Shown: in pieces, positions 1 to 64,000 of the stretch | How the letters are laid out: the number at the start of each line of letters is the position of its first letter | Numbering within the stretch: position 1 is the first letter of the stretch | DNA from: Lutraria lutraria | Lineage: Eukaryota; Mollusca; Bivalvia; Venerida; Mactridae | Length of the DNA: 64,000 nucleotides | Direction of reading: 5' to 3' | Assembly (NCBI GenBank): GCA_964023205.1 | Contig: OZ026835.1 | Coordinates: forward strand, 8,390,414 to 8,454,413 | Made by a program: the position numbers and the translations under genes | The notes under the pieces: generated by a model | The model's database searches: none | Told to the model about the DNA's origin: nothing | The model's input: only the letters and a program-made list of their open reading frames with translations

Positions 1-77
1 GCTAACACCTTGTTTTACTGCATTGTTGCAAAATGTTCACTTTCCAAAACCATGATGATACATTGTATCTGACTTAC

Positions 78-263
78 TTTTAACATCGGGAAACTTTTTC
101 TTAATGTATCGTTTTATATATTTATCTTCGTTCTCGTCATCAATAAACAGAAGTCTGGAGTTCAGACTATCACAATGTTTGGCTGCTCCTGCAAACTGTT
201 CTAACTTCTGGTCCTCGAACTTATAACACCAGCGTACATATTTCTTCCAGCCTGTTGGACAAT
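78..263 (-). CDS. Astacin gene exon 8: first part of a C-type lectin-like domain
   Basis: Encodes [17 protein letters not shown], then [21 protein letters not shown], the classic N-terminal half of a C-type lectin-like fold (CP.GW..Y...CY.F, then the cysteine before L..L..I...E). The split codon joins position 912 exactly. The calcium-binding half lies outside the window. Confidence 0.85.
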
Positions 264-3200
264 CTGAAATTGAGAATGATTCATTGAGATCATTTTAAAA
301 GTTTGTATCAGGATATTTGAACTGTATAACGTAAAAAGTACTGTGGTGTTCTTGTATAACCTCAAGTTTTTCTTGATTTAACTGATCATTGTTAGACTAG
401 TATATCCATGATCATTTGTTTAGGATTGGAAAAATGAATAAAGAACAAAATGTAATGCCATACAGGAAACTTAAAAAGTTATCGTTGACCAAAATGATAC
501 GTAATATTTCAAATGAACTTTAAGAACACTGTTTGACATACATCAAAGCAAATCGTATATTTTACACTGTAAAACTAGTACACTCAGCAAGACTACTATC
601 GCTCTTGCTCTTTGTTGAATTAATTATGCTTGATTAGAAACAGTTGAAATTACAAATTGTATACAAGGGTCAACAAAATAAGGTATTAAAGTCAATGCTT
701 GAGTTATAAGAAAATATAAACCAGAGACCTGTTTCTTAACAAATATCCATAGCTACGATAACATTTTGAGAACTAAACTACATTTCGTATTTGCTACCCC
801 TGAAATATTTGTAAGCAAGAAGTGTTATATCAAAAACATTTTTTTAAAAACTGTTGTCATAAAATTTGTGTCATCTTTAGCACAGGAATAATAGTTACTA
901 CATTTACTTACATGTTTCAGCGTCATCTCTTCTGTCCATACATTTGTACATGTCTCTTAGTTGCCCAATATCGATTGTACTTAGTGCGTCTCTTTGTCCA
1001 ATTTGCATCTTCAATATCTTTCCAATTCCAATCACCTGAACAGAACAGAGCAAACATTCTTAAACATATTTTACTTTTAAATATTCATAAAGTCTTTAAT
1101 AAAAACACACTTGGCATGTTTAAGTTTGTTTTGCTAAGAAGGAACGTACAGAGTCAATGTTTGATATTTTTTCAGTTTTTACTGGGGGATGTTAATTCTA
1201 AACTTATAAGAAAATAGACATGGCTCTAAAAAGTCTTATCTGGGGAGCTATGTAAAACTACAAAATATGCGTAAATGGGAGGTAATTGGTAAGCTGTTTT
1301 TATCTTTAATAGTGAAGAACGGTGGTTCGATTTTTATTTCAGATTTCATAATGATTTTTATGGTACATTGTGAAGAATCGTGAGTTTGTATCTTTAGACA
1401 GTGTAAATTATTATTTAATTCAGCATACATAAATTGCTATTCCCCAAACTGAGTGAAAAAAGCCTGAACTATAATATACGTTGAACCATTGAACATCTCT
1501 TTGTTACTTAATTTTACAAATACCATCACATTACGTATGGTAATCTACACATCACTTCCATTTTCAATTGACACATTTTTACTACACCATTGTAAAATGA
1601 AGAACAAGCGCAAAATTTTAACACCTACCTTTATGGTGTCTTCGCCCATGTTTGTGAACGCCTTCTTGCTGTAATGCATAACACTTTCGTAATCATAAGG
1701 AAAACCCCTGGACGTAACCAATGTTTTGTTGGCGATATTAAAATCTGGTAGATATCGGGGCGATATATTATCTTCCAATATCTTAACATATTTATCTCTG
1801 TCTGGTCTGGCCTGAAAAAATAGATAACTGGATTGTCTAAATGTGGTCATGTTGTTTCTAAGAAACTTCGATAATTTGTCATTGGCTTTAAAACAATCAG
1901 GGACACTGTTGTATAGTGTTCCTTGCGATCCACACTTTCCACGTGTCCGAACGCGATACGCTACAAGCCATAACAAGTCAGTTCCCAATTGCCGAAAATC
2001 TCAATTTTCGCTCACACCAAACAATTATTATTCAAATAAATTAATAAGCAATTATTTATCAAATGAGTAAGTAAATAAATATATTTTGTGCCAGTATAAA
2101 TGTTGATCTTGAAATATGTGTTTTTCTTTCACATACACGTATTCATGAAGTACATATATTGTACCCCTGAGTAATTTTTGAGTTTACAAACTGTACTAGT
2201 ATCTAATTCAGTTTTTTCAAGGCTGAAATAAAATCGTTAAGTGAACAATTCTATTCTTATGGCAAAGGACAGTGATCTTTTAATACCTGTTCGTGCCAGA
2301 AGCCGAGGACGTGTGAGATTTCGTGTATAGCTGTACCAATTCTTTCACAACCTTTACCAATGGATAATTTCTGTTCCCCACCCACTCGACCGACACTTGA
2401 CCAACAACTGCAAATAAAACTTGACCTGTCAATTGTCCGAGTAGAAATAGTTAACATTTTAAAACAAATTTAAGTTTTAGAGTGTTTGATTATTTCTAAA
2501 ATACTGAATAATACTTGAAAAAAAAATAAAACACTTAAACTGGTCTATTTTCTTGTCGCTGGTGGTCGCACTTTTTAACTGTTTGTTTGGGATTGCTCAG
2601 GGCTCGTCTAGTTTATAAGTTTTTGAAAAATATTTTTCACAAATATTTCGCAATAAGATATTTAGCTATACACAATTGGTGTCTCTTTTTTGTTACGTAT
2701 AATATTATTTCGATGAGAGGTTATGGTTGGTTTATTCTATATTTTACAATAAATCGTTACATAAATACATGTAGGTCATATTCAGCAGGTGTTTAACTTT
2801 ATATAGTTATATGTTTAATACATACATTACCTAAATTCGCGAATAGTCATATAGTATTTTAGCTATAATTAATCATACTATATTATTGTCTTGTGCTTAT
2901 AATTGTATGTATACAAGCTTAAGTGTCCTAGTTTATGTATATGTTGTGACGATGAGCTGTTATGCTAAAGTCTAAGAAAAGTTTTTGTTGTGTTCTGTTC
3001 TATTTCACTGAGATCTCTAGATGGGTCATTTCAGAGCATACTGGTTTTCATTTTATTGTTTTCGATGCAGATTGATCGAATACAAGCTACTAGCAATTAC
3101 CCAAATGCTTTTCAATAAATGCTATAGTAATAATGTAGTGAACACAATCGCGTTGGAAGAATTAAATGAACAGCATGACTGAACGAAAGAAATGGGTATA

Positions 3201-6200
3201 TTAAATTTTCATACACACAATTTGAATACATAAGCTCATAAAATTAATATCCTTTTAGTACAGTGCGTCCTCTCCAAAGCAATACCTTTGGGAGAAGCAA
3301 GATTATGTTGTTGTTGAGAGGTTGTTGCTCTATGGAGGTTAAATTAATAGTTAAATCATACAGTGGAAAAACATGCTGTTATTGACGGGAGGTGTTGCCC
3401 AAGAGAGGGTCGCTCTGGAGAGGCTGTGCTGTATATCAGAAAAAGCGAGACAACTTACCCAGGTTCACTTATAAATCGTACGTAGTCAACATCTCTTAAC
3501 TTCTTACGTCTAAACTTGATACAAGTCTCTTCTTCAATCCTTGTCATGGCCTTCTTTATAGCAGTTTTAGACTTTGGTGCTAAAATATGTCGGAAATGTT
3601 GGGTTATGTACACATCAAGTATCTAGACCAAGTGGGGGGTCGTCTAATAATGAATATGCCAAACAAGTTGCACTGGAATAGCTCCAAAGATAGGGCATCT
3701 ATCATGCAGAAACCACTTCTAATTATTATATCGAAATGTCATATTTTGAAACAAGTAACAACATACCAACATAATCGGTGAACATACCTATATAAATGGT
3801 GAACATTCTTTCATACATAAATGATGGACGAACTTACGCAAATGGTGAATGTACCTACACAATTGGTGAACATATCTACATATTTAGTGAACATTTTTAG
3901 TGAACATTTCTACATATTGTTGAATATATCTACATAATTGGTGAGCATACCTACATAAATGATAATATGACTTACATACGTACATACATCTATAGATAAA
4001 GAGCATAATTATATATACAAACAATGTACGTACATACATAAATGATAAAACATATTACTATAACTGATGAACTTACCTATATCATCGGCAAACATGAAGG
4101 GTATGGTGGCATTTCTCCAGGTTCGAGCGCTTCTCATTGTGGCTCGTTTATACCTTAACCTTATACTGTTACCATATATGATCTTCTCTGATTCCCTGTC
4201 CAACACTATGTCACCATTGTAAAACACGGACCCGCCTGTAATAGGCATCGTTAGTGCTAATAACTCTACATTAAAAAAAGATACAGCAAAAGGGTTTCAA
4301 TCAATTATTATGTATCATTTAAAGTGACTGATATCTCAGCCGACGGCTTAAACATGTATTCAGTCATTTGTGGTCACTTAAATTTCGTTCATGTCGGCCG
4401 ACGGCACGAACATGTGATTCAGTTGTTTGTGGTCACGCTATTTTAGTTCTACATGGCCGACGGCAGGACCATGTAATTCAGTCGTTTGTGGTCATGTAAA
4501 TTTAGTTCATCACTTTATTCAAAAAGGAAATATAGCCTAGACCCCATGCCAACTCCACAAAACCCCCAAATTATATTCTTAATGATAAAGTTACACCAGA
4601 CTCACTAGTGGGGTCAACGGGGGGAACACCCGGCGCCCTCTCCCTTTAAATGTCTCCGATCATAGACAGAAATGAAATACATGTATCTAGGAACTGAATA
4701 ATTGAATACTATTATTGTATATTACCCCCAACCCACTTATAAGCCAAGCCTGAAATCCTGGATCCGCCTCTGACAGACTGAAGTTTGTATGTACGTTGCT
4801 CTGATTTCGAAATATGTCTATGATCTGCGCTTTTTAGTCCCACATTGAATTTCTCAGCAAGAGATTTCACGTAAAATGTGTTCATTATCGACTTTAATCC
4901 TATAACAAAATATTCATATTTAACAAGCGCATGCATACGGATTAACTTTAATCCTCTTAAATTGAAAATCCCACATTTCGTAGTACCTTATCTGTTGCAT
5001 TGATTCAAAATTGCACGTTTTGGTGAGTGTAATGATTTATAATATGACACATTTTTATAAAATGGAAATGCATGTATAAATGCAATTGAATGTTATTAGT
5101 AACTTATTACGTTCTAAGGCCTGTCATTTTACTATCAAGAAAAGTCAGGCCCCACGGTTGTATATCATGAGTACATTGTCTGAGCTCAAACTCAAAGTAC
5201 TATGAGCAGATTTATGAACAGAACAGAACAGAATTATTGTCTTATCATTATTAATGTAGAAACATTAAAAGACAAGATATGATATCTGAACTCTGAGACC
5301 GATCTCAATTTTTAAAACCTCGGGACTAGGGCATATTTTTAAGAATAAAATTTAGTCATAATAATCTGGTTTCTTATTGTTATCATCTAAATCTAAAAAC
5401 AACCCTAACAGAAAGTACCAAATTCTTTTCAGAGCGATGTACAATTTATATCGACTCTGATTCATTCATCTTGAATCAATAGATATGCTGATTATAATTT
5501 AATTCTTCAAAAGTTCATTTTATAAGGTCGAATTTATTTTTCATCTTTGAAAAGAACGAGAGGGGTAGAGGGGGGGGGGGGGGAGATCACCTCGACCGAT
5601 ATTGAAGTTCATTCATGTGACACCATTCACATTTCAATAAATTTTATATTTCTAACATGACCCTGTCATTGAATACAATATAATTGAAGAGAAAAAACTG
5701 ATCCAGAACTGAAACGATTAAATATTCCTTGCCATCCGAAGAAATGACATTAATTTTATTTCAAATGAATCAGACCTCCTCGGATTTCCTGATTTTTAAA
5801 TGCAGATAATGTTTAAACTAATGATTAGGTTCTATTAGGTATTAAATAACACATTAAATGTGTGATTCAGACCGTGCAGGCAATATTTGATCAATTTATA
5901 ATAGTGTTCGTACTAAGGTGAACTGTGCAAAACCAGCATACATCGAATGCAAGATTGATCCGTCTTCATTTATTTGAACTGCGTGATTTTATTGTTAAAT
6001 ACATTGCCTATCGTTTATCTGACAAACCCGTCAATCCTATTTTTCCAATGCAAATTACGATTTTTTCACATGTTGTCGTGTTTTCAATTGGTTTCCAAAA
6101 TGCGGTAATGCAATGATGAAATTATACCAAAATAACGAAAATTGCACAAATTCTGTCAGAAATGAACTTATGTTAATTTTTACTGCAATGATTCAACCTT

Positions 6201-9200
6201 CTTGTGGTTGCACCTTGGTCTAAGTAAGATATTACATTCATTGAAACGCAGAAATGAAGTCATTTACTGAACGGTTGTAAAAATTGTCTCGGAGTTAAGT
6301 AATATTATAACAGTTTTCATCTCATTATATTCCTAAACTCTGTCGACATTAGATAACGATGCAGATTAACAAGAATTAACGACCATCCGCGGCAGTTATT
6401 GTATTGACAGTTCTTGTTTTGACAGTTCTTGTATTAACAGTTATTGTATTGACAGTTCTTGTTTTGACAGTTCTTGTATTAACAGTTCTTGTATTGACAG
6501 TTCTAGTTTAGACAGTTCTTGTATTAACAGTTCTTGTATTAACAGTTCTTGCATTGACAGTTCTTGTATTGACATATCTTGTATTGACAGTTCTCATGTT
6601 GACAGTTCTCGTATTGACAGTGTTTGTATAGGCAGTTTTTGTATACGCAGTTATTGTATTTACAGCACTAGTATTGATAGTTCTACATACCTGTTCCTCT
6701 GGGTCTCTCATCATTAGCCGTACAAATAGATGGCGGACAAACATCTGTAAATAGAAAGGAAGTACTTATCAGATTTGATTTAAAACTGATTTAGAACTTG
6801 GTTCTGTTGTGAAGTCAATATATATGAATGAAACATTACAGTTTTAAGTTATGCATGTAGTTTGATCTTGTCAACAAAGTAAAGAACACGTCATTTACTT
6901 TCTTGATGTGTATGTCATTTTACGAACCATTAAATGTAATTGTACACTGAATGACAATTTCCGAGTCTTTGTGACACATTGTTGTAGTCATTGTGAAATG
7001 TATGAGAAACCTACCTATCACAAATCGGAAAGGTCTGGTGAATAAGAGAGGAATTATTTTGTGGTTTTAATAAATCATGTTCAAATATAGCAGTTTATTA
7101 CCCGTCTCGTGCTATAGAAAAAAGCAACTGCTTGATACGTGTTTGTTTATTCCGTGTGAACATTGATATACACAATAGAATACGGTTATAGTGAACTCGC
7201 AGGGACATGAACAATTATTTATTATACCCATATTTAACTAAATTCATAGCATCTAAAAAATGGATGGTATATTAGCGGACGAATAAATATTTCACTGTAC
7301 CTACGTTCGTATTAACTGTGTTGTACTGTATCGTTAAGTCATACAAGCATCAAGCTGTGATTTTTTGTGGTATATAACATGTCGACTGGGACTTCAGTGG
7401 GTTCGAGTCCAGCTACCGACCATGTCTCTTTATGTGAGAAAGTAGGCAGTTGTCAAGGAGGTCTAGTACTGGTTCTTTCCAGGAATGATGGTTAGGTGAA
7501 CTGTCTGCCTCATATGACTCGGACTGTTGTAAAGGGGCGTAAAACTCCAACAAACAAACATAAAATCTACACAGGAGTACACCAGCACCCAATCGTATAT
7601 AAACATTGGTTAACTTAAACCATTGGATTGAATTATAACATCTTGGTAAAATTATTGGTTAGCACTTAGCTTTACATAAATTTGATTTTAACCCAATATT
7701 GTTATGGTTAAAGTTAACTACATGTATTATATATACAGTTGGGTACTGGGTAGGGGGCTTCCTTCACTGTTCAAGCTACAAAGGTCGCCAAATGGTTGTT
7801 GGTGCCACGTTAAACCTCAGTGAAAGTAAATAAAATAAATGTGTTAACTCTATTTCATAAGGTTCAATGTTCGTTTTGTATTGTTTATGTCAAAGAAATG
7901 ATAAATTCTTTTCTATAGCGTAATGTCGTTATAAGAGTGTTCAGTCATGTCGAAAGATGCGTATTTTAATGTTTCATTGAGATTTACAAACATGATGTAT
8001 AGCGGCTTTTGGGTGCTTTTATTCAAACTTGACAAAAAAACTTTGAAAAAGGCCGTGAGAATTCCAATAGCTTAAGTATAAGTATTAGTTAACCAATGTT
8101 GCACTTAGCATCAAGTTATTAACATATAAATGGATGTAAAGTAGTGCGAAACAAGGTGCTGTAGTTCTTGTAAATATCTAGATAGGTATAGTAGGCATAC
8201 TAGTAACTAAATAGCCAAGCTAAAAACAGTTAAAATTATAAGCACCAAATTTGCAATGATTTTCCCACAAGGCCAACTACTAGTATCAAAGAAAAACAAT
8301 TCACTGGTCATTGTTCTTGAGATTGGGACCAAAACTCAAATATGTTTTGTATTTAAATCTATATGAATTCATATATGTGAAAACCTTAATTGGAATTAAT
8401 CAAACAATATGGTAAGAAGCCTGTTATATCTGATAGTTATACGTACATGATATCTAAAGGCCGTTTAGCCTTTTTAATTCAGACTTACAGAACGATACAA
8501 TAGATAAAATGACAGTAAGATAAGAAATATATTCTATTTGCTTCAAAGCAGTATTTATATAATGTCTTTCTTTAGCCAAATCTCGTAAAATGTTGTAAAA
8601 TGCTTTTTCATATAGTTTGCAATATCATTGAAAAAAATACTGTGCTACATTTCCAAGAATGTTTTATTGCAAGTAAAAGTTAGTTTCACTGATAAGACAC
8701 CTTTCTAGGTAAAATAAGACCTACTTTGATTTGAACATCAAAAAAGCTAACAGGGCTTTAAAGAACCTGCCAGGCCTAGTATGCTGAACTTTTATTTTTT
8801 TAGCACGGATATTGATCCTAAGTTTAGTACAGTACAGAACTATTATAATTCCTTTGAAAACTTCGCTTCTAAGAAAAATCATCGAGAACGGAATATTTGA
8901 AGACAGTTTGAAGTTTTGAATCAACGATGTGGCTGAATGTAATCAGATTGTGTGAGGTTTCCAACTTTCGTTATTGTTTTGATACTAAATACTTCACGAA
9001 CGCAGAACAAAAACGTGGGTTTCCGATAAAATAAGGGGTTCATATAAAAGTCAAAACTTTAACTACATTAGTAGCACTTGAACATGGTGTATTCGTGCAG
9101 ATACATTAAACTGAAGTTTATTAATTTGATTTTTGTGTAATAACAAATTTGTTAATAAAAGTTGTTGTTATTTTGACATTCTTAACGTCTAAGTGACATG

Positions 9201-12200
9201 TGTTTTATATTAAGCGCATTAAATATTTATGTTCCGACTTGTAAGAACTATGACATGCAAATTTAAATTGATCATGTCGTTAACAAACGTGACACGAGCA
9301 GTTGAGATGGGTTGTACCCACGCAAACCCTATAAACGAAACGTAATTAATTACAAAATAGGCGCTGCCCCTTCCCCCTACCCCAGACGTTGTTCAAAACA
9401 GGTTCTACCTCCACGTAAACCTTAAAATCAAGACGTCATTTATTTAAAAAGAATAAGGGCTGTCCCCTACCAAGATCTTAAAACTAGACGTTATTGGTTT
9501 TCCCCAAATGAAACTTCTTTCACAAAACACGAATTAAAAATAAATACGCACAATACAAATTTAACTGCAATGAAGAACCTGTGCAGTCTGCAACAGATGA
9601 TTCTATGTAGTTGTTGAAGTCAGAAAGAGATTGGATATCTTCTCTGCCTTCCGGGACTCTCATTTTACGGTCTCCCCTTCCCCGGTGAACTATCGAGTCA
9701 AGTATGCACTGTGTCTAGAAAATCACAGGAATAACGGGCGAGACATGTAGGATAAAGAACCAGGAAAAACTATTCGAAATAAGAGTAGGGATACAAGTGT
9801 CCGCTTCTCCTGTACCCCAACCCCCCCCCCCCCCCCCCACCCCTCCCTCATTCCGGAGAGAACTTGGAATGACCATAGCTGTCGTAAGAGCCATTAAAGA
9901 ATAGATAAATAAATAAATAGTCAGAAGGAACCGTGATACAAACTTAATCGGCACCCCTCCCTTCCAATGCGTTCAGGGCACTTTTCGTTTAATATGGACG
10001 AACTCTATAATCATATTTTATTACTCAGTCATTCCAGTCTGACGGTATGTGTCATCTATAATCTCCGGATTGTCGACAACTTATCTTCTAGGTCTTGTTA
10101 GCCCCAATATTCCCCCTTTTTATTACTTGAATATTTACGTAATCACCAAATAAATTACATTGCATTATCAAATTGGCATTCATTTTTATCGAAATGAAAC
10201 ATTTTTCTTTGCCATTTATGTACAAAAATGTGTATTTTTACATTGTTCGTAATTCAGTATTGGAGACTATGATCTTGGCTGTACTCACATTTTGATGTTA
10301 AAATGATTGTGGTTACATGGTGATATTAAGCAATACATTTTGATGGTATAGTTTGTTGACACATGTACTGATACTAGTATTTCCCTCTTATATAGTTAAT
10401 TATCATTTGTTGCAACTATCAGTTGTTTGGCCACGCCCATTAACAATTCAGTAATATACTTTGACCACTATGGTTAAACTAGTATCTTATGCGAACAATA
10501 AATTATTTCGAATATCTTCTTAATATTTTATCTGATATTTGGCTAAATATAATATAACAAAGCGAACATCATCAAACGCGAGGATATATAAGCTTTATTT
10601 ATCTTTGTTCTCAAGAGCCATAAATTCCAGCATTTCTAATTACTTGCTATCAAACAAAATCATACATCGACGATGGACATTGAATTCATAAATGTTTGCT
10701 TAGATGACAATGATATCAACATAACGTAGTCTTATAGTATTTATGATACCCGACCTAAAATGATGATCTGCTATATAATGCTTAGCTTGCATATTATAAA
10801 TGTATGTCTAATAACCCAATTTATGACCATAAGTCCGTTAAAATCCTAAAAGTTAAGTATGTGGTCAATGTTTGTCCAATTTGTACAAATCTTTCTGTAA
10901 ATAAAAGTCAATGTTAACCCAAATCGATATCTTAATGATTTCGATGTCATTCTTGTGAGGCCAGAAAAATCAGTGTTTCAGTCTCCCGACCGATCCTGGT
11001 TTTTATGGGGAGGGGGGGCGCCTGCTTCCCTTATTTTTCTAACGTGTGTCCGCAAAAGTTAATTAGGGACAAATCGTACCTCAAATGTAAGAAACTTATG
11101 TCCAGAAGAAAAGAAATTGGGACCTACTACCAGTATCATTGGGGTCAAAATCTCGTAAACACTTTTTTATCCAGACTTATATCATGATTTGCCAATAAGG
11201 TCGAGACATCCTGAATGTGTCTGTTTGTAGACACCAGTCCTGTGCATTTCTAAAAAAAAAAATTTAATTGAAGTTAATAATATTCTTAATTCAAAAGTCC
11301 ATAAAATTTCGCCAAAAGACAGAATATTTTAATTAATTCGATCTTTTAAATATTTTTACGACCAGAATCGACGATTTGAAATAATGGGTCATTGTCTAAA
11401 ATCAAAGATATTTCTTTCAGACTCTGTAAACCATGCGCCATTGTTCGGATTTGTACAACTAGCTAAGCATTTCTCTCAAGAATGTAGTGTTTATAGTTTA
11501 TATACGATGATGAATGTTTACGATCTGTTTACGATAACGTATTGAAATTATACACAAGATCCAAAGACCTTTGGCAGGAAAAAAATGTGTATCATTAATC
11601 TGTGTCAGAGTTTTTATACATTTTTGTTGTAAAGAATTAGCTACACGAAAGAGTGGAAATTGATTCATGTCATAATTATATAAAAATCTGATTGTCATAT
11701 ATGTAAGGATAAGAACTCCATTAGACGTAACGTCCATCGTTGCAATCCTGATTTTGTATCAAGTTTGGTTGTATTTCTATACGGTGTAGTTTTTTAAATA
11801 AATATTTTTAAACTAATGAGATGAAGCCATACAATATGACTGTGCCTAATTTGATATTTCATTATGTATTTCCTGATAAAGTATCCAATTTACTCGTCAG
11901 TAGAACTTTTTAACCTTTTTATATTACATTAATATCTATTTATATATTCTACGGCCCAAATTATGGAAGAAAAACAAATATTTTAATAAGTTATTCGCAT
12001 CCAGTGTCTTGGAATACGAGCTATTTGCATGACTATAAAAGTGACTATAGAGTTATCTTAACGAAAATCGACTCACCGTAGTTCAGTTCCCATGGCTCCC
12101 AGTATCTTCTTGACCTTCTAACAATGGAGACCTTTATTCGGGCTGTAGGATGCACAAGACCAGTACTGTCAGAGACGTACCCATCACTGTCAGCAAATAG

Positions 12201-12362
12201 TTCCTCTGCCACTTTTCTAACCTGATCATCAAGATCACTAGTTTCTTCTTCAAATTCTGTATGTTCATCTATATATTTAACTGGTAATCCTTTAACGTTT
12301 GTGTAAAATATGCAAATAAATATCCCGAACATAAAAATCTTTTTAATCCGAGTGAAATTCAT
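78..12362 (-). CDS. Astacin-family metalloprotease with C-type lectin-like domain (partial, 8 exons)
   Basis: Secreted zinc endopeptidase of the astacin (M12A) family. Exons on the minus strand: 12362-12077, 6744-6691, 4235-4077, 3579-3459, 2407-2287, 1811-1629, 1035-912 and 263-78; every junction keeps frame. Residues 1-25 look like a signal peptide, followed by an acidic propeptide, RRSRR basic residues, and an FYNGD motif resembling the astacin cysteine-free aspartate switch. Zinc motif [12 protein letters not shown] has His235, Glu236, His239 and His245; the Met-turn SVMHY is at 290-294; IGQRDALS and an RDMYKC end follow. From residue 351 [13 protein letters not shown] opens a C-type lectin-like domain that leaves the window. 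An in-frame TAA precedes the start ATG. The family matures by propeptide cleavage and acts outside the cell on matrix or other proteins; the substrate here is unknown. Confidence 0.9.
264..911. other. Astacin gene intron
   Basis: AT-rich intron between the last protease exon and the lectin exon. The 131-codon plus-strand reading frame across the upstream exon is a shadow. No repeat recognised. Confidence 0.6.
912..1035 (-). CDS. Astacin gene exon 7: C-terminal end of protease domain
   Basis: Encodes [19 protein letters not shown] with the closing KC, matching the family consensus IGQR..LS..DI..LN.LY.C. Acceptor CTGTTCTGTTCAG, donor GTAAGT. An alternative in-frame acceptor 18 bases downstream would drop VIGIGK. 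Confidence 0.85.
1629..1811 (-). CDS. Astacin gene exon 6: Met-turn
   Basis: Acceptor TTTTTTCAG, donor GTAGGT. Begins ARPDRDKYV, directly continuing HEQ as in canonical astacins (HEQxRPDRD), and contains the Met-turn [12 protein letters not shown] and GEDTIK. Confidence 0.9.
2287..2407 (-). CDS. Astacin gene exon 5: zinc-binding active site
   Basis: Encodes [17 protein letters not shown] followed by GC and the zinc motif [13 protein letters not shown] (residues 235-247). The HExxHxxGFxHE signature is complete, so the domain is predicted to be active. Confidence 0.92.
3259..3433. mobile_element. Palindromic MITE, family A copy 1
   Basis: About 175 bases starting TACAGTGCG and ending GTGCTGTA. 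The arms are near-complementary (CCTCTCCAAAGCAA against TTGTTGCTC and GGAGAGG). The same family recurs at 17933, 23611 and 30560. It is non-coding and lies in an astacin intron. Confidence 0.75.
3459..3579 (-). CDS. Astacin gene exon 4
   Basis: Acceptor CATATTTTAG, donor GTAAGT. Encodes [15 protein letters not shown], the conserved helix and first cysteine of astacins, then YVRFISEPG. Phase 2 in, joining position 4077 by a split codon. Confidence 0.85.
3774..3960. repeat. Degenerate short tandem repeat
   Basis: Imperfect units of about 20 bases built on GGTGAACATACCTACATAAA, inside an astacin intron. Confidence 0.55.
4077..4235 (-). CDS. Astacin gene exon 3: propeptide end and start of mature protease
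   Basis: Acceptor ATTACAG, donor GTAAGT. Encodes [15 protein letters not shown], the propeptide inhibitory segment, then RYKR, a likely processing site, and the first strand of the mature domain ([13 protein letters not shown]). Confidence 0.85.
4336..4510. repeat. Three tandem copies of a 58-base unit
   Basis: GCCGACGGC recurs at 4339, 4397 and 4455, each followed by ACATGT, ATTCAGT and TTTGTGGTCA. The regular 58-base spacing marks a short minisatellite in the intron between astacin exons 2 and 3. Confidence 0.75.
6392..6680. repeat. Minisatellite with 15-base units
   Basis: About 19 units of the type TTGACAGTTCTTGTA, with variants (TTAACAG, TTTTGACAG). Because 15 is a multiple of three it creates a spurious repetitive reading frame (NTRTV) on the minus strand. 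It abuts the putative 54-base astacin exon. Confidence 0.85.
6691..6744 (-). CDS. Putative 54-base symmetric cassette exon of the astacin gene
   Basis: A CTATTTACAG acceptor and a CAG/GTATGT donor flank 54 bases that are open in the phase needed (phase 1 in and out). It would add 18 residues including VCPPSIC between the prodomain exon and the catalytic exons. Because it is symmetric, skipping it also leaves the frame intact (exon 1 to 4235), so it may be alternative. It sits at the edge of the 15-base minisatellite. Confidence 0.5.
7381..7562 (+). mobile_element. tRNA-derived SINE, 5'-truncated copy
   Basis: Contains a B-box-like GGTTCGAGTCC followed by the tail seen in the copies at 25261 and 59642 (GTCTAGTACTGGTTCTTTCC, then GGCGTAAAACTCC) and ends in AACAAACAAACA. 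The A-box part is missing. Confidence 0.7.
9715..9944 (+). mobile_element. SINE copy sharing body with the 61873 element
   Basis: Shares AACCAGGAAAAACTA, TTCTCCTGTA and ATGACCATAGCTGTC with the element at 61873-62656 and ends in a GATAAATAAATAAATA tail. A long C tract lies inside it at about 9822-9838. It shows the junction that is interrupted by a hAT-like insertion at 62089. Confidence 0.6.
12077..12362 (-). CDS. Astacin gene exon 1: signal peptide and propeptide
   Basis: Starts at ATG 12362, with an in-frame TAA at 12374-12372 upstream. It encodes 95 codons plus one base and ends at a GTGAGT donor. A hydrophobic stretch at residues 8-21 ending near VKG suggests a signal peptide. The rest is acidic (EEETSDLDD) and ends with a basic cluster, RRSRR, before WEPWELNY. 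Confidence 0.85.
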
Positions 12363-12680
12363 TTTTTTGTATTAAATACTCGAACACTATACACGAAGAA
12401 TCAGTTTGAAATAATCAAACTATAATGTTTTATTCTTCAAAAGCCCACTGTAGATATGAAAATCGTTAACGCGTTTCGTAACTCTAGTAAACGCTCAGCG
12501 ATTTAAAATGATATTTATAGATAAGTTTATAGTGATATTTCTTTTTAAAAGTACGCACTAAAGTTCAACTACGCAGAAAAGAAGCTTTTGTATATCCTTC
12601 GTCTATTAATGTATCTTTTCAAATGGTTTAATGATGTAGACCAAAGATTTAAATGTTTGAGCGTTCTATGTAGAGCGTTT

Positions 12681-12690
12681 TCTTATATAC
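12681..12690 (-). promoter_or_regulatory. Possible TATA box of the astacin gene
   Basis: On the minus strand the string GTATATAAGA lies about 320 bases upstream of the start codon. It is a good TATA-like match, but no transcript evidence is available. Confidence 0.35.
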
Positions 12691-15600
12691 CTCCGTAGAA
12701 GCGTGTGTACCCAGATGATGTCATATTACGATGTAGTAAATAAAAACAAACACCAGGGGTTTGTCAAAAGATTCTAACGATACTTAAAGCCCCATTTACC
12801 TCACATAACATTTAACTGTCTGTACCCACATAAACAGCTTTCTGAACAAATAACAATTCATTAAAGCAAACAATTTGCCTACTTAGGACTTTTCTAACGG
12901 TCTATTTTCTTTGGCGTTTAACACTCTTAACTAATGCAAAGTCTAGATAATTCAAACATACGTATTTTAACTTACAGTCACCAAACAAGACGGTGAAGGA
13001 CTGACTTCAAGTTAGTCATATAATCCATATTTCAAAAATACTCGGCGTAATCTTCATTTCTAATACATCTTGGGATTTGTCTGTCAACTTTTGAAGTAAT
13101 TATAGCAGAAACAAGTGGTTTCGAACGGTTAGCAAAGTACTCAACATTTTTATTCATCATTTGAATGATGTGTTTGTATACATTCTCACGAGTCTGATGA
13201 ATTAATTCAAATTTTACTTGTAGAAAAGTTGTCTAACAACCTCAAGTTAGTCTATTTACTTTGTGGCAAAAGGTTTTTATCGTTTTGTACTTAAGTGTTG
13301 TAGTACACTAAACACTGTTATTGTGAAGAATCAGATGAAGAATCGAATATAGATAATATTCCCACGAACATGTTCTTCTTTATAGCATTTGATTAATTAA
13401 CTATTCAATATTATGCGTGTTTTCACTTTGAACAAATGCAGGACCGATATGAATTTCGGCAAGAAATTATGAACACAAAACTCGGTCATTATGAAAAAAC
13501 ACGGCCTTTATGAAAAAACTCGGCTATTATGAGATTCGGTCATTCTGATTGGCTGTCCAGCTCGACCATTATGAAACTGCTGCTAATTCTACCGTGAGTT
13601 AATTGATGTGTCTATAAGTGTTTTCAGAATGAAATTGCTATTGGCTTCAGACAATCAAATTATAAGACTTCTGCCTTTGACCTGAGGCTAATATGACGGT
13701 CTTCAGCCCAATAACAAAGTCATTATGAAAGATACAATGCATTATGAAATGCGTCTCGTGTTTTCCTGCATCTTGATGAAAACGTACGATAATTGTGTAT
13801 GTGGATATCTGAACTAGCTATCATGCAATTACTGATAGATAATTTCAGGGACGTAGACTAATTGTTTAAGGGTACACGACGCACCATTTCCCACGGTCAT
13901 TTGGCGAGTTTTCCAGCTTTAACTGTGGTGAAAGGCCCAAAGTGCACACGTATATCTTCCGTAGACTAGTAGGAAGAAAAACTAGTGGTTACATGTCAGA
14001 TATTAAAACAAATCGACCACTGAGGCCCCGACGTCCACTCCAACAGTTGCTGGGGAGGATACGCTGACGGCATGTTCAAAGTAAGAGGGCGTATAATTAC
14101 AGTAGTGGCAAAGCTTATACCGGAGGAGCGTGATTTGATAGAACCACTAGCAGTCAATGAAGTTACAATAAGTGCCAACTTATCCAGATAAATTCAATGA
14201 AATATAGGCTCTCGTAGGATAGTCCGATCGTAGTCTGGTTCCCTTCTTAATATTCTTATCACGTAGTGTCAGGGGCAGTTTATCCGGACTAAGCCGGACC
14301 GGTCCTTTAAATTGTCTTTGAATTGGATATTACAATGTACTTCATTTTGTACATGTATTATGTATCTTCTCTACGGCCGCACCCTCACACCTAGATGATG
14401 AAATAACGCTGAAGTTGGCCTTTTAAATTTGACATAAAATGAGCAATAAACAATGTAGGGACTATTAATCCTATCCATGTTTACGTACAGGATGCATTTG
14501 GTTTCAATGTTGAATAAAGTCATCCAGTATTATTGCCAAACCTTCAGGATATGTGCTATTATACTCAAACCACATTTACCTTCAATCTGTCCAAAGATAA
14601 TTAACACTTTCTTGTAAATACGTTTTGTGATATTTGGAATGTGCGTGCATTTAGGTCAGACAAAATCAAGGTGTGCTTAACATTACTCAGTGCTTATTAA
14701 ACGAAATACACTGCACAATTTGAGATTAAATGGTATATTTACTTACCCTCATCGAAATTAACTTTTAAACTTCCAGGTTCCTTATTGAAAAATATAGTCA
14801 AAGAAAGTGGAGTATTAGATTTGACATTTTATAATACGTTTATGCATATTTCAAAAATTTCATACATCAATATGATATCAAATAAAGTAGGTTGCAAGTG
14901 CGAATCGTTTTTATTTCTTAACGTCGGATGTATACGAACATTTTGAAAATGTGTCAGGGGAGTAGACATATTAGTATATTACATGTATTACGTATTTGTG
15001 TATAAAACAGCTGTTCAAAATACCATGAAAGTCAGGTTACATTTTCATCCAAAACATCACTATCATTTGGCTATATTGTGGTGCAGAACAGTTTTTAATG
15101 TGATATTGTAAACTAACTAACCATGCATGATAATAATATTATATTAGTGCATTTATTTAGTACGAAGTCACAGACGTAAAAAAGAATATTTACATGTCGA
15201 TCTTCTAAAGATATTTTGTGAATGGGGTACTTGTGATAAAATGACGCTTTAAATAGTTTTTGAAATTGAGATGAACTCGATTTCGGTGCGTTAGAACAGG
15301 TCTTTCATTTGGGTGACCCTGGATTATGTTATAAATGATTGTTTATTCGAACAGAATAAATAATAATAATACAGGAATATTAGTATTCACGAGTAATATT
15401 TACATCGTACCTTTTACTTAGGTATTATTGTTGAGTTTATAACCATTAAAAGCAGAATGATTGTGATTCAACGACCATTACGCTGTAATGTTAATTGTAT
15501 TTAATATGACCGTGCTATTAAGGGTCCGTGGTAGCAGTGTTATTCACGTTCTAGCTAGATTATGATATTATGATAAAGAATACGATCATTATCGTATTTA

Positions 15601-17288
15601 GCAACGAGGTGATAGTTTAACTATTTAATTTCTTCTTGAGTTACCGCATCACCCACTGGCAAAGTGAAAATCACAATGTGTCATCAGTACAATAGCGCCG
15701 CTTAGGATGATATAATATGTGATCACTCGAAATATGGGAAAACTCGAATTACTTGACTGTATGGTGACTTTCAAGCGATTGAATTTAACAGTGTATGATG
15801 TAAATTTATATATCAAATGTTCGAATTTCAAATGTGTAAAATTTCGAAATGGTATCTTGGGCGATAGTTTCGTTTTGTCATCAAAGATAAAATCTAAATG
15901 CTTTAACATGTGGGTGATTTCCTTAAATCGGAATTGTATTCTAGATTCTAGAATTAGAGTTTATTATGTAGAAATCTAGAAATTCCTTTCAGGTGATAGT
16001 CATTGTTACTATTAGTAAATTATCAACATAATTATCATTTGCGCATGCCATATAGCGTTTTGTTTTAATGCCATAAGTCTATAACCGCCGATAGTAGCTT
16101 TTATTTGGGGGAGGGGTGGGTTAAATAGGAGTAGTACGACAATCGATTACAAAACGAAACTTTCTTCAAAGTGTAATCAATCATTCGCTTAATGTGGTGT
16201 GATGAATGATCTATGGTTTCTTAATAAGCTTTTATCCTGTCACAATGTTATCATGATCGTGTCAATCCCAAATCATTTAATGACATGACACTGTTTTGAA
16301 GACGTATAATTGAATTTTTCTTCAACTTAAACGTGAATGTCCAGACGGTCAGTGTCTATAAAGCTGAGCTAAACAGAAATGATGAGAAAATTCAGGATCA
16401 ACGTCCTTTTTGAATAACAAAAAATAATCACAGAAAAGTTTTATTTGACATATTTGGACTCATCGCATTGTCATTGGACACCACGTTCGACAAAGCATCG
16501 TATTCTAATTATATTTCACCATATAAAGGCTGGGATGATTCAATGACAGGGTGTCTGATCTCCATCATTTAAGGACTAAACAATAACAGCATACAATTAC
16601 TAATGATGAATATGAATCTTAAAGTGTCACTTAGATGGATAATTCGAAAATTCCACTGACTTGTTTAGAATACCATTCTTGGGCCGGCTGGACATACCAC
16701 AACGTGTCTCGCTCGCTATGAAGTTTCGTAATTCGTCTTATTAAAAAATATATTTTTTATGTAGAAACAAACGCAGAAAACGGTTACATAACTGTCGAGG
16801 CCAGCATAAGATAGGGCCGGGTTAGTTCTAAGGGGTGATCGCCCACTGGGGGACGGATATTGGTGCTTGGGAATATCAACACAAATTATCAAGAAATAAA
16901 CTGATGCTGAATTTTAAAAACAAAATACATGTACAGAAGTTTTATGACGTATTTATTACATGTCTATGAAACGGGTTCATGCTTGGTTCGTAAAGTTGTT
17001 CTCTTTTTTCGTTGTGTATTCCTTCGTCAACCATATTTACCCTGCATATGGTAGTAATGTATAATTCTCGAACATTGTGAGAATTGTTTTATTCATCAAC
17101 AACCGAAAATCACATGTATGAATTCAAGGGAAGTAACCGATTCGGTTATTGGCGCACATTTCTTTTTTATTATCTCCCCGGAATTTACAATTCAATGAAC
17201 CAAAACTGGGATCGTTCACGGTTAGGAAATTTAGTCGAGAATGACAGACGAAATGGGAAACCATCTTCAATAGTAAAGGACTGCAGAA
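12691..17288. other. Intergenic region between astacin and TIR-STING genes
   Basis: The two genes diverge from this interval, so both promoters should lie here. Apart from the repeat-like block at 13437 I see no gene. A coding-like 39-codon frame at about 14072-14191 and overlapping frames near 15650-15980 are probably chance. Confidence 0.6.
13437..13770. repeat. Repeat-like block with TTATGAAA motifs
   Basis: Starts TGCAGGA and ends TCCTGCA (7-base inverted ends). Inside, TTATGAAA or CATTATGAAA motifs with CGG recur many times. It could be a small non-autonomous element; no target duplication was confirmed. Confidence 0.35.
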
Positions 17289-17318
17289 ATGGCGGAAGGA
17301 ACAGATCCAAAATCAACA
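17289..17318 (+). CDS. TIR-STING exon 1: start
   Basis: ATG in a good context (AGAAATGG) encodes MAEGTDPKST and ends at GTGAGT in phase 0. An in-frame TAA lies at 17274-17276. It is joined by phase to the TIR exon 3.9 kb away, so this short exon is the least certain of the model. Confidence 0.65.
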
Positions 17319-20300
17319 GTGAGTATTGACTTACGATAGAATTGTCATCTACAATAAATGTGTACATTGGTCCAATCGTAGAATTTTCAAGTTTCAAACC
17401 GAAAGTAGAAAGTACAAACATTTTCTGACATTTCTTAAAAATTATGCTTGTATGTAATCAATCAAATGAAACATGATTAGAAACACGATGTCTGTTTTTC
17501 TTTTGTGTGTTGTATGTTAATTTGCCACCTCAAACAGGATCACTCAAATATCAATTTATAATTACTTTAAATTAGAGTAATTTTAATAGACATTTGGCCC
17601 CAGTCCAGGTCATTGATGAATTTTGACTGAAAAAAAACTGAATAAGTAAGGCTATATATGTCCTTGTCATATTTATATCAGCGATAGTTTATTACATGTT
17701 TAGTCCATAGGGCTTTATCACATTGAGCATAAAATAATAAATATGGAATATTATATACAGTATATATTTTTAACAATTTATTGTATTTCAAATGTGCTAA
17801 ACCCCTATGGTGTAGTCCAAATAATATTAGACTGTAAGAGATGGTGAAATTGTTTTTAGATTTGTTTCAGCTGAGATGATTGCCTGCCCTTCAAAATTAA
17901 TTTATGAAATCGGCCAACCAGAAAGATGAATATACAGTGCAACCTCTCCAAAGCAACACCCTTAGGGAGTGACAAAATAATGTTGTTGTGGAGAGGTTGT
18001 TGCTCTAGAGAGGTTAAATTAATAATTAAATTGTGAAGAGGGAAATAGTCATGCTGTTATTGCTCAAGACAGTACTTTGAGGGCTGCTCTGGAGAGGTTG
18101 TACTGTAGTATGGTTACTATATACTTCTATTGTTAAGTCAGACAACTATTGCTATAGCATTAATGTTTAAAGATTATGTCATGTTTTGACTACGGCATTA
18201 ACATCCAGTTAATCTAACATGTTCCTAGATTCTATACTAGTTCTTGTATTATTCTCTGTATGTACTATGGCCCTAGATTTAATGTCATCAACCAAATTCA
18301 AAACATGTTCCACCCTGGTCTTAGAACTTATAAGCCTGAGTTTCATAGTCCAAACACTCTGTTGAACTAAGCACTCAGTGTGTTTAAACTACCCCCTCCC
18401 CACAAGTCCCACGTCCCTTAAATTTTTCGGCTTTGAGTCCTTCATATTTTAAGGTGCGAGTCCCGCATCCCATTTATGAACAAATGTGAATACTGCGTCC
18501 CATTTCGCCACCGAGTCCCGCGTTCTGCCTAAAAAATGGCTCGAATCCTGCAACCAAAAAGGGGGTATTGTAACAGCCACATTGAATACAATAAAAGATT
18601 TGATTTAATTAAAGATGAATACAAAAAAATCAGATTGGTACTTAATTGACTTAAGTTTTTACTTAAGTTCTTTAAAAAGTACAATTAAATTCATCAATTC
18701 ATGCTATATTATCAAGATATATTATTTAAATCTTGGCACAATATTTTTTTATCTAAATTTTATTTCTGGATTCCCAGTTTTAATTTAGAAATGACATCAC
18801 ATAATTATATGACTTCCATGACAACAGGCTAAGTGTATAGAAATATTTGGGATTCCAAACAATTAAGAAATATCTGTTTGATTTTAAGATACACAGAAAC
18901 TACTAATTATGTTTATGTCATGTTAAATACTGATGTAACTATATGGGTTGGGTCTGGAAAATGACTTTATTTACATCAGATCATACAATTGATTCATACA
19001 ATTATGTCAGGCTCTGCTAGTTATTATTTTATTTTTATTTATTATCTTTATAATATGCGTTATTTATTTAGATGTTAGTTTCCGTTAAGACATTGCTATG
19101 GTGAAATCTGATATGATAATGTTGTTATTTGTGTCACCAGTAATTCCATTTACAGTGCAACCTCCCTACAACAGCCACCAATAGGAAGAACAAAAATGGC
19201 TGTTGTAAGGAAGTGGCTGTTGTTGAGAGAGTGGAAATAGAGTAAAACATCAATTTTGTTGGCTAGTATACTGACTGTAACAGGGAGGTGGCTGTTGTTG
19301 AGAGATTGGAAATAGAGTAAAACATCAATTTTGTTGGCTAGTATACTGACTGTAACAGGGAGGTGGCTGTTGTTGAGAGAGTGGAAATAGAGTAAAACAT
19401 CAATTTTGTTGGCTAGTATACTGACTGTAACAGGGAGGTGGCTGTTGTTGAGAGAGTGGAAATAGAGTAAAACATCAATTTTGTTGGCTAGTATACTGAC
19501 TGCAACAGGGAGGTGGCTGTTGTTGAGAGAGTGGAAATAGAGTAAAACATCAATTTTGTTGGCTAGTATACTGACTGTAACAGGGAGGTGGCTGTTGTTG
19601 AGAGAGTGGAAATAGAGTAAAACATCAATTTTGTTGGCTAGTATACTGACTGCAACAGGGAGGTGGCTGTTGTTGAGAGAGTGGAAATAGATTAAAACGT
19701 CAAGTTTGTTTGCTAGTATACTGACTGTGACAGGGAGGTGGCTGTTGTTCGGAGGTGACTGTTCATGGAGGTTACTCTGTAATGACAAGTATTACTGTAC
19801 AGGACTCAACAATATTTTTCAAGCCATAATTGTCTTACTGAACTTCCAGCTATGAATGTAACTTTTTTACACCAATTTCAAATTGTCTCAAGTCGATATT
19901 TACTGAATAATTATGACAGTGTTTTTTAGCTCACCTGATTGTGAGCTTTTAGGATCGATGAATGTCCGGCGTGAGCTTTTAGGATCGATGAATGTCCGGA
20001 GTCCGTCGTATGTCGTCCAGCGTCTGTCCACACTTAGTTTGTTTACACTCTAGCATCCACAGCTCTTAACCAATCACAATCAAATTTGGTCAAGTCTCGG
20101 CTAAGTTTGATTATGAGCAAAATCAGACAAGGACTTCAAGAGTTATGTTCCCTTGACTCAGAAAATTTGCTTTATTTAGCTTCTTTACACTCTGGCGCCT
20201 TCATCTCTTCACCAATCCTAATCATATTTTCAGTAAATTTCAGTAAATGTGTATTAACCAAAAGACAAGTTTGATTATGGGTGGAATTGGACCAGAACTT

Positions 20301-23300
20301 CAAGAATTATGGGCCTTTGACTTTGAAAATTTTCTATATTTTAGTTTGTTTACACTCTAGCACATTCATTTATACACCAATCCTAATGATATTTTCAGTA
20401 CATGGGTATAAACAAAAGATTTTGAACAAGTTCGATTATTGGCGGAATCGGACCAGAACTTCAAGAGTTATGGGCCCTTGACTTAGAAAATTTGCTATAT
20501 TTTAGCTTGTTTACACTTTAGCGCCTTCATTTATTCACCGTTCCTAATCATATTTACAATGAATGTGTATGACCTTACGGATTTGGATGGACAAGTTAAG
20601 TTATGGGTGAAATTGGAGCACAACTTCAAGAGTTATGGGCCCATGGATTAGAAAATTTGCTACGTGTTAACTTGTTTAACAGTATTATAGCACCTTCATT
20701 GTTAGTTTTGATCAAAATCTACGTAAAAATGGATTATATGAGATGAAATCTACATTACCTGGTCATCGATTGTAGTGTCTTTGTTCTCAGGTGAGCGACC
20801 TAGGGCCAACCTTGGCCCTCTTGTTTTTTTCTTTAGGGGAAAGGTTGCGAAAGGAATGGAGAATGTTGCATCTTGAGGGGAAAAAGGTTAACAATAACAT
20901 GACAATGTATACCTATCCTCCGAACATTAAATTATTCACAGGTTATATCCTTGATGGGTACAGGTTATTCGGATGATTATATTTACCAAAAATGTTTTCA
21001 AGAAAAATTAAATTCTATGGAAAGGTTTTTTTTTATGAATTTAGGGTGAAAATACATATAATAATATCCTTTTCTTACATGGGAATATGGTCGAATTTCG
21101 TCCCCAAAATAGTACAAGTAGACAAGTGGATTTGTTAAGCTCAACTGTAAAAACAGTCACAACTTGATCACAGCCATTTTCACTTTTCTTTTCAGTGTAA
21201 AGTTTTTATTTCATACTATTATAATGATGAAGAATGGTATACATGTATTAAAGAACTTCTTGAAGGACAGGATGTTGAACCCAACATGATCATACAATGT
21301 GAGAGTATGAATAACTTCAAGCCTGGTGAACAACTCGTAAGAAGGTACCAAACACATGTCAGCACTTTGATAGACTTTTGTACAATGTAATATCTTATTA
21401 TAAGCACCGGCAGTAATCTTGTGGTAAAGGCAATGTGGACTCGTAACCTAGGTAGCCTGAAACCTGTTAGGTGAACCAATTGCTGTATATAACTGAAATA
21501 TCATTGTAAAAAGCCTTTAAATCTACTGAAACAAAAATTCATGTCTTATCACTCACATACATGTACATGCACACCATCTCAGCTTTTACAAGAGACTTGT
21601 TATGAAAATAGATTGTTTATTTTCATGTATGTGTGCACTTTTTTAATATATTGGTTATGTTTGATATGGTTATGAAATCCAGTCACATAAATGTACAGTA
21701 ATTAAAATGGAGAATTGAATTTGTGACACATAGTTCTATATCCCATTGGGTTTTGAAATGCACTTTATATCAATTACAATTACATGTAGATTATTTAACT
21801 GTAAATAATCACATGGTTTTTAGCGCCGTCTTGGTAAAGTACGTTGTTTAAACTAATGGTCACTTAAATAATCATTCCTTGGTTGACAGAGCTGGTGTAA
21901 GTCCTCCTTGTGGGAATTTCTTGTAGATGTTTGATACTCATACAGTGATGGCTTATGATGAATTAATATTTATACTATTATTGTTGGTTAAGAAAATTGA
22001 TTAACCTATATCAAAAGACATTAGATCTATGTTATAAATTTGATAATTTGTCTTACATTTCATTTAGCAATGAATGGCCAATTTTTGTTTCTAGGCTAGA
22101 AAAACTAGAATAAATATATGTCTCAGCAAAGTTTGATTTTGCCAATACAGATCAGGCAAAAAAAGTACCTGGTTTTCACAAATATCCCCCGGTAATTAAG
22201 GGTCAGTATGATGACAAATTTTTTTTACATGACAAATATTTTTACATGACAAATATTTTTTACATGACAAATTTTTTTTACATGACAAATTTTTTTTACA
22301 TGACAAATATTTTTTAGAAAATTAAGAAAGGCAAATTACTTATCGTTTCATGAACTGGAAAGGATCCAAGGTAAAAAAATATTGGCAAAGAGAAAATTGA
22401 CCGAAACTAAAAAGAAGTCCGAAGTCAGCAGAAAAATAGGATCGGTTTGGATAGTGAATACCAGGTACTTTTTGACATGTGACTCTATGTATTAATCTTT
22501 GTTGTAACTACATGTACCTGTATTGTAGAAAACTTATCCATATGAAAATTTTAGCATATCTGGAGCTATAGAAGAATGCTCAATCACCTTGGTTGTTGTC
22601 ACAAAGGACGCAATAGACAGGAAATTCTTGAAGTATGAATTCATGAAAGCTTTAGAAAAGTCACAGAGAGTTCAAGAACTCGGCGTTGTGTTAGTCCTTA
22701 TTAATGTTCATGAGTCTGAGGTTCAGGAAAACTGGCATGGTCATATTCATGAAAAAATGGTCATCAAGGTATCAAGTGATGGAGACTGGAAGGGCCAATT
22801 TTTGACAAGTATGATTGAAAGAATGAAAGGTATGTTCTTAACTTAGAAAGTACATCCAAACCTTGAAACAAAGGTCACACTTAGGAAAGACAAAATATGG
22901 TCTTTATTGGGAAGTCAGGGCTCCAGATAAATATTTGGGCATGGGGTATTTTACCCCCTTCTTTCTTTAGCAGGGCGTATTTTACCCCTTAATTTTTTTG
23001 TGGGGGTATTACAAATTTTTAAAGGGTAATGACAATCATGGGAACCACTCTAAAGGGTATATTCACTTATAAACACAATTACACACTAAAGCTTTACCTT
23101 TTGAACTTACTTTGTTGTATTGTGTTCTTCCATATTTAATGGGTACATCATCCTCATGAACTTATTTTGCATTCAGTAAGAATGTACATGTAGCTTATAT
23201 GCAATACCTCTGGCTTATTCAATATGTTCAACGGGTACCTGGGATTTTACGTGCGTATCGGTATGCTTTAAAAATATTTCTTATGCGTATTTCGGAAAAA

Positions 23301-26300
23301 TTAATGCGTATTTACGCAATTACGCCCTTTATCTGAAGCCCTGGGAAGTCATATTGTTTTGAATAATCAATGACAATTTTTAAAGAATGACCTTTATTCA
23401 GCATTGGCTGCAAACACAGGTTTCACTGTACATGTAATCAGACTATATTCTATATAAGTTTACATAGAATTTACCACTCTTACTGAGGATGTGACCTCAA
23501 AAATAGTAAACTTCACTCCAGTGAGTGTTTTACTCTACTGGAAATTTTAAGGAGCATAATATTCCTGCAAAGCTTGATATCCAGCAAAATCACCTCTCGT
23601 ATTCTTGAGCTACAGTGTATAACCTCTCCAAAGCAACACCTTTTGGGGAAGCAAAATTATGTTGTTGTTGAGAGGTTGTTGCTGTAGAGAGGTTAATTTA
23701 ATAGTTAATCGTGCAGTGGGAAAAATCATGCTGTTGTTGCATGGAGGTTGTTGCTCAAGAGAGGGCCGCTCTGGAGTGGTAGGACTGTATTGCCTCTGAT
23801 TCAGCAAAAAGTGATGATAAAAGACATATTTTAAGACATTTTGACTCGTTTTTATATAAATTTGTCAATTTCAGATAAGCAACAAATGGAACCTATACAA
23901 GTTGAAGTCAATCTATCTGTTGGTCAAGTCTGGAGTCATTTCTTCGGTTATTCTAAAAATGTGATGCCGGGTAAGATAAGTAAAAATTCCTAGGTCTGAT
24001 GTTAAAAAAATTGTGTTCAGTCTTCGAGCTCAAACCTCATATCTTGGTATTTAAAACTTCTAAGTTAATTATGATCAGACTATAATGATATTATTGATAC
24101 AGTAGTCTGTCTGCTTAATTGATCTGAACATGTATTTGATATTGATCAGCTCTTCCTTTTCAACCATAATACTTTGAGAATGGAATAGAAATGTGAGCTC
24201 GGAGACTGTTCTCAAGTTTTATAATCTCAGGACCTTAAATGTTTAAGGCTTGTTTGTTTTCCTCTGTCTGGGTCCTACCATTAGAAATATTAAATTATTT
24301 TTTGTTTATTTGCCAAAATTGATTATGTACACTTGTGAAATTGATAAATATGCTTTACTTTAATCTGCATTATATCTTATGTAAATAAAACTTTTCCTAT
24401 GAAACATAATTTTATTGTCTTGAACAAGTTATTGAAGAGATTTTTTATTTCTAAATTGTGCCATTTTATTATCTAAGTGTTAAAATTCTGTTTCTTTTCC
24501 ATAATTTGATAAATACATTTATTTATTTGTTGTGTTTCAGTATTAAAAGACAGAATACTTGCTACTCAGTGGTACCATGGAAATGAAATGAGATTTCCCT
24601 TGAAAGAATTCAACCTTATACCAAAAAGTGCAACAGCTGTAAATTCTTTATCTGATATTCATGACCGTATTAAGGTAAATCAAAATCCTATGATATTTTA
24701 TGAACCTATGGATTTCTGTGACAGAAATGTTTTGTTTTCATTTACATGTATTCCATAGTGATGTAGAATTTTTGCATTTCGCAAAACTACAAATGTCTTG
24801 ACTAGAGCTGTTGATCATGGGTAAGTGGCGATCTGATCCACAAATTTATCGAATCACGAATCTTTTGTTATCGAGTAACCCATCTAAAACTTCAATACTG
24901 CAGTCCTGAAGACAGCTAAAGTTAATTTTCTTTTAGAAATAATGAAGTGAATTAATTATAAATTGTTCTATGGCTTAAATTTATACGTACTCCCTTCCAA
25001 TTAATGGATTTACCAGCAGTTTGAGCCTGTGACCCAATAATTAAAGGTTCAATTGGACCTCTTAGCAAACAAAGTAATCTGTGATGAGACAATATATATT
25101 CAGAGAAAAGGGATTTTTAAGAACAAAGAATACACTATATGTTAAAAAACAAGATCGTGAACCACAAATCTCTGTAATGACGATTATTTGTTCTTGATTT
25201 TTCAAAATGATTTGTAATTTCCCGAGTACTCGGATATTCGCCATGGCCCTAGTCTTGACCCGCCTCCTTGGTCGAGTGCTTAAGTGCGCTGACTTCAAAT
25301 CACTGTAACCTCACACTGATAGAGGGTCGTGGTTTCGAGCCCAGCTACTGACCATGTCTAGGCAGTTGCTTACGGAGGATGGGCGTCTAGTACTGGTTCT
25401 TCTCAGGAACGATGGTCAGGTGAACTGTCTGCTCTGACTGTTGAAAAGCAGCGTAAAACCCGATGAAACAAGCAAACAAACAAATGTCTTACATTTTGGA
25501 ACATACATTTTTAAAAAATCGACTCTACTGTCAAACTTGTGCTAGCGATCACCTCCAAATAACAGCCACCCTGTGATTAAAGGTCATTCTTTTTATACAA
25601 TCATTGATTATTTAGAACAAAATGACCTCCAAATAAAAGGCCAACTGTTAATAACGACCACATTATGTATTTCTCAAGGTTGGCCTTTTTTCACAGGTTT
25701 GACTGTATTCAGTAAAATTAAAATCCAACTTTGTTACCTCCTCAATAGTTTATAAGACCACCTCATTTTAGTGATCTTTTTCTAAGACTTGGTTTTAACA
25801 TTCCCTCAATATCTAGACCAATTTATATCGCCCCAACAATGGTGTTTGTATCCAGATTACATTGTATGTGTTTTTTAGGGATGTTCGTTTGCCCTTTTGC
25901 TAGGCGCTGGACTAGTGAACGCAATATTGTCGTTTAGATTCTGGGCTCCGACAACCGAATTTCACAGGGACGCTTTTTCAGTGTCCCCATAGGGATATAA
26001 ATGCCTGGTTCTGCTGTATCTAATCTCCTCTCTCTCTCTGTGGCGACTCTGAAATGATCATAGTTGTCATATGGGCCATTAAACAACAGATAAATAAATA
26101 AGTATTTGTACCAATTCGTTTGGTCTGAAAAGGGATATAAGTATCCAGATTTCATTGTGTGTGTTTAAATTGGCAGAGTGAAGGGGCTGTTGATGTTATT
26201 ATTTCACAAAGAGGAAGTAAGGACCTTAAGTACAAGCCTCCTGTGTACAGCATCACTGATGACAGTGGACAGGTATCTAACATTTCTTTGGCAAAAAATG

Positions 26301-29300
26301 CATGGTTACATTAAAAAAAATTATCAGTAGGTTGGCAGAACTTTTGTTTCAAATAATGTTATTATCACCAAGAAAAAATTTACTTCCCACTTTAACTAGT
26401 GAGTCTACATTACATGTCACAGTTCTAATAGCTTGAACTAACACTATTTTAAATTTCACATTAAATTAACTGCACATATTGACTTCATAATTTCAGAAGT
26501 ATTATTTTGTCGCCCACATTCCAAATACACTTAGTATTCTCAGCAAAGAAAAACTTCAGCAACAGAACGATACAGGGAAACAGTTGAAAATCTCATCTGG
26601 AGAAAGATCTCTGCAGGTAGGTATACTTTTAGTGTTATTTTCAAACAATTGAATGAATTATTAACCCTTCCAATGCCAGACATATATTGCCTTACATTGT
26701 ACACTACATTGCCAAGGAATTTTTATACACCTGTTTGAAAAACGTATTACGGGAACGCCCATGGTCGGCGGGAGTTCGGATGGGTGGGTTTACGGGCGGG
26801 CAGGCAGCATCCACAACAGTGTCCGCTCTCTAATTCAAACAGTTTTATTCGGATCCTCACCAAACTTGATGGAACTATTTATGCCTTTATGGCCATAAGA
26901 TCTCGATAACCAGTCCAATCAGCCAAGGCATTTCCGAGCTATGTCCCTTGATGCTTTGAAAAATTACTTTTGACACATGTATTTTGTGATCTGGTCCTCT
27001 TGTTATGAAATGCAAGCTTATTTAAAACTTTTGACCTATTCCCAAATGGGTATACCTGTCAAGTAGGCAAATATACAGATATTTGTGAAAATGGGTCTAC
27101 TTGTTACAGAGGCAAAATTTATAGAGATTTGTGCAGATTCATTGGCAGGAAAATGGTTAATCTGTTAATATAAGTATGTACATTTAAAATCTGTATATTC
27201 ACATTTTGTTTACAATTTCTATGTTATAGTTGTTTACGTTCTCAATGTGCTTACATGATTAGGTTTGGGGTAAAAAAATGACCTTAGGCCAATAATAATC
27301 ATTTGAAGAAGTCAACAAAATGTCTTACAAATGTAATCTCTCAAGAGTCAGAAGCTTTTTTTGACTAATTCTAAGAGTCAAAATGCCATTTTAAGGCTCA
27401 AATGAGTGCACTCCTAACAAAAGCAACATGCCCTGTAAGCTCAGTGGTCAGGGCATTGGTCTACTGATCAAGAGGTTGTGAGTTTGAACCCTAGGTGAGG
27501 CTCACACTGTCTGTGACAAATTTGACTGAAGATATAACATCTATGTTAAATTGTCCTCCACCTCTAAATTATGTGGGGTAGCTTGGTAGTAGCTTACAGA
27601 TAGAATATAATATGTTAGTACTGGTTAAAGGTCTAAATGAAGTCCAGGAAAGCTCGCTAGGATAACTACCTGCCACAATAAGACTGAAATATTGTTGAAA
27701 ATGGTATTAAACCAGATGAAACAAACAAGCAATCTTACGAAATAAATATTTGTTGACGTATTGTTTTTCGTCTGTCTGTCTGTTTGTTTGTACCAAACTT
27801 TATACTTGTCTATAAAACCAAATGCTACCACCTACAGTCATCAAACATCATATGTTGGTTCCTAAAGACAATGACTACAGGACCTGTAAGGATATTGTTC
27901 TGGCATTGTCCGCCCAGCTGATTGTACATTCATACTTTCATCACACTTTTTATACCCCCAGATATGAAATATATGGGGGCTATATTGGATTCATGATTGA
28001 CGTTTGGCCGGTCGGACGGTCCATGCATCTGTAGACACAATTTGTCAGGACAATTTCTCACCGACTACTAACAGGATTTCATTTTAACTTCACAGAAGTG
28101 TTCAGTAGTAAGCCTTGTTGTGCATGCTTAAATCATTTTTTGTTTGGATTCTTTTTTTACTGAGTTATAGCCCTTTGTGTTTTTATACAGGCATATTTTG
28201 TCTAGACTGTTTCTCATTTACTACTGACAGGAATTCAATGAAATTACAAAGAAGTGATAAGTAGTTAGCCTAGTTGTGCAAGCTTATCTTGTTTGGCTAA
28301 ATGTTCACTGAGTTATGACCCTTTGTTGTGTTTAGCTCACATGTCACAAAGTGACAGGGTTAGCTTTTATGATCAGTCTTCGTCCGGCGTATTGCGTTGT
28401 CAAACTTTACCTTGTGAACACACTAGGAGTCACATTTTTAGCTCAATTTTCACAAAGTCTTGGTCAGAATGTTAATATCGATAAAATCTCGTGCAAGTTC
28501 GATGTTGGGCCATTTGGGGTCAAAAACTAGGTCACTAGGGCCAAATAAGAGAAAACTTTGTGAACACTTTGAATCACTGTTTTGATTGGATCTTCATAAA
28601 ACTTTGTCAGAATCTTTATTTCAATGATATGTAGGTCATGTTTGATAATGGGTCATATCCAGTCAAAAACTAGGTCACTAGGGCAAATTGCTGGAATACC
28701 TTGTGAACACTCTTGAAGTCACTGTTTTGATTGGATGATCATGGAACCTTGTCAGAATGGTAGTCTTTATAATATCTTGGATGAGTTCGAACATGGGTCA
28801 TCTTGGGTCAAAAATTAGGTCGCTAGGTCAAATCTTATGAAAAGCCATGTTAACACTGTAGATTTCACAGTTATAATTGGATCTTCGTCAAACTTTGTAA
28901 ACCTTGTAAAAGCTCTAAATATCATGATTTTTATTGGATCTTAGCCAAACCTTGTCAGATTGTTCATCTTAATGATATTAAGGACAAGTGCAAATATGGG
29001 TCACCTAGGGTAAAAATCTAGGACACAAGGTCACGCCTTAGGAAAACCTTATTTACACTGTAGATGTCAAATTTTGATTGTATCTTCACCAAACCTTGTC
29101 TGAATGTTTGTCTTATTTATATGTAAGACAAATTCGAACATGGGTCATCTGGGGTCAAAAACTAGGTCACAGATTCAAGACAATGTTTTAATGAGTGAAC
29201 AGTGATTGCCATGTGAGCGATATAGGGCCATCTTGGCCCTCTAGTTTATACTGTGTATATATATACAATATCGCAGCAACTACTCATAGGAATTCAATGA

Positions 29301-32300
29301 AACTTCACAGAAGTTATAAAAAGTAAGCCAAGCTTTTTTCATGCAATAAACAGGTTTTGTTTGGTTTAATTTTCACTGAGTTACGGCCCTTAGTTTTATA
29401 CAATAGGTAAATTTTGTCCAAACTATTTCTCAGCAACTACATGCAGGAATTCAGTGAAACTTCTTGGAAATGATTAAGTAGTTTGCCAAGCTGTACATGT
29501 CCACAATAGATTTTGTCCAAGTAAATTTCAATGAGTTATGGCCCTTGGTTATTTTTTTATATAATGTGTATTTAGAAATCGGTCAGGATATTTCTAAGCA
29601 ACAATTTGCAGGCATTAAAAAAACGAAAATGTGTTATATTTCCCTTTGTAAAATGTAACAATAACTGTGTCAAGGTGGCATCTGGGGGTATTCATCACCT
29701 TCAGTGATAGTTCTAGTTGAAACTTGCTATAGCTTTAAAAGCTTTGAAGGTTTTTGTTTGAAACTTATCATATCGATATGTACAGCGTGATGCATGAAAG
29801 TGGACTTATCAAGAACCATAACTCTTTCATGCACTATGACAAAATTATCCCCCTTTTCAACTTTCAAAGATTGTCACTTCATTGTAACTTACAATAACTT
29901 GAAAAGTATTAAAGAGAACCAGATGAAACTTGACATGCTGGTAGAGCATGATAAGTGGAAGAGTACAGATCAAGAATCATGTAACTCTATTGTACATTTT
30001 GACAAAACTATACCCTTATCTGAATTAGAAAAAGATGTCACTTTTACTTACAATTACATTAAAAGTACAAAAGGGTACACAATGAAACCTGAAATCTAGG
30101 TAGAGTGTGATGATTGGAAGTGCAGTGTGCAAGAATCATAACTATATCTTTCATTTTTACTGAATTATCCTTTTTTAGGACTTAGAAAATGGTCACTTTT
30201 ACTTATAAGTACTTTTAAAGTACCAAAGGGAACTGCATTGAACTTGTGATTTAACCAACTGACAAAGATACTCGGTGAGGGATGTCAGTTGGACAAATGT
30301 ACTTGTTTTTTAATTTAATTACCAAACATTTTAAATTATTTCCCACTTATTTCAATGAATATTTCAGGTAGCTCAGTTCAGTATTATGTTCAACCATTTA
30401 CTAAATCACCCATCAAACAAAGAATGTAATGATATGGTGGAACTTATAGAATATGATGATGGTAAGTTTGTAAATAAATAAAAACTAACACATTTCTATT
30501 CTTTTGTATGTCCCATATCTCTTATTGAATATGAAACTAAATAATGGTGTAACTGTAAATACAGTACAACCTCTGTAAAGCAACACCCTGTGGGACCTGC
30601 ATATATTGACTGTTGTTTAGAGGTTGTTGCTCTACAGAGGTTAAATTTATAGTGAGTATCAGTTGTTAAATAAAGGTTGTTGCTCTACAGAGGGTCACTC
30701 TGGAGAGTTGTACTGTATATCTTGAGTGTACAAAAAAAACTTAACCAAATAATGCTGCATATGTTGTTTATAGTTAACGTAGATTGAGAATAAAGTATAT
30801 TTTGTATTCTGAGACCACTTTGAATTATTTTTAGCTCACATGTCACAAAGTGACAGGGTGAGCTTTTGTGATCAGTCTTCGTCCGGCGTTGTGCGTCGTC
30901 AAACTTTAACTGGTGAACACACTAGGGGCACATTTTTAGCTCAATTTTCACAAAACTGGGTCAGAATGTTAATATCGAGAAAATCTCGGACAAGTTCGAT
31001 ATTGGGCCATTTGGGGTAAAAAAATAGGTCACCAGGGCCAAATAAGGGAAAACCTTGTGAACACTTTAGAAATCACTGTTTTGATTGGATCTTCATGAAA
31101 CTTTGTCAGAATCTTTATTTCAATGATATGTAGGTCAAGTTTGATAATTTCCGGTGAAAAACTAGGTCACTAGGGCAAATTGCTGGAAAACCTTGTGAAC
31201 ACTCTAGAAGTCACATGTGATTGGATCATCATGAAACCTTGTCAGAATGTTTGCCTTAATAATATGTGGGTCAAGGTTGAACATAGGTCAGCCCTGGTCA
31301 ACAACTAGGTCACCAGGTCAAATCTTAGTTAAAAACCTTGTCTTTGCTGTAGTTTTCATGGTTTTGATTGGATCTTCACCAAACCTTGTCAGAATATTTG
31401 TCTTAATTACATGTAGGACAAGTTCTAACATGTGTCATCTGGGGTCAAAAACTAGGTCACTGGTTCAAAACAATGTTTTAATGAGTGAACAAAGATTGTC
31501 ATGTGCGAGACACAATCTTGGCCCACTTGTTTAATAGTCACATGACACAAGTCTGTGTTTCATATTTTACAGCTAATGTTATTAGCTTAGTGGTGACTTA
31601 CCTAATGCAAGAGAATAAAGTCTTATTTTGTTATTACATTGTTGGTGACTTAATTCATTTACAGTTCACAACCTCCAAAAATAAATTTCATTTCTAAAAA
31701 TGACTGCTTCCACAAATGTTAACCATCATTAGACAATTGTTGCGTGCAACTTCCATGGCTGTAACTCCAAGGTCAAGGTAACACTTAGAGGTTAAAGGTC
31801 AAAAATCAGTATTTTATTTTGTGTCCACTCAGTAACTTTGTCATCTATAGTTGGGTTTTGGAAATACCTGACAGAAATGTTCACCAACATGACTGTGATT
31901 GTGTGTCATGCTTAAGACCAAGAATAAAACTGCCCCTCAAAATGAATAAAGTTCGCATCTTTACGTATTAGCCTATAACATTTCCGAAAAACTTCAGATT
32001 TTAAATAATCTGTATCAAAGCAACATGTGGGAGTATCCATCACTCCTGGGATAAAGATCTAGTTCAAGATATAGATTACTTTCAGACCATAAGAAACATA
32101 TTGATCAATTCAAATGTAAATCTTTTCAAATGGAACAGAAAGTAGAAATTCTACAAAGATTGTTACATCTAAAATACAAAATGTATACTTATGTAATGTC
32201 TCTACAAGCAAGCAAAACATGAAGATTCTTAGAAACTGCAAAATATCAAACTTGGCAAATTTGATAAAAAAGACATAATTATGATATCGGTACATTGTAC

Positions 32301-35300
32301 ATACAGCATATATACACATAAAAAGTCGAACTTGTGAATAAAGGCCACCCTTGAAAAGTTGCTCTAAATATTTAATGGCGGAGTTTCAAAGAGTGACCTT
32401 TATTCACATGGTGGCCTTTTTTCAGAGGTAGCTACAAACAAAGATTTTACTGTGTATATGACATGTATGTATAATTCAGGCAAATTGTCTGGTGAGCAGA
32501 TTGTTCACCTTATACTTGAGACAGTAAAGAGAGCGTGTCCACGTACAGAAGATAGTGCTCAGGGTAACCAGGTAAAAATATATCAGTCTTACCTAGTGTT
32601 TTCACTGAAATGCATAAGAAATGCATGTAATGATCTCTTTTTAATCCAAAATAGATAAACAATATGTTGATATTTCTATTACAGCAATAGGATGTTCAAT
32701 TTTCATAAATGCACCATCAAAAAAAAACAAAGATAAAAAGAAATTCAGCAGCTGTTGAAATATTTTTCTTCTGGTTCAGTATATGTTTGGTGATTATTAG
32801 TGATGAAAGGAATACTGTTTATCTGATTCATATTGTCATAAAAGCAGATTTATGTATTTTTCAGGTACAAGGACCTGTTCCTTTGTATCAAAGAAATAGC
32901 ATGCAGGTATGTGATAAACTCATTCTAAAATGTATGTGAAACAATTTATTTACTGTAAATTAATTGAACAGTCCCCATTTAATCTTCATCAAACTTGGTC
33001 AAAATGTAAATGAGTATAAAATCTTAGTAATCAGCAAAATTGCCCCAAGCTTTCTAGAATTATGGCCCCTGATTCAGCTATAAAATTATACAATAGTCTT
33101 TGTCCACTCTCTATTCACTGTAAAAACAAATGCTACATTTTAAGTAAGAATTAACACAATAATGAAGTAGCTGAAAGTATACTGCATATCATCGTAAATT
33201 TTTATAATGAAAACACCATAACTATTCAAATAACAATTGTTTTCGTAGAACCATTGGCATCCCACCGCCGCTGGAACAACGTTATCAATGACGTCAGGTC
33301 ACATTTTGTGAAGAAACGCACCGTTGAATTGCACACAACGTTCATGTCTGTGGACCCACCTTTTGAATGTGTTCTTGTAAAATGGCATGTCAAATCCCCT
33401 TAAGACATTGCACATGGCAGGAGCTCTTCAAAGCTGGAGAAATGTATACCTTTCAAATAATATTTTAAATTCCGAACAGAGAAGGTCACAATGCGCCAAT
33501 TTTGGCCAAAATACTGCAGGTGTTCCTGGATCTCAGCACCTAGCTGGACAGTAATAGATAATTGGGCGACTAGTGCCCAGTGACTTAGGGCTTTACCTTG
33601 TGTAGAGTTATGTTCTCTAGGTCATCGGATCATGGTAAAACAACCTGTTCAGAAATCGAGAACATTCTCGTTTGTATCGCCTCAGAATTGTTTTACTGAG
33701 TATCATAGCTTTTCCATTTCATAATTTGACAACAATTGTGGGACCCATCTTGCACTTAAGTCTTCTGTTAAACTTTGATGAATCCCCCAAAACTTGTATC
33801 GACCTTCTCACTAATCTGACTTATTGTTGTCCGCCTATCTATGTCCAAGATTTCTTAAACAAGCTTGACGTTAGCATCGCTAAGTTTTGTTGTCGGTTGG
33901 CCACACCTTATGTCATCTTTAATCTCATCACATCCGTTATGGAATCTTGTGAGCCACTTATCGGCACACATTCTCTTTTCCTAAAACATTCTCCAATTTT
34001 TCTTTAGTTTCTGTCGGTGTCATTTCTTAGGCAAGAGTTAGGCAAAATTTGATAACTGCTCTTTGTTCTAAATTGATGTCCAACGTCGCATGGCGTTGTT
34101 TCTCATATGACCCCCAATATCTTGGCATTTTCATAGTTATGTAATAATAAGTTCAATTTTGTTTAAATCCGGCAGCTAAGGTGTTATTGTATGACGTTGA
34201 CGTCATTGATTTATGACAGGGTTTCACGCCAAATTGAGGCCACAGTAAATGCTGGATTTGCGAATAAATATTAAATTTTTGATCTGCAGTGGTTATGCTT
34301 ACTATTGTTGCTATGGTGATCGATTTTATGTGTTTATGAAAGTTTTTTAGTGGAAATTAATTATACTTTTTTGTGTTCATTAACCTTATATACAAATATC
34401 AAAAGTATACAATGAATTATAACAGTAACAGCAAGGTTGTCCACGAAATTAATGATCACTCCTCGTACTTCTATATTATTTAAGTGATTGCGATGAAACT
34501 TGAAATATGTTATCACCATGAAGTGCAGATGTGAAAGACACAATTTTCATGCCAAGCGATTTGCTCACTCTAAGCCCTTGAATTTGACCATATAGTATAT
34601 AATGGCTTTCTTTGAATGTTTGTGGAGCAAACTACTTCTGCATTTTTCAAGAGATTAAATTGAAACTTGAAATATATTATCAGTATGAAATGTAGATGTG
34701 CAAGACACAATTTCAGTGATCCACTCATTTCAGAGTTATGTGCCCTTGAACTTAGCCATGTAGTGTACTATCACATTATTAGTGTCAAAGCGGCGTGGAG
34801 GGTATTCAAGTCACCTCTGTGACAAAGCTCTAGTTTTTTTCAGGTTGATAAAAAACCGTCTGTCAAAGAAGACATGGCATGTTTGAATGAAGATTATGCT
34901 AACACAGTTTACATAGCTCATGTAGACGATGATGCTGAAACTGCTGAAGGGCTTAAACAATTTCTCAACAATGAGAGTATCCATGTATGGGAGAAGGACA
35001 TTGATGAGACTCCAACCAAAACGGTTCTGACAAATTTCACAGAGGCTGCAAAAAATGCCAAGTGGTTTGTATTTATTTTGTCCAAATCATCTATGACTGA
35101 ATTACAGAAGCAAAATTTCCGGATGGTACTTCAGAAAAGCATTTTTGAAAATGAGGTGCGACTTATTCCTCTACTTTGTGAAGACGTAGATGAGACGGAC
35201 CTCCCTGGAGATTTGAGATCAGTGCTGTGTCTTAGCAAGTCTAGTACTAACTACAAGGAACTGTTAGCTGCTACTGTGAAATGTGAGTGAACTTTCAATC

Positions 35301-38300
35301 AGTATTACTGTAGATTTTATTGTTATTGTATTTTCACAATTTGTAACCATTGATTTTTTAGCTCCGATGAGCACTAATGTGCTCAGGGTAAGCTTTTGTG
35401 ATCAGTCTTCGTCTGGCGTCGTGCGTCGTCAAACTTTGCATTGTGAACTCACTAGGGGCCACATTTTTCTTTCAATTTTCGCAAAACTGGGTCAGAATGT
35501 TAATATCGGCAAAATCTCGGACGAGTTCGATAATGGGCCATTTGGGGTCAAAAACTAGGTCACCTGGGCCAAATAAGTGAAACTTTGTGAACACTCTAGA
35601 AATCACTGTTTTTATTGGATCTTCGTCAGAATGTTAACTTTCATGTAGGTCATGTTTGATAATGGGTCATTTCGGGTGAAGAACTAGGTCACTTGCGCAA
35701 ATTGCTGGAAAACCTTGTGAACACTCTAGAAGTCACTGTTTTGATTAGATTATCATGAAACCTTGTCAGAATGTTTGTTTTCATAATGTTTTGGACAAGG
35801 TTGAACATGGGTCATCTTGGGTCAAAATCTAGGTCGCTAGGTCAAATCTTATGAAAAACCATGTTAACACTGTAGATTTCACAGTTATAATTGGATCTTC
35901 ACCAAACTTTGTAAACCTTGTAAAAGCTCTAAATGTCATGGTTTTAATTAGATCTTGGCCAAACCTTGTCAGATTGTTCGTCTTAATGATATTAAGGACA
36001 AGTGGAAATATGGGTCACCTAGGGTCAAAAACTAGGACACAAGGTCAAATCTTAGGAAAACCTTATTAACACTGTAGATGTCAAATTTTGATTGTATCTT
36101 CACCAAACGTTGTCAGAATGTTTGTTATAATAATATGTAAGACAAATTCGAACATGGGTCATCTGGGGTCAAAAACTAGGTCACAGGTTCAAAACAATGT
36201 TTTAATGAGTGAACAGTGATTGTCATGAAAAACCATGTTAACACTGTAGATTTCACAGTTATAATTGGATCTTCACCAAACTTTGTCAAATTGTTTGTTT
36301 TAATGAAAGTACAGTCATCTGAGGTCAATAGCAAGGTCACTAGGTCAAATCTTAGGAAAACCTTATTAACGCTGTAGATGTCACAGTTTTGATTGGATCT
36401 TCACCTAACCTTGTTGGAATGTTTGTCTTAATGACATGTAAGACAAATTTGAACATGGGTCATCTAGGGTAAAATACTAGGTCACGAGGTCAAATCGTAA
36501 GAAAACCTTGTCTATGTTGTAGTTGTCATGGTTTTGACTGGATCTTCACCAAACCTTTTCAAAATGTTTGTCGTATTTATATGTAGGACAAGTACTAACA
36601 TGTGCCATCTGGGGTCAAGAACTAGGTCACAGGTTCAAAACAATGTTTTAATGAGTGAAAAATTATGTTTTAGAAAATCCTTAATTTTGTGTTTCACAAT
36701 GCAAATTTCCCTTATCAAAGGCACCCAATACCTGTTCTCTAAAAAAATTTAAAAAAGGCTGAGGGAACATTGTGCAACGCCCAGAAATGTAAAATAAGAT
36801 ATCTAGGTCTGCAGGCATTACACTCTCCCTTTGAGCTGAGCGGACAGGCTAGAAAATTAAATTTAAGGAGTTTGCTGCAACTAAATGTTTTTATGTCTGT
36901 TGTTCAAGGTCGCAGTATCAAAATGGAGGCCAAGGTCACTATTAAAGGTGTACATTCTGGTTTGGCATGGGCATATGCAATCAATTACCTCGAAGTCACC
37001 AAAGGTTAGTTGAAATATTCATTGAATCATGGCATTCTATTTCATACTGTACATATGAATAAATTATTAATTGAAACACACTCAATGAAGATTATGATCA
37101 TCTGCAGAGTTTCAAAATGTCTAAAAAATTCATTATATGTAAATATTAGAAACAATATTAATATTGCAACTCAATGTTAAAAATAAATCATTCAATGCTC
37201 TTCGCTAAACTTGTTTTCTAGTGAATATCTCAGAAAAAGAAACAAGAAAGCTTGCAGAGAAGTATACAAATGCTAAGATACATCATAAATTATTCTTGTT
37301 GATTCCGAAATCATGTCAAACAAAAAAACTGGTAGAGCTGGACAAAGATGCTGATGGTCACCTTCTTGACCCTTCGCGATTCAAGGTGTTACCTGCAGAA
37401 TTTGAGATCGCAACTTCACGTATAATAAATGGCATAGAAAGGTTTTACCAACTCTTGCCATACATGGTTACAGATGACAAACGACAGGTAAGTACTTCTT
37501 GATTATTTATTACTTAAATGTTATTGTTAAAAGATTTTTCATCATGACTTATTCTCTTCTCAGACATCTCTGTAAGTTGAACAGACTGTATAAAATCATA
37601 TTTTTTTGTTACCATGAAAGAGGTAAACATGAAGAGCCTGTAATATAATGGGTCTTTTTTCACTTTGATGACAAAATTAAATGAAATACAGTCAAGCCTG
37701 TAAACAAAGGCCACCATTTGGAAAGACTATATGTGATCTTTATTGACAGATGGCCTTTCTTCAGTGGTCATTTTTTTACAAATAATCCATGACTTTTTTA
37801 AAGAATGTACTATTCACAGTGTGGTCTTTATTCACAGTGTGGTCTTTTTTCACAGTGTGGTCTTTATTCGGAGGTGGCTGCTAACACAGGTTTGACTGTA
37901 CATGTTTATGTAAAATGCAGTAAAACATGAATAAACGCCTGATTTCTGTTTACATCCCCAGAAATTCAGGCACATTCACAGGTGGCTGTATCAGTGTTTG
38001 GTTCACAGAAAAATAAATCCCTTCACTGAGCTAATGTGCCCACAGGTGGCAGTATCAGTGTTTGGTCCACAAATGATGCAAAAAAGAAATTCCCTTCACT
38101 GATCTTATATATACTATCAAGGTGAAAAGCCTACTATATGTGATAATGTCTATATGCCAAACAATGTGGAACATCGCATCTCGTTTCAGCATAAAATACG
38201 TGCAGCTACATATGTCATAGATATTCTACTATAAGATATTCATCCCCACCGAAAATCTCATTCAATTATATCTAATAACTGTAAAAAGCAGTAAAAGAGT

Positions 38301-40283
38301 GTTTATTCCGTTATTTAACGGATCGCTTGATACCTCACACTTTACTCATAATGGCTTGCAGTGAAGTTAAATAACGAAAGGAACACAATTTTATCGTTTC
38401 ACAGATATTAGATGTAATTGAATGTGATTTTCTTACAGTTTATCTGAATGACATGTGTTGCGATTTTCGTTCAGGGTCCATCTTTTTGCTGAAACAACGA
38501 GATGCGATGTTCCACATTGTTTGGCATTATAGACATATAGTAGGCTTTTCACCTTCATAGTATATATAAGATCAGTGAAGGGAATTTTTTTTTTTGCATC
38601 ATTTGTGGACCAAACACTGATACTGCCACCTGTGGGCACATTAGGTCAGCAAATTTTTTTTCAAATATTTTTGTTAGTTTGACGATAAGTTAATACGAAA
38701 ATGAAGATACCAGGTAATCTTTATATCCAAATATGTTACACTGTCTCATGGTGTTATGATATATAAATTATTGCTGATATGAGGCATCTTTAAATTTCAC
38801 AAATTTGTCATAAACTTTCCTACCAACTGTGGTCTATAAAATGTCTAATGTACTTATCAAATGCATTTAAGGAGCACATTGTGTTTGCTGAGTATGTGAA
38901 TCCAGTGAAATGTTTACAAGAAATGCTAAATAAGGACATGAGAGCTTTGTCTGGTCTTACAAATGATGTGTTTGACGATGAAGTAAACAAGTTCCAAGCA
39001 TTGCTTAAAGATATCATCAGATGGCAAAAATTGGACAAACAGTTTGCTGTTGTGTTCTATGACGGTATGTGAAAGTAATTTATCTAAATAAAGTGAATGA
39101 ACCATGATTATGGCACGCGCAACTTTATTTTGCTGTTATCACAAGCTGGGAGCCTGTGTGTTATAGATGATAATGACAAAACAAGTCAAATTTGAATTTT
39201 TTGAAGTTTATTAGATTTGGAGTTCATGCTGTTAGATGTATTCTCTTGTCATTGGTTGTGGAATTACCAAAATCTAATCTGAATTCAAGTTACAAAAGCA
39301 CCTAATTACCCAAATCTAATCTCAATTCAAGTTTCAAAAGCACCAAATTACCAAAATCTAATCTCAATTCAAGTTTCAAAAGCACCAAATTACCAAAATC
39401 TAATCACAATTCAAGTTACAAAAGCATCAAATTACCCAAATCTAATCTCAATTCAAATTTCAAAAGCACCAAATTACCCAAATCTTATCTCAATTCAAGT
39501 TTCAAAAGCACCAAATTACCAAAATCTAATCTCAATTCAAGTTTCAAAAGCACCAAATTACCAAAATCTAATCACAATTCAAACTTCAAAAGCACCAAAT
39601 TACCAAAATCTAATCACAATTCAAATTTCAAAAGCACCAAATTACCAAAATCTTATCACAATTCAAGTTTCAAAAGCACCAAATTACCCAAATCTTATCT
39701 CAATTCAAGTTTCAAAAGCACCAAATTACCAAAATCTAATCTCAATTCAAGTTTCAAAAGCACCAAATTACCAAAATCTAATCACAATTCAAATTTCAAA
39801 AGCACCAAATTACCAAAATCTAATCTCAATTCAAATTTCAAAAGCACCAAATTACCCAAATCTGATCTCAATTCAAGTTTCATAAGCACCAAATTACCAA
39901 AATCTAATCTCAATACAGGTTTCAAAAGCACCAAGATCTTTCTAGAAGAATAATTATTAAGATCTGGGTTTCACTTCTAGAATCTAGACGTTTTAAAATA
40001 AAACATTGGTATGTATTACATGTGGGAATGGTTTCTCAGAGCAAGTATTGAAAATCCATTTTATATGAACATGTACATGTATTGATGTTTATTTCTTGTT
40101 ACATGGCAAATGCTGCATACATTAGGTTGTTCCTTTATAGCCATGTTCTATTGGTACAGTAATGAATTGTTTGTACTATATGTAATTAAAGGAAGAAATT
40201 GACTCAGTATGGTTATTATTTTCTCTTCAGATAAAGGTAAAGATGTGGTCAATGTTCTATTGGATCTGTTGGAGGAGACTTAG
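17289..40283 (+). CDS. TIR-STING-TIR-STING protein (15 exons, 724 residues)
   Basis: Soluble innate immune protein with two TIR-STING units. Exons: 17289-17318, 21196-21344, 22555-22829, 23875-23970, 24541-24674, 26177-26272, 26497-26616, 30368-30461, 32480-32571, 32865-32906, 34844-35282, 36909-37004, 37222-37487, 38872-39064 and 40231-40283; they sum to 2175 bases, exactly 725 codons with the stop. TIR1 spans about residues 11-150, STING1 157-360, a linker 363-394, TIR2 395-520 and STING2 528-722. STING domains bind cyclic dinucleotides and TIR domains signal or cleave NAD; bacterial and oyster TIR-STING fusions are established. There is no membrane segment, so it is unlike ER-anchored vertebrate STING. 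TIR1 retains Glu88. An in-frame TAA lies just before the ATG. Function is inferred from domains. Confidence 0.92.
17933..18107. mobile_element. Palindromic MITE, family A copy 2
   Basis: TACAGTGCAACCTCTCCAAA at the left and GGAGAGGTTGTACTGTA at the right, with an internal GTTGTTGTGGAGAGGTTGTT. In intron 1 of the TIR-STING gene. Confidence 0.8.
19151..19781. repeat. 75-base tandem array flanked by MITE-like ends
   Basis: CAATTTTGTT (last copy CAAGTTTGTT) recurs at 19251, 19326, 19401, 19476, 19551, 19626 and 19701, giving seven near-identical 75-base units. As 75 is a multiple of three, a 212-codon minus-strand frame with a 25-residue period stays open; it is not a gene. The left end TACAGTGCAACCTCC and right end GGAGGTTACTCTGTA match family A ends. 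Confidence 0.9.
19926..20826 (+). mobile_element. Array-bearing dispersed element, copy 1
   Basis: Starts TTTAGCTCACCTG and ends CAGGTGAGCGACC, then GGGCCAACCTTGGCCCTCTT, with a hairpin-forming 3' end. The middle has about four units of roughly 160 bases (TTTACACTCTAGC near 20042, 20184, 20347, 20508). The layout resembles oyster pearl and Helentron-related non-autonomous elements. Family naming is tentative. Confidence 0.65.
21196..21344 (+). CDS. TIR-STING exon 2: TIR1 N-terminal half
   Basis: Acceptor CTTTTCTTTTCAG. Encodes CKVFISYYYNDEEWYTCIK, the TIR strand A and helix A, through KPGEQLVR (box 2 region). Only the weak donor AAG/GTACCA at 21345 keeps frame with exon 3; the stronger-looking CTC/GTAAGA at 21337 would shift frame and truncate. 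Confidence 0.8.
22211..22316. repeat. Short tandem repeat TTTTTTACATGACAAAT
   Basis: Five to six units of 18-21 bases, each ending ACATGACAAAT, in TIR-STING intron 2. Confidence 0.75.
22555..22829 (+). CDS. TIR-STING exon 3: TIR1 C-terminal half
   Basis: Acceptor AAAATTTTAG, donor GTATGT. Encodes ISGAIEECSITLVVVTKDA and KYEFMKAL, with Glu88 at the position of the catalytic glutamate of NADase TIR domains, then VVLVLINV and the TIR end. Confidence 0.9.
22851..23430. mobile_element. Palindromic MITE, family B copy, split by a hAT-like element
   Basis: Outer ends CAAACCTTGAAACAAAGGTC and ACACAGGTTTCACTGTA are inverted and match family B copies at 25526, 32323 and 37687. The middle is interrupted by the element at 22917-23342. 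Confidence 0.65.
22917..23342. mobile_element. hAT-like non-autonomous element (426 bases)
   Basis: Inverted ends AGGGCTCCAGATAAA and TTTATCTGAAGCCCT differ at one position. It is flanked by a perfect 8-base duplication GGGAAGTC at 22909-22916 and 23343-23350, the size typical of hAT transposition. No transposase is encoded. Confidence 0.8.
23611..23789. mobile_element. Palindromic MITE, family A copy 3
   Basis: TACAGTGTATAACCTCTCC to GGACTGTA, with the same internal plan as the copies at 3259 and 17933. It lies in intron 3, just upstream of the first STING exon. Confidence 0.75.
23875..23970 (+). CDS. TIR-STING exon 4: STING1 first helix
   Basis: Encodes VGQVWSHFFGYSKNVMP (residues 167-183), the counterpart of the STING helix GLAWSYYIGYLRLILP. 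Ser172 and Tyr177 match human Ser162 and the base-stacking Tyr167; His173 replaces Tyr163. Confidence 0.9.
24541..24674 (+). CDS. TIR-STING exon 5: STING1 core
   Basis: Acceptor TTGTTGTGTTTCAG, donor GTAAAT. Encodes VLKDRILATQWY and KEFNLIPKSATAV, matching the second helix and the LYILLP strand of STING. Confidence 0.9.
24803..25251. mobile_element. hAT-like non-autonomous element, family C copy 1
   Basis: Begins TAGAGCTGTTGATC and ends CGCCATGGCCCTA, with a perfect 8-base duplication GTCTTGAC at 24795-24802 and 25252-25259. Its interior (GATTCG or AATCACGAATC, CCCGAGTACTCGG) matches the element at 62089 in opposite orientation. In intron 5 of the TIR-STING gene. Confidence 0.8.
25261..25484 (+). 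mobile_element. tRNA-derived SINE, family S1
   Basis: A-box-like TTGGTCGAGTGCTTAAGTGC, B-box-like GGTTTCGAGCCC, the shared body GTCTAGTACTGGTTCTTCTC and a CAAACAAACAAA tail. It is closely related to the minus-strand copy at 59642. Confidence 0.8.
25526..25707. mobile_element. Palindromic MITE, family B
   Basis: TACTGTCAAACTTGTG at the left and CACAGGTTTGACTGTA at the right, with GCCACC or GGCC stems inside. In intron 5. Confidence 0.65.
25877..26101 (+). mobile_element. SINE-like copy with GATAAATAAATAA tail
   Basis: Shares ATAAATGCCTGGTTCTGCTG and ATGATCATAGTTGTCATA with the 62559-62656 and 9715 copies and ends in a GATAAATAAATAA tail. Confidence 0.55.
26177..26272 (+). CDS. TIR-STING exon 6: STING1 lid region
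   Basis: Exactly 32 codons in phase 0. Contains QRGSKDLKYKPPVYSI, which aligns with the ligand lid. Tyr247 matches human Tyr240, while Leu245 stands where Arg238 is expected. Confidence 0.85.
26497..26616 (+). CDS. TIR-STING exon 7: STING1 core strand and helix
   Basis: Exactly 40 codons. KYYFVAHIPNTLSIL corresponds to the segment of human STING containing the LEYATPL motif; the expected Glu and Thr are not conserved here. Donor GTAGGT. Confidence 0.87.
27429..27732 (+). mobile_element. tRNA-derived SINE, family S2
   Basis: tRNA-like head with A box AAGCTCAGTGGTCAGGGCAT and B box GAGTTTGAACCC, then an unrelated body and a GATGAAACAAACAAGCAA tail. In intron 7. Confidence 0.65.
27948..29715 (+). 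mobile_element. CCCCCA-ended dispersed repeat, split by another element
   Basis: Begins TATACCCCCAGATATG with inverted ATATGGGGGC. It continues as imperfect units (CTCAGCAACTAC, GGAATTCAATGAAA, GAGTTATGGCCCTT) and ends near CTGGGGGTATTCATCACC. The block at 28329-29248 is inserted within it. Confidence 0.5.
28329..29248 (+). mobile_element. Array-bearing dispersed element, copy 2
   Basis: Starts TTTAGCTCACATGTC and ends CATGTGAGCG, then GGGCCATCTTGGCCCTCTAG. About six units of roughly 145 bases lie inside (TGTGAACAC at intervals of 145, 145 and 144). In intron 7 of the TIR-STING gene. Confidence 0.7.
29794..30250. repeat. Three imperfect units of about 157 bases
   Basis: AAGAATCAT-type motifs near 29812, 29972 and 30130 are each followed by GACAAAA or ACTGAATTATCC and CACTT. 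The 101-codon frame here is repeat-derived and not a gene. Confidence 0.5.
30368..30461 (+). CDS. TIR-STING exon 8: STING1 helix and last strand
   Basis: Encodes VAQFSIMFNHLLNHPSN, the counterpart of the STING helix LEQAKLFCRTLEDIL, and ELIEYDD, matching the closing strand CRLIAYQE. Confidence 0.87.
30560..30717. mobile_element. Palindromic MITE, family A copy 4
   Basis: TACAGTACAACCTCTGTAAA to GGAGAGTTGTACTGTA. In intron 8, directly upstream of another array-bearing element. Confidence 0.75.
30831..31532 (+). mobile_element. Array-bearing dispersed element, copy 3
   Basis: Nearly identical 5' end to the copy at 28329 (AGCTCACATGTCACAAAGTG) and a related 3' end (CATGTGCGAGACAC, TTGGCCCACTTG). 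Roughly 145-base internal units. Confidence 0.7.
32323..32454. mobile_element. Palindromic MITE, family B, short copy
   Basis: AGTCGAACTTGTGAATAAAG with GGCCACC at the left, GGTGGCC and AAAGATTTTACTGT at the right. It lies immediately upstream of exon 9. Confidence 0.55.
32480..32571 (+). CDS. TIR-STING exon 9: end of STING1
   Basis: Encodes GKLSGEQIVHLILETVKRAC, a C-terminal helix after the core fold. Acceptor ATAATTCAG, donor GTAAAA. Phase-consistent on both sides. Confidence 0.8.
32865..32906 (+). CDS. TIR-STING exon 10: inter-unit linker
   Basis: Fourteen codons (VQGPVPLYQRNSMQ) with acceptor TATTTTTCAG and donor GTATGT, phase 0 in and out. As a symmetric exon it could be skipped without frame change. 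Confidence 0.7.
33640..33980 (-). pseudogene. Degraded mariner-type transposase fragment
   Basis: On the minus strand, WLTRFHNG, DDIRCGQPTT, DRRTTISQISEK and SLTEDLSARWVP appear in order, matching the DNA-binding half of mariner-like transposases (W..RF..G, DD.RSGRP, DRR.TI..IA, LTEDL...R.VP). Stops and at least one frame change interrupt it. It lies antisense in intron 10 of the TIR-STING gene. Confidence 0.65.
34400..34840 (+). repeat. Dispersed repeat abutting the TIR2 exon
   Basis: Units with GAAACTTGAAATAT and AAGACACAATTT recur about 195 bases apart. The end, GGAGGGTATTCAAGTCACC then AAAGCTCTAGTTTTT, resembles the 3' ends at 29690 and 32030. It runs straight into the polypyrimidine tract of exon 11. 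Confidence 0.5.
34844..35282 (+). CDS. TIR-STING exon 11: complete second TIR domain
   Basis: One 439-base exon holds all of TIR2: NTVYIAHVDDDAETAEGLK, KWFVFILSKSSM, and VRLIPLLCEDVD. At the place of Glu88 of TIR1 it has Asn467 (QNFRMVL), so NAD cleavage by this copy is unlikely. Acceptor TTTTTTTCAG, donor GTGAGT. Confidence 0.9.
35359..36656 (+). mobile_element. Array-bearing dispersed element, copy 4 (3' end not typical)
   Basis: Begins TTTTAGCTCCGATGAGC and continues with many 135-150-base units (CTTTGTGAACACTCTAG, GGGTCAAAAACTAGGTCAC). The expected GGCCCTCT end is missing. It fills intron 11. Confidence 0.65.
36909..37004 (+). CDS. TIR-STING exon 12: STING2 first helix
   Basis: Encodes VTIKGVHSGLAWAYAINYLE, very close to the STING helix (human NVAHGLAWSYYIGYL). 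Tyr545 and Tyr549 match Tyr163 and Tyr167; Ala544 replaces Ser162. Donor GTTAGT. Confidence 0.92.
37222..37487 (+). CDS. TIR-STING exon 13: STING2 core
   Basis: One exon covers the region split over two in STING1. Contains KLFLLIPKSC (STING strand LYILLPLDC) and ATSRIINGIERFYQLL in the lid region. Arg621 aligns with human Arg238, while Ile623 stands at Tyr240. Confidence 0.9.
37687..37900. mobile_element. Palindromic MITE, family B
   Basis: TACAGTCAAGCCTGTAAACA at the left and ACACAGGTTTGACTGTA at the right. TATTCACAGTGTGGTCTTT is repeated in tandem inside. In intron 13. Confidence 0.7.
38031..38644. repeat. Large inverted repeat with about 158-base arms
   Basis: Arm 38031-38190 (CTAATGTGCCCACAGGTGG ... 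CATCTCGTTTCAGC) is nearly reverse complementary to 38488-38644, around a spacer of about 300 bases. A partial direct copy of the outer arm precedes it at 37975-38030. Inside intron 13. Confidence 0.85.
38872..39064 (+). CDS. TIR-STING exon 14: STING2 C-terminal core
   Basis: HIVFAEYVNPVKCLQEML aligns with TCVLEYATPLQTL of human STING (Glu650 conserved, Asn653 for Thr263), followed by a helix and QFAVVFYD, the closing strand. Acceptor GCATTTAAG, donor GTATGT. Confidence 0.9.
39265..39935. repeat. 42-base tandem array (about 16 units)
   Basis: Units built on TCAAAAGCACCAAATTACC and AAAATCTAATCTCAATTCAA repeat every 42 bases with low divergence. The array occupies much of the last intron of the TIR-STING gene. 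Confidence 0.9.
40231..40283 (+). CDS. TIR-STING exon 15: C terminus
   Basis: Acceptor TTTTCTCTTCAG. Encodes DKGKDVVNVLLDLLEET and the stop TAG at 40281-40283. No long tail like the TBK1/IRF3-recruiting tail of vertebrate STING is present. Confidence 0.88.
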
Positions 40284-40883
40284 AGAGTTTTCACCATTAT
40301 AATTATGTAGACTTGTTAATTTGGACCAAACATTTTGTTGTTTTTTGTTTTTGTTTACTTTTTCATTGAAATTAAGACAAAATGTTTAATGTAAACTTTT
40401 AACATAGCAATTCTTGCGCCATAATTTCTTTTGATTTCAAATATTGACATGACATTTATTTTTTTCATTTTGTAAGGGTTATTCCCCTTTCCTTTACACA
40501 CTACTTGGGCATGTATTTTTCTAGATGAATTATACTTACGAGTATTAGTTTATTATTGCTGTTTGCAAGTATATAATGTAGTGTCTATTACTAGTTTGGC
40601 TAATCCTGGCCATTTGATTGGCTAATGGTGATGACTGAATCTATTAATAGTTGACAGGTAAGTAAATCATGAAGGCATTGCCTAGATAAGTTGTTATGTG
40701 GCTATTTGAAGTTCAATGTGGTTGTATGATAGTGCTAAGATTTATGGTGAATTCGTTAATTTTTAGGATTTATTTGATTGATATAGGGTATGTTATTACC
40801 ATATGCTTGTGAACTATATACATGAAATTATTTTTCATTTGTCAAATACTCATGATTGTCATTATAATGTGTATTACTCATAT

Positions 40884-40923
40884 CAAGGACTTATATACAT
40901 ACATGTATGTATATAAGTCCTTG
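40884..40923. repeat. Perfect 40-base palindrome
   Basis: The half CAAGGACTTATATACATACA is followed by its exact reverse complement with no spacer. In RNA it would form a 20-bp stem without a proper loop. It lies 600 bases after the TIR-STING stop codon. Confidence 0.85.
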
Positions 40924-40967
40924 CTCATATCATATAAATATTTTATACTCTCCTTAATGGAGGATTG

Positions 40968-40973
40968 AATAAA
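40968..40973 (+). promoter_or_regulatory. Candidate polyadenylation signal of the TIR-STING gene
   Basis: First canonical AATAAA after the stop codon. It follows the palindrome. Confidence 0.4.
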
Positions 40974-43140
40974 GTAGACGGTCAATATCCTTTATGAAAA
41001 AAGCAACTTCATACAAAAAACTTAAACCAATGCTTCGTAATTCGTCTATCTATAACATTTTGTTATAGTTGTTCTTGTTATACACTGTATAATTATTTTT
41101 TCTGACATTTAATTAAGAATTTGATATAGTTTAAGTGCTCTGTTCTTCATAGAGGCTCATGTTACAGAAATGCTGTGGTTTTATTTTACTTATATTATTA
41201 TCGTATTATTCCGATTTTATTAGTCCTTTATTTGAAATTTTTGAGCTCTTCGAATGAGTTTTTACCACTGTCAAAACAATATGACACTTTTACCCATGAC
41301 TGAAGACAATTGACTTTTTATATACATAATTATATTGAAAGATATTGTGAAGTTTGATTGTGATTTTATTCAAAATTTGTCTGTGATATTAGTGTTTGTT
41401 CGTGTTTTTATTGCTAATTGAGCTTTTACATTACTTATTATGAGAAATGCTTAATTTTTAGTCCACAAACATGATTTATTAATGACTAGTTGATGTAGAA
41501 GATTGCCCTACCTTGGTAAAAATGTTGATGAGGTCTGGTAATGTTTAGAGAATGACTGGCTCTGTTGTATAATAATTGAAGTATTTATTCCATTATATTT
41601 TTGCTAAAATAGTATTTGCAATTAGACTCTCTGTAATTGTATGCTATAATTCATTTTTTTGGGCCGAAGGCCTGTATTCATGATTGAACTATATATTGTA
41701 TTTTATTATGTTGTGTTATCTCGATTCCATTCTCAAAGTTGTGGTTGAAAAGATAGAGCTGTTTAAATATAATATATTCAGATTGATTATGCTGTCACAC
41801 TGATATATCAATGATATCATTATTATTTTATCATAATTAATTTAAAAACATGGAAAGACAGGATATGAGCATGGAGACCAATCAAAAGTTTTATTACACC
41901 AGGGCCAAGTTCCTGTCAGGCAAAATTACAATGAATTTTTAGTGAAGATTCAAATCACTGCATATTGTGAGTCATTAATATTTTGTCTGATCCTTAAATG
42001 TACACAAGTTTGTCTGTGTTATTGTTTATAGTTCAATATTTGTTGTTTACACTGTGATACTATTGTTTCATGTTTAATAAATTTAAATATAAATCATGAA
42101 CAATTTTCATATGTCGAGGGTTCAACACAATAGTGTCGTAACTCATATTGAAATAAGAACAAGTTACAACAGTGTTGCGCTGAGCCCTGATGTATTGAGA
42201 TTACTGGGATGTTTTTAGCATATCGGATCTCAAAGTGCTAATGCCAAATGTTAAGCTATTGTAATCACCCTGTTGGTCATTATGTGGTACATATATTTTG
42301 TATACAGTTGTTTCAAATGAACTCAGCTCTGTAGTCAATTTCAGTCAAACTTCATAAGCATATTTCTTGTTATCCTCTTGTTCAAATTCTTACTTTGTGT
42401 TGAAATTGACTCTCTCCCGGGAGTGGGGTGGTCACTTATGTAGATCTATTTAGAAAAATCCTTAAAAGATTTTCATGGTAGGAAGGGCATAGCCTAGAGC
42501 TTAGATTGTTAAGAGTGCAATACTATTTCTTCTTATATTGGTCAAAATATTCTTCTGTGTTCAAAATAGATTCTGATTTTTTAGTTTTTTTAGGTGCCTG
42601 AACACCCAAGTCTGATCATGTATAAAAATGAATTCAAATTACTTGCATTACATTGTACATGTCTAAATGTGTTTAAAACTATGGATGTTTGTATGAAGCA
42701 AGGATCAACATTAACATTGAAAGTTGCTGCATAGGTTGCTAATGACAACTACACACTTTTACTTAAGGATGCATTGACATTTTCATTATCTAGGAAAGAA
42801 AACTTATCTCCAATTACTTGACTGCTTTTTGAAGTGCCTGTGTTCATTTACCCATTTGTCTTTCTGAAATAAGCATTATGGGTTGTAATTTGATGTTCAA
42901 ATATATTTAGTACTGTCTACTAATATTATGAGTAGAAGTCATTGTATAAACATAATGTAAATGCTTTTTGTGTAACAAGGTTTTTTTATGTGAAACATGC
43001 TTTAACATTGAACTGTATTGTGATCTTGTACTGATACACGCATCTTTACCGCTACTTACAGGTTTTTTTTGTATTTTTCTGTTGCATGTTAAGTGTTGAA
43101 GTTATGAAATTTGGGCACAAAAATGAATAAACATTTTTTT

Positions 43141-46000
43141 AAAAATGTATCAAATTCTATCAATCAAACTTATCAAAAAATGGCATAAATGACATTATGA
43201 AAAAGATCTCTTTTAAACTCAATTTTCACAAATTTGCTTCCTTCTTCGCTATGTAATGTCAAAAATGCTTGTGTCCACCTGCTGACGAAATTACCATATC
43301 TATAATCATGGCTCCTCATCTGTGTGGTGATTCCAGTTAATTATGTCACACTAGTTAGAGCAGGTGTCATATCGATGTCAACATACGTGTCTATCAAATC
43401 ATATCTAACACAAATATTGAGTGGCAGTTCAGATGAGTGTTCCAGTATTGATGGACAAGAAGTTTATGTTGTCCATTACAGGAAGTTTATGTTGTCCATT
43501 ACAGGAAGTTTATGTTTAATTGTTTAGTGTTCAAGTAAATTGTGGCTGTGTATCAGTTACTTCATTCATGTTACTACATTTGTGTATCTTCTCCATGAAA
43601 TATGACAATTATATGAAATGTGTTGTTGTTGTTGTCTTTTATCGATTTTTGACAATCGAGTCCCTGATATCAGTTTTGAATTCATTAGTCCTTAATAGTC
43701 CATTGTTTGCAGGTATAGTCCATTGTTTGCTGGTTTCATTTATTAAGGGTTTGATTAACTAAATGTCTTTGCAGTTCACATTTATTTTGTAACAGTCGAA
43801 CCAACAATTGTACTGATGTATTCTAAAATGCCCAGTGAAGGCCGCTGGGGCTTATAACATTTTCCAAAAGGGGCAGCACCTATCAGTCAATGTTCAGTAA
43901 ATTAATGCTACTGGTTGTCTTTTTCTGTACCTTTACTGTTAAATTATACAACTCAAAATGTGAAAAGGATCATTTACTTAATGTTTGAATATTCTATACA
44001 TACATGATTGGTTGTATAATAAACAAATCTACTTAAATGGACATCATTTTTTATTTTTATACTGGCATGTGAAGCTTGAATGATCAAATTTTAATCAAAC
44101 CTAATCTAATTAACAGTAGTATTAAAATTATAAAGTAATCACTACTGGAATTATTTAATTGATCTTTAATTATCAAATTTACATGTACAGAAGCAAAATA
44201 CCTGTGATTGCGCATCAATTTTTTTGTAAAAATAGCAATTTGCCTTATAAACTTCATAATTTTCAACAACTTTATTGTTTGGTAGATAGTTGAACCCAAC
44301 AACCATGTTTAAAAGTGGCAATATCAACATATTTGGAAATTTTCTTAGCAATAACATGTACTAAATGTATTAACATTTTATACGATAAAACAATTGTAAC
44401 TGATAACAATAGTCTCTAAAGTGTTCCTTACATTAATTTTATGTTGGTCAGCCAAAATAACTGATTACTGCATCATAACTTTTTTATAATTGTATAAATA
44501 TACAAGTATATATAAAGTAAATTGTTTATAATCCCACAAAGTAATCTCCCTTGGACATTATTCCAGCTTTTGAAGCCGGTTGTTAGGCAACCTAAGTTGA
44601 TCCGTCGGACCTCCCCATTCATGGCGGATCTAGGTAAATCAACCTTTCGTGGCGTATTCATTCCCCGTAGTGGCATCTTTAGTTTTGGGAACAAATCAAA
44701 ATCAGGGGGGGGGGGCTAAGGATGGGAGAGAACGGGGGATGATCGAGAACTTCACGCTGATATGACTCCAGCAGCTCCTTGGCAGCTGCTTCTTTAAGAG
44801 GTACATGCTATAATAATCATTTTGTCCCGCGCAAAGTAGCATAATTAAGTTCTGATAACGTACGTCAAATAAATAGAAAAACATCATGATTCAGAGATCA
44901 TTTATTTTTTACTCAACCTTGTACATGGCAGTTCTCCTTTTAAAATAAACATGAAACTCACACTAATTTCTTCAGTCTGACCAGAACTTTTCTTAAATTT
45001 TAATTTATGATTGCTCAAAACTTTGGCCTGTCGAGAAATCTTCAGAGAAATGAAATAAAATAATTTTGTCTAGTTATTGTTCAGCTTGGTTTTAAAATGT
45101 TATATGATGAGTTGTCTCTGTGTTTATGTCCTGACTTAACAAATGTTTGTCAATGGAAAATTGTTTCATTCATAACCTGCGTGAGCAACTTGGTGTACTT
45201 GCTAATTTTTATGTCATCATTAAGGTATTTGATAATATGACCCATATGACGAGTCTATGTTTATCTACCAGACACACTAATACAGATTTTGAACGACTGT
45301 CAATGTTACATAATGATAATGAATATTAAATTGATATACTTCCGGGTATTTGATCCTGACTTTCTGTTTCCAAATTGTTCAAGATAGAAAGGAATAAATA
45401 CAAGCTAATTTTGTTTTTAAATGTTGATATTTATTCATATTGTATGACAAATGTATTCAGTTTCAATAAATACTGATACAACTATAGTTCTGGTTACCAT
45501 TACTAAATTGGTCCTTTTTATTTCATCTTGTAGACCATTTTATGAACTGCCAAGTTATGCATATATCATCGTCAAATATCTTCGAGTATAACAAATATTG
45601 TACACCAGGTTCACATATTTATTAAATATGGCATTAGTGGTGTTAACATGTCAACAATATGCCATATTGATGCGCCCCTAATCGATGTTGTAGAAAAAAA
45701 AATTAATCATACAAAGACAGGTTAACATTCGGTAAGGTAACAATTCACGAACTCTGGCCAAATGTAAGCCTTTCCAAGAACGAAAGTCCTTTGCTTAAAA
45801 ACGTATTTTTTATGAAGGGGGATTATAGCTTTTATTACTACTTTCCTCATTATTTTACGTCAAAGCACCTTGTAGCTATTATAAAATAACAAAATTATAT
45901 TATCAAATATTCAATACCTCAATCTCGGATTTATATTTCATTTGCACTTAGAAGAAATATATCACAATTGTTATAAACTGCCATTATACTTCAGGATTCT
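43141..46000. other. Intergenic, no gene recognised
   Basis: Mostly AT-rich. A GC-richer island near 44540-44740 contains ATGGCGGATCTAG before GTAAAT, which could be an isolated first exon but has no supported continuation. Confidence 0.4.
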
Positions 46001-47337
46001 ATGGAGATCAAAGGCATCTTGTTGAATAGGGTATTTGATTCACCAGCCAGGTGCCCTTTTATGAGTATGGTTCAATTCAATGGATTTCATGACTGCCCAT
46101 ATTGTTATATCCCTGGTAAAACAGTGCAAACAAGTGAAAGAGGGCACACCTTTTCTTCCCTCTTTATTATGAACAGTCACCACGGCTTCCATGGGCTGCG
46201 CATCCTCTCATCACACACAAGGGGTGGAGAAGAACTTAAAATCTTCATTGCGCGGTGTTTAAAGGGGCATACCCTACAACTTGGTGCATTTAGAATTAAG
46301 GCAAAATGATGATAAATTAGAAGCTTGTAAAGAAAAAAAACGACGAAGAAAGTTTCAGCCAAAAATTCATCCAATTAAAAATAAAATCATAAAAATATGT
46401 ATTTGTGACACATATACATTTATTCATGGAAATTTTTGGTTGGAAGTGATTTCTTATTCATAGCTATGTTTTTTGCGGCTAGTACCTAAACTAGTCATTT
46501 TATGACCCATGTTCTTCCTGCAATTATCCATTATATATTGTTTTACATATACAGCTAGCACATTTTTACACTTTCACAAAATGTTTGTCAGTTTTAGGGT
46601 ATGTCCCTTTAAGGACTGTCATGGTTTTCTTATATTCAAAATTTTAAGATATTTATGATATAACAGAAATGGAATTTCCAGTATTTACTCTAAGATAATT
46701 GAAGTAGATCAACGTTTTTTTATCGATCAAACCACCAGGTTTTATTGCCAGACTTTCTAGATCATTGTCTTACATTTCTCGCTTTAAAGCTGCTGAACTT
46801 GAAAATGTTCTTAGGATCTACAGCCTGCCATGTTTAGGGTTTATTCTTCTGCAAAAATAACTTCCAAAGATTTACTTCATTTTCAACGGATGCTTAGTGT
46901 TGAATATACCTGTGCTTTATGTCGATCGACGATATATATCAACATCTCACAGACAAAACTGTAGATCTTGGACCTCTGTGGTGCTCCTCCTGTTGTTATT
47001 TTGAAAACTTTGATGGTCAGCTTAGATGCCTAATTCCTGGTACTCAACATATACAGAATTTTCGGTTTGAGTACACCAACAGTTATCGGTACTGTCTCAA
47101 ACTTTTAAGAATGGGAGTAGCGAAAGAGAACTGAACAAAAACATGATGGGAAAGAAATGTCATGATTTAAGGGAGATATTTTCAGACAGGACGTTTGTAT
47201 TCTGGGCTTTCATCAATCGACAATTAACAGGAGAACTACAAGAAATTTATAACATAATTAGTGATTTTAGTTCAGTGTGTTTTCAGCGATTTTCTGTGTG
47301 TAGTCAAATTGTTCATAGTTTTGACAATAAACCTTAA
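46001..47337 (+). pseudogene. Remnant of a CACTA-type (tnp2-like) transposase
   Basis: Three separated segments in the order of tnp2-like transposases: FDSPARCPFM, MVQFNGFHDCPYCYIPGKTV and SERGHT at 46028-46150; RSLSYISRFKAAELENVL and IYSLPCLGF near 46755-46845; LWCSSCCYFENFDGQLRC and PGTQHIQNF at 46976-47062. They lie in different frames with stops between, so the gene is dead. Family assignment rests on remembered motifs. Confidence 0.6.
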
Positions 47338-50300
47338 GAAGAGACTACACTTTTATTGGGTACAACAAAAGTCTGTTTGGAAGAGTTAAAACGTTTGCCA
47401 AGCTTGTGCTAAACTCGACATGTTCTACTTTTGTTGCAATAGTGAGACCTAAATATGAATTTACGTATTCAGAGGAATTAGATACCTACTATCACATGGT
47501 GCCGTTTAAACTGCAATCTGGACAAGCGCCAGTGGTACAGGTGGATGGTATTTTGATGTCGTCGTAAACAGAAATATGTTTCGTATTCTAAGGTTTCCAT
47601 GATAGAAAATGATTTTTAAAAAAAGAATGACATTGCTTTGGGTTATGTTCTCTTTTCTTGCATTGAAGTATTTGGAAGTAACTCTTTTTTTCAAAGATTA
47701 ATGACAAAAGAACATCCATATTAATGAAAACTCATGGTAAAAAGAGGCTATTACATGATATCAATATAATTCGATAAAAAATATTGGTCATCATCCAATA
47801 TCTTAAGATTCTTTTTCAACAATGGCAGCAACTCTCGCATTTAAAAAAGTCATGAAATAAATCATTGTATTCATTGTATTCATTGTAACTAGCAAAGAAA
47901 TAATGATTGGGCAATGCTATCTTTGTTAGCACTGAACAAATACAACAGCAAAATTTGGAGTTAGGATTTTAATACCTCTATTTACAGTTTTCTTAGGAAT
48001 TTATATTTATGATACGACATGTGTTAATTCTTAATGCCCCAGTAAATTTGAAAAAAAGGTCAGTTGTCCGACGGTCCAGTGAAATTTTCAGTGATAATTT
48101 AATCACTATCGAAAAATAATTTCTCAGCCAAGTTTCGTCTGATGACCTGTCAATTATTACCGGACCGTCAGTGATTTAGTCGGAGTCGGTCTTTGGACCG
48201 GTAGCCAAATTCGAAGACTGATATTCAGTAGTGTACCATTGGGCTGAAGTAAAATATTCTGGAGTTATATACTCTTAATATTGTTAATGTCTATCTACTG
48301 AATGTTTTATAGCAATTTATATTTTAGTAGTACCTGCCTAGATTACCGAGGAACAAATTAAATCAGCTTTTTGTTTTTATTCTCGGAAGTAAATTGCAAC
48401 GCAGGGGACAATGAAAGTCCAAGGGTTGGTAGACGAAGAATTGCCGTGTCCAAAAAGTTACAATTTAGATACACTTGAAAAACAAAGAGTTCAAAAAGGT
48501 TACAGTTTAGTTACATCATAAAATGTCCAGAAAATTACAATTTAGTTGCACTGGAAAAAGACAGAGTTCAAAAAGTAAATAAATAAGAAAAATCAATTAC
48601 AAGTTATGAAATATTACAGGACAAAACATATATAGCTAGCCAGGCCCCCTTTTTCTCTGGGGTTTAATATCACACAAACACCTAAGGTTATTTTGAACTT
48701 TTCCAGTTTCAATGGTGAAGACCCAATGTGTCCTCTTCTGTCAGTCAGCTGGAAACATGAACTTTCTCTAACTCCGGGTAGGATCTGAACTCAAAGTGAT
48801 GAGGGACAAGTGTTTGGTAGTCAGAGCCCATATCTATTCATCCACGAATGCCCCTAAATATGTGTAGACAAATAATATAGCCACAAAAATAGATCTGCCT
48901 GTTTATTTGTCTCATAGATTAGCGAACAAAAATGAAAGAAATATAAAATAACTCACAATATACACAAAAAGTTCTTATAGATATAGGGATAGAATCTTTT
49001 CAATTAGTAACCCGATCACTTTGTTTACTTGGTATATCGCTTGGTCTTAATGTATAGAGACTGTGAGTTGAAACCTTAGACAAGGATCATGTTCTTTATG
49101 ACAATGTGGTAGCAGACCATCCATACACCACTGACCCTAGTGATTCATGGGAAGAAGTTGGAAGTTACTCATGCTGAACCAGGTGACAGTACTGGTACAC
49201 AATCCAGAGGAATTGGTCAAGTTGACTGTTAATATATAAATATCACATTCCACATAGGGTGATAGAACGTTATGTTCACCCGAGACAAGTAATGTTGACC
49301 GAGGCGTTAGCCGAGGTTGACATTACTTTGTCAAGGGTGAACATTACGTTTGACTAAAACACGGCACCCGGTAATATCGCGTCAGCGCTTGAGGGTAGTT
49401 TCGTTATGACAAGCGGGCCGAAATGTAATGTCAGAGGGTAACATTACGGATTGTCACCCTATGACGTCATATAAGACTATCTATAGAGTAAATAAGTCAC
49501 GTGAGGTATAATAATATAACATTTTACTAAGATTCTGCTAAAAAAACATAAAACTGGACAAAAAGAACATTTTTTTATATGATTTATCCCCCACCCACCT
49601 GTAAACCTGTAAAAAAGTTCTACGGATTGTATTTAATAAAACAAATATATAGGCTGACATTTTTGTAATTCTTGTTTATAAGGTATTTTGAACTTGGAAT
49701 GATTATTTAATTGTAGTAAATGCTTGAAAGCTATCTGATCACAGAACTTGAATTACTTACGCTTCATAAAAAATATATTGCAATTTTTCGTGGCAACCGG
49801 GAACTGAGTCCCTTTGAAAATGAGAACATTATGTTGTCTTGAATATATCATATGTATATATGTTTTATTATAACCATATATAATGTGTATATTATATATT
49901 TACTAAATACAACTGTATATTTTAGATAAACATAATATATATATATCATATACATGTATATATTATATTTATGTTTGTTAACTAACTTCCACTACATTCT
50001 AGATAACACAAAAACGACTGATCTCAATCATTTAATTTTGTGCCTTAATAATTGACACATTGTTTCAAATGCAATAATTATGTCATCTAAAACGTGTATA
50101 CATGTAGTTTTGTACATAGATTAAATCATCTATTCACTACTGTACCTTGATAAGCCTTTGTTAAAAGTTCATTCGGTGATTTGATTCATATCATCAAAAC
50201 TCTGGCCTCTTTCACAGGATCATGTCATTAACGCATGATGGAAATATTGACAGAATGAATTATCACTATTACACAAACATGTATACATATAGGCTGCTTA

Positions 50301-50699
50301 GCATTTATATAGATTATAAATTGTGCGTCATCCCGACGAAATAATGGAGGATAGTTTTAATTGTAGCAAAGTGTTGGATACATAAAATACGTACCAAGCG
50401 ATACATCAAAGACTTATAAGTACTCTACATAAAGGTCTATGCTAACATGTATTCAAGTGTATGCAATTTAGTTTTTTATAATACTGAACAATAGTGCTTA
50501 AAAATAGTTAGGATGACAGATAACCATTGACTTGGTACGTAAGTCGACTTTTTTGGAAACCCGACGACAGAATATGAACTAAGCAAGCAATAACAATATC
50601 GAGTTATAATTTGTAAAAACCAAGTGATCATACCAGACAAGCGATGAAAACAAACAACATCCTCATGAACTCTCAGAATTTGTTATAAAATGTAAACGG
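47338..50699. other. Intergenic, repeats only
   Basis: No gene. A fold-back element lies at 49255-49461, an imperfect inverted motif (CGACGGTCCAGTGA and ACCGGACCGTCAGTGA) at 48060-48180, and a TA-rich run near 49850-49970. Confidence 0.5.
49255..49461. mobile_element. Palindromic MITE (207 bases)
   Basis: Inverted ends TAGGGTGATAGAACGTTATG and TTACGGATTGTCACCCTA, with GAGGCGTTAGCCGAGG inside. Non-coding. Confidence 0.65.
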
Positions 50700-50708
50700 T
50701 TTATATAC
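50700..50708 (+). promoter_or_regulatory. Possible TATA box of the DED gene
   Basis: TTTATATAC lies about 170 bases upstream of the start codon at 50875. Confidence 0.35.
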
Positions 50709-50874
50709 AAAGACTGACCAACAGATTTGTGTACTTAAAGAGAAAAGGAACACCAAAGCTTATGGAAATAATTACACTTGTACTTGGTTGGTATCCGAAT
50801 GAAATCCAACCATATACGCTGTCGGGGTAAGCACATACTTCTTTCTATACGAATGAGTAACAGCTATCGCTAAA

Positions 50875-51142
50875 ATGGACTCCTACATTACATGTATCGA
50901 AACACATGAAGATCCAGAGACCGCTGAAGAATTTACACCTAGTCATTATCAATCAATAGAAACAGAGGGATCGACTCATACCGATGATGAAAATAATATA
51001 CCCAGAGCACATGTTGATGGATATGACGAGATGTATCCAATGACAGAACAAACTGTTCCTTTACCATTCAATTTGTTCTTGTCAAAAGTCGCTCGGTCAA
51101 TTTCGAATGAAGATTTGGAACAAATCAAGTTCATTTTTCGAG
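50875..51142 (+). CDS. DED gene exon 1
   Basis: Encodes 89 residues: an acidic N-terminal region (ETHEDPETAEE, HTDDENN), then helices 1 and 2 of the DED (PFNLFLSKVARSISNEDLE). Donor CGAG/GTATCT. Confidence 0.82.
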
Positions 51143-54100
51143 GTATCTTTTAAAGTATTTATACTGATTAATGTGATTATATATCATAAGTATATAGCAG
51201 TCGCACAGTGGGAACGTCGGTTGTTTTCATTGTTGTTGGTGGAAATGTCGCCGGCCAAGTGCTATACATATTAAGAGAAACAATGATTTCTCAACCGAAT
51301 CTTATGTATCAATTTACAGAAAATGTAAAATTACTTCAAACGAAATATATATTTTTTCTGAAACAAATACAATGTATTTTGTAATATGAAAAAGGTATTT
51401 ATGTTTTAGACAGAACCCATGTGCGTTCCGTCAATGGTTCTATGAGAGATTATAATAAGTAGTTTGGTTCAATTAAATTGTGTTTAAAAATAAAAATACA
51501 ACAGATGGCTATGCGATAAAAGTTCTTAGTTATTGATATAAATTATTTGACTTCGCAAGTATATGACTGTTAATTCTTTGGCCGATTTATGGTTGGAGAA
51601 TATTTCTGTTCTGTATGTTTTGTTCATTCGGTGAATGTTTCTTATTTTTCTGAGAATCTATACTTTTCAAGATTTTATGACACATATTATTTTCGTTTTT
51701 TACTTTTTTGTTGTAATTCGATTACTGTGATATTTTCTACTGGACGGTAATCGTAACGTCAGACCAGTTTAACATAGTGGTCTCATACGTGTTTGTGCTT
51801 ATAATCTAATTAATTTATCTAATTAAAGAATATAATTATATAATTGAGAAGCATATAGGTCTAATTTGAACAAATTAGATTATGCACGTACTTGTGTATT
51901 AGTCTTAGGCTATATAGTTTTATCATGTAGAGACAGTTGAATTGTAACAAATAATAATTTGGATATATTTATAAACATCTTTCACATTGCACGTAAGTAC
52001 TTTTGAAAATGATATTTCATGTAACTTAAAATTGTATATGTCCGTCTGACGGATTGTTTTGTCACAAAATATTTCAAATTTTCATATTCTCCATGGATAT
52101 ATTTTGATATCCGCTTTCTTTTTTCTAATTCCAAGCTATTAATGCTTGAATTAGCGCTGTCTCTTTTACATTGCTATGTTGAACTATCTAACTAATGTAA
52201 TATCAACGAATATGTATTTTCACCTGGCATGTACATGTACTTTTGAAAATGTTATGTTATGTGACTGAAAACTGTGTCCGTTTGACCGATAGTTTTATCT
52301 TTTTTTTTTTCAGACTTTCATATACTCATGAATATATTTTGAAATCATGTTGATATGTATATTATATTTCATTGTTAAGTTCTTAACATGTATTACCACA
52401 TAATCAATAATTTTCCTTTTTCTTTCTTCTAAATCCAGGCTATTAATGCTTGAATCAGCGTTGTTTCTTTTACATTGCCATGCTTAAATCAGTCAATACA
52501 ATGTATTTAGCTTTTTTTGTTTACATAAATTTATAAAATGGCATTGAGCTTACAATATTATTTAAACTTTATGTCTATACATATTCTGTCTGCCCAATAA
52601 CTGTATATTACATAGGTATAATTCAAATTCTATACTGAATTCTATACTAACGTAATCAGTGAGAAAGTTAACAACAGTTTTGATAGTTAAATGGTACTTA
52701 TAGATGTAATCCATATTTAAACTGTGAAAGCGAAGTATTGCCTTTATTTTAATTATAAATCACGCTACATTATGCTACGTTTATACTATGTTCCCGGCGG
52801 CCACGGCTGTCCTGTTTGCCCAAATCTTTTTATCCAAGTTTTGTTAGGTTTTGCTAAGTTTACTCACGGTTTATCACGGTTTCTGTGACAGGCCGTAGGG
52901 CAAAGAAGCGGCCGTTCAAGGCGCACTAAGGTTCAGGCCGCGATCCTACACGTTTTTGGAGCACGTTTGTGCCTACGTTATAAAAGAAAATCCCTCAGGA
53001 AACAACAATCATCGTATTAAGATACTTCGACGAGTAAACAAGAATGACATAGACGAAAATATTGTGTGTTTTCTTGTTTATTTTACGCAGTTATCCAGAC
53101 TTTGCGTCAGTAATAAGGCAAGCAGGAATTGCAAATAGCGCACAATGCAGACGAAGACAAGAATTCGCGCATGATTACCCGAAGATAGAAAGCAGCAGAA
53201 GGGCCACTATGTGGCAATTTTCACCACTGATATGATTCTCGCTCCACTACGGACTGCTTCCAAGTTGCGCAACGGTCTATCTGTCACGTTTTATTGCATT
53301 TATCCCATTTTACTACGGCGTATTACGTATATCATCCGTACCATGGCTGCCGAGGCAAATACTCCACGGCTATTACAGTTTGCCTATCCCGTCCCTCCTG
53401 TTCGCCCTGTTTTCTCCGTGGTGACCTGTAACGTGATTGCCGTGTCCGCCTGGAACATAGTGTAAACGAAGCAATACACCAACACGTCGTCGGTCTGAAT
53501 GTAAGATGCAAAAAAATCGACCAAAAAATCTTTGTTCCAGTTTGATCGACGCAAAAACATATTTATAATAAACCAATTTCCAAAAAGTTCATAAAAATCG
53601 ATGGCAACTTTTATCGAAATATTGATGAAGTTCACATCATTCAAAAACATATTTATAGATGTATGACATACATGCATATATATATTTTCTGAAAGCTGAG
53701 AGGTTTATCTTTGATTTGATACATACATTTAAGAATAGATTGAGAAATAAATTAATTATAGCACTAGGGCCAGCGATTATACTTGACCATAAACAAAAAT
53801 GTACCATTAAGACTGTATTTTCTGTGATACAATGTGCTTGCGCAATTTTTCACAACAAGCGGAAGAAATATTTTTTGAGAAATATTTCCAAAAATGGTCG
53901 ATTTTCTAACACTGGTTCCAAACAACTTGATCATTTATTGTAGTGAATAAGTCTTACATACTAGCCCCAATGCTGTATTGATTTACATGTAGTTTAGAAA
54001 CACTTTATTCAGATTTAGGCGCCGCTGCGACCAGCTGATGTTCCTTGTGATGATTTGGATAAAGACATTGTGTCATAAGCCATTCATCTCAATTCAGGTG

Positions 54101-57100
54101 ATGCATGTTGAGAGTTTTGGCAGTCATTTGTGGAAAAGACTTACATGTTCAGAAGAGAATCCGGCTGTTACTTGCTGTGGTAAAATCCAGGAAAAATATT
54201 TAGATAAACTGCCTGCCTCTATGTATGCGAAATTTGAAATCAAGAAATGTCACTACATTTTACCTTGCGACCATGTAGTTCTAATTTTGTTATCGGGGAT
54301 CTGCGAGGTCCTTGTTAAGCGAAGTACGCTGTTCGAATGTGTTTGTTTACTCAGGTTTGACTATATTTTCAGTTTATTATGGAGAAGATGAACCCTTACC
54401 ATCAAGTGGTTATGATGCTCTTAATATTCTAATGAGAAAGAATGAAATACGTAGCAACAACGTTCTCTTCCTACAAGTACTTTGTGCCGCCATTGGTAAC
54501 CATCGAACGATAGATGACGTATATAGATGGGCAGAAAGCTTAGATGACGTTATACATTTTGACCAACCAGTTAAATGTTCATGTAAGTAAATAACAAAAA
54601 AAACGCCTGACTGTTTGTTCCTTTGTTCGTTTGTCTAACTAGAAAATTACGGGTAGATACACAGAAAAACATTTCTTATTCATTTGATAATACGCCTTTC
54701 TAGCTCTCCATGAGCACATAGTGCTCTGGTGAGCTTTTGTGATCGCCTAGCGTCCGTCGTGCGTCGAAAAGTGGTGCCCATTTTTACTGTAAACAACATC
54801 TCATCCTACATCAACCATTCAAACATCGCATTAAACAGTCCAATTTATAACCTTTCTATGAATAAGTGTTATCTTATGATATTTACCTACCTTATTTATA
54901 TATACATGTATACCCCTTGTCGATAACTGTCTGACATTTTAACACCCGGTGATGTAATCATGGCTGTGTACATAGTTTTGTTGGATGCTAAACAAATGTA
55001 TATTGTAGTTGTTTGTTTATAATTAAAAGGGTCTATCTTGCTCGTTCCACCGACACTTGTTTTAGTCAAAATGCAAGCCAATCCACAACGGTAGCTCCAG
55101 ATTGCCACTATCAATAGTACATAACTATATTATATGCATTGATAGTGGTGTAAGAGCGACCGTTGTGGGTTGGTTTGAATTTTGACCCCAAAAAAGCATT
55201 CATCATTGTTTGTCCATTTGATTAAACAGATAATTGGAAGTTCTCCGGTCCTGTGCATATAAAAGGAGCAAAGCTTGAACAATATACTCTCGAAGACATA
55301 GAGGCAATGCGTGGCCATGCTAGGACCATGTGGTCTACCTTTGTAAGAACACTTAATAAGCCTAGCAACAAATCTAAAGATCAAAATACATCGGCTGGTT
55401 TGAACCAAGTACAATCCATTACAAGTAAGTTGGATATTAATGAAACATAGATAATCAAACAAAGTAAGGTATAAAGTACTAATATATTGACCACATTCTT
55501 AAAATATTTAGGTTTACACACCACAGGACAAGAAAGCATTGTGAACTTCAACAATGGTAGTACACTACGTCATAGCGGGCCTTTCTTGCTTTTAAGATGA
55601 AATGTGTTTTTATTTTAAGAGTAAAAGTAAAGGAAAATATTATAGCGCACCAAGGTAGGACTGTTGTAACTACATGTAAAAGAATACAGTTCATGATGTC
55701 AATGCCTCATGTCTATAAATGTGAAAACGGGATAAAGTATTTTCTGAATGGTTCCAACCGGATGTTCGACACATACATGCAAAAAAAACTTGATCCTATT
55801 TTCAGGCCTTTATATAAGAGATTATATCTACAAACTTTCTTCACAACATCAAAGGACTTGATGCACTACACGATTTGAAATTACTTAAATGATTTCATAC
55901 AAAATTAAGGCAATATACCTACAGGTGAGTCGAAAGATGATGTTTACAGATAAAGGGTCCGGGGGAATCACTTAGCACGGGCGCGATGACGTAGTGTTTC
56001 TACCACAGGCTACCGGCATGTGAAGACCTCCCCATCCGCTCTCTACTACCAAGAATTTTTTTACATTCTGAAACACTGTAAAATATTATATGTTTATAGC
56101 TCAGAATTCACGAAAAAAATACAACTGTCGTGTTCATCAAGGCCCTGTTGTAACAACACAGAATCAAAGTGTAAAAATAATTCCTTGGTAGTAGAGGGTC
56201 TGCGGGGTCTTCACATCCGGTAGCCTATGGTTTATACGAGTGCAAATGTTTTCTTTAGTTGTAGCGCATACTGACCACTTTGCTAACGCTATAGAAATAT
56301 AAAGACTATATAGCATTTCAATTTGTCTTTCTTCTTCAATAAATTCTTCTATTGGTCTACGTACCGTGTAATTGCATGCCGAGTTTGAACTAGCTTCAAC
56401 ATTTGTTTGTTTATTCATAGGACATTTATTAATCTGAGAACAAAATATCAAAAATGATATTCGTATGATACATTTAAAGATTGCTTTCCAGGAAATTTAA
56501 GCGAAGAACTAAATGTACATCTACAAGAGATCATTGGTCTTGATCGAGCAGAGAATACCGTCCCAAAGCAGTATGCAGTCGAGGATCTTCATCGATTTAC
56601 TGAACAAAATAAAGAAATTCTAAACCTAAAAAAGGAAGTTGAAGAACATAAAGATAGTGTGAAAGCTCTTACAATTGAAAACAGTCGCTTACTCGAAACA
56701 GTTCGTCAATTAGAAGGCTATAATAATCTTAAAGATGAAGAAACTGAAAGGATAAAAGCACAATTGTCTGGAAAAGAGAAAGAAATGATAAGCTTGAAAG
56801 AATCTCTAGAATCCAGAAAACAAGATGGTGAACAACTGACTAGTAGGCTGAGAAAGGCAAACGATGATATGCTGAATAAAGAAAAGGAGTTTCAGAAATT
56901 GAATGCCACACATTTAGATCTAAGTAAAAAACATGGCATTCTTAAGCTAAATGAAGATTCTCTAATGGGTCGTATAGCTGAACTTCAAACCATAGTAGAA
57001 ATGAAAGAAGCTAGTTTGCTAAATGAGCGAAACGCAAAAATGCGCGCCGAGTTACATAGAAAGTTACAATTCATATCGGAACATTCCTTGACCGTCAGAA

Positions 57101-57267
57101 AGGCTTGTGGGATCTTCGACCCCGGTAGTATACCGATCCCTGTCTGTTCAAGTGAGCGTTTTAAGCACACTTTCACGTACAAAGTGGTCCGGCTTTTCCC
57201 ACAACTGATCGAAGGTTCAAATAATCAAACTTTGATACCGATTGATACCATGACGGGAAACGTTTGA
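50875..57267 (+). CDS. Death effector domain and coiled-coil protein (5 exons, 497 residues)
   Basis: Exons 50875-51142, 54373-54582, 55230-55424, 55512-55556 and 56492-57267 total 1494 bases, 498 codons with stop; all internal junctions are phase 1. An in-frame TGA at 50854 precedes the ATG. Residues 1-60 are acidic and low in structure. Residues 64-140 match a death effector domain (FNLFLSKVARSISNEDLEQI, KFIF, ALNILMRKNEI, NNVLFLQVLCAAIGN). A linker follows, then a coiled coil at about 260-410 (EILNLKKEVEEHKDSV, GKEKEMISLKESLESR) and an unrecognised C-terminal part. DEDs bind other DEDs in FADD/caspase-8 type death or NF-kB signalling; the coiled coil suggests oligomerisation. I do not recognise an orthologue. 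Confidence 0.85.
52778..53468. mobile_element. DNA element with about 28-base inverted ends (691 bases)
   Basis: Left end CGTTTATACTATGTTCC then GGCGGCCACGG and right end CCGTGTCCGCC then GGAACATAGTGTAAACG are inverted, with few mismatches. It is GC-richer than its surroundings and encodes no transposase. In intron 1 of the DED gene; the superfamily is undetermined because no target duplication is clear. Confidence 0.7.
54100..54330 (+). other. Unassigned coding-like stretch in DED intron 1
   Basis: Open frame reading HVESFGSHLWKRL, CCGKIQEKYLDKLPASMYAK and HYILPCDHVVLIL, with ordinary amino-acid composition. It ends just before exon 2. It may be an alternative exon or a transposon relic; no family is recognised. 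Confidence 0.3.
54373..54582 (+). CDS. DED gene exon 2: second half of the DED
   Basis: Acceptor CTATATTTTCAG, donor GTAAGT. Encodes SSGYDALNILMRKNEIRSNN, then VLFLQVLCAAIGNHRTIDD, corresponding to helices 3-6 of DEDs. The nearer acceptor at 54352 (TACTCAG) would hit a stop at once. Confidence 0.82.
54701..54775 (+). mobile_element. Fragment of an array-bearing dispersed element
   Basis: AGCTCTCCATGAGC, GTGCTCTGGTGAGCTTTTGT and GTCGTGCGTCG match the 5' ends at 30831 and 35359. Truncated after the head. Confidence 0.6.
55230..55424 (+). CDS. DED gene exon 3
   Basis: Encodes KFSGPVHIKGAKLEQY and EAMRGHARTMWSTFVRTL, no recognised domain. Acceptor ATTAAACAG, donor GTAAGT. Confidence 0.75.
55512..55556 (+). 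CDS. DED gene exon 4 (45 bases)
   Basis: A small symmetric exon (SLHTTGQESIVNFNNG across its junctions) with acceptor AAATATTTAG and donor GTAGTA. The donor is mediocre and the exon can be skipped without frame change. Confidence 0.55.
56003..56228. mobile_element. Fold-back element with about 55-base arms
   Basis: CCACAGGCTACCGGCATG and GTGAAGACCTCCCCATCCGC at the left pair with GCGGGGTCTTCACATCCGG and TAGCCTATGG at the right. In the last intron of the DED gene. Confidence 0.75.
56492..57267 (+). CDS. DED gene exon 5: coiled coil and C terminus
   Basis: Acceptor TTGCTTTCCAG; 257 codons then TGA. Long heptad-rich helix (NSRLLETVRQLEGYNN, EFQKLNATHLDLSKKH, LMGRIAELQTIVEMKEA), then KACGIFDPGSIPIPVC and FTYKVVRLFPQLIEG of unknown fold. 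Confidence 0.85.
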
Positions 57268-57299
57268 TTTAAACATAACTGGAAGTGTGACATTCGTCA

Positions 57300-57305
57300 A
57301 ATAAA
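57300..57305 (+). promoter_or_regulatory. Candidate polyadenylation signal of the DED gene
   Basis: AATAAA 33 bases after the stop codon; it would give a very short 3' UTR. Confidence 0.4.
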
Positions 57306-59641
57306 GATCCACTCATTTGATATCCAAAACATTGATCTATTTGTTTGTGGCAGTCGGATCCTTCGTTTAATTTGCATAATAATTGCAATTATACTCGTAT
57401 ACTTGTACTTAACTCATTATTGCTTATTATCAATATCTCATTATTATTCATATGTATATACATTCATTTATTTCATTGCAGTATTTGTTTGTAAAAAAAG
57501 TTGTGTTTGCCTTAATGCTATCCAAGATTAATTTTTTGGGTGGGTAGGGTGTGTTTTCCATCATACAAATTGTAGTTTGTTTTCAAACCAAGACTATTTC
57601 AAAACATACATTTGAAAACATTGTTTTTTTCCTTCATTTTAAACAGTTTAATTGGTGTTAGTAAGCGTATTATTTCAAGTTACCGAAAAGTGTGTGCATA
57701 TCGAGAATTTATTTGTGGTCCTCGTTCTGAAAAAAAACTGGACCTAAAAAATGTTTTAGGCTTAAAAAGTAAATCCAACCCTATATCCTATTTTTCTGGC
57801 GACCCTTACACGGTCTAGAGCAATATTTTTCTCATACATTTGTATTTACACTTTCATTTGATCTATATCTCTCTTTATACATAAATTTGAAAAAAAATGA
57901 GGGGAGGTTAGTTGGAACATATGAGCCAGTTATAAGCTTACAGCTGGTCGGAGTTTTTTACCCAGGTAAACGTCTGGAGTCCATCTCAACCGTTAATAGA
58001 TGGAAATAAGAAGTATTCATGATTATAAATTAAGCCATGTGGCTGTGATATGTGAATTATCATGTGATACGAGTATACATAAAGAGGGTTCATTAATCAT
58101 TTATTATACATGTATATGTAGTATGCAATGATACATTTTATCATATGTATGTAAATTTATTACGTTTTAATGAAACAAATGTATTGAAGTTTGCTTATTT
58201 TCATGAACGCCTATAGTATGAAATCCGCGGTATAAATGATAAAACGAAGACAATCGACTGTTTTCCGATCGCCAAGGGAGGCAACTGAATAGAAGTATTT
58301 TTTTTAAATTGAGTTATCTCCCTTTAATCGATCACGACGTTACAGCGTGCACGTGATGTAAGTGTTGTAGCGTAATGCTGTAACTTATATTTTATTCATT
58401 TATTCATAACAAACACATCATGATATCAAAAACTCACCAAATGGAAAAAATAAAACCTTGTAAAATAAATCGGTCTAAATCTTTTATCACCAGGGAATTT
58501 GTAGCGAAATAAAACAAATTAAAATATATAATAGATTTGTCGAACATGACGAATGTTTTACACAACAGGTGCTTAATTTAAGGTTCAATAAACGGTAAAA
58601 GATAACGGGTGATGTAATGTTACAGATTAGAAGGTTATTTGTTGACATTTGGCGATATAATCTGACACGGAACAACCTTTAAGAGATATGTAAACCAATA
58701 ATAATACGGTAGGTGGTCCGTCTTAAGGTTACTAGTACTTTGATCTAAATAAACTTGATCGGAAACAAACGTTCCTCCGCTATATAAACATCAGCTTCAA
58801 TTACACACCTACACATCTCTTGCCTCTATTAATTACTTTTTTTTTATTTTATCATTGCAGTGCTGTGTATTAAAATAACCATAAATTCTGTTTCTAATTT
58901 GAATCAAATGTAACAAACAAACTTAACTAGATCTACCATCATTGTAAAGTGGTTGTTTTGTGGCATTTTTTTATGAAAAAAGGATGACACTATCAAAGAA
59001 GCACCTGTTTTGTGGTTGTAAATTTACCTTGTGTTTTTATTGCATCTTGTGGGTTGTACAAAATTGTACAGGTACACTGGATCGCAAGCAATTAATAAGT
59101 CAATCTCTACTCGAGTTGTCGTTCGTTACCCCTAACATACGTACATTGTAATAAACTGGTTCCCATTGACTCGGTCTGCACTGCAACGTGGAACAGGAAC
59201 CAGTTTAATACAAGTAAGCACTCGTGTAGAGATTTTTAATATGTCTGTATTATTGTGGATGCTTGATATTTAAGCGAAATATCGGATGTGGTTACAGGGC
59301 AGATAAAATCTATAATGAATTTTAGTAAAATATTCTATATTAATAAACAGGCATTTTACACTTTTATTCCTCTGAATGAATCAGGCCTTCGTACGTTGTA
59401 AATATTCCGTTAATGATAAAATAACGAAGAGATTTATTTATTTATTTGGGTTTAACGCATTTTTCAATAATTTTTCAGTTATATACAGCAGCTGATTCTT
59501 TTAACCAGTTTTCATGGACGGTATTCTAACCAACACTAACTTACCCTGTCTCAAAGAGCCGAAAACCTCTCCGTATGCGTCACGGAGGAAAATCGATAAT
59601 ATTGTCAAATTTGCATGGAAGGGTATGACCTGTCGCAACCT

Positions 59642-59863
59642 ATTTGTTTGAGTTTTACGCCCTTTTCCACAGTCAGTGTCATATCCATCGTTCCTGGAAA
59701 GAACCAGTACTAGACTCCCATCCTCCGTTAGCAACTGCCTACTTTCTCACATAAAGAGACATTGTATGTAACTGGGCTCGAACCCGCGACCCTCTATCAG
59801 TGAGAGGTTACAGTGGTTTGAAGTCAGCGACATTAACCACTCAACCAGATGCACGGAGGCGGG
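59642..59863 (-). mobile_element. tRNA-derived SINE, family S1, full-length
   Basis: On the minus strand: A box TGGTTGAGTGGTTAATGTC, anticodon-loop-like region, B box GGGTTCGAGCCC, then the body GTCTAGTACTGGTTCTTTCC and GGCGTAAAACTC. The head resembles Leu/Ser-type tRNA. It is the most complete S1 copy in the window. Confidence 0.8.
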
Positions 59864-60840
59864 TATTCGGTCGCTTGGAGAACCTTTGCACCATACAAAT
59901 ACGTGGTGAAGTCAATTAACATTTAACACCAATGCAGCTGCTTCCATATGTTGTCAATATGGATTTTTAACTTGAGAAGTAAATACAAACATAGATTAGT
60001 TGTCTAACTACAACACCAGACTGCCACCATGTTTAAAATGATACTCGAAACAGGTACATCAAGATCATGTGTGTAATTTTTATCATATTCTGCTGGTAAA
60101 ACATACTTACAAGTCAGTCGTTAAATCTACTACACAGCGTGATTCGGATTAATTTACTTAAAACCCACCTGTTTCACAGATAGAATTCAAGCTGTGAAAT
60201 AAGACCTTGTTTTCATCAATGTCATTATAAGAATATATATATATATAAACAATTTTATAGAGACTCTAATAACGAATATATATTTACATATATACTTGAC
60301 GAAAATAATATCGTATAGAATCTAATTATTACATTTTTAAGATGTCACATGCTTTGCACACGTGGAGTTTGATGCCTATAGAATTTTGACGTTACATTTC
60401 TCAAAAATGACGTTCACACCCTAAAGGTCCTTTTTCGCGGAACGGGTCACACAAGAGTCACCTACATGGTAAAATTTACAACGTCAAACATTCACTTATG
60501 CATGTTTAGCCATCAAAATGTAAAAGTTCTAAAAATATAGAATTTAGTTAAACAAACACCAATAAACTTAGCGCACAAATATGAATAAGTCCAAGAAAAA
60601 AATATGTTGTTCTAGCTTTCATTTAATATACAGTTCCAGATTGAAATGAATAGGGACTGGTTTTGAACAAGTCTTAAGGAGGAAAATTCTGCGAGCAAAG
60701 ATAATAGCATGATAATTATATAAGTCATTAAAGATTTTAAAACTGTTATATTTTTTTATCAACTTTTGTCTCAAAGAATTTTTCATTTGCTTGGAGCAAT
60801 ACTGTGTATTAATTTGATGAATTGATATTCAATCGTATTA

Positions 60841-60962
60841 CAGTAAACCCCCGATTATCCTTAATTAACGGGAGACAATTCGGATAAATCGGATAAAACA
60901 TTCATTTTGGATAACATCAGGTTTTCGGATAATCCAAGGTCGGATAATCGACGTTTTACTGC
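60841..60962. mobile_element. Short MITE with pogo-like ends
   Basis: CAGTAAACCCCCGATTATCC at the left and CGGATAATCGACGTTTTACTG at the right, ends typical of pogo/Tigger derivatives. The left flank is TA but the right is not. Confidence 0.55.
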
Positions 60963-61872
60963 ATAACTTTGTTGCATCGAACATGTTTTAGCAAAACTAG
61001 AAATGCTGTATAAGTCGTCTGTTATTGCGATCGGAATCTCGTTTACAATTCAAAACATAAGATAACAAACGAGTTGTGGTAATACAGAACTATTAGGCCT
61101 ACAAACCACAAAATATGCCCGTAAAAACACGTGTTGATCTTAATAGTTTAATGAAATGATTAAAGCTATACTTCGTTGCATCAAACAGTGTTTTATTAGT
61201 AAAGCAGGATTGTTAAACAAAATAGTGTGGATTGAGGTCTGATTATAAGATAATTTATATGCTATCATATTGATAGAACATATGTTTGGCTCGTTAAACA
61301 AACGGAGATATGACGTGATATGCTCTTCTTATAACATCTAATGCTAAGATGATGTAAAACCACGCTTTGATGCTTCGACATTCAAAGTATTATAAAGTTA
61401 CCAAACTGTCATGACCACGCTGAGACTTCTTCTATTACAATATGTTTATGCTCGAAATTAAAAAGCTATTACTTAAAACGACATACTTTTACATTGTATC
61501 TCGTCAGTGCATAGCATGGTTAATATCTTTTATATTAGTAAGTTCTTTCAAACAATAAACATGATTTTAGGGTTTTGTTCTATTCATTGGCAGACACTTC
61601 TTCCTAGTTTCTTTGTTGCTTTAGGATCTCAAAATTCCTTTTAGAAGTGTTTCTTGTGTAAACTGTTTGGAGGTCATGGACCGGTGCTCTACATTGTATA
61701 AAGTTTCAAAGTTTATTAAGATTATAACATATAATTATAAAGCCAACATATTTGTTTTGATCAGAAATGATCACTGAACAAATATACATAAAATGGATAT
61801 TATAATTGGTTCAAGATGATAGATATATGTGTGTATATGTATTGTGGTTAATTCGGGTATCTCATGCTTTCT

Positions 61873-62656
61873 AGGGGTAAGTGGTGACCGAGTGGTAACG
61901 CACTATAGACTACTAAACGAAAGGTCGTGGGTTCGATCCTCGGCTCTGTCTTTCGATATTTCGTGGTCGCTTTTTCAGTTTCCCCATCCCAACTACCGAG
62001 CCATGTACTGTGTTAAGAAAATCACATGAAATAGGTGAGGCGTGTATCGACGCTTTAATAAATAACCAGGAAAAACTAATCGAACTAGTAGGGCTGTGGC
62101 GAGTATCCGAGTACTCGGGTAATCACGAATCAAATTGAAAAATCGAGTATGAATAATCGCCATTACTAAGATTCGTGGTTCGCGATCTTGTTTTTTAACA
62201 AATTAAAATTGTATATTTTGTTCTTAGAAATCTCTTTTATGTGAATAAATATTGCGTTACCATGGACTAATTTGCTTGCCGAGATGTCCAGTCGGGTCTG
62301 TAAATAATGATGCTGGTAAATCAGTTAATAGGAAGGGAGTATGTATAAATTTAAGTCAGAGAACAATTTATATTGATTTACTTCATTATTCCAAAAAAAA
62401 ACAAATAAATTTATCTGTCTTCAGGACTGAAATATTGAAGTTTTAGATGGGTTGCTTGATAACAAAAGATTCGTGATTCGATTTGTGGATCGTAAGTGTT
62501 GAATCGTGGATTGGATCGGATCGCCATTTACCCAACGATCCACAGCCCTACGAAATAGTATGAATATAAATGCCCGGTTCTCCTGTATCTTATCTCCCCT
62601 GTCTCCATGAAATGACCATAGCTGTCAAATAGGTCGTTAAACTCTAAACAATCAAG
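61873..62656 (+). mobile_element. tRNA-derived SINE, family S3, split by a hAT-like element
   Basis: Head with A box GGTGACCGAGTGGTAACGC and B box GTGGGTTCGATCCTC; body to 62088; continues at 62559 with ATAAATGCCCGGTTCTCCTG and ATGACCATAGCTGTCAAATA. The interruption is the element at 62089-62550. Confidence 0.75.
62089..62550. mobile_element. hAT-like non-autonomous element, family C copy 2
   Basis: Ends TAGGGCTGTGGCGAG and CGATCCACAGCCCTA, flanked by CGAACTAG and CGAAATAG, an 8-base duplication with one change. Related in the interior to 24803-25251. Inserted in a SINE. Confidence 0.8.
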
Positions 62657-63930
62657 CACTTCTAAAATACGAGTTCCATTTTCATGTACGGCAATACTTA
62701 GTCTTGATTACCCACTCATTGAGTAAACACCGGGAACCAGGCTATACTATACTTCGTTATCTCGAGGAGTCATCAGGACAGGTGGAATGCTCGACATAAT
62801 CCGGGTGCTCGTAATAACGATACATTCTGACAATCCATTATTCTTGTTGATACGTTTTTTCTCGTTTGTATCATTTGTATTAACGAGCGTAATTACATAA
62901 ATGTTATCATTTGATTATATAAACAATTAATAATGTGAAGTGCTTGCCTAAAATATGTTCTTTGATGTCTAAGAAGAACATACGTACACATGTAGAATGT
63001 TAACAAATAAAGTGTTTTCGAGTTTTCGATTGAACCACTTATAGGAAAAGGGATTCGGGAGGTACTGTGCGAACATAAAATAGATGTCTCATAAGCCAAT
63101 TTGGCTGACCCTTTCAATGGGGGTGACACACTATAATAAACAAAACCTTTACCTATATCCTGTGTATCTAATGTGACAAGGACGATAAAAAAACTCCCGT
63201 TCGCAATGAAAAATGAAAATGTCTAGAATTCGGCTCAACCAATGAGAATTGAAAAAGTTTACCCAATTTGTTTGGTTTGGTCTGAATATTTGCATACAAT
63301 TTACTGTCTTTGATACTAGTAATTCGAATACAATGAAAACTTCGTTGGTATAGCTATATAAACGTTCATTTATTTATCGTCATTTAAAAATGGAAGCCAT
63401 TGGAAGTACCCCATGTAAATGTGTACAAATTGGTCTGGGTGCGGAACCTGACTGAATGAAAATAAAACAAACAAGACAAGACGTCATGTCTAGTTATCTA
63501 TCTTAGACACAGGAGAGTAGTTTTACAAATTAAAAAGAATGCGTCTGGCACCGTTTTTCACGATAAATGTGTCAAACTTATACATGTTATCTCGGTATTA
63601 CGGAATTTCCTGTCTGTTCAGTATTCTAATAAAACTTTATGTATCTTCTTGATAAATGCTTTTGATGTTTATCCCCGAAATACGTTACGTAATTACATCA
63701 AATATGCGTATAATTTCATTCAGCTTTATATGAAACATTTTTAATTTGTTTTTATCTTAACTTGAATTTTAATGGTCGGAATGAATTTAACTAAACTAAA
63801 CAGTATTAACAAGATATGTAAAGTACCTCAAATAAGAGATAGAGGCATCAATGGTATAAGTATTGGTAATTCAACAGACTAGAATAATCAAAGCACTGGT
63901 GTAATTCAAGTGGACAGTTTTTGAAGCGTA

Positions 63931-64000
63931 CAACGAGGGGTGATTAAAAAGTTCGCAGAGCCCTAGACATAGAACTAAAATTGTAATGGATATCGATGTG
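63931..64000 (+). mobile_element. Likely left end of a mariner-like element
   Basis: CAACGAGGGGTGATTAAAAA followed by GTTCG resembles terminal repeats of mariner elements. The rest lies beyond the window. Confidence 0.45.

Follow-up and report, generated by a model that had tools for sequence, protein, structure and literature searches.

The window (the whole stretch of 64,000 nucleotides of Lutraria lutraria DNA analyzed here, part of contig C4 in a genome of 728.5 Mb) very probably holds, judging from its sequence, a real gene that is best taken as a single one and that encodes a protein of 710 residues in which two TIR-STING units follow one another (TIR1-STING1-TIR2-STING2). That one gene carries two such units had been proposed in a first-pass annotation of this DNA, and the proposal is well supported by an in-phase gene model, by Pfam, and by relatives that align from end to end.

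Gene Model and Domain Assignment

We joined the exons by hand from frame readings and GT-AG sites, and then corrected the model against a protein of Mactra antiquata. The hand-joined model has the order TIR-STING-TIR-STING and comprises 14 exons on the + strand between positions 17289 and 40283, with 2133 bases and 710 residues; every junction is GT-AG and in phase, and there are no internal stops. The first-pass annotation had placed the start and the stop at the same two positions, and its phase-consistent joining without an internal stop is borne out in its core, but its 15 exons, 2175 bases, and 724 residues were not reproduced. The exons are as follows:

17289..17318, + strand: exon 1, start codon and 10 residues, phase 0 out; the N-terminus aligns with the Mactra protein
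21196..21344, + strand: exon 2, first half of TIR1, phases 0/2; 149 bases, equal to exon 2 of the paralogue on contig C11 (phases imposed there)
22555..22829, + strand: exon 3, second half of TIR1 including the KYE glutamate, phases 2/1
23875..23970, + strand: exon 4, first helix of STING1 (VGQVWSHFFGY), phases 1/1
24541..24674, + strand: exon 5, STING1, NLIP strand, phases 1/0
26177..26272, + strand: exon 6, R238/Y240 region of STING1 (L in the R238 column, Y in the Y240 column), phases 0/0
26497..26616, + strand: exon 7, STING1 strand with AHIPNT replacing EYATP, phases 0/0; located via the Mactra protein
30368..30461, + strand: exon 8, helix and closing strand of STING1, phases 0/1
32480..32571, + strand: exon 9, end of STING1 and start of the linker, phases 1/0
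34844..35282, + strand: exon 10, rest of the linker and the entire TIR2 (catalytic column without glutamate), phases 0/1
36909..37004, + strand: exon 11, first helix of STING2 (SGLAWAYAINY), phases 1/1
37222..37487, + strand: exon 12, LLIP strand and kept R238/Y240 region of STING2, phases 1/0
38872..39064, + strand: exon 13, FAEYVNP strand of STING2 with E260 kept, phases 0/1
40231..40283, + strand: exon 14, C-terminus and stop

A model of 13 exons and 2085 bases was rejected, as alignment with the Mactra protein showed that exon 7 was missing and that the splice sites at exons 2, 3, and 9 were wrong; the block of 40 residues and the wrong stretches, as judged against the Mactra protein, were all located in the window with proper splice sites. 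Two alternative acceptors keep the frame, at 22529-22554 (paired with the exon 2 donor at 21336) and at 32426-32479, and it is possible that they give rise to splice variants or account for the differing exon count of the earlier reading. The long open frames at 19150-19791 and 39283-39950 are minisatellite arrays in introns of the TIR-STING gene and are not coding evidence.

Both units exceed the curated Pfam cut-offs, which are 28 bits for TIR_2 and 27 bits for STING_LBD: unit 1 scores 43.0 and 62.2 bits, respectively, and unit 2 scores 40.9 and 47.4 bits. The 708-aa Mactra protein also has two stretches each of TIR_2 and STING_LBD. For each half, the best sequence match in the PDB is the oyster TIR-STING 6WT6, with E-values of 7.1e-11 for unit 1 (from the 13-exon model) and 6.5e-15 for unit 2. 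As had been noted before, both STING units carry a helix of the GLAWSYYIGY type (VGQVWSHFFGY in the first, SGLAWAYAINY in the second), followed by a LIP strand and the closing strand. In both units the TIR lies N-terminal to the STING ligand-binding domain in one chain, which is the arrangement that defines a metazoan TIR-STING; the definition also has a single TIR and a single STING per chain, where we find two of each. Reading the protein by eye, we recognized no transmembrane part.

Relatives and Paralogues of the Double Gene

The nearest named match is in Mactra antiquata, an imparidentian bivalve of the order Venerida, where ACF0H5_007528, labeled "hypothetical protein," is one predicted protein of 708 aa that aligns end to end with the window product at 62% identity. 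Another relative, of 713 aa (five member sequences), aligns over 99% of length at 34% identity and sits on a contig of 2420 bases; this is too short for introns such as these, the modeled genes spanning 23 kb (window) and at least about 19 kb (C11), so that the contig is most simply a transcript. These two were the only double-form relatives found, with 7997 and 6992 candidates scored, and because both matches run from end to end, at 62% and 34%, chance is excluded.

A second double gene lies in the same genome at C11:2877213-2896551. We chose its splice sites by eye, guided by the reading frames of the tblastn matches, and are least certain of the donor of exon 9; its phases equal those of the window gene at the 11 junctions that run from exons 3/4 through exons 13/14. 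Its exon 2 was sought under imposed length and phases, and the best of 98 candidates, at 149 bases, scored 35.3, the next distinct one only 7.3, while a loose tblastn search with the first 75 residues of three proteins gave no convincing match for its exon 1. An intron of this gene holds a coding-looking minisatellite of the unit FYVMPKLGQQ (C11:2888000-2890530).

Two more loci lie farther along the same contig. The third, on the - strand from 21015535 to 21004547, has TIR, STING, TIR, and STING pieces in that order, one STING2 piece meeting a stop soon after its matching part. The fourth, on the + strand from 21027826, has one TIR and three STING pieces (the last by eye), with no second TIR or STING up to 21047999, and looks like a single TIR-STING; its helix, VFNHYIGY, is STING1-like. 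The third, double-order locus and this apparently single one thus stand head to head within C11:21004547-21037200, about 12 kb apart. When the genome was searched with STING1 only, at E up to 10, the 10 matches listed all fell in the window gene and in the C11 gene at 2.88 Mb, and the third locus was missed.

These relatives bear on whether two adjacent single TIR-STING genes, each with its own promoter, have been wrongly joined, which we hold to be highly improbable. An ATG does stand directly before TIR2, at 34874, but it is absent there in all three other double proteins (the Mactra protein, the 713-aa protein, and the C11 paralogue). Intron 9 is 2.3 kb long and contains three AATAAA or ATTAAA words, although, by a rough estimate, about 2270 AT-rich bases would contain close to that many by chance. 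Moreover, the two units are joined in a single protein in two relatives, of which one sits on the contig of 2420 bases, and the phase of the exon 9/10 junction is equal in the window gene and in the C11 gene, where the donor was chosen by eye. Transcripts that stop after exon 9 or 10, together with an independent start before TIR2, had been named in the first-pass annotation as the mark of two separate genes; this outcome is disfavored, since in each relative a single protein spans the two units, and the ATG at 34874 is not kept.

Origin of the Two Units

When units 1 and 2 of the window gene are aligned with each other, three STING junctions fall at matching columns (within one column) and have the same phases: a phase 1 intron follows the first STING helix, a phase 0 intron precedes the E260 strand, and another in phase 1 precedes the last exon. 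The first of these pairs is three columns apart in the C11 gene. The TIR/STING junction is in phase 1 in both units of the window gene, and unit 1 has three additional introns inside its domains relative to unit 2. In trees, the STING1s separate from the STING2s, four in each group (100/100 for both), and the four TIR1s also group together (98/98, with the C11 TIR1 row lacking exon 2); the TIR2s fall on the other side with the oyster TIR, in a branching that is not settled. The trees had just two outgroups, oyster and Nematostella, and units 1 and 2 may or may not be sisters. From the separate groupings of unit 1 and unit 2 it follows that the divergence of the units is older than the C4 and C11 genes and older than the separation from Mactra. 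The best explanation appears to be that TIR-STING genes were duplicated in tandem or fused to form the double gene, before the C4/C11 paralogues and Mactra separated.

Unequal Halves

We aligned four STING1 and four STING2 domains (from the window gene, the C11 gene, the Mactra protein, and the 713-aa protein) and compared 12 pocket columns, numbered as in human STING, where we take Y167 to be the stacking tyrosine and Y240 the lid tyrosine. G158, W161, Y167, and Y240 are unchanged in all eight domains, and the T263 column has N in all eight. At columns 162, 163, and 166, every STING1 reads S/H/G and every STING2 reads A/Y/N. The E260 column has H or Q in the four STING1s and E in the four STING2s; the P264 column has T throughout STING1, and P (two) or A (two) in STING2; and the T267 column has I or V in STING1 and C in STING2. 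The lid arginine R238 is kept in seven of the eight, the window STING1 having L. Fixed differences between STING1 and STING2 in the pocket are not many, at 3 of the 12 columns versus 8 of 175 overall (P 0.011, uncorrected, and with a pocket list drawn up after the pattern had been seen).

The TIRs differ as well. A helix C glutamate (KYE) occupies the NADase position in all four TIR1s and in none of the four TIR2s, which have N, Q, Q, and K. This glutamate is necessary for NADase activity but not sufficient, and a glutamate is found at the same column in TLR TIRs that are not NADases, so its presence in TIR1 is no proof of catalysis. The third locus has the same residue pattern by eye, unaligned. 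Between the window and Mactra proteins, identity is highest in STING1 (75%), followed by STING2 (65%), TIR2 (57%), TIR1 (51%), and the linker (14%).

The window gene had earlier been described as placing two cyclic-dinucleotide sensors and two TIRs in one chain. The two copies of each domain stand, but the equality of the units does not: TIR2 is without the glutamate, STING1 is without the E260/P264 side, and the window STING1 is also without R238. As the halves have unequal residues, "two sensors" is doubtful, and a two-part receptor with one catalytic-like TIR seems to fit the data better than two equal sensors.

Possible Mechanism and Alternatives

In bacterial TIR-STING, according to excerpts of PMC9402430, the ligand closes the STING dimer, dimers stack side by side, and the TIRs come together; the NADase site there, with its catalytic E84, also needs D110 from the opposite TIR to be complete, and activity is lost in D110A. 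The protein of the Sphingobacterium faecium CBASS system combines TIR and STING as the window gene does, and the model we use is its mechanism of a filament with a shared TIR site (PMC9402430, in excerpt). On this model, the product of the window gene would be a cytosolic receptor of the cyclic-dinucleotide type, with STING1 and STING2 as unlike partners around one pocket, a proposal drawn from residue patterns and analogy to which we give an even chance of being right. The two could pair within one chain or between two chains, STING2 providing the side of the pocket with E260 and R238, and STING1 the side with S162. The ligand would then close the lid and stack the units laterally, as in the bacterial protein, and lateral stacking would bring the TIRs together; TIR1, which has the glutamate, would act as the effector (as an NADase or by docking), and TIR2, lacking it, would serve as a scaffold or as an activating partner. 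With STING1 and STING2 in the two places of a dimer, one side of the pocket would have E260 and the other S162, and just one TIR of the pair would carry the glutamate. A built-in pseudo-dimer is plausible and would be consistent with the reciprocal residue losses. AlphaFold predictions of the Mactra protein, at a mean pLDDT of 36.6 alone and 40.6 together with the 713-aa relative, were too poor to support pairing of STING1 with STING2. Since STING1 lacks E260, P264, and in the window also R238, the composite pocket may bind nothing.

The losses could also be taken to mean that the gene is one double gene whose STINGs bind no cyclic dinucleotide and serve only as scaffolds that gather TIRs. STING1 lacks Y163, E260, T263, P264, and in the window R238, while in STING2 the S162 position is A and both G166 and T263 are replaced by N, and base stacking and the R238 lid contact are termed universally conserved in an excerpt of PMC9980059. 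Nevertheless, we consider this rather unlikely, as Y167 and Y240 are present in eight of eight domains, R238 in seven of eight, and E260 in four of four STING2s, and STING1 is the best conserved domain of all (75% between window and Mactra). The oyster TIR-STING, too, deviates at S162, T263, and P264, yet oyster STING is reported to bind cyclic dinucleotides (PMC8218723 and PMC5869526, both in excerpt). Another arrangement would have two chains pair like with like (STING1:STING1 and STING2:STING2), with unit 2 as sensor and unit 1 as regulator, or with a different ligand for each. Each STING type does have its own conserved pocket letters, and the known STINGs are all homodimers. Homodimers are also what the excerpts of PMC9402430 describe. 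A STING1 homodimer, however, would be without E260 on both sides and a STING2 homodimer without S162 on both, and an unlike pair would be the simplest reading of this reciprocal loss; we therefore regard pairing of like with like as doubtful.

The unlike pairing of STING1 with STING2 could also be obligate within one chain, forming an asymmetric pocket for an asymmetric or non-canonical cyclic dinucleotide and switching an enzymatic TIR1 that depends on TIR2 as a catalytically dead partner. This version is speculative and, in our judgment, quite unlikely to be correct. If it were true, it would be the first STING known to us in which the two-fold symmetry of the sensor has been broken through gene fusion; the STING structures known to us are all symmetric dimers of a single type of chain. 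Fused TIR-STINGs whose halves lose different pocket and catalytic residues would offer a natural experiment on the roles of half-sites.

Relation to Known Systems

Single TIR-STINGs were already known in oysters and bacteria, as the first-pass annotation had said, and the bacterial ones are single units. The Crassostrea gigas TIR-STING (PDB 6WT6/6WT7) likewise has a TIR followed by a STING in one chain, but it has one unit in a chain of 415 residues versus two units here, and its identity to each of the STING units here is 24% across the compared piece. Transmembrane animal STING shares the STING ligand-binding domain PF15009 with the window gene, which differs from it in having a TIR instead of a recognized transmembrane part and two STING domains. 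In excerpts of PMC10732462, animal TIR-STING is read as a fusion separate from, and convergent with, the bacterial one; eukaryotic TIR-STINGs are described as rare, with an unclear role for their TIR; and the word "tandem" is absent from the paper's text. Excerpts of PMC9980059 report that 88% of cases have a single STING, that 3-10 are found in some species, among them C. virginica and the coral S. pistillata, and that some bivalves have very many cGAS-like enzymes. Oyster STINGs with TIR domains are noted in PMC5869526 (in excerpt). A double TIR-STING unit is not named in the excerpts of PMC13142454 or PMC8218723, and in those of PMC4346834 the word STING is absent, a legend having the older name MITA / transmembrane protein 173. 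In a limited literature search, with these sources seen in excerpt, we met no earlier description of the double unit, and we do not claim priority. Such genes could already be described by Gerdol et al. in 2017, in work that is reportedly on bivalve TIR proteins, or by Morehouse et al. in 2020, in work said to be on oyster TIR-STING.

Other Features of the Window and the Genome

Elsewhere in the window, the exon-like pieces at 50857-51153 and 54285-54590 (+ strand), joined without a check of splice sites, together match a death effector domain (Pfam DED, E-value of 2.1e-6; 28.3 bits, below the cut-off of 35.9), and a coiled-coil-like exon at 56458-57267, downstream of them, may share their gene. 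An astacin metalloprotease exon lies on the - strand at 1545-2000 (Pfam E-value of 3e-16). Many further TIR matches occur on contigs C1, C5, C7, C9, C10, C15, and others; over half lie in open frames at least about 690 residues long, and the matches are perhaps expanded TLRs.
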